A DNA stretch of 64,000 nt. It comes from Limnomonas spitsbergensis (taxonomy: Eukaryota; Chlorophyta; Chlorophyceae; Chlamydomonadales). Location: assembly GCA_037349105.1 (NCBI GenBank), contig JAYJMM010000123.1, forward strand, positions 4,588,001 to 4,652,000, written 5' to 3'. The translations under genes were made by a program, and so were the position numbers. The notes below the pieces were generated by a model that made no database searches, had not been told where the DNA came from, and worked only from the letters and a program-made list of their open reading frames with translations. This document shows, piece after piece, positions 1 to 64,000 of this stretch. Each line of letters starts with the position of its first letter. Positions within the stretch are counted from its first letter, which is position 1.

Positions 1-359
1 CACCCCCCCCCCCTCCACCCTCCCCATCATCTCCACCGACCCCTGTCTCCCCACCTCCACCCACCACTCCCTCCCCACCTCCACGTCCTCCCTCCCCACG
101 TATGTCCTACCACCTCCTGCCCCATCACCCCATCTCCCCCTGCCTCGTCATTGTCCCCACCAACCCCCCCCTTTCCTCCCACACTTCCGCCTTACCCCAC
201 TCCTCCTCCTTACCCATCCTCTGACTTGATTACAAACCGAGAAGTTTCATTTCCACCTTCTCCCCCCAACCCTCCTAACCCCTATCCCCCCACTCCTCCT
301 TACTAATCCTCTGACCTGATTACAAACAAAGAAGTTTCATTCCCACCTTATCCCCCCAC

Positions 360-960
360 TCCCCCTCTTTCCCCCCCCCCCCCCACTCACCCTCCTTACC
401 CCTCTCCCCCCACTCCTCCTCCTTACCCCTCTCCCCCCACTCCTCCTCCTTACCCCTCTCCCCCCACTCCCCCTCCTTACCCCTCTCCCCCCACTCCTCC
501 TCCTTTCCCCTCCCCCCCACCCCTCTTCCTTACCCCCCCCACCCCACCCTCCTTACCCCTCCCCCCCCACTCACCCTCCTTTCCCCTCTTCCCCCACCCT
601 CCCTCCTTACCCCTCTCCCCCCACTCCTCCTCCTTACCCCTCTCCCCCCACTCCTCCTCGTTACCCCCCTCCCCCCACTCCTCCTCTTTACCACTCTCCC
701 CCCACTCCTCCTCCTGACCCCTCTCCCCCCACTCCCCCTCCTTACCCCTCCCCCCCCACTCCTCCTCCTTGACCTTTTCCCCCCACTCCCCCTCCTTACC
801 CCTCTCCCCCCACTCCCCCTCCTTACCCCTCTCCCCCCACTCCTCCTCCTTACCCTCTCCCCCCACTCCTCCTCCTTACCCCTCTCCCCCCACTCCTCCT
901 CCTTACCGATCCTCTAACCTGATAACAAATCGAGCAGTTTCATTTTCACCTTGCCCCCCC
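360..960. repeat. C-rich 27-bp satellite
   Basis: Polypyrimidine tract with a unit of about 27 bp (core CCCCCCACTCCTCCTCCTTA); TTACCCCTCTC recurs at 423 and 450 and onward. The preceding 1-360 is also C-rich but irregular. Long open frames on either strand here are by-products of the repeat and are not called as genes. Confidence 0.85.
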
Positions 961-1014
961 ACATCTCCTTAGCCTTTTCCCCCCACCCCTCCATTTCCCT
1001 CACCTCACCCCTAC

Positions 1015-1425
1015 CCTCACCTGCCCCCTCGTCTGCCCCCTCCCCTGCCCCTTCACCTGCCTCTTCACCTGCCTCTTCACCTGCCCCCTCACCTGCCCCC
1101 TCACCTGCCCCCTCACCTGCCCCCTCACCTGCCCCCTCACCTGCCCCCTCACCTGCCCCCTCACCTTCCCCCTCACCTGCCCCTCACCTGCCCCTCACCT
1201 GCCCCCTCACCTGCCCCCTCACCTGACCCCTCACCTGACCCCTCACCTGACCCCTCACCTGACCCCTCACCTGACCCTCACATGCCCCCTCACATGCCCC
1301 CTCACTTGCCCCCTAACCTGACCCCTCACCTGCCCCCTCACCTGCCCCTTCACCTGCCCCCTCACCTGCTCTCTCACCTGCCCCCTCACCTGCCCCCTCA
1401 CCTGCCCTTTACCTGCTTGTCTGTC
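1015..1425. repeat. 12-bp satellite (CACCTGCCCCCT)n
   Basis: About 30 copies of a 12-bp unit with some 11-bp variants. In one forward frame the 12-bp unit reads Ser-Pro-Ala-Pro, the kind of repeat found in volvocine hydroxyproline-rich glycoproteins, but the 11-bp units near 1180-1210 break the frame and the serine codon is always TCA, unusual for GC-rich algal genes. Most likely intronic satellite upstream of the exon at 1432; a glycoprotein stalk is a weaker alternative. Confidence 0.8.
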
Positions 1426-1431
1426 CCTCAG

Positions 1432-1515
1432 GTATATTGCCGTGGGTGTTGCCGGAGGGTTTCTGTTCCTGGCTGCGATCGCTGCCGGCTTGGTGTTTCT
1501 TGTACAGAGACGCAG
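1432..1515 (+). CDS. candidate exon encoding a transmembrane helix
   Basis: A pyrimidine-rich tract ends in CTCAG, then 84 bp are followed by CAG|GTGGGG. Read from the second base (phase 1), the exon has no stop and encodes Tyr-Ile followed by about 22 hydrophobic residues (core GGFLFLAAIAAGLVFLV) and then Gln-Arg-Arg, a classic single-pass helix with a basic stop-transfer end. This suggests a type I membrane protein whose other exons lie outside or were not recognised. The length is a multiple of three, so phase is kept. Protein identity unknown. Confidence 0.5.
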
Positions 1516-1904
1516 GTGGGGGGCGGGGTGTAGTTGAGGGTGTAGGCTTTCGGGTTTCAAGGTTGCATGGTGGATATTTGAAGGGTTAAGGGTAAAGGGT
1601 TTAGGATCAAAGGTCTAGTGTTAGGTTTAACGGTCAAGGGTTTGAGGTATTCAGTTTACTGATACTGGTTTTCTGGCCTTGAGATGGGGTAGAGGTTGGG
1701 AGGTAAGGGGTATGGTTTGGGGGTTGGGCCCACTGGCCCTCAGAGAATGGGGTCGCCTAATTGCTTGCAATATCTCTGCTTTCATAACTGTGAAATGGCA
1801 CAGCTTTCCAGCTCTGCTTTCATACCTGTAAAATTGCACAGCTTTCCAGCTCTGCTTTCAAAACTGTGAAACTGCACAGCTGGCCAGCTCACTTTCATAC
1901 CTGT

Positions 1905-2765
1905 GAAACTGCATCACAGCCTTGCTTCACTTTCAAAACTGTCAAACTGCCTTGCTACCCATTCATACCAGAGAAGCTGCATCCCAGCCTTGCTTCACTT
2001 TCAAAACTGCCAAACTGCATTGCTACCCATTCATACCAGAGAAGCTGCATCCCAGCCTTGCTTCACTTTCAAAACTGCAAAACTGCATTGCTACACATTC
2101 ATACCAGAGAAGCTGCATCCCAGCCTTGCTTCACTTTCAAAACTGCCAAACTGCATTGCTACCCATTCATACCAGAGAAGCTGCATCCCAGCCTTGCTTC
2201 ACTTTCAAAACTGCCAAACTGCCTTGCTACCCATTCATACCAGAGAAGCTGCATCCCAGCATTGCTTCACTTTTAAAACTGCCAAACTGCCTTGCTACCC
2301 ATTCATACCAGAGAAGCTGCATCCCAGCCTTGCTTCACTTTCAAAACTGCCAAACTGCATTGCTACCCATTTATACCAGAGAAGCTGCATCCCAGCCTTG
2401 CTTCACTTTCAAAACTGCCAAACTGCCTTGCTACCCATTCATACCAGAGAAGCTGCATCCCAGCCTTGCTTCACTTTCAAAACTGTCAAACTGCCTTGCT
2501 ACCCATTCATACCAGAGAAGCTGCATCCCAGCCTTGCTTCACTTTCAAAACTGCCAAACTGCCTTGCTACCCATTCATACCAGAGAGGCTGCATCCCAGC
2601 CTTGCTTCACTTTCAAAACTGCCAAACTGCCTTGCTACCCATTCATACCAGAGAAGCTGCATCCCAGCCATGCTTCACTTTCAAAACTGCCAAACTGCAT
2701 TGCTACCCATTCATACCAGAGAAGCTGCATCCCAGCCTTGCTTCACTTTCAAAACTGCATATCTG
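1905..2765. repeat. 68-bp tandem satellite
   Basis: About 12 copies with period 68 (GAGAAGCTGC at 1971, 2039, 2107 and so on) that differ at a few positions. Because 68 is not a multiple of three, all three forward frames stay open for long stretches; this is a repeat effect. Shorter related units precede it from about 1790. Confidence 0.9.
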
Positions 2766-5700
2766 CTATGCTCTACTTTCATAACTGCATAACTGCCATA
2801 CTCTTCCTTAATAACGTGTGTCCTGATTTTACGGGGTCACGACCTTCTCCAAAGCTTTGTCACTCTTTTCGGATCCTGTGCTCTTGGCAATTGGGCATAT
2901 TCTTCTTCTGTTCATGGACCCCTCCACACACTCCTGCACAGGGAAAAGTGGAACATCACATCAGGTTCAGAGGCATTGCTTGTTCCAGGTGCGCAACTGT
3001 ATTCTTTCTCTAATCGTGCACGATATAGATTTGGAGGACCGCCGGGCGGCCACCAATGCAGGGCCAGGCAGTAGGAAGCAAGCCATGGCTGTGGTTTAAG
3101 TGAAGTGTAGCTGAAGCACCGCCCTCAAGCAAAGAGTTGGAGTTGTGCGCGGGCCTGTGACCATGCAGTGGTCAGGCGATGTCGCAGACCCCTCCCTCGG
3201 GCTATCCAAGCGAAGACCAAGAAATGATTGGCATACAATGGATTATAAATGCATGCCTTGACTCGGAAATGCAGTTGTCTGGGGGTCCTTGAATACTCAT
3301 CCTCGATTTGCAAAGCCAGTGTAAATCGGGAATTGGGAGTTTATGTTCACATTTACTCTAATATTTTGTTCATGTTTATATTTTCCCCTTAGGGACAGCC
3401 AAATATATAATGAATCAACACTCGAGGATAGGCAAGTAAGTAAAATGACACTGATACCAGGTTTCAGGCAGCAGGTGGGTCGTATTTGTTCGTCGTTTTG
3501 CTTCTGCCGTTGAAAACCGGTCGGCGCATTGTCGGCGCCCAGACATCTGCATGTGCCTGACCCTAAAATAATCCGAGAGGGGTGTATTTTATTTTTTCAG
3601 CTGCCACGGGTCAACCTCTGTGCTATCTAAGCTCGCAGCAATACCCGAGTTTCGAAGAAACGCCAGGGATTGTACAACCATCTTCAGTCGGATATATACA
3701 GCACGATACAGCACAATAAGGCACGATACAGCACATGTTGAGCCGGATTGTGCTTCCAAGGTACCACAATGCGGCACGTAGCGACACAACGCGGCTCAAT
3801 ACGGAACAGGTTCAGCCAGATTATGCTGCCAACTTACCATGGCTCCCCGTGCCCAACCCTTTTGGTTTAAAAGGCCTACTGCACTCCCTAGGTTAGCGTA
3901 GTTACCAGGGGTGTTGCCAGTGGGGTTGCCAGTGGGGTGACATCAATGATCGATAAACAATCTCTGGAGTTCTGACCCCTCCACAACATAAATTATGATT
4001 ATAAGCGAGGGCAAAGCATGTCTACAGTACCCGTACTACAAACATTTAATAAGTTGGATCTTTAACTGACTGTTATATTTATTTTGTCGCGACTCAGCTA
4101 CATGTCAGGCATGCTCCAGCCTTTTCGGCCAGCCATACTGCTTTGGCCACCAGTCGTATGCCAGTCCAGATTTGGTCACCATCAGGCCTTTAGCGGCCCC
4201 AGGGCGGCCTGCCACAAATGGCTCCATATCCGAAAAAAATAAACATGGACCGTACCCGGCGTAACATAACGTCAACGTGAGCCCCTTCCCAGGTGCTGCC
4301 TTGCGTAGTCGCCCGTCTGCCCGGCGGTCCCGGCACACCTCAACACACGGCCACGCGAGCTACTGCCCAGCCATATAGCTACACCCGCCACGCGGTGTAA
4401 CTGTAACCCAAACCCATCCTCAGGTACTGCCCGGCTTCGTCGCTCGTTCTATTTTAATTAGCAATGATGCGCCGGCGCTGAAATAATCCCCTGGCCCTGC
4501 CCACTCTCAGATACTGTCGCCCCGGGTCAGCGCTTGTCGGTCATCAGGCCATGGCAGGCCTCACAGGACCACACGAGCGACCGCATGGCGTCCTGGGCGG
4601 CGGCAGCGGCGGCACAATCGGTTGGCAGCGGCGGCGTCCCTTATGTGACCTTGGTGCTGGGGCCCGCGTGCGAGAGCTCTGTGTCAGCATGCAGCGGTTA
4701 AAGGTTTAGGGCTCAGGGTTGGGCGTTTTAACTCTAAATCCTGAACTAATAAAGCGCTGGATCGGTGTCAGCACGCAGGGGAATGGCATGGCCCTCCCAG
4801 CATATCTGATGGCGGCCGCACCTGACGACTTACGACGCCCACGCGGCCGAGACAAAAAGTTTCTAGGGCTCAGAGGTCCAACCACATTGAACTCACGCCT
4901 TGATATCACAGCGTCCGGGCGGGCAGGGCCATGCTGCGGTAACTGATTACCGGTAACCGTGGCCAGGCAATTCGGTCCATACCCTGGTTTTCCCCCAGAG
5001 GAGCTCAAACTAAATAATCATCTCCAAACTTACCGGTACTGAACGAAATGTTTTGTCTCTGCCCTAATTTTGTAGGCCTTATTTTTTCCCTGAACTATTT
5101 TGCACCCACGACATGTTATACAGCTGGAGCTTATCTTCTGCACGATGGGAACCATTGCCACACCATCGTTTCTGGTTGTGCGATGGCTGCGTGCCCAGGG
5201 GGTCACTGCGTTTTCATTCGCTGTTTTAGTGTATTTAGTGCCCCAACCGGGTAGCGAGGACCTGTCCCATGCAAATAATGTGATGCACTGACGGGCTGTA
5301 AAAACTTCATTTGGTGCACAGGCATAGAGTGGTACTTACGTAGTTAGTAGTGATATGCACGAATGTTGAGTATTAATCCGTGCGGTTTCCTTTAATCCTT
5401 CAATTAGTTAGTAGTGGTATACACAAATGTTGAGCATCAATCCGCGTTCTGTCCTTTAGTATTTCTTATTATTGCAGCCAGATGTACGTGGCGTAGTCTT
5501 TTCAGCAAGGCCCAGAATGAAGTGCAACATGATCAACTTCGAGATTGCAGGCATTGCCGATGTGAATATTTGCAGTCCAGTAGAGCATCACTATCTTGAT
5601 GTATGGGATACTGGGACAGTCGCCCGCCAACCGGTTTGGGCACCTGAAAGTAGGACAGCAAAAAGAACATCGGCCCGTCTGGGCTAAATGTACCAGCACA

Positions 5701-6715
5701 TCACAGCTGACCAGCCAATCACCATACAACTCTGAGCCCTGCTCATAGACTAATGTTTGGGTTTTATGTCTGGTGAAGAGTTAGAGTTTCAGTCATAGAC
5801 TCATGTTTTCATGTCAATTAGTTAAGTGGTTTAGGGGGTTTTGTGAAGTTTTTACTGTCCAACGGGGCATCACATTTGATGCATGGGACTTGTGCCCAAC
5901 TGGTAAAGACACTAAATACGCTAGGATAGCGAGCGAAAACCAGTGCCCCCTGGACAAGCAACCACCGAGCATGATTCGTGAGCGAAACTTTTGTGAGCTT
6001 AAGTGTTCTCAAATGTGTGCACTGTCTTTGAAAATCATCCAGATGCGCGCGGCATGTGGAACTAAAGTAAGTAGGTAACATAGTTCAATTAAATATTTAG
6101 AACCGATGATAGATACAGAATGAAGACTAGAGATCGGAAGCATGGAAGACAAAGGAATAAACGTCCTATCAAAGGCTCATAACTCCCCCTCAAACTGAGA
6201 AAACAAAGCATACCGGTAAATCTCTTGTGGCTGACACTCTGGCATGAAAAAACCGACCCGTGCATTGGCATAAAACGGGAGCTGCTTTCCCCCTTGTCTC
6301 CTCCCCAAGGGTGGGCAAGACACACTGGATGCATGAGCTACTCTCCTCATGCATGGCTCAATGCCCTGTGCCCTCTAGCGGGAGGCCATCAGTCTCGAAA
6401 TAAAGAGGGTAGTGCCCCTCGTATGGGTGTTTCGGTAAAGAAAATAGCTAAGGATAGACATGGGCCTTTGAGGGAAGAGTGTTGGCTGATACGGAGGCTG
6501 AAGAAGAAAATGGCCTTTGAAGGACTCCGAAAGTGTGGAAGCCTGAGGTGGATCAGAATCGCCCCAACATATGAGATGGCTGGTGCCGGCGGTTGGGAGA
6601 CAAACAGCGACCCAGAGCCAAGAAACATGTATTTTTCAAACAGGCTGTCGCAGCCTTGTGGGGAAGCTTCGTGAAGTCAGGATTAGACATGCAAGAAAGT
6701 ACACAGCGCTCCGTC
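2766..6715. other. no recognisable gene
   Basis: Short open frames only, with no family I recognise and no convincing exon series. The stretch includes one copy of a dispersed repeat at 4093. Several GGTTTAGGG/GGTTCAGGG-like short runs occur, as throughout the window. Confidence 0.5.
4093..4214 (+). mobile_element. dispersed repeat family A, copy 1
   Basis: Starts CTCAGCTACATGTCAGG and shares CCACCAGTC, CCAG..TTTGGTC and the GGCGGCCTGCC end with the copies at 29533 (same strand) and 25840-26062 (opposite strand). No coding capacity. A short non-autonomous element is likely; its class cannot be decided from these copies. Confidence 0.65.
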
Positions 6716-6719
6716 CGGA

Positions 6720-7200
6720 TCATGCATGCAGATGGTCTGAGCCATGCATGCCGCCGATCTGAATTATGCATGCCGCTGATCTGAACCATGCATGCCGTCG
6801 ATCTGAACCATGGATGCCGCTGATCTGCACCATGCATGCCGCCGATCTGAACCATGCATGCTGCTGATCTGAACCATGCATGCCGCTGATTTGAACCATG
6901 CATGCCGTCGATCTGAACCATGGATGCCGCTGATCTGCACCATGCATGCCGCCGATCTGAACCATGCATGCTGCTGATCTGAACCATGCATGCCGCTGAT
7001 TTGAACCATGTATGCCGCTGATTTGAGCCACGCATGCCGCTGATTTGAACCATGTATGCCGCTGATCTGAATCATGCATGCCGCTGATCTGAACCATGCA
7101 TGCTGCTGATCTCAATGATGCACGTTTCTGATCTGAATCATGCATGCTACTGATTTGAAGTGCATGTTGTTGATCTGGACTATGCAATCAGCTGGTTTGG
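6720..7200. repeat. 22-bp satellite (CATGCATGCCGCTGATCTGAAC)
   Basis: Period 22 (ATGCATG at 6744, 6766 and on), with a five-unit block repeated once (110-bp shift). A lone degenerate copy (ATCATGCATGCCGCC) lies at about 10073 inside the histone cluster. It abuts the H4 3' end. Confidence 0.9.
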
Positions 7201-7350
7201 ACCATGCATGCCTTTTCCTGGTTTTAGACAGGCCATCTAGGGCAGAAGGTTTGTTTACGTGGAAAGGAGGGTGGATGTAAGTGAGGCGTGGGTCTCACAT
7301 TGCCCTTGCCCAATCTCTGCAACAGATCGTCGGTTTGATTTAGGTGTGGT

Positions 7351-7366
7351 GGTGTTGAAAAACACC
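7351..7366 (-). terminator. histone H4 mRNA 3' stem-loop
   Basis: On the minus strand GGTGTTTTTCAACACC, a 6-bp stem with a 4-nt loop (TTTC), 48 bp past the H4 stop. The same 16-mer follows all four histone genes here, as in volvocine replication-dependent histone mRNAs, where it replaces the poly(A) tail. Confidence 0.9.
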
Positions 7367-7413
7367 GGTTTGGATGGGTAGGTCTAGATGTGGAGAGCGA
7401 AGCTGAGAGATGT

Positions 7414-8367
<954 letters not shown>

Positions 8368-8406
8368 GTCTCCTCTGCCTTGCCCTCGTGCTCCATCAAC
8401 CAAACA

Positions 8407-8422
8407 GGTGTTTTTCAACACC
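8407..8422 (+). terminator. histone H3 mRNA 3' stem-loop
   Basis: GGTGTTTTTCAACACC, 39 bp after the H3 stop; identical in stem and loop to those of the other three histone genes. Confidence 0.9.
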
Positions 8423-9029
8423 ACCAACTTATGGTACAACTCTCCATGCGGGGCATATAATGCACATGTGGACCACTGTTTATTCTAGGGTGCTTCAGCT
8501 ATAGCATCACATCATGGCTGCCAGAACTTCGAGCAGCAAGCATCGTGAATTGGGCCACCAGCCGTAGACCGGTCAGTTTTCGGTTGCCATGAAAGCCATC
8601 GGCTTATTTAGTGGTGACCACTTGGTGGCAGAAGTCCTCAGCCAGTTCACTCTTCCTGGCTCCTTCATAATAGGCTGTGAGTGATTGCGTTCACTCGAAA
8701 AGCAACATATGCGTACCAGGAGGTCTGCATGCTGTCGGGGGTGTTAGCTTTTGTTTCTGCCCCCCCCCCCGGTTTCGTGTATCCCGAAAGTTGCTCTACC
8801 TACCCACCACCCAGAGCGTACCTGCATGCGCCAATCCCAACCACCTGGTACATTTATGTCGCAATCTCAGTTGGATACTGACGCTGCTGCTTTGATTGAT
8901 GGCTTCGGTCGGCTTACCTGCCCCACCACAGCTGTCTCCTCCCAGAGGTGGGATTCATACCTGCAGCACCAGTTTACCGCCACTAACCCCCCCTGAATTG
9001 CAGCGCCACCGCCACATCAGCCCCATGAG
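8423..9029. other. spacer between H3 and the RT remnant
   Basis: No gene recognised. Contains a C10 run at 8761 and unassigned sequence; the last part may be further decayed retrotransposon. Confidence 0.4.
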
Positions 9030-9918
9030 AATGCTCAGCTGGAGGATCTCAGCACGCCGGCTGAACAGCTTGCCTCCTGCTTCGAAAGGGCTCCCCCGGC
9101 AGCGGCGGACCTAGAGGGTATGGCGGCCTCCTTCATGAAACTGGCCGTGGTAGTGGATGATTCCGAGGGAAAGCAACGGCACGTCCTCAGGGACCTACTG
9201 TATGAATGGATGACTTCTATGGCAGTGCGGGAGGGGATGGCTAGTGCCTGGCAGCCCGTCAGGATTCCGCCCATTTACAAGAAGGGCGACCCCCTTGACC
9301 TCAGTCATTACAGGCCCATTGCCGTCACTCGTGTGCTGTACCAGCTGTATGTAGCATGCTCACTATCAGTCTGCCACCACTGATGACAGGGCGCGCTAGC
9401 ACGGTCACATCGCTCCAGAGCAGTTTGGATTTCAACGGCGCCGTAGCACGCTTCAGGCTGTTTTCCTCGTCAGGCATGCCGTTCATGCGCAACGGGCAGG
9501 TAGCGGCCGCTGCAAGCTGCATGTGGCCTTATGGACTTTACCAAGGCCTATGACAGCGTGCCACAGGGGCAGCTGTGGCTCTATTTGTCAGAGCACCTTC
9601 ACATGCCTTCAGGTATGTTACGGGCTGCGCAAGTGCTCTATGACGGTGCGGTCTACACACGCACAGATGTTCATGAGAGAACTGGCCCCGTGCCTTACTC
9701 CAGAGGCATCAAGCAGGGTTGCCCTCTGAGCTCCCTGCTCTTCAGCCTGTACATTAGCGACCTGCCGGCCGGATTTGATCGCAGCCAAGTACCCGGCAGA
9801 AGCAGTTGTGCTGGAGGCGGGGCGACAATGAAGGTGCCTGTTATGCGCGGATGATCTCTCCCTCCTAACTGGCAGCTCAGCAGGGCTAAAACGCATGCTA
9901 GATGCCCTACATGAATAA
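9030..9918 (+). pseudogene. non-LTR retrotransposon reverse transcriptase remnant
   Basis: Pieces of an RT domain lie in order but in different frames: IPPIYKKGDPLDLSHYRPIA (from about 9266), EQFGFQRRRST (about 9419), MDFTKAYDSVPQGQLW (motif A, 9531), GIKQGCPLSSLLF (motif B, about 9708) and the YADD catalytic box near 9842, split by a 2-nt insertion. At least three frame breaks, no endonuclease and no full ORF, so a dead, truncated LINE-type copy. It was inserted between the two histone gene pairs. Confidence 0.85.
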
Positions 9919-9939
9919 AGTTGACTTGATTTCCTGCAT

Positions 9940-10045
9940 GTCTTTCCCTTTTGTGCCTTTTCCCTTGACCTTCCTAGCTGACTTATGTTAGCCGGCGGGG
10001 CCGAGCTTTACTTAAGCAGGGCCCAGAGGTGTAATGTCATTGAAA
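9940..10045 (+). mobile_element. dispersed repeat family B, copy 1
   Basis: CCCTTGACCTTCCTAGCTGA...AGCAGGGCCCAGAGGTGTAATG; the same block recurs at about 12565-12654 and its end at 50511-50539. Opposite-strand copies of the end lie at 11445-11468 and 12929-12952. Confidence 0.6.
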
Positions 10046-10162
10046 CAGAACATGTCGGATTGCTGATCAGGATCATGCATGCCGCCAAAAGTAGACACAA
10101 TTACGCCTTTTATGTCACAAGTGTGGGTGAAGCAATGGGGCCAGTATTGGTGGAGTATTGGT

Positions 10163-10178
10163 GGTGTTGAAAAACACC
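10163..10178 (-). terminator. histone H2B mRNA 3' stem-loop
   Basis: Minus-strand GGTGTTTTTCAACACC, 49 bp beyond the H2B stop. Confidence 0.9.
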
Positions 10179-10226
10179 GGTTTTATCTAACGAGGTAGGG
10201 ACCCAGCCAGACGGTAGATGAGCTGC

Positions 10227-10613
10227 TTAGGCCGAGGTGAACTTGGTGACAGCCTTGGTGCCCTCAGAGACAGCATGCTTGGACAGTTCTCCGGGCAGGA
10301 CAAGGCGCACAGCGGTCTGGATCTCACGGGACGTCATTGTGGGCTTCTTGCTATAGCGGGACAGGCGCGCAGCTTCGGTGGCGATCTTGTCGAACATATC
10401 GTTCATGAGGGAGTTGAGGATGCTCATGGCCTTGGAGGAGACGCCAGTGTCGGGGTGAACCTGTTTGAGCACTTTGTACAGGTAGATCTTGTAGGACTCG
10501 ACTGCCTTGCCGGATTTCTTCTTCTTCTTGCCATCGGCGACCTTGACTGCGACCTTCTTCTCGGCAGTGGCCACTGCAGTGGGCTTCTTATCTGCGACTG
10601 TCTTGGGTGCCAT
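10227..10613 (-). CDS. H2B: histone H2B
   Basis: The 128 codons: a Lys/Ala-rich tail ending [13 protein letters not shown], then the conserved fold ([49 protein letters not shown]) and the C-terminal AVTKFTSA, whose lysine is the usual ubiquitination site. Complete and intronless. Pairs with H2A; the two genes share a 220-bp divergent promoter. Confidence 0.98.
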
Positions 10614-10833
10614 TATATTGATACGAAATTTCAGCAGTGTGTGGGTTCATCACGTGAGTCGCGAGTCGCTTATGTACCGGTAGTGTACAAATGTTCGGAC
10701 GATCGGATCAGCAGACACCGACAGCTGGCTGGTCTGCTGATCCGGCCTTCAAGTCGTCTATTTAAATGGCACATGGCTCTGGTTTTACACATCCTCCTAT
10801 ATAACCCCCAAATTTATACTCCTCTTCGATAAC
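10614..10833. promoter_or_regulatory. bidirectional H2B/H2A promoter
   Basis: CGGATCAGCAGA (10704-10715) and its reverse complement TCTGCTGATCCG (10733-10744) flank an 17-bp centre; both match the elements in the H4/H3 promoter. TATATAA at 10798-10804 lies about 30 bp before the H2A start, implying a very short 5' leader. Confidence 0.65.
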
Positions 10834-11238
10834 ATGGCAATTAAGACAGTATCCTCTGGAGGTGGTCGCGGCAAGGCCGCAGGAGGCAAGAAGGCCGTAT
10901 CGCGCAGTGCCAAGGCCGGTCTTCAGTTCCCCGTGGGCCGTGTCGCCCGCTACCTGAAGAAGGGCAAATACGCTGAGCGCATCGGCGCTGGCGCACCAGT
11001 CTACCTGGCCGCAGTCCTTGAGTACATCGCTGCTGAAGTGCTGGAGCTAGCCGGCAACGCTGCCCGCGACAACAAGAAGAACCGCATCATCCCCCGCCAC
11101 ATCCAGCTGGCCATCCGTAATGACGAGGAGCTGAGCAAGCTGCTGGGCACTGTCACCATTGCATCTGGTGGTGTGCTGCCCAACATCCACTCCGTCCTAC
11201 TGCCCAAGAAGAGCAAGAATGAGGAGGAGTCGGCCTAA
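10834..11238 (+). CDS. H2A: histone H2A
   Basis: The 134 codons. The fold ([20 protein letters not shown], then [16 protein letters not shown] and [17 protein letters not shown]) and the acidic-patch residues ([14 protein letters not shown]) are intact. The N-terminus [14 protein letters not shown] is a few residues longer than the common SGRGK form. The tail ends [10 protein letters not shown] with no SQ(E/D) motif, so it is a canonical H2A and not H2A.X. Intronless. Confidence 0.98.
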
Positions 11239-11280
11239 GTCGCCCACAATCATCCGCCCACTCCACTCACAAACCAAACC

Positions 11281-11296
11281 GGTGTTTTTCAACACC
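11281..11296 (+). terminator. histone H2A mRNA 3' stem-loop
   Basis: GGTGTTTTTCAACACC, 42 bp past the H2A stop, preceded by AAACC as for H4 and H3. Confidence 0.9.
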
Positions 11297-14103
11297 AACA
11301 CACTTGTCTTTTGCTCATCCAAACTGAAAGTAGCAGGCACCCCAAGCAGTGTGTGTCCCAATCTCCAGTATTGACCCAGCAGCTAGGCTGTCTAGACATA
11401 TCTCAGAAGCTGGCTTTAATTTATCGCAACTCAGATGGCTTACAACGTTACACACGTTGGCCCTGCTCAGAAGGCTCTGCACCAAGGGTGCTCAAAAGTT
11501 GAGTTGGGTAGGGGGAAAGCCTAAGCCCACTAGGACTCAGCATTTTGGCCCGTGAAATATATTGGAGTGGTCTGTGTCCATGCAGTATTTGGAAAGGCTT
11601 ACTACACGGGAGTGAGAGGCTTTTGTAATGGGTAGCTACCGCCTCTGGCCACAAACTCGCATTACTTGGCTGTCTCTTGCAGTCCTGAACCTGAGGCATA
11701 ATGTTGATGGTGACTTCTGAGCAAGCCGTTTACATCATGGCCCGGAAGTGTAACGTCATTACCGTACCTAACATGCGTCACAGGCAGAGTCTAGAGCTAG
11801 TGGACCCTGCCTAAAAGCGGGCGCAGATGGAGGTCGTCAATTAAGGAGACCCTGGAGGCTCCGCCACCAAACACAGGTCTGCCGCCGCCTGCTTTTAGCC
11901 TACAGGCCAGCGCACGCCAGGAACCGCACTAGCAAAGGGCGTTCGCTCGTGTTTGCACTAACTTGAGGCTGCGACTCGAATCGGTCAGCACAGCTGTTAA
12001 TAGAGGACGGTGCAACGACACACGCTACTGCTAACGGTGCTGGGCTGAGGGACACGGCCAGCATGTGTGCTTTCAGTGCCCTAGCGTGAAGGAGAGGCTG
12101 AGGGCGAGAGGTTGGGCCCCCTAAACGCGCCATGGGTTTTCAGCAGTTGTACCAGGGCAGTCATGGGTGGGAGGCTCTGGCTTTTGTTGAGGACGTGGTA
12201 GAATTTGCAGTGAGCTAGTTTGCCGTCTTTGTTTTATCTCCTTGGGGACTGGCTCCTTCCTTTTTGTCTCTCTCTTGCTTTCAGGGCGAGGACCTCCAGT
12301 CCGCCCTTCAGTTTTCTGAGAGGGGGGGGGTCTTTGTCCTTTATACTCCTCTCTATCTTTCCTCTTTTCCTTTCCTTTTTTCTCCCTACGAGACAGGAAC
12401 TAGGATAGCCCGCGGGCAGGAGTGGGAGGCCCTGGCTTTTGTTGCATTTAGTACTTGAGTTTTGTTTTGAAGGCTAGTCTCTCCGGGGCAGGGGAATAGG
12501 GGTCACCGTTTGCCTAACCTTTTTTGTTGTTCATGTTGTTTGGAAGGTGCACTTCCTTCCTTTTCTCCTGTGTCTTTCCCTTGACTTTCCTAGCTGACCT
12601 TGTGTTGGTCGACGTGGCCTAGCTTTATTTAAGCAGGGCTCAGAGGTGTAACGTAACGTAACGTAACAGGCATAGTCTACAACAACTCCGACCTGGGCAA
12701 AAAATTAGCTCTGCCCAGCATGGATGTGGATGGTACGGGAACAGCATGGAACGGCTGCGGTTGGGATGCTGATGCCATCAGTGAAGGAGGAGACATGGTA
12801 ACGCGCCGTCTGCCCTATCTTTATCTGATGGCAGGGGGGGAAACATGGCAACAACCGTTGGCAACCTACGATTATGCCAACATTGTTTGGACAGCTGAAT
12901 GGTGGTGCCTGTTGTCGTGACATGCATGACGTTACACCTATTGGCCCTACTCAAGACGGCGTCCATTTGTCTGGTTGGGAAGTGAAGAGAAGAAAGCAAG
13001 ATGTGTTGGTATAGCCGCGTCTGTTAAGCATATTGCTGTGCAAAAAGTTGCGAGGCCCCGCTCAACCTTGGGAGCACTTTGGTCCCCAAACATCACTATT
13101 GGCTCCTGTACTCCTTATCAGGCCAAGTATGTCACCGTTTAATTTACAATGCCTCACCGGCAAATGTGTGATTCATCCACGATTCTGCTGCATTCAGGGA
13201 CATCATGGCCTTCGCCCGGGGGGCTGGTGCACAGGAGGGCCTTCTGCTCAGGCACTGCCTGTACGCCGGACAAGGTTTGGCTCAAATTGCGAGAAGCATG
13301 AAACGAAGAGCTTTCAATTGCATCCTCAGCTTTGATTCAGCGTTCACACACATCCGCCCAACAATGTCTGCTTGAATACTTCAAGTTGAGTTCAGTACTA
13401 ATATCCGAGAGAGCAACAAAGAATCCATGTGCATGCTGAAACTACGTTCTACCCCGCCCACCTTCTCAACATTTAAGAACTACTCAAAGCCTAGACGTGC
13501 TCCCTCCCCCCCCAAAGACCCTCAGCTGATCATCTACCTACTGGACCAAAGCAGCCATGTTAGACGTGACAGCTACTCAGCCATATGACAGAGGGACCAC
13601 ATCCACTTCAATGAATAAACACCCCAGCGTTCTGCATTGATTTGAAACAAGGTAACACAATCCGGCAAAGCCTGCTGCGCATCCGGAATGTTCTGGCGCT
13701 CAGCTGGCATCCCCCCAAATCAATCAACATACCGCACCCCAAACAAATACAAGTGTCTCCCCTCCCCCATCTATAATTCCCGAACGCATTGCATTATTTA
13801 TTTCCATGCCAACCGGACCAGTTTTGGCAGGCTGCTGAACACCACCCACTGGGTCCATGGCAGTATGGCACCACACCTAGACCGTCCGACGGGGCCCATT
13901 GCACCACACGACGGGGCCGGACTGCCTAGACCGGCCGACGGCCGACGGAGCCCAATGCACCAAACCTAGACCGGCTGAAGGACGATGGCCCGAGCGACAG
14001 GGCCTGCCTGCACCAGGTCCCCCCAGCAGCCCAGCGCCGCAATGTAGCAGAAGCATACAATCCTCCATTCCACCAATCACCGGCACGCAATCATCCCTTT
14101 CAA
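11297..14103. other. spacer with repeats, no firm gene
   Basis: Holds family B fragments and the MITE candidate at 12632. One forward frame at about 13165-13375 is open and protein-like (DSAAFRDIMAFARGAGAQEG, a run ending at a stop) and could be an isolated exon, but no family is recognised. Around 13870-13990 a short block with ACCGxCCGACGG is repeated three times. Confidence 0.4.
12632..12952. mobile_element. candidate MITE of family B
   Basis: Bounded by AGCAGGGCTCAGAGGTGTAA (12632) and, inverted, by TTACACCTATTGGCCCTACT (ending 12952). Interior about 270 bp without coding capacity. The left end is followed by tandem CGTAA units. Terminal inverted repeats are imperfect and no target duplication was identified. 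Confidence 0.45.
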
Positions 14104-14287
14104 TCACCAGCCATGGAAGCTGCCAGCGCTGAAGTCTGCCGGAGCGCCCGAGCCGTCCCAGCCCATCGTCGTGGCTGCCGAGTAGCCACCGAGATGCCGC
14201 CCAAAAGCTGCCCCGAAGCTGCCCAACCCCATCAACGTACCCACGGAATCCTCGTCCAACTCTGGACAAGCTTCCAGGAGGTAGTGC
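14104..14287 (-). CDS. ELG1: ELG1 exon Q, likely terminal
   Basis: Acceptor GCGCAG, then a frame beginning HYLLEACPELDEDSVG, Gly-rich after that, ending SFHGW and TGA. The HYL motif matches the conserved C-terminal RR..HYL region of the family. It needs one base from phase 2, whereas exon P ends in phase 0, so a small exon, a different junction or a sequence error lies between. Confidence 0.55.
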
Positions 14288-17200
14288 CTGCGCAATAATA
14301 ACGATTTGTTTGCGCAGTGAACGATCGTTTTGTTTATGCATTTTGTAATTTACCAGTCCCGTTACCCCTGGTTTCCGGTAGAAAATTTTGTTGCACCCTT
14401 TGTGTTGAAACATGATTTTTGCACATTTTCTGGATGAACTCGAAAGTGGTGGATGAACTAGGCAGCAGGCAAGAACCTGTCTGGGCTTGGGCGTGCGGCA
14501 CCCTCATCCTGACTGGCGTAGTATTACTAGTATGTCATGCTGACTAGATTGAGGGCTCAGGGATTGAGGGCTCAGGGATTGGGAGTAGGGTTAAGGGTTA
14601 ACACCTGCCTAAATTTGGGTGTGCGGCGCACTCGGCCCGACTGGCGCAGCGTCTCGTGCTGCCGCTCCGCCTCGAGGGCGCAGATGCGGGCGGCTGCACT
14701 GAGTCTGTCCACGGCCGCCAGGGTGCCCTGAGGGGAGGGGGGGAAACATACCGGCGAATCAATAATATACCCAGAGGCGAGCGAAATCAGGCCTGCCTGC
14801 GAGCAAAATCAGCTCTGCCTGCGAGCGAGCGAAATCAGGCCTGCTGCGAGCGAGCGAATTTTGGCCTGCCTGCGAGCGAAATCAGCCCCGTCTGCGAGCA
14901 AAATCAGGCCTGCCGCGAGCGAGCAAATCAGGCCTGCCGCGAGCGAGCAAATCAGGCCTGCTGCGAGCGAGCAAATCAGGCCTGCTGCGAGCGAGCGAAA
15001 TCAGGCCTGCTGCGAGCGAGCAAATCAGGCCTGCTGCGAGCGAGCAAATCAGGCCTGCTGCGAGCGAGCAAATCAGGCCTGCTGCGAGCGAGCGAAATCA
15101 GGCCTGCTGCGAGCGAGCAAATCAGGCCTGCTGCGAGCGAGCGAAATCAGGCCTGCCACGAGCGAGCAAATCAGGCCTGCTGCGAGCGAGCAAATCAGGC
15201 CTGCTGCGAGCGAGCAAATCAGGCCTGCTGCGAGCGAGCGAAATCAGGCCTGCTGCGAGCGAGCAAATCAGGCCTGCTGCGAGCGAGCGAAATCAGGCCT
15301 GCTGCGAGCGAGCAAATCAGGCCTGCTGCGAGCGAGCAAATCAGGCCTGCTGCGAGCGAGCGAAATCAGGCCTGCTGCGAGCGAGCAAATCAGGCCTGCT
15401 GCGAGCGAGCGAAATCAGGCCTGCTGCGAGCGAGCAAATCAGGCCTGCTGCGAGCGAGCAAATCAGGCCTGCTGCGAGCGAGCGAAATCAGGCCTGCTGC
15501 GAGCGAGCGAAATCAGGCCTGCTGCGAGCGAGCAAATCAGGCCTGCTGCCAGCGAGCAAATCAGGCCTGCTGCGAGTGAAATCACCACTGCCTGCAGCTT
15601 GATTGGCCAGTTTCCGTAGCCGGCGCCCAGCTTTTCCACGGCCGCTTGGGTGCTCTGAGCAGCAACCCAAGCGAAAGCGGCCGGCACCTTGCTGCAACTG
15701 GCCCATCAAGCTGCAGGCAGTGGTGTAGCTGACAGAGAGCTGGACCACGCTTCAATTATCAGTGTCATAGGTCATTCAAAGAGAAACACGTTGCCTACTT
15801 GTGATTTTGGCGAACTAGGAATATCAGTACCTAAAGCACAGCCACATTGAAGGAGTGGGTACCATTGCCTGTACTGCCATCCTGTATCTCGGCTAATACT
15901 GCCAGACGGTACCTGGGCTGGCACTGTCGGCCAGTATCTCGGTTACTACTAATTTCCAGTACTCCAGCTAGTATCGCTAATCGTTGCCTTAGCTATTACT
16001 GCTGGCTATTACCTCAGCTAGTCCTGCCGGCCAATACCTCGGCCAGTGCTTCCGGCCAATACCTCAAATAGTCCTGCCAGCAAATTGCCTTGGCTAGTAC
16101 TGCCGTCCAGTCCCTTGGCTAGTAGTGCAATACCGTCCAGTCCCTTGGCCAGTACTGCTGCGGCTGGTATCTCGACCAGGACTGCTTTCTGGCACCTCCA
16201 CCAGTGCTGCTTAGCTCATCACTCCAACAAAAGGTCAAAGCTTAGTCCTAATGGGCCAAAATCTGCTGCCCAGAAACCCTCTAGAGCTGATCTGGTTCAC
16301 GCTACAACAAACATGAAGGCCAGTACCTCATCTAGTACTGCCGCTATGGTACCTGGGCTAGTACTGCCGGCTGGTTCCCCGGCCACTACTGCCGTCCAGT
16401 GTCTGAGCTAGTACTGCCGTCCGGTACCTCTGGGCTATCATTGTCAACCGGTACCATGGCTGGTAATGTAGTCTTGTGCACACTAGAAGGAAGACATGAG
16501 GGATCTTTCTTTCCTTTCCTCTCTTCGACCCTTCCCCTCATCTTCTTTTTCACTTCCCTTTCTTCTGAGCAGGGCCCGGAGCTTTAACTGAGGTATAATT
16601 GACAGAAGGGATCGGATTGCTGCCACCGCAGCGCACCAACCTGCGTCGCTGCGTTGCTTCCATGGTAGCTGGAACTTAGCTTGCTCATCCCTTACCAGCC
16701 CCACGCTCGCCGAGCGTTCAGCAGGGCCCAGGGGGTATGCACGGTTCAAAACGTAAAGGCATACATTTCTGCAGAGCAGTGCACTGACCTGCGTCGCTGC
16801 GTTGCTGTGCATGGCCAGCAGGGAGTCGTTGGCGCGACCCAGGAGGTGCCACGTGGGGCCACTGGGGGGTGGAGTCCAGCCGTCACCTGTTCACACAAAG
16901 GCCACACAAACCGTGAATCCTGTTCACACACATTCCACACATAGTGTTCATCCTTGGTCTAGGCGAAAGGAGCGCCGTGGGAGCAGCTTGGGAATTATTA
17001 GGATGCCGAGCTGCATGTTACCTAGCTTAGGGTTCAGGGTTGATGAGTCAATATCATGGTGGCACATTCCGGCTGAACGTGTGCTGTATCCTGCCGTTTT
17101 GGTGGCACATTCCGGCTAGACCTGTGCCATATCCTGCCGTATCCTGCCGTATCTTGCTATGTTGGTAGCACATTCCGGCTGAACATGTGCCGTGCCATGC

Positions 17201-20200
17201 CGTATCATGCAGCTTTGGTAGCACAGTACTGCTAAATCTGTGCCTTATAATGATGTGTCATGCTACCATGCTTAGCACAGATGGACCAGTATCCCATTCC
17301 AATCAGCGGAAGTTTCAGGGTCAATCTAGGGCTTTGTCACACATCTGTCACACTGTTCCACTTATTGTCATTCATTTTTCACACTATGTCTACCGGTACT
17401 CATTTGTCACGTTTTGAAAGCATTGCCTGGAACAAGGCTTGTCACACAGCAGAGGACACATCATATCATGAAGACCAGGGAGTAACTGCTATGATGCCTC
17501 TGTGGCGTTACCTGTACCATGGGGTACAGTACTTTTTGGTACACCAGTTGTGGCAGTACCTGAACCACAGGGTACTGTACTTTTTGTCACACCGGTTGTT
17601 TGATTGTGCACCTTCAAAGCAACACCTGCTGCAGTTGTTGCTCTGTTTGACGTGTGTGTTTGTTTGTTTGGGCCTGTGGGGTATGTGTTGTGTGTGAGGG
17701 AGTTGTAAGGAGGGGGAAGATCTAAGGCAAATACCTGAGCCCTCGTAAGAGGGTCCGAGGAGCAGGTCTGAGGAGGGGCCCCGAGCCGCAGCCTCCCCGT
17801 CGCCTCCGACCGCGTGGAGTAACAGGCTGGCCAATTCCCCCGCCGCCAGCTGCGCCACCGACAATGCCCCGCACACGTCATGAGGCGCCACGCCGCAGCC
17901 GTGCAGCTGCCGCCTGGCACCACACCGCAGCTCCGCCAGCATCAGCTCCTCCTGGCATGCGGCGGAACTGCTGCCGTCGGCGTCGCGGGGGCCCGCGGTG
18001 ACGGCGGCCGCCGCCGTCCTGCTCAGCGGGCAGCCGTCGCTGGCAAATCGGGCCGCGTTGCAACCCGGCAGCGGGCGGCGTTGCGCGCCGCGGGCTACCG
18101 AGCTGGGCCCGGCGCCTCGCGGGGCTGGGTCCCTGCCGGCCGCCAGCACGCATACCTGGCTGAGCGCTTCGTGGAAGCTGCTGAGAAGATGCAGGTCCCA
18201 AAGCTCCGGATGCAGCCCCGGGGGCGACGCTGCAGCGGCGGGTGGCGCGGAGTAGGTCAACGGGGCAGGCCCCCGAGGCAGAAGGGGCCCCGCATCAGCA
18301 CTTCCAACCCCGAGCGCCTGCATCCAAGACAGCGGCTGTGGAGAGGCCTCCTGCTCCCCATCGGCCTGTTCCTGCTCTGCCTCCCGCTTCCCGTCGCATG
18401 CGGAGGGCAGCGGCCCCAAGCCCGTCACCGGAGCTGAAACCAAACCGCCAGACAAGCTCCCCATGTCCCTGCACGTCGCCGCTGCGTCGAAAGGTCGCTG
18501 GTCAGATGCATCCACTGCTGCTGCTGACGGTGCAGCAGCTGGAGCTGACGCCCCTGTTACTGCGGCTGCTGTACTCGCAGCAACGTCGGCCCCAATGTAG
18601 GCGCCCTGCGTTGCAGTTGCTGCTGCAACAGGGGCGTCAGCTCCAATGTAGCCACCCTGTGTTGAAGTTGCTGCTGCAAGCGTAGGCCTGCCCAGGAGCA
18701 TCCGCAGCGCCACGGCCTCCTGGCGCTCTGGCATAGGCAGGGCGAAATCGAGCCGGATGCGTTTGCTGACATCCCCTGCAGCGGCTGAAGCAACAGCAGC
18801 AGAAATTCCCGCCGCCCCCAAACCCGCCATTCCAGCTCTCCCCCGGCGCTTGCCGAGCAAGTTCAGATCCGAGGCCAGGCCCGCTGGCTGCTTGCGCGCC
18901 GCAGGGGCCCTGCAGTCAGGCGGGCTGTCTATGACGCCTTCCATGTGTGTGGGGGACAGGACCGGATCCGGATCTGCCGTCCGGCAATCTAGATCCAGGG
19001 CAGATTTATCCGCAGCCGGATCTGCTGTGTTCTCGGGCCAGGTGCAGATGAGTTTACACAGGGTGCCCCGCGCCGTATCCTCATCGGTCAACAGAGGCGT
19101 GGCGGCATCAGTGTATTCTGCGTCCTGGGCAGCCGGATCCAGATCTGAGATCTGGTCCTTAGGGACCGCTTTCGGACCTGGATCAGGGCAGTCCCGCTTA
19201 CACGACGCCCTGAGTCTGGCCGCTGCGTGCCGAGCCCTGCGGTCCACCTTGGCCTGCACGGCGTCACATGGACAAGAGGCACGGGCTTAAAATCTATACG
19301 GTATTTTGAGATCCAACAGGAAAAGAGGCCCAGACACAAATCTGAGATCGATAGATCCGACAGACCGAGAGGCGCATGCCCGGTCCTGAGATCTACTGAT
19401 CTGAGGCGTCGATCCAGGAAGCCACCTGTTCCGCCGTAGCACTAGGTGGGCTAAAATGGAGCAAACAAAGGTTTGGCCGGGCCTCCTGCTGCTTTCTTAA
19501 TGGCTGGATATAAGCAGGGCCAGTCGGGACTCTTCCATAGCTTATCTTCATTAATTCCTACGTTGTCAGCCTCTTGTCACCCACCAGCGCCTGCCTAGCA
19601 AATTAAGTGCATGACCAACCAGGACCCATAGTCCCAAACTCACCCAGGCAGCTCATCATTAAACAAATGGCAAGAGGTTTGCTCAGCCAGCCTCCCCACC
19701 CACCACCAGGAACTCATTCAATTAGCTTCCTGGCTCATTCAGCTAGCATCTCCCCACCCACCTGCAGGCACTCATCGAAAGAGCTGCTTATTAAATCCGG
19801 TAGGGTTGGGGTTCTCAAAGTAACCCTCAAAACCTCAACCCTTCAAAGCTTCTTACTAAAACCGACAGGATTAGGGTTCAGTAACCCTCAAACCTGAACA
19901 GGTCCTTATCAAAACCGGTAGAGATTAGGTTCTCAGAGTAACCCTCAAACCCTAAACCCTAAACAGCTTCTTACTAAAACCCGGTAGGGTTAGGGTTCTC
20001 AGAATAATCCTCAGACCCTCAGCCCTACAGCCTTATCAGCTTCTTACGGTAACCGGCAAGTAACGATCTCATCCAGCCGACCCCACCCACCTGCGCCTGC
20101 CTGGTAAGTTAAGTGCATGACCAACCAGGACTATCCACCACCCACCTGCGCCTGCCTGGCAAAGTGACTCTCCGACCATGACCTCGCCAGGTACAGCGCT

Positions 20201-23200
20201 GTCGCCGTCTGGCAGGCCGCGGCATGCTCTGCCAGCAGGGCCTGCCGCGCTCCAAGATCAAAGAGCACCGCTCGTGTTGCCTCCTCTGGCTTCAAACAAG
20301 AGGGGGCGGGGACAGGTCCTGTCAGGCTGCCCGACACTTCCTCCTCAGCGGGCGCTTCAGAGGCAACGGGCAGAACCGACGCTGCGGTATCCATGAACTG
20401 GCCGATGCCGGGCCGAGCCTTCAGATCTCGATTCAGATCTGGATCTAGAACTGCCTCTCCTTGATGTGCATAGGGCCGAGCGGGGATCAAGTCAGGGCAG
20501 GCACATGCCATAGCATTCAGCAGCGGCCCGCTCAGAGCCTCTCTGCTCTCCGCCAGACCCACGGCCGCCGCGCCCGTCCGCTCTAAAAGAGCGTCCAGCT
20601 CGGCGCGGTCCAGCGGACCGCCGCTGGCCCCGCCGCGGTACTGCCGTACCAGCGCCGTACCGCCGCCCCCGAGGGCCGAACCGCCAACGCCGTCCTCGTC
20701 CCCACGGGCCGCCTGTAGCGCGGCATCAGAGTAGCACAGCTGCGCCGGGCCCAAAGGAGCCAGAGGGCCGGCGCCGCCGGCGATAAAAGCCGATGCAGGC
20801 GCAGCAGCTGCGGCCAGCGAGGGGAAGCCACCGGGAAGCCGCGTGCTCCCGCCCCCGGTCTGCCTCACTCCCGCCCACCAGAACTGAGCGGTCGCGAGGC
20901 AGGCCCGCGTGTCGCACGCGCAGGCAGCCACCAGCTCCGCCAGCTGCCCCAGCAACGGGGCGGGCCGAGGGGCGGGCTTCAGACCTTCACCCACACAAGG
21001 CTCCTCCCCTTGTCGCGCATAAGACACCGGTGCGGGCCGCGTGGCGACCTCTACGGAGGCAGGCGCAGGACCTGCGCTGCCACCGGCAACACCCGCCTGC
21101 CCGCCCTCTCCCACTCCTTCCGCGGCACTGACGAGGGCCAGCAGGCGCAGCAGCTCTGTCGGAGAGGGTCGCTCAAAAGGCAGCACCTGTTTGCAGGTAG
21201 CGTGTATGTGTGCAAGTTCAGGCAGGGATATGCCGGCAGGAGCATGTGCGTAGGGAGGGATGCTTGGACACCATATAAAGACAGCACCTGTGTGCAGGTA
21301 GCGTTTGCAAGATCAGGCAGGAACAGGGGATATGCCGGCAGGAGCGTGTGCATGGGGGGGAGGGGATGCTTGGCCGCCATATAAACAACTCCCCTGATGT
21401 AACGCAGCGCCCCCGTTCACACCGATAAACTGAAAAACTGGCATTGAGACAAAATGATCGGATGCTAGCTTCACCCTGAACCCTAAAAACTATGGTATTG
21501 AGACAGAATGATTAGGATGCTTTTGCCGCTGCCGTTCCATCGCTTTCCAAGGCCACATTGGGAGCGGAGCGGTACAGGGCACAGGATTTTGGCAACTCCC
21601 TCTCTCGACCCTCTGCATGCCCTTCTAACCCTTGCAAGTCAGCAGGGGAGGCAGCTCAGGGTTGCACTGCCTGTTGACCAGCATCCTCACTGACAGCCTC
21701 CCATGCAATTGCTTCCCCTCCCACATGCACCTGTTTCTGCTTGCAAGTCAGCAGGGGTGGCAGATGAGGGTTGTTCACCAGCATGCTCACTGACTGCCTC
21801 CCATGCAACCGCCTTCCCTCCCGCATGCATGCAGCTGAACGCCACCCATCCAAATGCCCTCTCCCCGCATGCAGCTGACCGCCACCCATGCAAATGACCC
21901 CTCCCCCTGCTTGCAGCTGACCGCCACCCATGCAAATGACCCCTCCCCCTGCATGCAGCTGACCGCCACCCATGCAAATGACCCCCTCCCATGCAAATGC
22001 CCCACCTCCCGACCCTCTCACCTGTATTCCCTTGCCAGCCAGCAGGGGAGGCAGCTTGGGGCTGTTGACCAGCAGCACCATGGGCCGCTGCGATGGGGCA
22101 ACGTGCAGGTGGACAAAGGACAGGATCAGGAGGAGAGCCAGGAGCAAGAGGTGGAATGATGGGCGAGAGTGGGAGCAGGCCAGCAGGGGCAGGAGCAGGA
22201 CTGCGTTAGGAGGAGGGCCAGGAGCAGGAGGGGGAAGGATGCGCGGGAGGATGTAGCAGGTTACGACAGGGTTTTGAAGGACACAACCAGGTTTCCCTTG
22301 GGGGTTACATGAAGAGATTACATTATGAGGTTTAAGTGTTGAACCCTAACCCCAATAAGGATGTTGATCTGAACCCCAGTAGCAGTCACTGTTTCTTCAT
22401 CCGGCAACAAATCCAACTTTGGCGGGCTGCCCAGCGAAGCCTCTGGCCAGAGGTTTTAGTGTACCTGGCGTGTAGCTGAGTAAAAGATAAATGTCATGAT
22501 TCTGTTGTGCAAAGTCCACAATTTTTATTTAAAAAAATCATTTTTTTGTATCGTCACGAAAATTAAACGCTGAACGCAGTACGGTATATGATAATTTAAG
22601 CGATCAGCACTGGGGCCGCGGCCGGGCACTGACCTTGGAGTCCTTGATCAGGTTGGCCAGCGCGACCAAGAAGCCAGCGTCCTTCTCTAGCAGCAGCTCT
22701 GCTCCCTCAAACAGGATCATGCTACCTCTCTGCTGCTGCTGCTGTGAGGGGGGAGCAGAACAGGCGGGGTCGGTAAAGGAATAGGGACATGATCAGGCTG
22801 CCTCTCTGCTGCTGCTGCTGCTGCTGCTGCGAGGGGGGAGCAGAACAAACGGGGTCGATAAATTAATAGGGACATCCTAGTGCCATCTCGGGATACGTGA
22901 TGGCAAAGGCACGGATGCGACCTTGGCCCAAGCTCCGCTAAGCATCATAACCCCCCATGCTCCGCTAGGCTTCATAAACCCTCATGCTCCTGTGGTTTGC
23001 AGGTCTCCCTCTAATCCTCTATGCTTCTCAAACGCTGTAGCAGACGGGGCGATGGTGCCGAGCAGACCGCACACACCTCTGGGGCAAGGTCTTCCAGTAA
23101 CTAGGGTTGAGGCAGCCCTATAACAAGGGTTCAGGAATTAGGTGGCCCTACAACAAAGGTGTAGGGTTTAGACAACCCTACAACAAGGGTTAAGGATTTA

Positions 23201-26200
23201 GGCAACCCTACAACGATGTTGTAGGTAACACTAAAACAAGGGTTAAGGGTTTAGGCCACCCTACAACGCGGGTTAAGAGTTTAGGCAACCCTAAATCCTA
23301 CCCCCCTAACAAATAAAATATTCTGCTGAGCGGACCGCACGCACCTCTTCCAGTGGCGGGTACAAAGCCTTGGCTGTTTGCCCGCCGTCAGCTGCGCCCT
23401 TCAGCTGCTGCTGCTTGCTCCTCTTGGGCTTTGAAGCCACCCCATTCTTGCCGCCTCGGAGAGGCGAGTGTGAAAAGGGCGACGCGTCTTCGTCCTCCTT
23501 GTCGTCATCTGAACACACACAGAAGCATTCATACTCTGGACGTGGTGTGAAACCTTCCACTGAGCAACATTGGATTTTTAATGACCATGCAGGGTTGGCC
23601 TTTGAAGTCTTTGCTTTGCAGATTAAGATAAGAACCGGCATTCTTTCTTGCGTTGGCTGCAGCATGTGTTGCTTCTGAAGCCCCGTGCCACAATGTCTGT
23701 CTAAGCAATTTAGCAACCCTCCCCCCCCGCCACCGCACACACATTTGTTCTTGTGTTATTCAGCGACACCTTTTAAGGGAGCAACAGCTGCAGCAGCCGT
23801 GTCTCGCTTCAGAAGCCCCGCGCCGCAGTCATCTAATGAGCGATTTGGACGCCCCCCCCCCAACACCCCATACTTTAAGGGAGCAACAGCTGCAGCTGCA
23901 GCGATTTGGACGCCCCCCCCCCCCCCACACACACACCCCAATTTTTTCGTTGTTTGCAGCAACATCTTTTATGGAGCAACAGCTGCAGCAGCTGTGTTGC
24001 TTCTGGATCGATGCCTCATTACCTCTTTCAAGCGATCTGACCCCTACCCCCCCGCCACCACACACCCACACACTTCCTGTTGCTTGCAGCAACACCTTTC
24101 ATGAAGGAATAGCGGCAACACACGTTATTTCTGATGCGATGCGTCTCCATCTTCATCTTAGCGATTTGAACGCCCCCTCCCCCCCCCTACCCACCATACA
24201 TGTGTTCTAGTATTTTGCAGCAAAACCTTTTCAGGAGCAACAGCTGTTTCCTTCCAAATCATTGCAAGCATCTACATTTAAGCGTTCTGAACGCCCCCCC
24301 TCCCTCCCGCTAAACACTGAAACGTTTATTCGTATTCAGCTTTCACAAAGCAACAGCTGCGATAGGTGCCGCTTGAGGGCGTCGCATCATTTCATTTTTC
24401 TTTATGATCTAAAGATCGCAGGGGTCATTAAAAATAGCAGGGAGATTCAGCCTCCAGTCAGCTCCCTCACGGGGCCTGGTGTTAGGAAGGCACCTTCGGC
24501 CGGTCAAGTTTGGGCCCCCCTCAGTTTTCCAATGATATTTGAAATGCATTGTTTGGTCACCAGGAGTAGCCATGCTCTGGGTGGAAACGCGCCGCGGGCG
24601 CCGGAATCCCCCCGATCCAAATTAATTTTGGTGTTTTCCATTACCACGCGAATGACTGAACCCCGGCTTCGCCAATTTAATTGTTTGGTCCACCGCTTTC
24701 ATCGCGACACATAACCACCAACAAAATACAACCCATCGATCCCTGGTCCCCGTCAGGGGTGGCTGCCCCAGTGCCTGGCCGCCCCCACCAAAGGAGGACC
24801 GGCACACACTACTTGCTCCTGCCGCAAGCTGGTTTGGAACAATTTCCATCCGCAACACACACCTGAAACGACCTTCCGCTTGCTCCTGCCACAAGCTGGT
24901 CCGCAACAATTTCCGTCCGCAGCACCCGCTGCAACACCCGCTGCAACACCCACCTAGGATGATCTCCCACTTGCCCTTGCTGCGAGATCGGTTGGCTCCT
25001 ATACCAGCTGCAACTCCGGCCGCAAAACCCACCTGAAACGACCTTCCGCTTCCCGCTTGCCCTTGACGCGAGCTGTGTTGCCACCTCAACCACCTGCAAT
25101 GCCGTTGCCATCTTTGCCACCCACCTGAAACGACCTTCCGCTTGCCCTTGCCACCCTTGCCATTGGCACCTTTACCAGGGGCAACACTCGCTGCAACACC
25201 AGCAGCAACTCCACCAGCGCCGGCACCGCGTCCACTACCAGCCGCGCCTCCCTTGAGGGTCTGCAGCAGCAGTAGCCAGTCAGCCAGTCAGTACTTGTTC
25301 CAGTACAGTAAACGCAACCACCGACAGCCTTTGGTGAAAGGACCAGGCAGAGCGAACCGGAGGGAGACCACCAACCAAAACTAAAAACAACATGAGCCGA
25401 CTGACAGGACAGAAATCGTGAGTCAGTTGTCGTGACCAGACACACAATGGTGACCTACTCAGTGCTGCGGCTGAAGTGGTGGCTTTCCTTAATCCACACC
25501 AGGGGATACACACCTCAGGGCATCTTTTCCTTTCCTGCGGGTATGTTCCTGGACCCATGCTATCTCCTTTGAGGGTACGCGTTCCTTGACTCGCCTGGCG
25601 TTGCATTGTGATGATGCAATCACCGGAACTTGTTTCCGTGTGGTATTCATACAAGATAAACGGCTGAAGGATAAAATGCTGAAGGAAGGCAATTGGAATC
25701 TACTGTAATGATACCTCTTATCATAATTATGTACCGTGAACAGGCAACTAAAACATTGAGCAGCTGCTTCATATTCAATTATGCTTTGTTTTAGTTTCAC
25801 AGTCATGCTGCCCTCGAGGGCCTGTCGCCATCAGCGCTTACTTTTCTAGCTACAAGCCTCGAGTTACCTTTGCCTAGGGACCTGGGCGCTCGGTTTTTTT
25901 CTTTCATACCTCCAGTGCTTTTTCCGGCTACAAGTCCAACTTGAGCAGGCCGCCCAGCATCCGCCAAATGCCCGATGAGGTCTTTAAGCTGGACCGGTCT
26001 GTGACTGGTGGCTGAGGTAGCAAGGCTGGCCACAGATGGGGCCTTACATGTAGCTGAGTAACTGAAAAGGAAAACTACTTATCTCACTGTTGTGACGGTC
26101 ATGGAGCCACTTAACTCCTAATCTAGGCCAGCGGCCGGAGTGTAAGCTGACATGTAGCAGAGTTACGGAAAAAAGACAACCCGGGAGGCCACCTGTGTGT

Positions 26201-29200
26201 GCCAGTGGGCACAACACCACTTCCATGAGGCACCCCCTGCCCAGCGGCCACCACGGCGCCGATGGGGGACTTAACCGGCACCTTGCTGCAACAGCAGGCC
26301 CTCTCAGCCACCGGCTGTGGTGTAGCTGAATCGAGGTGAATTGAAGTACCGGTAGCTGAATTGTAGCTGAAGTGACGTAGTGCTGAGGCATTGTGCGAGG
26401 GCGGACGAGTGCCGCTGCGAGCAAAGGGCACTCAAGCTGTACATGTCAAGATCATCGCTGAAGCATATCTCACACCTCCCTCCTGTGGATCACCCACACT
26501 TCCTCTCAAAGTGTGGATGTTTCACACACCCCACCGCAGTGTGGATCTCTCACACAGCGCCAAGCCGGTCAGTCATGACAAGACGTTGATACAGCTTGAA
26601 AGGCTCCACCCAGCAGCTTGCGCAAGATGTCCTAGTGGCAGTGCAGCTCGTACCAAGACCCGTTCCCTGTCAGTAAGCGTAACCCCTCGGAGGTAGTTGG
26701 GCGGAATTGGTTGTCCGTCCCGGGGTTTGGGGTTTATCCCATTGTTCTGATGGACTGTCTGGTTCAGGGTTTAAAACTTGGGGTCGAGGGTTGAAGGTTC
26801 ATCATGCTATTTCAAGGGTTGAGGATTCAGGGTTCAAGGTTGATTCCACTTGATTCTGATTGACTGTGTCTGGTTCAGGGCCCGTCAATCAGGAATTAGG
26901 GTAAACAAGTATTTTTCCCACCACTCACATCAACTGTATGGTTCAAGGTCCATAAGTAAAGGTGAATAATATGTTCCACCATACGCATTGACTGCTTAGT
27001 TCAGGGTTTATAAGAGAAGGTTCAGGGTTTATTCCACCAGTTGTATTCCACCGCTGCCGCCACACCTGTCCTCTGGACTGCACCTGCTCCTAGTTTAGGG
27101 TTCAGGATTTATTCCATCGCTGCCCCCACACCTCTCTTCTGGAATGCCGAGCTAAGAATTTATAACATAAAGTTCAGGGTTTATTCCATCGCTGCCCTCA
27201 CACCTGTCTTCTGGAATGCCGAGCTAAGAATTCATAACATAAAGTTCAGGGTTTATTCCATCACGGCCCCCACACCTCTCTTCTGGAATGCCTAGCTAAG
27301 AATTCATAACATAAAGTTCAGGGTTTATTCCATCGCTGCCCTTACACCTGTCTTCTGGACTGCCTAGCTTAACCATTGTAAAATAAGGTTCAGGGTTTAT
27401 TCCATCACGGCCCCCACACCTCTCTTCTGGAATGCCTAGCTAAGAATTCATAAAATAAGGTTCAGGGTTTATTCCATCGCTGCCCTTACACCTGTCTTCT
27501 GGACTGCCTAGCTTAACCATTGTAAAATAAGGTTCAGGGTTTATTCCATCACGGCCCCCACACCTCTCTTCTGGAATGCCTAGCTAAGAATTCATAAAAT
27601 AAGGTTCAGGGTTTATTCCATCGCTGCCCTTACACCTGTCTTCTGGAATGCCGAGCTTAACCATTGTAAAATAAGGTTCAGGGTTTATTCCATCACGGCC
27701 CCCACACCTCTCTTCTGGAATGCCTAGCTAAGAATTCATAAAATAAGGTTCAGGGTTTATTCCATCGCTGCCCTTACACCTGTCTTCTGGACTGCCTAGC
27801 TTAACCATTGTAAAATAAGGTTCAGGGTTTATTCCATCACGGCCCCCACACCTCTCTTCTGGACTGCCTAGCTAAGAATTCATAAAATAAGGTTCAGGGT
27901 TTATTCCATCGCTGCCCCCACACCTGTCCTCTGGACTGTGCCTGCTGCTGCTCTTGCACCATGTGGGCCAGGCGCTTGGACTGCACGGCTTCCCCCACTA
28001 GGTTGACCAGGTCTGCGCCGGTGCGCCCAGAAGAGGGGCTGACCTCGATGATATCCAGGCCCAGCTCCTGGGGCGGGCGATGTGTGGAGAGGAAGTGTGG
28101 TAAGGAGGTATGGAGGAAAAGTGTGGTTTGGAATAAGGTCCACGCCGGTGCGCCCAGAAGAGGGGCTGACTACGATGATATCCAGACCCAGCTTTTGGGG
28201 TGGGTGAAGTGTGTAGGTGAGATGTGGAGGGGAGGTGTGAAGGACACACGTGGAGGGAAAGTGTGGAGTGGAAAGAGGTGGGTGCCAGGGAAGTTGTAGG
28301 AGGGGCTGACCTCAATAATATCCAGGCCCAGATCCTGGGGCGGGGAAAGTGTGGAGGGTAGGTATGGAGGAAACAGGCAGAGGAAAGGTGTGAGAGGAAG
28401 GAGGGGAATGCAAATGCACTCAAACAAAAGGGGGTTAGGAGCGATGTGCGGATTGGGGGGTGACGGACAGCAAAGTGTGAACTAGGGGTGACGGAGAGCA
28501 AAGTGTCAATTGAGGGGTGACGGAAAGCAAAGTGTGGACAAGGGGTGACGGAATGCAAGGTGTGAATTTCGGGGTGATAGAGGATCCATCTGGTGGAAGC
28601 GTTGATGCAGCAAGAGAGCATGGCACCACAAAAAAGACCCGTAGTAAGGGTTTCGTCCCGGTTTAGGGTTTTGTCCCGCCCTCACTCTGGCCCCTTTACC
28701 TGGGCACATGCTACCACGGCCGCAGTCTTTCCGCACCCAGGTGGGCCTGAGAGGGCAATCGTGTTCTCTCCGCCCCGGGAGGACGCCTCCGAAGCGCCAC
28801 CCCGCCCACGTCCGCCGCCGCCTCCTGCGCGAGGGGACATGGAGACGGCGCCAGATCAAGTTCAAGATTTCAAAAAAAAAGGCCACCGGTGTGACAGCGT
28901 CGGGCAAGGCAGGTCGGAAGTGCGTTCCAACCCTGTCCTGGTTTTCAAACAAAGAAGGTTTATGGTAGTGCCGGTTAGGCGGTAACAGACAGTATCCACC
29001 TCACGAAAACAAGAAATGCAGAATCCCGCCCCTTCGACCCCCGTCGTGAACCTTGCCCCGCAGCCCAATGCCGAGTGGCCTGGCTGAGCTTCCAAAGATG
29101 CGCGACGGCTTTCAGTGGATCCAAACAGGCCATGCAAGGGCTGCCATTACTGCATGACAGCTTTTGTGATGTCCGACCCGACGCTTCCTTGCGTTGCCGT

Positions 29201-32200
29201 GGATTTGAACTGCCTTCCCTCCGGTGCCGGTTCATTATTTGTTCCAGGCTTGCCTCAGGGCCCAAATTTGACCCAACAGATTCTCTCTATTTGTGACTGA
29301 AACTGGCTTTGACAATCCAGTACCGTATGTTCGATAAATCCCTCGCAAAGTCAGTTTTTAGGGAAAGCAATTCGAATATACTGCATGCAACCAAAAGGTA
29401 GAATATTGCACCTCAATGGGGCGCGTGAGGACTGGGGTGAAAAAGTACTATATGGGCGGAGGCAGCTAACTTTGGCGCCAAGACCATCACAACATTGAGA
29501 TATGCAGTGTAGCCGTGTTCCTCTTTTCGTTACTCAGCTACATGTCAGCTACACTCCGGCCATTTTTGTGGCCAGCCTTGCAGCTTAGGCCACCAGTCAC
29601 AGTCCGGTCCAGCTTTGGTCTTAATCGGGCTTTCGGCGGTCGCTGGGCAGCCTGCCCTAGTTGGACTTGTAGCCGGGGGGGGGAAACTGGAGAAATGAAA
29701 ATAAAAACAATCGCCCAGGTCCCTAGGTAAAGGCAACTCCTGGCTGGGCCTACCTTGACTGCCTCAGGCCCCGTCCACGACCCATCCGAGTTGCTTGGCC
29801 CCTCTGCACTCCCGCGCATGCCCTCCACATCCCATCCACAAAACCAGGCCTGTCTCCATCCCCTGATATCCCCTCGTATCACGTCTCCCTCCACCCCATC
29901 CACGCCCCCTCCTCTTCCCCTCACATACCGATATCGTCCACCAGCCAGGTGTCCTCCGTATTGGCCCAGCTGGGCATGGAGCTGTCGTCAATGAAGTCGC
30001 CACCCTTTGCCTTTTCAGCTCCTGGGGGCACACCGTTTCAAATTCAAAAGTCAAACTCCGGATAGGCCCAGCTAGGCATGGAGCTGATGTCAATGAAGTC
30101 GCTACCCTTTGCCTTTTAAGCTCCTGGGGGCACACCGTTTCAAATTCAAAATTCAAATTCCCGAATTGGCCCAGCTGGCCATGGAGCTGTTGTCAATGAA
30201 GTCGCCACCCTTAGCCTTTTCAACTCCTGGGGGCACACCGTTTCAAATTCAAAATTCAAATTCCGAATTGGCCCAGCTGGCCATGGAGCTGTTGTCCATG
30301 AAGTCGCCACCCTTAGCCTTTTCAACTCCTGGGGGCACACCATTTCAAATTCAAAATTCAAATTCCGAATAGGCCCAGCTAGGAATGGAGCTGTCGGCAA
30401 TGAAGTCGCCACCCTTTGCCTTTTCAGCTCCTGGGAACACACCATTTCAAACTCAAATTTCAAATTATGAAGTGGCCCAGCTGGGCATGGAGCTGTTGTC
30501 AATGAAGTCGCCACCCTTTGCCTTTTCAGCTCCTGGGAACACACCATTTCAAACTCAAATTTCAAATTATGAAGTGGCCCAGCTGGGCATGGAGCTGTTG
30601 TCAATGAAGTCGCCACCCTTTGCCTTTTCAACTCCTGGGGGCACACCGTATCAAACTCAAAATTCAAAATCCGAATTGGCCCAGCTAGGCATGGAGCTGT
30701 TGTCAATGAATTCGCCACCCTTGTCTTTTCAACTCCTGAGGGCACACCGTTTCAAATTCAACACCTGGGAAAACATACTTGCCACACACCGGTACCGGTC
30801 ATCATTTCAAAAATCCGAATGAGCCCAGCTGGGCATGTACACCTGAAGACATATGCCCCTTCCGCGCCCTTTTTCCCTTGCCCTCATTCCCGCTGAATAG
30901 TTTGAGGAAGCTCTGCCTGTGCTTCTAATGCCCACTATTTTCCCACTCATTGCTCACCGTCTGTGCCGTTGCCCCGCATGGGGTCCTGCCATGCCTCCAG
31001 CCAGCTGCGCAGGCGCTGCACGCTGTCTGCATTCCCGCAGACGTCCACAGCCCGAGTCGGCTGGTATTTGTGAGCCCAGGCTAATCCTTGCTGCACCTGT
31101 TGTTGCGGTAGTTGTTGTTGCTGCTGCCCCTGCTGCATCTGCTTCTGCTGCAGCACTTTGATGGCACCGAGGTCTCCTGCCCCCTGCTGCTGTTGCTGCT
31201 GTGCCTTGCCCCCCGATGCACTGCTGGCTCGCAGTGCCGCCAGCTGGTTCTGGAGCTGCAAGTAGGTGTCGTCCGGGGTTACTAGGTCCATCAGCTGCAG
31301 CAGGGAGTCCAGGGACGGGCGGGGGGATGAAGCGCATGGTGTGGGGGACGGGAGGGGAGATTGCACATCTTGGGGCAGGGTGGGAGACGTGCATGTGTCG
31401 GGGAGGGGGGGGGGGGGAAAGGGAGCTATCTAGCTTTGGAGTTGTGAGTAGATGTAGCCCGGGGTAACCAGGTCCATCAACCGCGGCGGTGATGGGCAGG
31501 GATGAAGCGGATATGAGGGCAGGGATCATGTTAAAAGGGCGGGAGAGGTACACATCTTGTGGATGGGGCGGGAAGGGAGCAAGTGTTGGGTCAAGGATGC
31601 AAATTTCGAGAGGAAGGAAAGACCCATGCTGCGCTGCTTCCTTAACTCTCACGTCTCCCACCGGGCCTAGCATTCTTGGTTTCCTTAGGAAGGGCATCTA
31701 AGGGCAAAGGCCTTGGGTCAAGGACGAAAAATATACTAGTCATCAATTGCCAACGCGAGATTTCAGCCAGAAATTAAGAGTCTTGGTCAAAGTTTGCCCT
31801 GAGGGCAGGCATTAAAATAAAAACATGCTTTCGTACCGGAGGGAGTGCAAATCAAATCTACGGTACGGTATACCGGTAATGGAAAAAAAATCCAGGAATT
31901 TTCCTCTCGTGTTAAAAGAGCATTGAATTACACAAGATCACACCCAGTTTCAAACTTGCAATGATTCTTTTGCATTAATAATCGGGGCCAGATTTTAGTA
32001 GAACTTATCACTACCGTCTAATCAGTCAGAATCCTTTGTATTCTGAGTTCGTTTTCGCCTGTAAGCTTGCTAACTACCCGATCGCGTTATTCGTTTTATT
32101 GGTTCGTTTTCTGATTGGAAGCTGGAATTTGTTAACGACCACTGGTTCGTTTTTGCTCCAAAACCACTCGAATTAGCAAAAACAGATTCGTTTTCACCCC

Positions 32201-35200
32201 AAGACCGCTTAAAGATACTCTCGACGTCCGGACTGTCACCGAGATCGATATGTGCTATTGCGACGTCAGCTGTGGCTACTGCTGCTACTGCTCCTGGTCG
32301 ATTCACTGCCTCAACATAAGGCGAATTTGCTGTCCGATGAGGTGTTGCAGGTGCCATTACACATCTTTCCTTTGCTCTAGAAAATGTCTCAAATGTCCCT
32401 CAAATGTCCCAGAACTTATCTGCCATTCCTATCGGCAGTATTTTGATGAGTCCATCAGTGATTATCTCCCGCTGGACCTCATTCATCCCACTGCTCGCAG
32501 TCAGAGTCTGCCACAAACCTCTTGCACCCCACTACCTTCAGTCAGAATTAGCCATACCTCCATGCACCCTCCCCTCGATCCTCCCACTGACCCAAGACCA
32601 ACCTCAACGCTCTCAGCCACGGTTAAACCTCCCCTCTCCCTAACCCCGCTGATCTCAATACTCTCAGAGTGAGGGGCGAAGCTACTCCCCTACTTGTGAC
32701 TTCAACCATGAATCCTAACCTCAAAGCATACCGTAGCCACTGATGATCATTTGGTCACCCTCCATTCCCCTTGATTTGATCACCCTCCTGTCGACATTTC
32801 AAAAGACGTAATCAATTAAGCCTTCAAGATTTAATCAATTAAGCCTTAAGACCGACCTCCATGTTCTCGGTCATGGGCGGAAGAGCCTCGGCAGCAATCT
32901 GGAGCGCCAGCTGCCGCAGCAGTAGATTGCCTCCCTGGGGGCAGAGCAGTGGCGCAGCAGGATCTAGCAGATCTAGAAAAGGCACTTAACCCCTCTGAAC
33001 AGATCTAAGTGGGGTTCTTCACAAGCAGTACAGGTGAGCAACATGATCTATCAGATCTAAGTGGGGTACTTCACTGGCAGTACAGGTGAGCAAGATGATC
33101 TATCAGATCTAAGTGGGCTACTTCACTGGCAGTACAGGTGAGCAAGATGATCTATCAGATCTAAGTGGGCTACTTCACTGGCAGTACAGGTGAGAAAGAT
33201 GATCTATCTGATCTAAGTGGGCTACTTCACTGGCAGTACAGGTGAGCAAGATGATCTATCTGATCTAAGTGGGCTACTTCACTGGCAGTACAGGTGAGCA
33301 ACATGATCTATCAGATCTAAGTGGGGTACTTCACTGGCAGTACAGGTGAGCAAGATGATCTACCTGATCTAAGTGGGGTACTTCACTAGCAGCACAGGTG
33401 AGCAACAGGATCTATCAGATCTTCATGGGCTACTTCACTGGCAGTACAGGGGATCAACATGATCTATCTGATCTAAGTGGGGTGCTTCACTAGCAGCACA
33501 GGGCTCAACATTACTAACAGATATAAAGGAGGCTTTGTATCAGCAAGACTAGAGTGCATCAGGATCTAGCAGACATAGAGGAGGCCTTTACCAGAGGACA
33601 GCGGTACGGGGGAGCAGCAAGATCTAGCATATCTAGAGGATGCTGCTTCCCAGCAGTACAGAAGCGCAACAGGGTGTAGCAGATATGGAGGAGGCTCTTC
33701 ACGAGCAGTGCAGGGGCGCAACAGGATCCAGCAGATCTGTAGGAGGCTTTTTCCGAGCGGTACAGGTGCGCAACAGCATCCAGCAGATCTAGAGGGGCCC
33801 CTTAGGATTACACGTTTTAGTACAGGGTACAGCATAGGGAGCATGGAGATGGTACAGTGCACACCCACTGCATAAGCAGGCACCGATGTATACGTGCATG
33901 TGAACAAGCACGTCACCTGAGCCTCGCTGTCATGAAGCCCTGCTGAGATTTTTTTTTAGACCGAGAAAAAGAGAGGACATGAAAAAACAGCGGAGATGTA
34001 ACGCAGGAATAATGCAAGAGAGCGTACATGTACAACAGGATATCACAAGACAGCGTACTGCCTGTACGGGATAACGCATCAGCATTTAAACATGCACGTG
34101 ATCAGCATTTACACATGCACGTGGTGAAGTAGCTCACAACCATTGCATTGTTAGGATCAAGCGGGGGAGCCCCATCGTCACCCACCATATCTGCAAGCTG
34201 TCCAGCCGCAGGCCCTCCCGAAGGCACCGCCACGGCCGAAAAATACCCAACCTCGGTCCCCATGGCGGAAGCAGGAGCAGCCGCCGCCTTGGTCCCCACT
34301 ACGGGTGGAAGAGGAGGGCGCGCTGCTGCTGACATCAGCGGCCAGAAGCGGGAAGAGGCCAGCAGGGGAGCGGCCCGTGCCTCGGCCGCCTCCCGCTCGG
34401 CCAAGATGCACGACGAGAGCCTCGCGAGACACGGACCCACGGCGTCTGACGTGCGCGGCACCCTGATGGCTACACCAGCGCTGGATGCCCCTGACGAGGC
34501 ACCGACGCATGCACTGGACATGCCTGCCCATGTGGCGGCCACCGATACGCCTGTACATCTCGCTTCTGCGTCTGAAGCGCCTGCGCCTGCAGAAGCGCCT
34601 GACATGCCAGCTTCTGCATCTGCTGTTGCTGCAGCTGCTACAACTATTGCTCCTGTTGCTTCTGCTGTTGTGGCTATGAAGGCTACTCCTGTTGCTTCTG
34701 CTGTTGCTTCTGCTGGTTCTGCTGCTGCAGTGATGAGTCTCGCCAGCAAGTCGTCCTCCAGCCCTCGATCCTCAGCCTCCTCCACCCCACCCCTCCTCCA
34801 CACCTCCTCCGCGCCCTCCCCACACCTCCTCCACACCTGCACCTCCACGCGGGCAGCTCCCCCGTCCGATCGACGAGTCCTGCGCCGCGTGACCACGTCC
34901 CGACAGCGCGTGACAAACCACCGGGAGGCAGCGGGGCCCCCACTGCCCTCCGGGAGCTGCTGGACGTGCACGGGGACCAGCATCGGACCTAGGGCCTGCC
35001 GCACCCAGCTCCCGACTTCTACGCGCAACGCGGCGCCGTGTGGGGCGGCGGCGCCAGCCGCCGCCGCCGCCGGCTTGGCCTTGCGGGCAACAAAAAATGG
35101 GTTGACGGGACGGTTCCCGGGGGGCGCGGCCAGAGCCAGGCCGGGGGCCAGGGGCAGGCTCGGGACGTATGCAGCGGCCGCGCTGCCGTGAGGCCCGGTG

Positions 35201-38200
35201 GCGGCAGAAGGACCCGCGGGCTCAGCAGCGCCTGCTGGCCTCAGCTTGCCTGCTGCTGCGGGTGCTGCTTGGGCAGCCTGCGCCACTGCTGCAATCGCTG
35301 CAGCTACCTCTAGCTCCTCTTCGCGCTGCTGCTTCTTCCTCACCTGGTGAAGCAGGTGGGGGACAGTCCGGTACTTGTTCGAGCGCGCACTAAAACGTCA
35401 GGCCACTGCACCGCCACCAGTCACAGCGGATGGGGACCAAACCTTGACCGGTCTTCGGTTCATGTCCCAAGCAGCAGGGCTTGCAGAACCAGGCTCCCCG
35501 GGCAGACTGCGGTGATGTAGCTGAATTGTAGCAGGGCACACATAAACATCAACAACTGGTGCTTGTTTAAGTTTTCGTTTGTAGTCTCCCTTGTGTCTCA
35601 TGTTACCGGTGTGCAGCAGGGGCATTGCAGAGCTAGCATCCCTCAACGAACTGAGGCTTTTCCCGAATTGCCTTAGGGCTTCGTCTCGCTTAATTGAAAA
35701 AGCAAAGAGACCACATTCAAAAAAACTTGGTTTGTAACAGCTACCAGTACCTTTAAAAGAGCTGCCTTATAATACTAGATGCTTGGCCAAAACAGTCACA
35801 CACACACACATTCGCACACACTCACACATACCTCCTCCTTCTGAATCTGCTTCATCTCAGCTACAGGCAGGAACATGGCGCACATGCCCCCTAACACCGC
35901 ACAGGGGACCAAACAGCAACCGCACACCCTCACACACGCTGGCACATACCTCCTCCTGCTGCAGCCGCTTCCTTTCAGCTGCCGGCAGGAACATGGCGCA
36001 CATGCCCCCCTGGGATCGCACAGGGGGCCAAGCAGCGCCCGCGCCACCCGCAGCAATGCTTGCGGCCGAAGAAATGGCAGCGCCCACACCACCATTAGCA
36101 ATGCCGGCCATAGCCTGCGGCCGGTCCCTGCCGCGAACCCGCTTCGAAAGCTCCGGGCCGGGGCCCGGCGAGCTCAGGTCAACGAGGGCTGGAACGGTTC
36201 CTGGTCCTGGGGGAGGAGATGACGTGACATCAAAAACCTCGGCAGAGGCAGGCAGCGCCGCCGCCGCCGCCGCTCCGGACCGCTTCCGACGCCGCTTCTC
36301 CCCCGGCGGGTCCACGGCCACGTGAGGTCGCCCTGGCCGCAGTGGCAGCGGCAAACTACCGCAAGGCACCTCGGCTATGTTAGTCCCGGCACCAAGCTGG
36401 GCGGCGGCAGCGGCATCTCCTGTAGGAGTTGAGCTGCCAGGTGCGTCCGCGACTACTGCTGCTGATCCTGCGGCTTCCGCGGGCTGGCCGCTTCGTCTGC
36501 TGCGCTTTGGGGGTGCAGATCGGCCTGATCCAGCCCCGGCTGGAAGACTTGGATCCGGATCGGCAGCCTCGGCAGGCCCGGAGTCCGGCAGCGCCGGGCC
36601 TGCCTGATCCTGGTACGGCGTGCTTGGATCCGAAACCTGCAAAGGATCCACCTTAGGGCAAGACAGACGGCTTAGCCTCTTCTTCTTCTGAGGCAGAGGC
36701 ATATCTGCCGGCGCCGCGGGGTCCGAACCTTGCTGTGTGGCCGGCTGGGTTTGCTCACCGGCGGCTCCCGGGCCATGAGCGTACGCTGCAACGGCCGCCT
36801 GAGTGACAATGCCGGTGCCATCAGCATCAAGTACCGGACCACCTGTCGCAACGCCCGATGCGACATCTGCAGCAACACCCGCAGCAACATCTGGAGCGCC
36901 GGCGGTCGGTGCGCCCGCCGCTGGGCCGGCTCGGGCCCCGCTCTTCATGGCAGCGATGATCTTGGCACCGTACGCAAGCGCGGCGGGTGCAGTCCGTCCT
37001 GCGACACGCGGTTCGCTTTTCCTTAGCCTCCGCCCGCTACCTGTCACTGCAGCCGCCGTGGCAGCAGCCTCCCCCAAACCCACAGGGGGGACTGCGGCTC
37101 CACCGCTGCACTCAGCAGCCCGGGCCACAACAGATGCCGCAGCCTCTTCGCGCAACGCTCCGACGGCTGCAGCGCCGGCAGGCACTGTTGCCCCAACCAC
37201 CGCGCCTGCCTCTGTGCCTGTTAAGCCTGCCTCCCCGGCCGCTGCGTCTGCTTCTGAGCACCCACTACGGCCGACCACCGCTACAGGCTCCACCGAAACC
37301 TCAACGACGCCGCCATCAGCCGCCGTCACGCCTTCTATGATAGGCACGCCACCACCAGCCTGCTTCTGCTGCTGCTCTTCCTGCCGCCGTTGCTGCCGCC
37401 TTAGCTTCAGCTGCTGTCGCTTCTGCTGCCTCTGCCACTCTTGCTGCTCTTGCTGAGTCTGAGTCGAGGGTGATGCGACGGCGGGGTTGAGAGCTTCAGA
37501 TAAGATATCTTGAGGTGCCGCTACCAGGGGCTCCTCCACCATGGCTGCGGGAGCAGCTGAAGCAGCAGCAGCATGAGCAGTGCAAGCAGCCGTAGCAGAC
37601 GCTGTGGTAGCTGAAGCAACAGCAGCATAAACAGTACAAGCAGCCGTAGCAGACGCTGTGGCAGCTGGAGCAACCGTAGCATAAGCAGTACTAGCAGCAG
37701 TAGCAGAAGCTGTAGCAGAAGCTGTAGCAGCAGCAGAGGCAGCAGCAGCCGCGGTAGCAGCAGCAACAGCAGCAGCCTTGGCGGCCGCTCTTTGCGCCGC
37801 ACCTTCCACATCGGCCAGCGCCTCACGTCTCTTAGCCTAAAGTGTGGAAATGTGTATGTTAGGTGTTCAGGGTTCAGCCTTAGGGGAGGAGAAAATGTGT
37901 AAAAAAAGCAGCACTGCATCCAACAGAATCACGCATCCAACAGAATGACCCACCCATGGCCAGAGTCATCACCAATGTTCCCCTGCAGTGCTTCAGCAAC
38001 GTCATGGGCCATGGCCCGTGGCCCAGGGGCTGGGCTGCAGCATGCCATGCCGCTCGGGCCACAGGCCCTAGGCCGGTCACAGCTTCATCCGGCCTGGGCC
38101 TTCAATTCAATCAGATCCAGTGGAAGCAAACTAAGAACCACTCTTCCTCATCCCCATTGCGCTCCATGTTAAAAAGATGCTGTGATTGGGGGGCACATTG

Positions 38201-41200
38201 TATTGTATTGCATGGTTTGCCAAAGTTGCTACGCTGCTCCCACACCTGACTCAAAGGTAACAAAGGATATACTGCGGGATACAAATACTGACTACCAGTA
38301 CCGCTTACCGGTAGTTCAATCATGGTTTATTCCGTACTGTACCGGTATGTCACCTTTTTATGTTGATGGCTGACACTCCAATCATAATTATCCTTTCATG
38401 GCTTGTATTGAATGGTTTACATTTACCTCCCCTAAACCCACCGGTACGTTAGGCTTAAGGGTTGGGATCCACCTCCTCTGAGCCTCCTGTATGTTAGGGT
38501 TTAGGGTTGGGATTTACCTCCTTTTAGCTCTTGTATGTTAGGGCTTAGGGTTCATTGTTGGTATTTACCTCCTTTGAGCTAATGTTAGGTTTTAGGGTTC
38601 AGGGTTCAGGGTTCAGGGTTCAGGGTTGGCATTTACCTCCTCTGAGCCAATGTTAGGGTTTAGGGTTCAGGGTTCAGGGTTGGCATTTACCTCCTCCGTG
38701 CGTGCCCTGCGTTCTGCTGGTGACATGAAGATGTGGCACACTGGCCGGCCCGTTGCCTTGCCGCCCTGATCCATGACAGCATCGACAGGGACCGCCCCGG
38801 CATGCGCCACGGCAGGTAAATCAAGCTGCAACTGACCCGGCGCATCAGCAATGACAGCTCCGACATCAGAAGCAGCGGCAGTGGTGCACTGGGCAGCGCC
38901 TGCGCCAAGAGCCTCCGCTTGCGCTATGCGGTGAGGCGGCTCCATTCTGGCCGCAGGTGCGACACTCTCGACGACCACAGCTCCAGAACCAGATCCTGCA
39001 GTGGCCAAACCTGCAGCGGCCGCGGCTGCCCCATGCGCCTCCGCCCGCCTCTCACGAAGGTCTGTCCCGACCGAGGGCGCACACTCTGGCCCGCTAGCCA
39101 CGACAGTAACAACTGCAACCCGAGCCACCAGCGCAGCGGGCGGCGGCTGCGGCGGCGGACTGGGCAGCGGGATGGCGAGCAGCGCGGCAGCGGGGAGAGG
39201 GGCGCTCTTGCCCAGCTTCCCCAGCCTCTTCTTCTTCTCTCCCGCCGGCAGGCGCTCGCCCACTGGATCGGGTAGCAGCGGGGCGGCGCTAGCTCCTGCC
39301 GCGGGCGCCGCACCTGGCTCCAGAACCCGCCCCGCGCAGTCCTTTAAAGAGCCGCCTCCGCGGCGTTTCTTTTTAACGCCTGCGGAGGAAGGAGGCTGAG
39401 CCACCGCCTCCCCTGCCCCTGCTTCCAGACCGGCTGCTGCGGCGTCAGCAGATGAGTCAAGATCCGCAGCTGCTTCAGCTGCAGCGACCAGCCGGGCCTC
39501 TTCCACCTGGCTTTGTCTTGCCTTTGCCTGCGTGCATTTGATCGGGTCGTTTTAATGCACAAGCGTACACCAGGTGACACTTAGGGTTTAGGGTTTAGGG
39601 TTGAGGTGATACTTAGGGCACTGGCAAAAGATAATACTTAGGGCACTGGCATGCAGCAGGCCAGCACCCTCTGGGCCAATGGGAACCAACAGCGGCAGCC
39701 CAAGCAACAGGTCTTGATGCACCAGAATGGAGTTGAAATGCAGCTTTCAAGCGCTGTGCAACCCATCATTGGCTGCCAGCCCACCCATCCCACACACCTC
39801 TGCGGCGAGCCTCCTGCGTTCGGCCAAGGGCAGAAACAAGGCGCAGGCTGCGGCGCTGACCCTCTGGCCGGACTCCACTCTGGGCTGACACGATGCTGAT
39901 CCGGGAGCAGATGCAGCAACTCTGAGCTGCGCCTGCAGCCCGGGAGCAGGCGCGGCGTGCTGAGTGGCAACAGCGAGCTCCATGGCATCCACCTGGTCGG
40001 TGGCCATGGTCAGGTCAATGGCGTGGCGCACTTCCTCCGGATGTGACAGGTCCACAGCATGGACCTTTCCAGGTGCCGCAGGTGGTGCATCATCTGCAGC
40101 ATGAGACGTTTCAGCTGCTGTGAGGGGCGCATCACCAGCAGAGGACAGGCCCTCTGCCCAGGGCAGGACCGTTGCAGAGACTGCCCTGTTGGCATGTGAC
40201 GGCACCGCTGGGAGACAGGCCGGCGTCGCTCCGAGTGCATGTGTGGCATGCACGTGCTGCACACCAGGGGCTGCATCAGGAATCGGGCCTGGCGCTGTGC
40301 CCAGGGCGGCTGCTTCAGAATCCCTGAGCGCTGTGCCTAGGACAGGCGCCCGGCCTGGCACTTTGCCTTGCACTACGCCTGACACAGGTACTACGCCTGG
40401 CACTGCGCCCGGCACTACGCCTGTCACAGGTACTAAGCCTGGCACTACGCCTGGCACAGATGCCTCGTCGTCACGGGACGCAGTCATCAGGCGGGGCTCG
40501 GCGTCTGACCATGCTGTCTGCAGGAGGGGCTCAGCTGCATCCATCGCTGCAGGCTGCGGCCTGCTGAGGCTGCCGGGCCGGAGGGGCGGGCCTGCTGGTC
40601 GATCTGCAGCCTCGAGTTCCTCCACAGGCACTATGGACTCAGTGCCGGAGGGCGCAGGCTGCAAGGGCTCGCCTGCTGGTTCAGAGAGCAGCGGGTCGGT
40701 GCCGGCACCTGACGCGGGAATATCCGGGCCTGTCGCTGTGCCCTGAGTCTGTGTGGGCTGCACCGCCGCCTGCGTTGGTTGAGTTTGCGTTGGCTGAGTT
40801 TGTGCGGCCTGCACCGCCGCTGCCAGACACAGCGGCACCGCAGCCTGCGTTGGCGGGGTCTGCTCCGGCTGCACCGCCGCCACCGCCGCCTTTGCAGGCT
40901 CAGGGGCCGGCTTGATACGCGTGAAGCTCAACTTGGTTTGAATCGCAGGCCCTTTCTTCGCAAGCTTAAGCGCAGCTGCCGGGGCGGCAGGGGGGTGTGC
41001 GGGTAGATGCGGCGCAGAGCCCTCCTGACGGTTCCACTTTTCCAGCTCGGGCGCAGCCTGCTGCAGCGCAGCCCCCCGCTGATTGAGCATGGCCTGCTCA
41101 GGAGGGACGGCCGCTTGACTATTCCCCGGACCCGACACGATGTCGGTCGAGGGGGCAAAGGCCGGCAGCACAACGCCCGGCTGATCTTGGTGCTTGGGAT

Positions 41201-41308
41201 TCGGATCTGGTAAGCTGTTAGAGACGCCGTGAGGCGGCTCAGCGGCAGGCCCGACTGCTTTCATGCAGCTGCTGCTCAGGTCCTTTGCCCGTTTCAGAGA
41301 GGCACCAT
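14104..41308 (-). CDS. ELG1: ELG1/ATAD5-like PCNA unloader, gene-level entry
   Basis: Seventeen minus-strand exons (A-Q below) encode about 3,100 residues, larger than animal ATAD5. Known role of the family: the large subunit of an RFC-like complex with RFC2-5 that removes PCNA from chromatin after replication. What the sequence shows: an RFC N-box (HKYQP...CGNADSVQRLRSWL), Walker A GPPGCGKT followed by ACAQ/ELGLDIIEV, a Walker B-like SMILFEGAELLLEKDAGF, RPMVLLVNSP as the sensor-1 strand, a lid exon with CDTRACLATAQFW, and a C-terminal HYLLEACPELDEDS. Splice phases of consecutive exons agree from B through O. At least one exon between O and P is not found, the 5' end is uncertain, and P to Q do not agree in phase. 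Confidence 0.88.
14605..14727 (-). CDS. ELG1: ELG1 exon P
   Basis: CCCCTCAG acceptor and CAG|GTGTTA donor; 41 codons, phase 0 to 0. Encodes LAAVDRLSAAARICALEAER and, further on, RVRRTPKFRQ, matching the helix and basic stretch that precede the C-terminal HYL motif in ATAD5. A weak copy of its acceptor edge (CAG|AGCACCCAAGCGGCCGTG) appears upstream near 15655. Confidence 0.7.
14850..15575. repeat. 24/25-bp satellite in ELG1 intron
   Basis: About 28 copies of AAATCAGGCCTGCTGCGAGC plus GAGC, mixed with 25-bp variants carrying an extra G. The mixture makes two forward frames stay open for 250-300 codons; no gene is implied. Confidence 0.9.
15585..15723. repeat. long imperfect hairpin
   Basis: The outer arms CCACTGCCTGCAGCTTGAT (left) and the inverse on the right pair almost fully; inner arms share CGGCCGCTT and CGCTTGGGT. 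The right end runs into GGTGTAGCTGA, a sequence that also ends dispersed repeats elsewhere (26320, 35512). Possibly a fold-back or MITE. Confidence 0.6.
15850..16460. repeat. degenerate TAGTACTGCCG repeats
   Basis: Irregular copies of GGCTAGTACTGCCGTCCAGT-like units of roughly 25-35 bp, in the ELG1 intron between exons O and P. Confidence 0.6.
17040..17265. repeat. GGTGGCACATTCCGGCTGAA repeats
   Basis: Four partial copies of a unit of about 60-75 bp with internal CCTGCCGTAT duplications. A two-copy repeat (GGTACAGTACTTTTTG) follows at 17520-17600. Both are in the O-P intron interval. Confidence 0.6.
17735..19253 (-). CDS. ELG1: ELG1 exon O
   Basis: Acceptor GTGCAG|GCC in phase 0, continuing exon N, and donor CTCAG|GTATTTG in phase 1; 506 codons without a stop. 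Ala-rich and disordered with basic starts (AKVDRRARHAAARLRAS) and a duplicated short motif (GGYIGADAP / GAYIGADVA). Late part has helices (LWDLHLLSSFHEALSQVCVL, AAGELASLLLHAV) like the post-AAA region of ATAD5. Confidence 0.75.
19570..20145 (-). repeat. copies of the exon N donor edge plus 57-bp repeats
   Basis: The true donor edge GGCAGGCGCAG|GTGGGTGG at 20146 is copied at about 20095 and, decayed, at about 19590. Between them (19780-20060) lie five copies of a unit of about 57 bp with GGTAGGGTTAGGGTTCTCAG. Confidence 0.75.
20146..21186 (-). CDS. ELG1: ELG1 exon N (lid / helical domain)
   Basis: 347 codons, phase 0 to 0. Starts VLPFERPSPTELLRLLALVS, equivalent to the family segment following the sensor strand; then LAELVAACACDTRACLATAQFW and ends of that block with GGG, the hallmark CDIR..LQFW..SGGG region of ATAD5. 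A family-typical but enlarged Ala/Gly-rich linker follows. Ends SHFARQAQ at CAG|GTGGGT. Confidence 0.85.
21187..21390 (-). repeat. second copy of the exon N acceptor edge
   Basis: GGCAGCACCTGTTTGCAGGT (true acceptor at 21186) recurs as GACAGCACCTGTGTGCAGGT at about 21281, followed in both by a matching 80-bp block (ATATGCCGGCAGGAGC, GGATGCTTGG). The copy keeps an intact AG acceptor. Confidence 0.75.
21630..22021 (-). repeat. two decayed copies of exon M and a 42-bp satellite
   Basis: Copies of exon M with its donor lie at about 21725-21785 (reads LVNNPHLPPLLTCKQKQ before GTGCATG, donor intact) and 21630-21690 (decayed). From 21825 to 21995 a 42-bp unit (CACCCATGCAAATGACCCCT) is repeated about four times. 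Confidence 0.75.
22022..22087 (-). CDS. ELG1: ELG1 exon M (sensor 1 strand)
   Basis: Only 22 codons, phase 0 to 0: RPMVLLVNSPKLPPLLAGKG then IQ. Matches the family KRPVILTTSDP segment; the Asn can serve as sensor 1. Flanked by CGCAG and GTGAGAG. It makes sense only as the link between exons L and N, whose phases it joins. Confidence 0.85.
22088..22633. other. ELG1 intron M/L
   Basis: Contains short GGAGCAGGAG repeats (22120-22250) and AT-rich sequence; no exon recognised. Confidence 0.5.
22634..22741 (-). CDS. ELG1: ELG1 exon L (Walker B region)
   Basis: 36 codons, phase 0 to 0: QQQQRG then SMILFEGAELLLEKDAGF, then LVALANLIKDSK at AAG|GTCAGT. Aligns with the ATAD5 Walker B block (hhhFEEVD...DAGF). 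The glutamate expected second in Walker B is glycine and the following Asp is Glu, so the site is degenerate. Confidence 0.88.
22742..22860 (-). repeat. second copy of the exon L acceptor edge
   Basis: The block CTCTCTGCTGCTGCTGCTG with GAGGGGGGAGCAGAAC, which carries the exon L start and its acceptor, recurs at about 22802 with a longer CTG run, about 80 bp into the intron. Confidence 0.75.
23060..23344 (-). repeat. copy of the exon K donor edge plus 40-bp repeats
   Basis: GAGCGGACCGCACGCACCTC at the true donor is echoed at 23058-23077 as GAGCAGACCGCACACACCTC, including an intact GT. Between, about five units of roughly 40 bp (GGTTTAGACAACCCTACAAC). Confidence 0.7.
23345..23508 (-). CDS. 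ELG1: ELG1 exon K (acidic/basic linker)
   Basis: Phase 1 in, phase 0 out; completes the Asp codon begun in exon J. Encodes an acidic run (DDDKEDED), SPFSHSPLRGG, a basic PKRSKQQQLK and ALYPPLEE before GAG|GTGCGT. It corresponds to the insert between the Walker A and Walker B blocks of ATAD5; the basic part may be a nuclear localisation signal. Confidence 0.8.
23640..24330. repeat. repeats of about 120-130 bp in the J/K intron
   Basis: Five diverged units sharing AGCAACAGCTGCAGCAG, a TTGCTTC..GATGC stretch, GCGATTTGGACGCCCCCCCC and an ACACAC tract. Confidence 0.75.
24840..25124 (-). repeat. copies of the exon J donor edge
   Basis: CCACCTGAAACGACCTTCCG at the true donor (25122) recurs at about 25028 and 24862, each keeping TTTCAG|GTG in minus sense and flanked by CTTGCCCTTG/CTTGCTCCTG. 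Further diverged units lie between. Confidence 0.8.
25125..25260 (-). CDS. ELG1: ELG1 exon J (Gly/Ala/Lys linker)
   Basis: Acceptor CTGCTGCAG, phase 0 in, phase 1 out (TTTCAG|GTGGGT). Encodes TLKGGAAGSGRGAGAGGVAA and, at the end, ANGKGGKGKRKVVS. Basic disordered linker following the first AAA block; called because both junction phases fit exons I and K. Confidence 0.7.
25840..26062 (-). mobile_element. dispersed repeat family A, copy 3
   Basis: Reverse complement begins ACTCAGCTACATGT and shares CCAGCCTTGC, GCCACCAGTCACAG, CGGTCCAGCTT, CATCGGGC, GTTGGACTTGTAGCCGG, ATGAAA and CGCCCAGGTCCCTAGG with the 29533 copy. About 220 bp; non-coding. Confidence 0.8.
27030..27923 (-). repeat. 72-bp satellite carrying the exon I donor
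   Basis: About 12 units (TTCAGGGTTT at 27173, 27245, 27317, 27389 and on, period 72). Each includes, in minus sense, CCAGAAGACAG|GTGTAAGG or CCAGAAGAGAG|GTGTGGGG, matching the true exon I donor CCAGAGGACAG|GTGTGGGG. The period is exactly 24 codons. Confidence 0.9.
27924..28067 (-). CDS. ELG1: ELG1 exon I
   Basis: 48 codons, phase 0 to 0: ELGLDIIEVSPSSGRTGADL, then VNLVGEAVQSKRLAHMVQEQ and a Gln/Arg end. This follows the Walker A exon exactly as ELGFKIFEVN.SS.RSG in ATAD5, the strand and helix after the P-loop. Acceptor GCCCCAG|GAG; donor GGACAG|GTGTGG. Confidence 0.9.
28068..28370 (-). repeat. two extra copies of the exon I acceptor edge
   Basis: Copies at about 28145-28200 and 28300-28345 match the first 20-odd codons of exon I and the CCCCAG acceptor. 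The upstream-most copy still reads DLGLDIIEVSPSYNFPG after an intact CCCCAG. Confidence 0.85.
28430..28575. repeat. 32-bp repeats GGGTGACGGAnnGCAAAGTG
   Basis: Four to five consecutive units in the H/I intron. Confidence 0.8.
28700..28824 (-). CDS. ELG1: ELG1 exon H (Walker A)
   Basis: Phase 1 in, phase 0 out. A Gly/Arg stretch, then ENTIALSGPPGCGKTAAVV and ACAQ at CAG|GTAAAG. The P-loop GPPGCGKT is complete, so nucleotide binding should be intact. ACAQ followed by ELG in exon I mirrors ATAD5. Confidence 0.92.
29533..29755 (+). mobile_element. dispersed repeat family A, copy 2
   Basis: Best-preserved copy; starts ACTCAGCTACATGTCAGC and ends near AAAGGCAACTC. Inserted in the ELG1 intron between exons G and H. 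Compare 4093 and 25840. Confidence 0.8.
29929..30021 (-). CDS. ELG1: ELG1 exon G
   Basis: 93 bp, phase 1 in and out: AEKAKGGDFIDDSSMPSWAN then TEDTWLVDDIG at GATATCG|GTATGTG. Acidic linker between the RFC N-box and the P-loop, equivalent to the DF..DSS..EE stretch of ATAD5. Its phase joins F and H exactly. Confidence 0.85.
30022..30780 (-). repeat. 102-bp satellite carrying the exon G acceptor
   Basis: Seven further copies of the exon G start (CTCCTGGGGG-type sites at 30121, 30224, 30326, 30428, 30530, 30632, 30733; the true one is 30019), so period 102 = 34 codons. Most keep the CCCCCAG or TTCCCAG acceptor and code for GGDFIDNSSM-like peptide, then an AT-rich spacer. Confidence 0.92.
30958..31294 (-). 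CDS. ELG1: ELG1 exon F (RFC N-box)
   Basis: Phase 0 in, phase 1 out. LMDLVTPDDTYLQLQNQLAA, a Gln-rich coiled stretch, then LAWAHKYQPTRAVDVCGNAD and SVQRLRSWLEAWQD. The W..KY.P...(V)CGN..(S)V..L..WL pattern is the N-terminal box of the RFC1/ATAD5 class of clamp-loader large subunits. Ends GGCACAGACG|GTGAGC. Confidence 0.9.
31295..31560 (-). repeat. decayed copy of the exon F acceptor edge
   Basis: The 31250-31380 block (CCGGGGTTACTAGGTCCATCA, GGGATGAAGCG, CACATCTTG..G) is echoed at 31430-31575 as CCGGGGTAACCAGGTCCATCA and so on. In the copy CTGCAG has become CCGCGG, so the acceptor is lost. Confidence 0.75.
31576..32856. other. ELG1 intron E/F
   Basis: No exon or repeat family recognised; AT-richer sequence around 31840-32200. 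Confidence 0.4.
32857..32934 (-). CDS. ELG1: ELG1 exon E
   Basis: 26 codons, phase 0 to 0: GGNLLLRQLALQIAAEALPP then MTENME at GAG|GTCGGT. An amphipathic helix preceding the RFC N-box. Called on CCCCCAG acceptor, open frame and phase fit with D and F; no family motif. Confidence 0.6.
32985..33800. repeat. 52-bp satellite with AGATCT
   Basis: CAGGTGAGCA at 33031, 33083, 33135 and on gives period 52 for about nine units (AAGTGGGCTACTTCACTGGC). Beyond 33540 it degrades into CAGCAGATCTAGAGGA-type units like the sequence just before exon E. Confidence 0.9.
34186..35343 (-). CDS. ELG1: ELG1 exon D
   Basis: 386 codons, phase 0 to 0. Starts VRKKQQREEELEVAAAIAAV directly after CACCAG; later RPVNPFFVARKAK, a variant of the motif that ends exons A-C. 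Rest is Ala/Glu-rich and disordered. The donor ATG|GTGGGT at 34186 is my choice because it keeps phase with exon E; the frame stays open to 34105. Confidence 0.7.
35800..35949 (-). repeat. second copy of the exon C donor edge
   Basis: About 118 bp past the donor, the block GCCGGCAGGAACATGGCGCA...CACATACCTCCTCCT recurs (35825-35925). Its minus-strand reading MCAMFLPVAEMKQIQKEE precedes an intact GAG|GTATGTG. A CA-dinucleotide run follows at 35800-35830. Confidence 0.85.
35950..37836 (-). CDS. ELG1: ELG1 exon C
   Basis: 629 codons, phase 0 to 0. Begins AKRREALADVEGAAQRAAAK, then a long Ala-rich repeat segment (units like ASATAACTVYAAVAS), a Gln/Arg coiled stretch (EWQRQQKRQQLKLRRQQRRQ), Pro/Ala-rich disordered sequence with basic patches (PQKKKRLSRLSCPK), and MCAMFLPAAERKRLQQEE at GAG|GTATGTG. 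Confidence 0.8.
38415..38690 (-). repeat. copies of the exon B donor edge
   Basis: ATTTACCTCC (minus-sense GGAGGTAAAT) recurs at about 38422, 38512, 38563 and 38628 before the true donor at 38691, with a variant near 38470. The units of 42-65 bp are joined by GGTTCAGGG/GGTTTAGGG runs. Confidence 0.85.
38691..39527 (-). CDS. ELG1: ELG1 exon B
   Basis: 279 codons, phase 0 to 0. Starts AKARQSQVEEARLVAAAEAA after CACGCAG; contains VKKKRRGGGSLK and EKKKRLGKLGK basic patches and a Pro-rich tract; ends GRPVCHIFMSPAERRARTEE at GAG|GTAAAT. Basic patches suggest nuclear targeting. Confidence 0.78.
39580..39604. repeat. short interstitial telomere-like run
   Basis: Three tandem TTAGGGT units; many single GGTTCAGGG/GGTTTAGGG pieces occur in introns, so this need not mark an old chromosome end. 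Confidence 0.5.
39798..41308 (-). CDS. ELG1: ELG1 exon A, most upstream found
   Basis: About 503 codons. Frame opens at an ATATGTGCAG acceptor-like site (41309) and has an ATG at 41264, so this is either an internal exon or the first exon with its start there. Contains AKKGPAIQTKLSFTRIKP, a QxxL..F sequence loosely like PCNA-binding motifs, VVPG/VPV repeats, and ends ACALFLPLAERRRLAAE at GAG|GTGTGT. Confidence 0.7.
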
Positions 41309-41528
41309 CTGCACATATGTTGTACAGCCGATGAGAAGGAGTTTAATTTTCTATGACTGAGCCACAATACAGCCACAGTGCAGTTACCAACCGGCGGCAT
41401 GGCAAAAAGGAGAGAAACTGGCCAATGAGGCAGGCATGAGTGCATGATGGGTGGAAGGTGCTGCACTCTGCGGCCAAGCATTGGGAGCGAGGATAAATCC
41501 AAGCTTAACCTTGCACCTACCAATCTAG

Positions 41529-41583
41529 ACGCAGCGGGGCTGGCCTCACTAAGCAGGTCTAAGTGAGACCAGCCCCGCTGCGT
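41529..41583. repeat. 22-bp hairpin, 11-nt loop
   Basis: Left arm 41529-41550 (ACGCAGCGGGGCTGG...) and right arm 41562-41583 are inverse with one G-T-type mismatch. Upstream of ELG1 exon A. Confidence 0.75.
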
Positions 41584-43539
41584 ACATGAGAACCTGCACC
41601 TCCTACTAGCACAACCTGGCCCTTTCGAAACAGGCGGCTGAGTCTGCATGATTCTAGGGGGGAATCCCCCGCAGCCCCGCCCCAAGCGTGCAATATATTG
41701 TGGGAATCATGCTCAAAAGGAGGAAGGCCTGAGGCATTGTTTATTCCAGCGTGCTGCTACTTTACAGCCCCTACGGCTGTGGGGGCCTGGTGCAGCGAGC
41801 TCGGTTCCTTGGGCCTCTGACCATAGGATGAATCAAGGTTTGGTTCCACTACTCATTCCCTGACTGATGGCCGTCCGGTTTTTCCAGGGCTGGGCAGCCT
41901 GCCTCACACTTAAATTAGTCCAAGCAAAAGAGAGCACCACACATGGAGGTGATAGGCAGACAAGGGAAGGGCAAGGAGCCTGGGCATGGCACACCATTTA
42001 GTTTGGGGTGCTCCATGAACAGCTCAGGCACATCATGGCATACACTGGGTCCAGGTGCCTTCTGCTTGGACCACCGATTGTATGCCGGTCGATGTTTGAT
42101 CCCCATCGGCACAATGGTGGATGCCCAGTGGCCAAAGTGATGCAGTGCGCACGTAGAGAAACACACATGGCATGGCGCCAAGTTACCACATGCTTTTCCT
42201 CCGTCATGTAGATTCACGGGACTAAAATGAAAGACTTAAATGGAGAGAAGGGTCCTGAATAGCTTGAATACAATGGTGTGTGCTAGACCTGGTTCGGTAG
42301 ACGGTGGTTGTGGAGATCCCCCACCTTTGGCATGCTGGATCTGCTGCAGCTTTGAGGTCATGCCTGGCGCCTGCCACTCCTTCTTCCTCAGGAAGCGGGG
42401 AGATCCACGACGGAATTTTTGAGGACTTGACGGAGCGGCGTAGCAGGAGGTGGTTCAACGTGAAAGCACGAAATGCTCGCAGTGGGAGCGTTTGAATTTC
42501 CTGATAGCCCTGAGTCTCAAAACAGCATAGTGTGGCGATATAAATGGGGGAAATGTGCACTTTACTCTACGTGAATGTTGTTTTGTTATGAGGGGGGCGT
42601 CGCATCGACGTGCTGTGGACAAACAATTTTGAAAGTGTAAAATGTTCACACGAAAATGTCCACACCGTGACGACGATTGCAGCAAACGTTTTCGATCTCC
42701 GTGCATGGAGCGCCCCGGATCGCGTCGCGGTGTCATTGGAAATTTTAAATGCATGCCACCACTTCTGGCTATCGACATTTGCGAACTTCAGGCGAGTGCA
42801 TGGAAGACTCGGATGAGAGGTGGGGAAGGCAGGGGGCGGGTTTTGATTTTTTGATGCTGGATGCAAGGCAGGATGCAGAAATTGTATGCACTACATTGTC
42901 AACGTAGCGTTCCGTTTGACGCAGCAGATTTATTAATGCATTCAGCTGCTGCCGCTGGTGCTGCCTTGCTGGGCATGTTTGAATCTAAAACAGGTATAGC
43001 TATCGGGGGGGCAGAATAAAAGCTGGGGACCCCATGCCCGAATATAAAATCGAGCAACCAAGCCCCTACCACCCACCCACCTACCGCCTCTGGAACCCAT
43101 TACAATTCAAATATCTCAGTCAAAATTCAAAATTACAGGGTATTCAAGGGGTGTTTTTTATTTCATGCTCCATTTAAAGCTTTTGTGATCCATCACAGCT
43201 TGTTATAATGTTTTGCACTTATATACCGCGAGTACGTTTTAGTGTTTTAACATGGTCCACCGTTGACGGAATATAATTATTATTATATCGAGTAATACAT
43301 TGGTATGTAGGTCATATGCGTGCTGAATGGGGTCGGTAATGGTCGCGTGTGTATGACGCGGCACACCTTCGATGGAGATCAAAGAGCTCCAGCGCGGTGA
43401 TTTGTGCCGTCACAGAGCGGGTGTTTTCGCGCGAATCTCGGAAGATGATACAGTTTCATTGCAGCGTACTTAATATATTCATCATATTACACAATACTAC
43501 GTCGCTATTAAGCCGATTCAGAGTGCTCCCTGCCATAAC

Positions 43540-43985
43540 TATGCATAGGCATACATATCTATGCATGGGGTGGGTGGGTAAACACACAGTGCGTGTCAAT
43601 GTATCCCCCGACATGCATACGCGATATGCATATAGGGCCACTCCTATGCATACTTTATGCACCCGGTGAGATAGTGAGATGCTCGCGTATGATGACTAGG
43701 GGCATATCCCATACTGTATAGCATGCATGGTGCATGCCGTGCTCGCAGTATGGGAAGCATACATAGGTATGCGCCCCATACATCCCATGCAGCACGGGTA
43801 TGCATAGGTATGCGCCCGATGCGGGCATGGCGCGGAGCGTTCATGCATGGGGCGTGCATGGGAAGTGCATGGATCGGAGCGTTCATGCATGGGGCGTGCA
43901 TATCATCTAATAATGTACCCTCTCGTATGCATAAGTATGCATAAGTATGCATGGCTAAGGTGCAGAGCCTGAGGTCACATTGACT
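43540..43985. repeat. ATGCAT-rich region, partly duplicated at 48240
   Basis: Many TATGCATA/CATGCATGG palindromic hexamer contexts. The block 43877-43985 (GGAGCGTTCATGCATGGGGC to GAGGTCACATTGACT) recurs at 48240-48341 with one TATGCATAAG unit fewer. Confidence 0.8.
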
Positions 43986-44579
43986 GTACAATGGTAGATG
44001 GCTTGCACACGGTGCCCCCTGTATCGTCGATGTACATGTAGCGCACGCCCGAGACAGCATGAGGGTGCCATGAAGGGCGGCCGGCTTGTGCGTAGCACAC
44101 GCCTAGAGACAGTGCGCTCGCCCCCCTGTCAAATAAATGCAGGACGGACAATAAGGTTATAAACCTCACTGGCGGTCTCGAGTCGACGATGGATGATGCG
44201 GCGGTGTGGGATGAGGCAAGCTGCTTCTAACGACGCTTCGTCGTGGGCGTGACTGCCGAGGTGGCATCTACGGGGTGCAAAGCTCACTACACCTTCAAGT
44301 GCAGGCACAGCAGGGAGGAGGACGGGCAGCACACCCTCATGGTGGGCATGGCAGACTCAATGCCGCCGTGCGTGGTCGTGCACGCGTCAGAGGATCGCCA
44401 AGGGGTGGCTGAGATGCGGCTGAACTGCGTGAGCTACGACGGGGCATGCTGCGAGGGCGGGGGCATGCCGAGGGGGAGGCGGGCACGGTCATGGGATTAC
44501 CGGCCACAGAGGTTACTTTATCCTCGAATGGGTGGAGTTAGATGTCATTTTGCTGCTTGAGGTTTTCCCAGGAAGCACA

Positions 44580-45310
44580 CTGACCATATGTTGTCGCCCC
44601 TAAGGGCAAGCACGCCAGAGATGCCTGGACTGACTGTCAAGCTGAGCTAGCAGGATCGTAGAGAGCTGAGGAGGTCAGGCAGGGGGGGGGGCGCCAGGCT
44701 TGCGCGTAGCGCACGCCAGAGATGCCTGGACTGACTGCCAGGCTGAGCCAGCGGGATCGTAGAGCACTCAGGAGGTCAGGCAGGGGGCCGCCAGGCTTGC
44801 GCGTAGCGCACGCCAGAGATGCCTGGACTGACTGCCAGGCTGAGCCAGCGGGATCGTAGAGCACTCAGGAGGTCAGGCAGGGGGCCGCCAGGCTTGCGCG
44901 TAGCGCACGCCAGAGATGCCTGGACTGACTGCCAGGCTGAGCCAGCGGGATCCTAGAGCACTCAGGAGGTCAGGCAGGGGGGCGCCAGGCTTGCGCGTAG
45001 CGCACGCCAGAGATGCCTGGACTGACTGCCAGGCTGATCCAGCGGGATACCACATGCCATACCAGCTGGGTGCACATCTCCTGGGGGGGCGCCCGGCTTG
45101 CGCGTAGCGCAAACCAGAGATGCCTGGACTGACTGTCAGGCTGATCCAGCGGGATACCACATGCCATACCAGCTGGGTGCACATCTCCCGGGGGGAAACC
45201 GGCGGGATCGTAGAGCACTCAGGAGGCCAGGCAGGGGGGGGGACGCCAGGCTTGCGCGTAGCGCAAGCCAGAGATGCCTGGACTGACTACTAGGCTGCCA
45301 CTGTTTGCAT
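44580..45310. repeat. 97-bp satellite
   Basis: GCTTGCGCGTAGCGCACGCC at 44698, 44795, 44892 and 44989 (period 97), then longer variants carrying CATACCAGCTGGGTGCACAT. A related single unit is at about 44085. Confidence 0.9.
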
Positions 45311-46500
45311 CTGGTTGAGCTTCCATTGCTGCATGCAATAACGTACACTTTATGTATACAATGCCATTAGGAGCTCTGAAAAGTTTCAAGGAGAATGAGC
45401 AAGCGATGGGCGAGAAATTACTGCCCAAATTTACGACATGCAAAAGTGTTGCCCTTGGCCGAACCGGAAGGTCGTAAGTTCACGCAAAACTTTGTACGGA
45501 GCTATTGTAATCACCTCATCGATTCATTCGCGCATTCACCACTCGGAGTTCTGTATTTTTCTCCAACTTTGGCGAGGTATATATCACTTAGAACTTGGCC
45601 AAACTGCATGTTGTCACCCAGCGTTTTTAATGGGAGACTCTGATTTGATTAACTGTCGCGACACTGTGTTCTCTTTGTGACTCTCGCACGCATCGCTGCA
45701 AGCTTTGTCATCGCTTCGCTGATTCATTTTTCATGTTCCTCTTGCACAGGTTTTCGTTGTTTATCTTGCGACCAAGAGAACGAATCCTTCATACACCAGT
45801 GCGAAACAATGTGTATTTTGGGGGGTATGCATTGCTGGATCATGTCATGGTAGGGAATAGGTAGGGGGGGGGGCAATCCATGCATGGTAGGGAATAGGCA
45901 CGTTCAGTCACCCTCGGGCGTGCGCCCCCTAGGGCACGGCAGTTCATGCATGGTAGGGAATAGGTACTGACATCACTTGACCTCTCGCCGGTTTTTTTCA
46001 CTCCAAATAAGTGAGCGTGCACATGATGTGCATGGGGTGGCATGGGGTAGTGGCATGGCGCGCCCTCAGCGTGACATCCATCCTCACCCCCATCGTCGCT
46101 CCCCACCCATCCCATGGCGGCGCTGGGCGGTGCGCGCGAGTGGTGGAATATGCATGGCGTCGCTGGGCGGTGCCACGCGCTGCCCCACGCGCACCTGCCC
46201 TTGCGTTGCCCCTGCGCTGCCCTTGCTCTGCCCCATGCGCTGGGAGTGTGGACATGATGACACTTGGGTTGACCTGACCTCAGGGGGGGTGAAGCTAAAG
46301 TATGTCGGATCTGGACATTGTATGGCTGGGTTGTGCATGTACATCAGGATCTAAATCCTCCTACTCACCCACTAAAAAAGGCTGCAGCTGAGCATCTGCT
46401 TAGCCACGGCAGAACCTTACCGCATCCTTTGCAAACATGCAGAAAGCAGACATGGCGTGGAGCGCAATGAGGGTTTCTCACGGCACCGTTCGGATTTGCC

Positions 46501-47308
46501 ATGCAGATGATGCGTTTCCAAGTCTTAGGACGGCAAGATGAGCATTTGGGCTACGTATCATCTGACAAACCCAGCAAGTGCGGGGACTCCCTCTGGCCGC
46601 AAGTTCGCGAACTCAGCGCTGACAAGTACGGTGTGGAGGAATCGGCCATCAACCTGGACAGCGTCAAGCTGTCCAGTGGGCTGGTGCCATGGGCATCCGC
46701 GTCAAACATGACGATAATGCAGGTATGATTGAGCCCACACATTTTCCTATCGGAAATTCTTTCTAAATGCATTGCAAATGATGGTGATTGTTTGCTCGCA
46801 GTTGTCCAAGGAGGGCGCCAGCGTCTACGTGCAGCCACCTGCACAGGCAGAGCCCGTATACGTGCGGGACATGCGGGGAGTCCAAGCTGAATTAAAGCTT
46901 CACATGGAGCAGCTTGCAAACGCCTTTCAGCGCATCGATCATTTGGAGAAGGGACAGCAGCGGCTGCAACAGCTAGCTCTGCGTTGCCTGCTCGACAAAG
47001 CACGGGAGACTCTCGTAGGGCATGAGCTGATGGATGCAGAGCGCGGCTCGGCATGGAACGACAGGTTGAGGAACATCACTATTCCAAATGGCGTTACCCG
47101 AAATGCAGTCAACCTCACCCGTTTTGGGCAAGGCTCCCAGCAGCAGGGTGGCAACATGGCTCACGACTTCCAAATGGCCACTGTTGCGGATGCAGTGACC
47201 TCTGTGCAGCGACCCCATCTAGGGGCACTGTATCGCCAGCTCTTCCTGATGTGCTATGGCAAGGATGCGGAGGATGTCGCCTTTGTGGAGTTGCCATCAG
47301 ATGAATGA
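46501..47308 (+). CDS. unidentified two-exon gene
   Basis: Exon 1 46501-46722 ends ATGCAG|GTATGATT; exon 2 46802-47308 starts after TTGCTCGCAG; both junctions phase 0; 242 residues. Exon 1 encodes FQVLGRQDEHLGYVSSDKPS and a mixed alpha/beta-like sequence. Exon 2 has a predicted coiled coil (VQAELKLHMEQLANAFQRID, then LEKGQQRLQQLAL), then GNMAHDFQMATVADAVTSVQ and an acidic end. No signal peptide or membrane segment. Family not recognised; nearby repeats leave open a mobile-element origin. Confidence 0.6.
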
Positions 47309-48047
47309 AAAGGTAGGGTTTATCGTTCAGACCTGGGTATAAATTTAGTAGTGGGAAGTTTCGAAAGTATCGATCGGTTATGCTATGGATTCTGTTTTCC
47401 GATGGTTAGGGACCTTTTCTAGCCTCTGGATTTGCTATCGAGTTTTTGCCCTGCCGCTCTCAACACCATGTTCACTGCATTGACCACCTTGCGCAGGTCC
47501 CACTCGGCATCCTTCTTTGTCACAGCGGCCTTGCTCCCCGCCATCCGAAACACATCTGGGTGGCCTTCATTTAGGCCTATGGGGAGTCAAATACATTAAT
47601 GCCGCGTGACAGTGGCGCCTCCTGCGGTGCCACTGTTTGCCACTGTTGGACTGGTTATTGCGATACGCGCTGTGCCACCGACTCTGGCGACCTTAAATAC
47701 ATATATAATGTACAGTCCATCCAATTTCGGCTGCGTAGTGATCTCCTCGGCATTCAGGGGTCGATTACCGACCTCAGAGGGTATTTTATCGGCGACTGGA
47801 AGGTTCTCCTGGTGCATATCGGAACGATTTGATACAACACGGAACGACTAAGTGGTACTATCTTTTATGTTTTTTCCGACCTTTCAACGTCTCTCTCAAG
47901 AACACACTGGAAACAGTGTGAACATATTAAAAATTCCTTACCGGCACTCATTCTCTTTTAATAGCTCACGGCGCCTTTATCGCCGGTCAATCCGCTATTA
48001 TAAGTTATATATATTGGCCGCGGCAGTAGGCCTTTGGTGGTCGCATG

Positions 48048-48078
48048 CACCCACACACTGTGCCCCAGTGTGTGGGTG
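48048..48078. repeat. perfect 13-bp hairpin
   Basis: CACCCACACACTG, 5-nt loop TGCCC, CAGTGTGTGGGTG. Confidence 0.85.
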
Positions 48079-48140
48079 GACAAAAAACAAGGGTGGACAA
48101 AGCCAGTCATTACATTCGTCAGGCGTCGATGTTTTGGGCA

Positions 48141-48180
48141 GCCGACGGCTACACACTGGCTCCAGTGTGTAGCCGTCGGC
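48141..48180. repeat. perfect 19-bp hairpin
   Basis: GCCGACGGCTACACACTGG, 2-nt centre, and its exact inverse. Shares the ACACACTG/CAGTGTGT core with the hairpin 63 bp upstream. Confidence 0.9.
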
Positions 48181-48673
48181 GTCTAGTGGACTAGCGATTC
48201 TCAGGCGCATCTTAATAGCAGCTTGGGGCATTATTGGATCGGAGCGTTCATGCATGGGGCGTGCATATCATCTAATAATGTACCCTCTCGTATGCATAAG
48301 TATGCATGGCTAAGGTGCAGAGCCTGAGGTCACATTGACTTTCATGCTCCATTTAAAGCTTTTGTGATCCATCACAGCTTTTTTGAACCATCACAGCTTT
48401 AGTTAGCGGTACCGTCAGTTGTTGAATGACTTCATCCTTTCTAATATAATATGTTTACGCGATATCGATACTATTTCGATAAATATATTTGAAGTGTGCA
48501 GTAATCGATACTGTTTCGTGAACATATATTTGGAAGTGTGCCAGTACGTCGCTTTTTTACAACGCGGAACGCGATTTCTGCGTCATGTCCGGCACATGTG
48601 ACAACCTTCACCGGCCCATCCCGGTGGCGCTGCGTTCGACCCATTTTTTCCCGTTGCAACTGCTCTTATCAGG

Positions 48674-48850
48674 ATGATAACACCTGCCCCCAATTCCGAC
48701 AAATACGCCGAGCTTATGAAGGAGCTCAAAGGCATCAGCAGCCGACTGACCTCTGTCGAGGCACGCATGGCTTCGTTGGATAGACTCGAGGCCCGCATGG
48801 ATGCCATGGACACCGGCATGAAGCAGATCTGCAAGTCAGTCAAGAACTAG
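48674..48850 (+). CDS. 58-residue coiled-coil ORF
   Basis: ATG to TAG, reads MITPAPNSDKYAELMKELKG then a heptad-rich ISSRLTSVEARMASLDRLEA and RMDAMDTGMKQICKSVKN. Typical of a short coiled coil; could be the N-terminus of a retrotransposon ORF1 or a decayed gene. No family recognised, no neighbour that explains it. Confidence 0.4.
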   Translation: MITPAPNSDKYAELMKELKGISSRLTSVEARMASLDRLEARMDAMDTGMKQICKSVKN

Positions 48851-50505
48851 GATGAAAAGATTGTTGCGCACATCAATTCTGCTCACGGTTACGTTAACAA
48901 TCACACCATGCCGTTCTCAACATACTCCGCTCAGGCCAATCGTGGGTCCTCGGGGTGATTTCCCATGCTCCATTTAAAGCTTTTGTTACCCATCACAGCT
49001 TTTGTTACCCATCACAACTTTTTGTTAGCGGTACCGTCAGTCGCTGTATGACTTCATCATTTCCATTGATTGAATTTTTCAACGAGCTCCATTGGCAGTG
49101 TCATGTGTCACGCTGCAGCAGAGACCTATCAGGTCCTTGGTGGATCCAGACCTTCAGGGATGCACTGCTAGTGCTTCTTCTGATTTTAATGCAAATCATA
49201 TACCGTACATGAAAGTTATAGTTTGCATCATGAAGCAAAGTCAAGGAGAAAGCGCGTCAAACAGACATTTTTTTGCACAAAATACGACTTTCACGACTAT
49301 CCAGCTTTATTTGGTTCGACGGTTTTATTTTTCAAGGCCACTTTATCCATAGTGGTATCATGTTTTGAGACCATAGTAGATACCAATTGACACTCATAGT
49401 ACGGTACTTACTTGGTTGCATTTTGTACTAGCACGCTTTCTTTCTCTGCTTTCTTTGCAATCTCGGTCTACGTCAGTATGACAGATCGTGACATATATAT
49501 GCTTTCTCTGATCATCAAAGGGAAAAACCTGCATATGACCGACATTAGTCCAACATGTTATTATGTTAAGATATTTGTTTTTCTTCAATAGTGACAACTA
49601 TTGGACACTGCGGAAACTGCTAAGCAAGACATGACTTGGGCCATTCTGCCGTTGCATACCGCTCGTGTCCGTCTTGATGTTCATTCGAACTTTGAGGTAC
49701 CGGCCGGGCAGTCAGTCGGATCTCATGTCGTGAGCCCCACATCCGCTATACGACTCCATACTTTTCTCGCTTACACAGAACAAGGAAAAATGAAATTAAG
49801 CTCAGCCACGTCGACAAAGTCAACAAGGGAAGTCAATAGAGACGGCGCAATGAAGAGGAAAGAAAGGAAAGCAAGTACAACTTCCAAACAACAAGAACAT
49901 CAATAAAATGGTCAGACAAGCCGCATCCCCAGACCCTGAAGACACTAGCCTTCAAAAAACTCAACTATAAAGTCCACAAAAGCCATGGCATCCCACTCCT
50001 GCCAGCGGGCTACGGTATCCTAGTCCTTATCTCGTACGGAGGAAATTGAAAGGAACTTTAAGTAGGAGGAAAGACAGTGAGGAGTATAAAGGACAAGGCC
50101 CCCCCCAATGTATCCCCGATGTCACAATCCTGTTTTTTCTCAACCTAACTTTGCTTGTACCAGTACGAACGGTTACGCGACGCCGGTACGGCATAGGTCT
50201 TGGTTCTCACGGAGCTGCCAAAAGGATCCTACCTCTGTAAGCCTACAACTCCAAGAATGATTGCGCTTTCTAGAGGGCTTGGTCCAGCTATGAGTTGTGG
50301 TTGTGCGGGGCCTTGAAGCCAAGGCAGTGCCTCCATTGTATGTGCCAGTTGTGGTTGCCACTGATGTTGTGCCTTTGTATAAAGCTGCCCTAGCGCTTGT
50401 AGCAACGTGTGACCATGCGGTTGCCATGCATACCTTATCCGTTTTCCCTCTCAACTTAAGTTTCTTTTCTCCAACGAGACAGTTGGGCGCCCGCGCGGCC
50501 GAGCC
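48851..50505. other. no recognisable gene
   Basis: Contains a third copy of the TCCATTTAAAGCTTTTG/CATCACAGCTT block (48965) and AT-richer sequence. A 101-codon forward frame at 49601 is not protein-like beyond its Lys/Ser-rich end. Confidence 0.4.
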
Positions 50506-50510
50506 TTTTT

Positions 50511-50539
50511 GGGCAGGGCCCAGAGGTGTTTTGTCATTG
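50511..50539 (+). mobile_element. family B end fragment
   Basis: GGCAGGGCCCAGAGGTGTTT followed by TGTCATTG, matching 10015-10042. Confidence 0.5.
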
Positions 50540-51345
50540 ACCTTTCGATCGGCACACGTAGAATAACGCACCATTCTTGCAACCTTCATTCCTTACCCTT
50601 CGAGACGTACTTAATGTTCATACGGTACATGGAAACTCAGTTGGGAGGAAAATGGAAAGCCCCGGGTGAAACCGAGCCCGGTAAGGCCAAGGACATTTCA
50701 CATGCACTTTCAATCGGCACGTGTACAAGTACGTGCCTTTCTTGCAACCTTTATTCCTTACGAATCGGGTATCGGCCAGGGGGAGGCGGAAAATCTCTGC
50801 GGTTGGTTCCGATGCGGGTCCCAACGCCTTTTCTTTCTCGATGTCAAGTTGGCGCTTTTAAATTAGGTTTATTATGGATATTAATAATCGATATAAGAAT
50901 CTCACATCGTCGGAGAGTGGGGAAAGCCAAGAGCAAGAGGTGTGCCTTGCCAGACCCTTGGTTTCGGAGATGCTCCGTCTCTCCTATTAGGCCGACCCCC
51001 CTTCCAAGTCCTTCCGAAACGTAAGGTTCCTACAAGGGAAATCTGGGGGGAAGTGGAAGTCTTGGGGTGGAACCGACGGACCCCCCATAGGGCCTAGACA
51101 TTTCACGTGCACTTTTCAATCAGTAGTATGCGACGACACATACACCTTTCTTGCAACCTTTATATATCTCCTACCCTCCGGAACGTAAGGTTCCTAGAAG
51201 ATAAATTCGGGGTGAAAGTGGGAAAGTGGAAAGCCCCTCGGTGAAACTAACTACTCCGTGAGGGGCGGGACATATCTCTCACCTTTCGATCGGCACACCA
51301 ACAAGGCAGTATTCTCATTTCTTGCAACTGTCATTCACACGGGCC
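50540..51345. repeat. diverged repeats of about 230 bp
   Basis: Three to four units sharing TTTCGATCGGCACAC, TTCTTGCAACCTTTATTCC, CGAAACGTAAGGTTCCTA and GTGGAAAGCCCC..GGTGAAACC, in that order. Non-coding. Confidence 0.7.
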
Positions 51346-51789
51346 TTGTGACAAACTAAGGAGCCCACTTATTATCTTCTTACCACTATGTTCCCATGTG
51401 AAGCGCAACGTAACGTAAGGGATAATAGGGGGGTAAATGTGTATGTAGGTACCGTAGGTTGGTAGATAGATAGGTGATTGAGTAAAAAATATGTTCTCCG
51501 ATTGAAATGAAATTGGTGCAATGGATTATGCACGAAATGAATGATGTATTCACCGTGCCAAAAGTGTGAAAATGTGGAATTCGACTTTTCGCCCGAAAGT
51601 CCGTTGAAGTGCGAATATTTTCCACAGCCATCGCTTACCAGTTTCACTTGTTTTTCGCAGGGTCACAGTCAAGTTTTTCTGTAACATTTCGTCAGTCTTT
51701 CGCAAAGCTATCGCGATATTGTTCTGAAGCGTGGTAGTAAGGGATAATAGTGGGCTGTGTGAATTACGACTTTCCCCCGCACCACAAGA

Positions 51790-52230
51790 CGGCGTGGGGG
51801 GCGTTACCAGGGTAAAACGGCTTTTTACTAGGGTGGAAATGTCCGATACAAGGTAAACGCGTTTACCATGGTGAAGTCGTTTACCCTGGTAAGGGTATGA
51901 GTACCCTGGTAAAGGGAATGTTACCATGGTCAGTGGTACCCTGGTAACAATACCCCGGTATTTATGTCCGTTACTATGGTAACAATACCCTGGTTGTACC
52001 ATGGTACGTGTGTCCGTAACTATGGTAACCATACCATGGTACAAATGTCCGATACTAGGTACCAATACCCTGGTATACCGTGTCCGATACTATGGTCACA
52101 ATACCATGTTATACCCTGGTATACCGTGTCCGATACTATGGTTACATTATCCGGTTATACCCTAGGATAACCCGATACAATGGTTACGGTACCCTGTTAT
52201 TAGTGTCCAATAACTATGCAGTACCCTACA
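51790..52230. repeat. ACCATGGT / ACCCTGGTA palindromic repeats
   Basis: About ten irregular units of 35-50 bp: ATGTCCGATACTATGGTAAC alternating with ATACCCTGGTAT and the self-complementary TACCATGGTA. Ends about 75 bp before the transposase array. Confidence 0.8.
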
Positions 52231-52305
52231 CGTGTGATTGTTGTCTGCCCCAGCTTGAATTCCACAATATGGGTACTTCCAATTACATGCACACCCATCA
52301 ACATG

Positions 52306-52468
52306 CAAGATGGACGCTAAGGGCTGCAGAACTCTCCAGGAGTTTAAGGTATCCCTGATCAAGGAGGTAGCAGCAGTTACCAAGGAGTACTTCTCTAAGC
52401 TGGTGGGCAGCATGCCCAAAAGGATCGTTGCATGCATCCGCAAGAAGGGCGACAAGACAAAATATTGA
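52306..52468 (+). pseudogene. transposase unit 0, C-terminal fragment
   Basis: Begins mid-gene at CAAGATGGACGC and reads KMDAKGCRTLQEFKVSLIKE to RKKGDKTKY and TGA. It marks the array's left junction with unrelated sequence. Confidence 0.85.
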
Positions 52469-52679
52469 AAATTCATGCCACCCGCCGCTACAGCACTGTA
52501 CCCGGAAGAAAATCTCGCAGGTCTTGAACATCATCAGTGGGACCCGGACCATGCACACACATGGTGGGCATGCCCTAGGGAGGTACAGCACCCACGCAAA
52601 GCGAAATAAGACCTGGCTACTCGAGAGCACAAAATTGGCATCCCTAAAATTATTGCATTTCAGGGCCTCATTTGCTCCC

Positions 52680-53786
52680 ATGGGGCTCACCTCTGAAGAA
52701 CTCCGTTGGGCTATCGTAACGAGGTGGAATGAGAACCATGACATCTCCAAAGCAAGACAGCTAGGCAGCTTGGACTATCCGACAGGGTTGTGGAGCACAG
52801 GGTGCAGCGATATAAAGATTCCGGAGCTGTCCACGTCGTGCCAAAGTCCGGCAAGAAGAGGATCCTCAGCCCAGAGGCGGAGTCCCGGGCCTATGACCTG
52901 CTGCTGAGCAACCAGCATGGTGGTGCAAAAACAGTTGCACAGGAGCTTGGGACATTAGGCTTGGTCACCAGGCCAGTGGGGAAGAAGACTGTCATTCGAG
53001 CAGCCCGGAGGCACGCATCGGAAAAATTGAGGGTTCTGCGGGGTGCGCCTAGGAAGCAGCTTTCGGGGTCAACTCGACAGAAGCGGCTGGACTTCTGCAA
53101 AGCCAGCAAGGGAAGGCACTGGAGCCACGTCCTCTTCACCGACCAGAAGAAGTTTCCATTCACCCACCCAGGGGTGAAGGTGCAGCCTGTGTCCTGGGGC
53201 GTGGAGGGTGAGGGTAAGAGAGTGGTACGTGAGGCAGCCTCTCCAAATCACCCACATGGTCCTCAACGTGTATACGGGCATCTGCAAGTGGGGAATCAGC
53301 AAGCTTCACTTTGTGGCAGGCACCAGCAGCCAGAAGACCACCTTCAAGAACAAGAAGGGCCAGGTGGCCAGGAATATTACCACAGAGGAGTATGAGGAGG
53401 TCGTGAAGGCGACATTCCTGCCTGAGGGACAGCGCCTCTTCACCCAGCACGACATTGCTACATGGTACCTTCAGCAGGAAAACGACCCTACCCACAGAGC
53501 AGCCATACCTGTGGTGAAGAGGTGGAACTCCCAGCGTGGCAGAAGTGTGGGCCTCCTCCAGAAGTGGCCTCCCAACAGCCCGGACTTGAGTCCGATCGAG
53601 AACTTTTGGGTATATATGCAGGCCAAGATGGACGCTAAGGGCTGCAGAACTCTCCAGGAGTTTAAGGTATCCCTGATCAAGGAGGTAGCAGCAGTTGCCA
53701 AGGAGTACTTCTCTAAGCTGGTGGGCAGCATGCCCAAAAGGATCGTTCCATGCATCCGCAAGAAGGGCGACAAGACAAAATATTGA
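52680..53786 (+). pseudogene. Tc1/mariner transposase unit 1
   Basis: A 5-bp insertion near 52750 breaks the frame inside the first helix-turn-helix, and a 1-nt shift near 53252 breaks the DDE core. Class marker: FTDQKKFPFTHPG; second catalytic motif QQENDPTH; third SPDLSPIENFW. Ends KGDKTKY TGA. Confidence 0.9.
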
Positions 53787-53997
53787 AAATGCATGCCACC
53801 CGCCGCCACAGCACTGTACCCGGAAGAAAATCTCGCAGGTCTTGAACATCATCAGTGGGACCCGGACCATGCACACACATGGTGGGCATGCCCTAGGGAG
53901 GTACAACACCCACGCAAAGCGAAATAAGACCTGGCTACTCGAAAGCACAAAATTGGCATCCCTAAAATTATTGCATTTCAGGGCCTCATTTGCTCCC

Positions 53998-55239
53998 ATG
54001 GGGCTCACCTCTGAAGAACTCCGTTGGGCTATCGTAACGAGGTGGAATGAGAACCACGACATCTCCAAGACAGCTAGGCAGCTTGGACTTTCTGACAGGG
54101 TTGTGGAGCACAGGGTGCAGCGATATAAAGATTCCGGAGCTGTCCACGTCGCGCCAAAGTCCGGCAAGAAGAGGATCCTCAGCCCAGAGGCGGAGTCCCG
54201 GGCCTATGACCTGCTGCTGAGCAACCAGCATGGTGGTGCAAAAACAGTTGCACAGGAGCTTGGGACATTAGGCTTGGTCACCAGGCCTGTGGGGAAGAAG
54301 ACTGTCATTCGAGCAGCCCGGAGGCACGCATCGGAAAAATTGAGGGTTCTGCGGGGTGCGCCTAGGAAGCAGCTTTCGGGGTCAACTCGACAGAAGCGGC
54401 TGGACTTCTGCAAAGCCAGCAAGGGAAGGGACTGGAGCCACGTCCTCTTAACCGACCGGAAGAAGTTTCCATCTACCTACCCAGGGGTGAAGGTGCAGCC
54501 TGTGTCCTGGGGCGTGGAGGGTGAGGGTGAGAGAGCGGTACGTGAGGCAGCCTCTCCAAATCACCCCCTGGTCCTCAACGTGTATGCGGGCATCTGCAAG
54601 TGGGGAATCAGCAAGCTTCACTTTGTGGCAGGCACCAGCAGCCAGAAGACCACCTTCAAGAACAAGAAGGGCCAGGTGGCCAGGAATATTACCACAGAGG
54701 AGTATGAGGAGGTCGTGAAGGCGACATTCCTGCCTGAGGGACAGCGCCTCTTCACTCAGCGCGACATTGCTACATGGTACCTTCAGCAGGAAAACGACCC
54801 TACCCACAGAGCAGCCATACCTGTGGTGAAGAGGTGGAACTCCCAGCGTGGCAGAAGTGTGGGCCTCCTCCAGAAGTGGTCTCCCAACAGCCCGGACTTG
54901 AGTCTGATCGAAAACGTTTGGGTATATATGTAGGCCAAGATGGACGCTAGGGGCTGCAGAACTCTCCAGGAGTTTAAGGTATCCCTGATCAAGGAGGTAA
55001 CAGCAGTTACCAAGGAGTACTTCTCTAAGCTGGTGGGCAGCATGCCCAAAAGGATCGTTCCATGCATCCGCAAGAAGGGCGACAAGACAAAATATTGGAA
55101 ATTCTTGCCACCCGCCGCTACAGCACTGTACCCGGAAGAAAATCTCGCAGGTCTTGAACATCATCAGTGGGACCCGGACCATGCACACACATGGTGGGCA
55201 TGCCCTAGGGAGGTACAACACCCACGCAAAGCGAAATAA
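53998..55239 (+). pseudogene. Tc1/mariner transposase unit 2, frame intact to a TAG
   Basis: The only unit open from MGLTSEELRWAIVTRWNENH through the DDE core. Domains: helix-turn-helix ISKTARQLGLSDRVVEHWVQ-like (here EHRVQ), second helix-turn-helix before AARRHASEK, first Asp in LLTDRKKF, second site QQENDPTH, third SPDLSLIENVW. A TAG at 54931 (CAG in the others) truncates it; past that the frame continues, and the usual TGA is TGG, so it would run to 55239. Lacks the 1-nt insertion of the others. Confidence 0.9.
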
Positions 55240-55309
55240 GACCTGGCTACTCGAGAGCACAAAATTGGCATCCCTAAAATTATTGCATTTCAGGGCCTCA
55301 TTTGCTCCC

Positions 55310-56552
55310 ATGGGGCTCACCTCTGAAGAACTCCGTTGGGCTATCGTAACGAGGTGGAATGAGAACCACGACATCTCCAAGACAGCTAGGCAGCTTGGAC
55401 TATCCGACAGGGTTGTGGAGCACTGGGTGCAGCGATATAAAGATTCCGGAGCTGTCCACGTCGCGCCAAAGTCCGGCAAGAAGAGGATCCTCAGCCCAGA
55501 GGCGGAGTCCCGGGCCTATGACCTGCTGCTGAGCAACCAGCATGGTGGTGCAAAAACAGTTGCACAGGAGCTTGGGACATTAGGCTTGGTCACCAGGCCA
55601 GTGGGGAAGAAGACTGTCATTCGAGCAGCCCGGAGGCACGCATCGGAAAAATTGAGGGTTCTGCGGGGTGCGCCTAGGAAGCAGCTTTCGGGGTCAACTC
55701 GACAGAAGCGGCTGGACTTCTGCAAAGCCAGCAAGGGAAGGGACTGGAGCCACGTCCTCTTCACCGACCAGAAGAAGTTTCCATGCACCTACCCAGGGGT
55801 GAAGGTGCAACCTGTGTCCTGGGGCGTGGAGGGTGAGGGTGAGAGAGTGGTACGTGAGGCAGCCTCTCCAAATCACCCACATGGTCCTCAACGTGTATGC
55901 GGGCATCTGCAAGTGGGGAATCAGCAAGCTTCACTTTGTGGCAGGCACCAGCAGCCAGAAGACCACCTTCAAGAACAAGAAGGGCCAGGTGGCCAGGAAT
56001 ATTACCACAGAGGAGTATGAGGAGGTCGTGAAGGCAACATTCCTGCCTGAGGGACAGCGCCTCTTCACCCAGCACGACATTGCTACATGGTACCTTCAGC
56101 AGGAAAACGACCCTACCCACAGAGCAGCCATACCTGTGGTGAAGAGGTGGAACTCCCAGCGTGGCAGAAGTGTGGGCCTCCTCCAGAAGTGGCCTCCCAA
56201 CAGCCCGGACTTGAGTCCGATCGAGAACTTTTGGGTATATATGCAGGCCAAGATGGACGCTAAGGGCTGCAGAACTCTCCAGGAGTTTAAGGTATCCCTG
56301 ATCAAGGAGGTAGCAGCAGTTGCCAAGGAGTACTTCTCTAAGCTGGTGGGCAGCATGCCCAAAAGGATCGTTCCATGCATCCGCAAGAAGGGCGACAAGA
56401 CAAAATATTGGAAATTCTTGCCACCCGCCGCTACAGCACTGTACCCGGAAGAAAATCTCGCAGGTCTTGAACATCATCAGTGGGACCCGGACCATGCACA
56501 CACATGGTGGGCATGCCCTAGGGAGGTACAACACCCACGCAAAGCGAAATAA
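55310..56552 (+). pseudogene. Tc1/mariner transposase unit 3
   Basis: 1-nt frameshift after REAASPNHP; TGA lost to TGG, extending the frame to 56552. Marker FTDQKKFPCTYPG, same as unit 6. Confidence 0.9.
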
Positions 56553-56622
56553 GACCTGGCTACTCGAGAGCACAAAATTGGCATCCCTAAAATTATTGCA
56601 TTTCAGGGCCTCATTTGCTCCC

Positions 56623-57724
56623 ATGGGGCTCACCTCTGAAGAACTCCGTTGGGCTATCGTAACGAGGTGGAATGAGAACCACGACATCTCCAAGACAGCT
56701 AGGCAGCTTGGACTTTCCGACAGGGTTGTGGAGCACTGGGTGCAGCGATATAAAGATTCCGGAGCTGTCCACGTCGCGCCAAAGTCCGGCAAGAAGAGGA
56801 TCCTCAGCCCAGAGGCGGAGTCCCGGGCCTATGACCTGCTGCTGAGCAACCAGCATGGTGGTGCAAAAACAGTTGCACAGGAGCTTGGGACATTAGGCTT
56901 GGTCACCAGGCCAGTGGGGAAGAAGACTGTCATTCGAGCAGCCCGGAGGCACGCATCGGAAAAATTGAGGGTTCTGCGGGGTGCGCCTAGGAAGCAGCTT
57001 TCGGGGTCAACTCGACAGAAGCGGCTGGACTTCTGCAAAGCCAGCAAGGGAAGGGACTGGAGCCACGTCCTCTTCACCGACCAGAAGAAGTTTCCATTCA
57101 CCTACCCAGGGGTGAAGGTGCAACCTGTGTCCTGGGGCGTGGAGGGTGAGGGTGAGAGAGTGGTACGTGAGGCAGCCTCTCCAAATCACCCACCTGGTCC
57201 TCAACGTGTATGCGGGCATCTGCAAGTGGGGAATCAGCAAGCTTCACTTTGTGGCAGGCACCAGCAGCCAGAAGACCACCTTCAAGAACAAGAAGGGCCA
57301 GGTGGCCAGGAATATTACCACAGAGGAGTATGAGGAGGTCGTGAAGGCGACATTCCTGCCTGAGGGACAGCGCCTCTTCACCCAGCACGACATTGCTACA
57401 TGGTACCTTCAGCAGGAAAACGACCCTACCCACAGAGCAGCCATACCTGTGGTGAAGAGGTGGAACTCCCAGCGTGGCAGAAGTGTGGGCCTCCTCCAGA
57501 AGTGGCCTCCCAACAGCCCGGACTTGAGTCTGATCGAAAACGTTTGGGTATATATGCAGGCCAAGATGGACGCTAGGGGCTGCAGAACTCTCCAGGAGTT
57601 TAAGGTATCCCTGATCAAGGAGGTAGCAGCAGTTACCAAGGAGTACTTCTCTAAGCTGGTGGGCAGCATACCCAAAAGGATCGTTGCATGCATCCGCAAG
57701 AAGGGCGACAAGACAAAATATTGA
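56623..57724 (+). pseudogene. Tc1/mariner transposase unit 4
   Basis: Same 1-nt shift; marker FTDQKKFPFTYPG and SPDLSLIENVW, same as unit 7. Ends TGA. Confidence 0.9.
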
Positions 57725-57935
57725 AAATTCTTGCCACCCGCCGCCACAGCACTGTACCCGGAAGAAAATCTCGCAGGTCTTGAACATCATCAGTGGGACC
57801 CGGACCATGCACACACATGGTGGGCATGCCCTAGGGAGGTACAACACCCACGCAAAGCGAAATAAGACCTGGCTACTCGAGAGCACAAAATTGGCATCCC
57901 TAAAATTATTGCATTTCAGGGCCTCATTTGCTCCC

Positions 57936-59037
57936 ATGGGGCTCACCTCTGAAGAACTCCGTTGGGCTATCGTAACGAGGTGGAATGAGAACCACGACAT
58001 CTCCAAGACAGCTAGGCAGCTTGGACTTTCCGACAGGGTTGTGGAGCACTGGGTGCAGCGATATAAAGATTCCGGAGCTGTCCACGTCGCGCCAAAGTCC
58101 GGCAAGAAGAGGATCCTCAGCCCAGAGGCGGAGTCCCGGGCCTATGACCTGCTGCTGAGCAACCAGCATGGTGGTGCAAAAACAGTTGCACAGGAGCTTG
58201 GGACATTAGGCTTGGTCACCAGGCCAGTGGGGAAGAAGACTGTCATTCGAGCAGCCCGGAGGCACGCATCGGAAAAATTGAGGGTTCTGCGGGGTGCGCC
58301 TAGGAAGCAGCTTTCGGGGTCAACTCGACAGAAGCGGCTGGACTTCTGCAAAGCCAGCAAGGGAAGGGACTGGAGCCACGTCCTCTTAACCGACCGGAAG
58401 AAGTTTCCATCTACCTACCCAGGGGTGAAGGTGCAGCCTGTGTCCTGGGGCGTGGAGGGTGAGGGTGAGAGAGTGGTACGTGAGGCAGCCTCTCCAAATC
58501 ACCCACCTGGTCCTCAACGTGTATGCGGGCATCTGCAAGTGGGGAATCAGCAAGCTTCACTTTGTGGCAGGCACCAGCAGCCAGAAGACCACCTTCAAGA
58601 ACAAGAAGGGCCAGGTGGCCAGGAATATTACCACAGAGGAGTATGAGGAGGTCGTGAAGGCGACATTCCTGCCTGAGGGACAGCGCCTCTTCACTCAGCG
58701 CGACATTGCTACATGGTACCTTCAGCAGGAAAACGACCCTACCCACAGAGCAGCCATACATGTGGTGAGGAGGTGGAACTCCCAGCGTGGCAGAAGTGTG
58801 GGCCTCCTCCAGAAGTGGCCTCCCAACAGCCCGGACTTGAGTCCGATCGAGAACTTTTGGGTATATATGCAGGCCAAGATGGACGCTAAGGGCTGCAGAA
58901 CTCTCCAGGAGTTTAAGGTATCCCTGATCAAGGAGGTAGCAGCAGTTGCCAAGGAGTACTTCTCTAAGCTGGTGGGCAGCATACCCAAAAGGATCGTTGC
59001 ATGCATCCGCAAGAAGGGCGACAAGACAAAATATTGA
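57936..59037 (+). pseudogene. Tc1/mariner transposase unit 5
   Basis: Same shift; marker LLTDRKKFPSTYPG and AAIHVVRRW, same as unit 8. Second catalytic position still Glu (QQENDPTH). Confidence 0.9.
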
Positions 59038-59248
59038 AAATTCTTGCCACCCGCCGCCACAGCACTGTACCCGGAAGAAAATCTCGCAGGTCTTGAACAT
59101 CATCAGTGGGACCCGGACCATGCACACACATGGTGGGCATGCCCTAGGGAGGTACAACACCCACGCAAAGCGAAATAAGACCTGGCTACTCGAGAGCACA
59201 AAATTGGCATCCCTAAAATTATTGCATTTCAGGGCCTCATTTGCTCCC

Positions 59249-60491
59249 ATGGGGCTCACCTCTGAAGAACTCCGTTGGGCTATCGTAACGAGGTGGAATG
59301 AGAACCACGACATCTCCAAGACAGCTAGGCAGCTTGGACTTTCCGACAGGGTTGTGGAGCACTGGGTGCAGCGATATAAAGATTCCGGAGCTGTCCACGT
59401 CGCGCCAAAGTCCGGCAAGAAGAGGATCCTCAGCCCAGAGGCGGAGTCCCGGGCCTATGACCTGCTGCTGAGCAACCAGCATGGTGGTGCAAAAACAGTT
59501 GCACAGGAGCTTGGGACATTAGGCTTGGTCACCAGGCCAGTGGGGAAGAAGACTGTCATTCGAGCAGCCCGGAGGCACGCATCGGAAAAATTGAGGGTTC
59601 TGCGGGGTGCGCCTAGGAAGCAGCTTTCGGGGTCAACTCGACAGAAGCGGCTGGACTTCTGCAAAGCCAGCAAGGGAAGGGACTGGAGCCACGTCCTCTT
59701 CACCGACCAGAAGAAGTTTCCATGCACCTACCCAGGGGTGAAGGTGCAACCTGTGTCCTGGGGCGTGGAGGGTGAGGGTGAGAGAGTGGTACGTGAGGCA
59801 GCCTCTCCAAATCACCCACCTGGTCCTCAACGTGTATGCGGGCATCTGCAAGTGGGGAATCAGCAAGCTTCACTTTGTGGCAGGCACCAGCAGCCAGAAG
59901 ACCACCTTCAAGAACAAGAAGGGCCAGGTGGCCAGGAATATTACCACAGAGGAGTATGAGGAGGTCGTGAAGGCGACATTCCTGCCTGAGGGACAGCGCC
60001 TCTTCACCCAGCACGACATTGCTACATGGTACCTTCAGCAGGAAAACGACCCTACCCACAGAGCAGCCATACCTGTGGTGAAGAGGTGGAACTCCCAGCG
60101 TGGCAGAAGTGTGGGCCTCCTCCAGAAGTGGCCTCCCAACAGCCCGGACTTGAGTCCGATCGAGAACTTTTGGGTATATATGCAGGCCAAGATGGACGCT
60201 AAGGGCTGCAGAACTCTCCAGGAGTTTAAGGTATCCCTGATCAAGGAGGTAGCAGCAGTTGCCAAGGAGTACTTCTCTAAGCTGGTGGGCAGCATGCCCA
60301 AAAGGATCGTTCCATGCATCCGCAAGAAGGGCGACAAGACAAAATATTGGAAATTCTTGCCACCCGCCGCTACAGCACTGTACCCGGAAGAAAATCTCGC
60401 AGGTCTTGAACATCATCAGTGGGACCCGGACCATGCACACACATGGTGGGCATGCCCTAGGGAGGTACAACACCCACGCAAAGCGAAATAA
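59249..60491 (+). pseudogene. Tc1/mariner transposase unit 6
   Basis: Repeats unit 3: CTYPG marker, stop lost to TGG, end at 60491. Confidence 0.9.
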
Positions 60492-60561
60492 GACCTGGCT
60501 ACTCGAGAGCACAAAATTGGCATCCCTAAAATTATTGCATTTCAGGGCCTCATTTGCTCCC

Positions 60562-61663
60562 ATGGGGCTCACCTCTGAAGAACTCCGTTGGGCTATCGTA
60601 ACGAGGTGGAATGAGAACCACGACATCTCCAAGACAGCTAGGCAGCTTGGACTTTCCGACAGGGTTGTGGAGCACTGGGTGCAGCGATATAAAGATTCCG
60701 GAGCTGTCCACGTCGCGCCAAAGTCCGGCAAGAAGAGGATCCTCAGCCCAGAGGCGGAGTCCCGGGCCTATGACCTGCTGCTGAGCAACCAGCATGGTGG
60801 TGCAAAAACAGTTGCACAGGAGCTTGGGACATTAGGCTTGGTCACCAGGCCAGTGGGGAAGAAGACTGTCATTCGAGCAGCCCGGAGGCACGCATCGGAA
60901 AAATTGAGGGTTCTGCGGGGTGCGCCTAGGAAGCAGCTTTCGGGGTCAACTCGACAGAAGCGGCTGGACTTCTGCAAAGCCAGCAAGGGAAGGGACTGGA
61001 GCCACGTCCTCTTCACCGACCAGAAGAAGTTTCCATTCACCTACCCAGGGGTGAAGGTGCAACCTGTGTCCTGGGGCGTGGAGGGTGAGGGTGAGAGAGT
61101 GGTACGTGAGGCAGCCTCTCCAAATCACCCACCTGGTCCTCAACGTGTATGCGGGCATCTGCAAGTGGGGAATCAGCAAGCTTCACTTTGTGGCAGGCAC
61201 CAGCAGCCAGAAGACCACCTTCAAGAACAAGAAGGGCCAGGTGGCCAGGAATATTACCACAGAGGAGTATGAGGAGGTCGTGAAGGCGACATTCCTGCCT
61301 GAGGGACAGCGCCTCTTCACCCAGCACGACATTGCTACATGGTACCTTCAGCAGGAAAACGACCCTACCCACAGAGCAGCCATACCTGTGGTGAAGAGGT
61401 GGAACTCCCAGCGTGGCAGAAGTGTGGGCCTCCTCCAGAAGTGGTCTCCCAACAGCCCGGACTTGAGTCTGATCGAAAACGTTTGGGTATATATGCAGGC
61501 CAAGATGGACGCTAGGGGCTGCAGAACTCTCCAGGAGTTTAAGGTATCCCTGATCAAGGAGGTAGCAGCAGTTACCAAGGAGTACTTCTCTAAGCTGGTG
61601 GGCAGCATACCCAAAAGGATCGTTGCATGCATCCGCAAGAAGGGCGACAAGACAAAATATTGA
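60562..61663 (+). pseudogene. Tc1/mariner transposase unit 7
   Basis: Repeats unit 4, with one visible difference (KWSPNSPD for KWPPNSPD). Confidence 0.9.
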
Positions 61664-61874
61664 AAATTCTTGCCACCCGCCGCCACAGCACTGTACCCGG
61701 AAGAAAATCTCGCAGGTCTTGAACATCATCAGTGGGACCCGGACCATGCACACACATGGTGGGCATGCCCTAGGGAGGTACAACACCCACGCAAAGCGAA
61801 ATAAGACCTGGCTACTCGAGAGCACAAAATTGGCATCCCTAAAATTATTGCATTTCAGGGCCTCATTTGCTCCC

Positions 61875-62976
61875 ATGGGGCTCACCTCTGAAGAACTCCG
61901 TTGGGCTATCGTAACGAGGTGGAATGAGAACCACGACATCTCCAAGACAGCTAGGCAGCTTGGACTTTCCGACAGGGTTGTGGAGCACTGGGTGCAGCGA
62001 TATAAAGATTCCGGAGCTGTCCACGTCGCGCCAAAGTCCGGCAAGAAGAGGATCCTCAGCCCAGAGGCGGAGTCCCGGGCCTATGACCTGCTGCTGAGCA
62101 ACCAGCATGGTGGTGCAAAAACAGTTGCACAGGAGCTTGGGACATTAGGCTTGGTCACCAGGCCAGTGGGGAAGAAGACTGTCATTCGAGCAGCCCGGAG
62201 GCACGCATCGGAAAAATTGAGGGTTCTGCGGGGTGCGCCTAGGAAGCAGCTTTCGGGGTCAACTCGACAGAAGCGGCTGGACTTCTGCAAAGCCAGCAAG
62301 GGAAGGGACTGGAGCCACGTCCTCTTAACCGACCGGAAGAAGTTTCCATCTACCTACCCAGGGGTGAAGGTGCAGCCTGTGTCCTGGGGCGTGGAGGGTG
62401 AGGGTGAGAGAGTGGTACGTGAGGCAGCCTCTCCAAATCACCCACCTGGTCCTCAACGTGTATGCGGGCATCTGCAAGTGGGGAATCAGCAAGCTTCACT
62501 TTGTGGCAGGCACCAGCAGCCAGAAGACCACCTTCAAGAACAAGAAGGGCCAGGTGGCCAGGAATATTACCACAGAGGAGTATGAGGAGGTCGTGAAGGC
62601 GACATTCCTGCCTGAGGGACAGCGCCTCTTCACTCAGCGCGACATTGCTACATGGTACCTTCAGCAGGACAACGACCCTACCCACAGAGCAGCCATACAT
62701 GTGGTGAGGAGGTGGAACTCCCAGCGTGGCAGAAGTGTGGGCCTCCTCCAGAAGTGGCCTCCCAACAGCCCGGACTTGAGTCCGATCGAGAACTTTTGGG
62801 TATATATGCAGGCCAAGATGGACGCTAAGGGCTGCAGAACTCTCCAGGAGTTTAAGGTATCCCTGATCAAGGAGGTAGCAGCAGTTGCCAAGGAGTACTT
62901 CTCTAAGCTGGTGGGCAGCATACCCAAAAGGATCGTTGCATGCATCCGCAAGAAGGGCGACAAGACAAAATATTGA
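61875..62976 (+). pseudogene. Tc1/mariner transposase unit 8
   Basis: Repeats unit 5 except that the second catalytic motif is QQDNDPTH, the only unit with the canonical Asp. Still frameshifted. Confidence 0.9.
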
Positions 62977-63187
62977 AAATTCTTGCCACCCGCCGCCACA
63001 GCACTGTACCCGGAAGAAAATCTCGCAGGTCTTGAACATCATCAGTGGGACCCGGACCATGCACACACATGGTGGGCATGCCCTAGGGAGGTACAACACC
63101 CACGCAAAGCGAAATAAGACCTGGCTACTCGAAAGCACAAAATTGGCATCCCTAAAATTATTGCATTTCAGGGCCTCATTTGCTCCC

Positions 63188-64000
63188 ATGGGGCTCACCT
63201 CTGAAGAACTCCGTTGGGCTATCGTAACGAGGTGGAATGAGAACCACGACATCTCCAAGACAGCTAGGCAGCTTGGACTTTCCGACAGGGTTGTGGAGCA
63301 CTGGGTGCAGCGATATAAAGATTCCGGAGCTGTCCACGTCGCGCCAAAGTCCGGCAAGAAGAGGATCCTCAGCCCAGAGGCGGAGTCCCGGGCCTATGAC
63401 CTGCTGCTGAGCAACCAGCATGGTGGTGCAAAAACAGTTGCACAGGAGCTTGGGACATTAGGCTTGGTCACCAGGCCAGTGGGGAAGAAGACTGTCATTC
63501 GAGCAGCCCGGAGGCACGCATCGGAAAAATTGAGGGTTCTGCGGGGTGCGCCTAGGAAGCAGCTTTCGGGGTCAACTCGACAGAAGCGGCTGGACTTCTG
63601 CAAAGCCAGCAAGGGAAGGGACTGGAGCCACGTCCTCTTCACCGACCAGAAGAAGTTTCCATTCACCTACCCAGGGGTGAAGGTGCAACCTGTGTCCTGG
63701 GGCGTGGAGGGTGAGGGTGAGAGAGTGGTACGTGAGGCAGCCTCTCCAAATCACCCACCTGGTCCTCAACGTGTATGCGGGCATCTGCAAGTGGGGAATC
63801 AGCAAGCTTCACTTTGTGGCAGGCACCAGCAGCCAGAAGACCACCTTCAAGAACAAGAAGGGCCAGGTGGCCAGGAATATTACCACAGAGGAGTATGAGG
63901 AGGTCGTGAAGGCGACATTCCTGCCTGAGGGACAGCGCCTCTTCACCCAGCACGACATTGCTACATGGTACCTTCAGCAGGAAAACGACCCTACCCACAG
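63188..64000 (+). pseudogene. Tc1/mariner transposase unit 9, cut by window end
   Basis: Follows unit 8 but has the FPFTYPG marker of units 4 and 7, not the CTYPG expected next in order. Stops at QQENDPTH at the window edge. Confidence 0.9.

Follow-up and report, generated by a model that had tools for sequence, protein, structure and literature searches.

Tandem copies of exon edges, probably boundary minisatellites of the mirage type, in introns of an ELG1-like gene and four further genes of the green alga Limnomonas spitsbergensis

The ELG1-like gene and its exon edges

The window analysed here is a stretch of 64,000 nucleotides from the chlorophyte Limnomonas spitsbergensis (assembly GCA_037349105.1, contig JAYJMM010000123.1, positions 4,588,001 to 4,652,000), and contains an ELG1-like gene on its reverse strand, to which all window coordinates below refer. 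Exon-intron junctions in this gene were placed by GT/AG dinucleotides and reading frame. The 26 edges so placed leave out the start of exon A, the donors of D and O, the acceptor of K and any exon E. Exons F-G-H-I and L-M-N each join in one open frame; the placement of exons B, C, J, K and P rests on open frames and GT only. Junction-spanning repeats were sought by self-BLAST at E <= 0.01 and arrays by TRF. A search for orthologues with the exon N protein returned none at E <= 0.001 among 8,000 candidates scored, a plasmid comparison of the sequence gave no match, and Pfam scans of L004 (+), L005 (+), L010 (+), L023 (+), L024 (+/-) and the window from 42 to 52 kb (+) yielded no usable gene.

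Copies of donor edges lie downstream, in the adjoining intron. The exon B edge (ending at 38691; repeat region 38420..38691, units of about 45-70 bp, sequence and TRF) has four junction-spanning copies with 5-6 exonic bases each, and GT is kept in all four. The exon C edge (35950; 35805..36052) has one copy with a period of 118-120 bp (self-BLAST E 5e-27). The exon I edge (27924; 26990..27949, TRF and self-BLAST) has twelve copies with a period of 72 bp, all with GT; the exonic part that matches is 15 bp in some and 26 bp in others and, by eye, is longest in the distal copy. Three copies, all with GT, follow the exon J edge (25125; 24812..25212, self-BLAST). At exons M (22022; 21629..22074) and N (20146; 19578..20163) two copies each are found by self-BLAST and TRF, with intervening minisatellites of 42 and 66 bp, respectively. 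Two donor edges are weaker. At exon K (23345; 23056..23348) one diverged copy lies about 268 bp downstream, beyond a 30/60-bp minisatellite (TRF); its self-BLAST match (E 0.004) includes 4 exonic bases only, the remainder being matched by eye. At exon P (14605; 14487..14649) the self-BLAST match to one weak copy (E 0.004) falls inside the exon, and the remainder was again matched by eye.

Copies of acceptor edges lie upstream. Exon G (starting at 30021; 29954..30837, TRF and self-BLAST) is preceded by seven 102-bp copies that all keep AG. Exon I (28067; 28009..28392, self-BLAST) has two upstream copies, one of which keeps AG, and exon F (31294; 31251..31502, E 6e-7) has one, in which AG is lost. 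Single upstream copies also precede exon L (22741; 22711..22875, period 85 bp, E 7e-19) and exon N (21186; 21176..21385, period 106 bp, E 6e-20).

By self-BLAST alone, direct repeats cross the junction at 10 of the 26 edges (both edges of I and of N, the acceptors of F, G and L, and the donors of C, J and M). There is a single copy at C, F, L and the N acceptor, and the highest number, twelve, is reached at the I donor. A previous sequence-only reading had named twelve such edges, with one to a dozen copies apiece. All twelve agree to the base with the placed junctions, and for each the adjoining intron holds one or more copies that reach across or up to the junction, K weakly; exon P, which that reading had offered with a "perhaps", adds a weak thirteenth. 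Its statement that most edges are affected is slightly too strong, since the count is 10-13 of 26.

Local repeats across the introns

Repeats in this gene are a general feature of its introns. They span 38-41% of the positions in introns and 6-11% of those in exons, as well as 31-42% of edges (8-11/26), and about 7.4 of the 17.4 kb of intron is made up of excess tandem copies. Some arrays lie off any placed edge, for example those of 52/104 bp at 32941..33804 and of 24/73 bp at 14777..15595 (both TRF and self-BLAST). The repeats examined are local, each confined to its own locus in three whole-genome queries. Two of these, 1,301 and 1,401 bp long and taken from the ELG1-like gene, matched that locus only in searches that skip common words, so that the unlinked occurrence which the sequence-only reading had named as evidence against itself was not found; the third query, a repeat unit from an M20 peptidase gene described below, gave 21 matches, all within its own array.

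Recurrence in other genes

Junction-straddling copies occur in four further genes of the alga; together with the ELG1-like gene these lie on two contigs. Copies are found at 2 of 26 edges in a multicopper oxidase gene (1/26 by BLAST; 1.1 expected), 1 of 11 in a kinase gene, 3-4 of 12 in the M20 peptidase gene and 3-5 of 14 in a MAP kinase gene (2.5-2.8 expected), and the five genes pooled give 19-23 of 89 placed edges. Donor and acceptor families are both present in the ELG1-like, M20 peptidase and MAP kinase genes. One array lies ahead of an M20 peptidase exon, where a 60-bp acceptor unit is present in 46 near-identical tandem copies, and the last of these some 46 acceptors fits the conserved protein.

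Tandem repeats are hard to polish, and an artefact of assembly or polishing might produce such patterns. Most copies are, however, diverged, with local identities mostly of 0.77-0.98, and the arrays examined are shorter than 3 kb, far below the PacBio read L50 of 32.9 kb (PMC11228838). Both points argue against an artefact, as does the fact that five genes from two contigs share the structure, and we regard the probability of an artefact as close to negligible.

Splice dinucleotides and the polarity of copies

Across 19 families in four genes, GT or AG is kept in 88 of 90 junction-spanning copies, the two losses being those at the exon F and exon I acceptors, and many copies thus retain a dinucleotide that would be usable, as had been claimed from the sequence. 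GT/AG is the best-kept dinucleotide, with a family mean of 0.92 vs 0.69-0.87 at other offsets, a result that drift does not predict, although 19 families are few. Retention for function, such as unproductive splicing or splice-site redundancy, could account for these values and for the long row of M20 peptidase acceptors. Half of the scored copies (45/90), however, belong to one young array; without it, GT/AG is kept in 43 of 45 copies, compared with 23-41 of 36-45 at other offsets, and several arrays may be of too recent origin for any effect of selection to be visible. Functional retention is accordingly a very unlikely explanation.

The duplicated edges also carry the AG and GT required by the Rogers/Hellsten model, in which introns are born by tandem duplication of exon segments and the repeats would be relics of that birth; the accessible text of PMC4974935, PMC3443670 and PMC3629103 describes cases in vertebrates, potato and fission yeast. 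Here the duplicated piece of each family comprises one edge and the intron sequence next to it and is not an AGGT segment of exon alone. Moreover, the K donor and L acceptor, and likewise the M donor and N acceptor, carry different repeat families at the two ends of one intron, and the other ELG1-like introns, those with an unplaced end aside, bear repeats at no more than one placed end. We give almost no credence to intron birth as the source of these repeats.

All 55 scored edge copies in the five genes sit on the intron side. The polarity reported earlier, with acceptor copies upstream and donor copies downstream, thus stands as an observation; as a sign of growth from the junction it does not, since purifying selection on coding sequence alone would leave the same polarity.

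Are junctions preferred?

In the five genes, an intronic copy lies within 1 kb for 239 of 10,690 points inside exons, at a distance of at least 25 bp from any edge, for 19 of 89 edges and for 7,258 of 21,364 points in introns. Edges are thus copied more often than the interior of exons, the outcome the sequence-only reading had expected of such a control, but raw intron points are copied at least as often as edges. The MAP kinase gene is an exception in that its exon interiors are often copied too (40/235), the units reaching deep into short exons. Given the intron-point control, the pattern in a raw dot plot does not prove seeding at junctions.

Two null expectations, which disagree, are both given here. 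Raw one-sided intron coverage, which is too generous to the null because arrays grow in place, predicts 21.4-24.5 copied edges in the five genes (19-23/89 observed) and 15.0-16.7 without the ELG1-like gene (9-12/63 observed). Collapsing each array to one unit, which is too harsh because old intron repeats decay unseen, predicts 7.4-9.5 of 89 and 4.5-5.8 of 63, excesses of 2.3-2.7-fold and 1.8-2.3-fold, respectively, and of about 3-fold in the ELG1-like gene alone. At a detection bias of 1.3 the five-gene excess has P 0.0004-0.008, and at 1.6, 0.006-0.057; the four-gene excess has P 0.007-0.06 without bias, 0.04-0.21 at 1.3 and 0.13-0.43 at 1.6. Counted as events, 10 of 25 ELG1-like families are at junctions vs 6.3 expected (P 0.06), or 13 of 25 if B, K and P are taken as junction events (P 0.002). 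With detection bias allowed for, the collapsed excess in the four independent genes is not clearly significant. Part of the pattern may need a modest preference for junctions.

Such a preference would be expected if, in addition to ordinary intron repeats, a process linked with transcription or splicing (R-loops, repair or a stalled polymerase) were to seed duplications where exon and intron meet. The collapsed excesses are in favour of seeding, as is the small size of the detection bias that exon conservation causes in simulation (1.24-1.31 only). Against it are the lack of excess over raw intron points and the near-expected counts in the multicopper oxidase and MAP kinase genes. In addition, the exonic share of ELG1-like copies varies widely, from 5 bp (B) to 103 bp (C), and therefore there is no common breakpoint. 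A 5' splice-site motif, sought free of gene models in 166.6 kb, is not enriched inside repeats (9/45 matches vs 19.4% repeat sequence), a comparison of little power given the few matches. We consider seeding rather unlikely. The same doubt attaches to a reading in which an approximately 2-fold preference arises through a transcription- or splicing-linked process, introns grow outward from their edges genome-wide, and the spliceosome reliably picks the exon-proximal site among up to 46 near-identical ones.

A model of local duplication and selection

We favour, with some confidence, the explanation that the structures are exon-intron-boundary minisatellites, or mirages, which result from frequent local duplication and selection on the protein. 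The genome would be subject to frequent tandem duplication of pieces of about 50-500 bp. A duplication within an exon would usually disrupt the protein and be lost, selection presumably acting as a filter, and one within an intron would be tolerated. A junction-straddling duplication would be tolerated too, because the exon-proximal copy retains an intact edge and splice site, and the sequence beyond it would become intron. Slippage or unequal exchange may then amplify some duplications into arrays, and splicing would have to go on choosing the exon-proximal copy, presumably faithfully. The observed basis of this explanation is the structure itself, its local origin, the intron-side placement of copies, the fact that five genes share it, and a frequency at edges that does not exceed that at raw intron positions. 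The interpretation first drawn from the sequence is partly supported.

Mirage reports found in the open-licence literature concern lancelets only. The presence of mirages in each of the five genes read in this distant lineage suggests that they may arise in any genome with frequent local tandem duplication, and that duplication across a junction may be one ordinary way for introns to lengthen. The arrays, such as the some 46 near-identical acceptors in one M20 peptidase intron, offer natural tests of splice-site choice. RNA-seq of the alga has been made, and IsoSeq data for L. spitsbergensis exist (PMC11228838). The same paper places the alga in a clade with Chlamydomonas sp. UWO 241, ICE-L and C. 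eustigma.

Comparison with known systems

Introners and introner-like elements resemble the algal repeats in being repeats tied to introns, but, as far as the accessible text of PMC9860276 goes, they are near-identical copies dispersed in many genes, whereas each of our three whole-genome queries found one locus, its own. In Rogers/Hellsten intron birth, tandem duplication likewise copies splice signals; there a new intron arises, according to the accessible portions of PMC4974935 and PMC3443670, whereas in the alga introns already present seem to lengthen at the edges. In human genes within segmental duplications, minisatellites have expanded at exon-intron boundaries, with 27 intron modifications and a mean unit of 30 bp, and internal tandem repeats at boundaries there also modify or elongate introns; that study differs in comparing recent paralogues, and alternative transcripts were often present (PMC2812944).

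The sequence-only reading knew of no described mechanism that would systematically produce such repeats, but the structure itself has been described, under the name of mirages, in lancelet genes for Adh3, globin, troponin C and PGBD5 (PMC3087553; PMC3902484). There, as in the alga, junction-spanning tandem repeats (units of 10-160 bp in lancelets) lie in the intron on its 5' or 3' side, and many copies carry AG/GT (PMC3087553; PMC3902484). In lancelets both boundaries are affected and RT-PCR suggested regular splicing (PMC3087553). Length instability between haplotypes, and homogenisation of internal units that leaves out those at the boundary, also belong to the mirage pattern. The algal units also span the boundary, affect both 5' and 3' boundaries and keep AG/GT in many, not all, copies. 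No algal report of splice-edge repeats was found in the open-licence literature. The lancelet work covered splicing and length polymorphism; the algal repeats are known from the sequence of one haplotype. As judged at that level, the algal structure is the same as the lancelet mirage; it differs in its host, a green alga, and in its abundance, with many mirages in a single gene (10-13 in the ELG1-like gene).

Gene and genome

The window occupies G000:C123:4588001-4652000 in an assembly that comprises 260,226,709 bp in 124 contigs. The published assembly of the snow alga L. spitsbergensis, based mainly on PacBio reads (L50 32.9 kb), is given as 260,248,090 bp in 124 contigs with a GC content of 54.15%, and the mean intron in its merged annotation as 788 bp (PMC11228838).

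The putative ELG1 gene lies on the minus strand, from ~41.3 to 14.6 kb of the window. Its exon F resembles the large subunits of AAA+ clamp loaders; the best PDB matches are to RFC1 (E 1e-4) and then to ATAD5, which corresponds to ELG1 in humans (E 0.005). We retain ELG1, the name given in the sequence-only reading, as a putative label, with RFC1 as the alternative identity. At ~7441-11235 of the window, four core histone genes are clustered as divergent pairs, which from their sequence we take to be H4/H3 and H2B/H2A. The last 8 kb of the window (56001-64000) is 99.9% local repeat. On the same contig, G000:C123:4476000-4556000 is ~80 kb of near-continuous local repeat (97-100% spanned per 8-kb bin), for which a centromere is one possibility.

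Boundary repeats in ELG1

The sequence-only reading held that introns of this gene carry copies of the adjoining exon edges. At every named edge, such copies can be read off the minus-strand sequence directly, and all 12 named edges coincide with the splice junctions placed in this analysis. Exons F-G-H-I and L-M-N each join into a single open frame, while exons B, C, J, K and P were placed by open frames and splice dinucleotides only. Seven 102-bp units, each with an AG and ~68 bp of exon, precede exon G, and twelve 72-bp units with a GT follow exon I. Self-BLAST (E<=0.01) yielded 31 clusters and 124 direct-repeat pairs; 10 clusters cross a junction, by ~6 bp on either side. Edges B, K and P are weaker than the others: the B donor copies contain 5-6 exonic bases apiece, the K and P matches reach a self-BLAST E of 0.004 at best, and the P match is exonic. 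Telomere-like AACCCTAAACCCTAA / AACCCTGAACCC stretches occur in introns and within several repeat units (window 19880-20050, 38440-38690 and 27040-27940).

At the I donor, the distal copy has an exonic match of 26 bp, against 15 bp in the inner units, and at the K, M and N donors a different minisatellite lies between the edge and the far copy. Both features suggest that a longer duplication came first and that inner growth came later. Judged from the reading frames, the exon-proximal splice site would be the one faithfully used.

Boundary repeats in other genes

Since ELG1 had been chosen for its striking look, four further genes were added: a multicopper oxidase, found from an exon spotted by eye and Pfam matches, a protein kinase, an M20 peptidase and a MAP kinase. 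Exon placement was manual, guided by sequence conservation, family motifs and GT/AG. The joined reading frame stays open in oxidase exons 3-7, 8-10 and 12-15, M20 exons 1-4 and MAP kinase exons 1-7; that of the protein kinase has two in-frame stops. Oxidase exon 1 and the acceptors of exons 2 and 11, the N-terminal kinase exons, M20 exons 5 and 7, and the MAP kinase gene ends were left unplaced, and five junctions are less certain (oxidase exon 8 acceptor and exon 10 donor; M20 exon 6 donor and exon 8 acceptor and donor).

Each of the four has at least one boundary repeat. The most extreme among the genes read is at the M20 exon 4 acceptor (L025:5845-8610; G000:C123:4383845-4386610), where 46.3 copies of a 60-bp unit, 95% matching, extend over 2,766 bp. 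The unit contains a polypyrimidine tract, an AG and the beginning of the exon, and the last copy alone leads into the exon. A 126-bp piece of the array gave at least 21 matches in the genome, all within the array itself. By eye, the consensus unit in the exon frame ends in TAG, so that splicing to an upstream copy would truncate the protein. The MAP kinase gene (minus strand, ~2280-10000 of stretch L023 and the first bases of L024) has heavily tandem-repeated introns and boundary copies at 3-5 of 14 edges: the exon 3 and 5 donors and the exon 6 acceptor score, joined with a shorter core by the exon 3 acceptor and exon 6 donor; copies at the exon 2 donor, seen by eye, lie outside the scored set. 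In the oxidase, a clear family is present at the exon 14 acceptor, and a second match, of 23 bp, is marginal. The protein kinase gene (minus strand, ~6500-8980 of stretch L002) has a three-copy 107-bp boundary repeat; its exon-proximal copy reads TAA in place of the GAA of the others, and a later exon contains a TAG, so the gene may be a pseudogene.

Origin of the repeats

The proposal that growth starts at the junction and moves into the intron drew on the polarity of the copies. All 55 edge copies in a pointwise test of the five genes do lie on the intron side, but this is expected under any origin, since extension of a duplication into the exon alters the protein. The splice dinucleotide is kept in 88 of 90 junction-spanning copies (19 families, four genes), including the AG in 45/45 such copies of the M20 array; averaged by family, it is retained at 0.92, above every neighbouring offset (0.69-0.87), which is suggestive at most.

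Two controls were used, points inside introns and duplication events. In ELG1, with 17.4 kb of intron, the share of positions spanned by a local direct repeat is 37.6-41.1% in introns and 6.3-11.2% in exons, and 8-11 of the 26 edges are spanned; the edges thus behave like any intron point. Across the five genes, intronic copies no more than 1 kb away were found for 239/10,690 exon-interior points, 19/89 edges and 7,258/21,364 intron points. Exon interiors are therefore copied less often than edges. Equally frequent copying of the two is what the sequence-only reading had named as counting against its claim, so the finding survives, but seeding is not separated from selection. The MAP kinase gene is opposite to the others, with 40/235 interior points copied, close to its own edge rate (3/14), because its units extend far into short exons.

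Because arrays grow in place, each was counted once as an event. ELG1 then has 25 families, of which 10 lie at junctions where 6.3 would be expected (P 0.063), or 13 with B, K and P added (P 0.002); with arrays collapsed, the pointwise test gives 10 edges against 3.0. In the pooled test (two core lengths, three thresholds), 19-23 of 89 edges score against 7.4-9.5 expected from collapsed arrays and 21.4-24.5 from raw one-sided coverage; when ELG1 is left out, 9-12 of 63 score against 4.5-5.8 and 15.0-16.7, respectively. Junction duplications are also easier to detect, because exon conservation keeps old ones visible longer (simulated ratio 1.24-1.31). With collapsed arrays, the four independent genes give P 0.007-0.06 without bias, 0.04-0.21 at a bias of 1.3 and 0.13-0.43 at 1.6, and all five give 0.0004-0.008 at 1.3 and 0.006-0.057 at 1.6, figures that come from a few hand-made gene models in which edges of one gene are not fully independent. 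A genuine, approximately two-fold junction preference is possible. Most likely, the boundary repeats are explained by random local duplication with loss in exons and survival in introns and at junctions: local tandem duplication would occur often, exon-altering duplications would be lost, those within introns or across junctions would survive, and some survivors would later be amplified.

Parallels in other genomes

In the open-licence PMC literature we found no algal report of boundary repeats; the available part of a comparative genomics study of C. reinhardtii mentions long introns and not such repeats (PMC8226300). For human genes, minisatellites that have grown at exon-intron boundaries have also been reported (PMC2812944). 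The sequence-only reading knew of no described mechanism, yet the same structure had already been reported in lancelets as mirages (PMC3087553, PMC3902484). These have units of 150-160 bp on the acceptor side in BflGb6, 157 bp on the donor side in BflGb9 and 10-72 bp in Adh3, and BflGb6 haplotypes carry 6 and 3 units (PMC3087553); PGBD5 and troponin C are further examples (PMC3902484). AG/GT is kept in many copies, and RT-PCR suggests regular splicing (PMC3087553). In structure, the algal boundary repeats are the same as these mirages.
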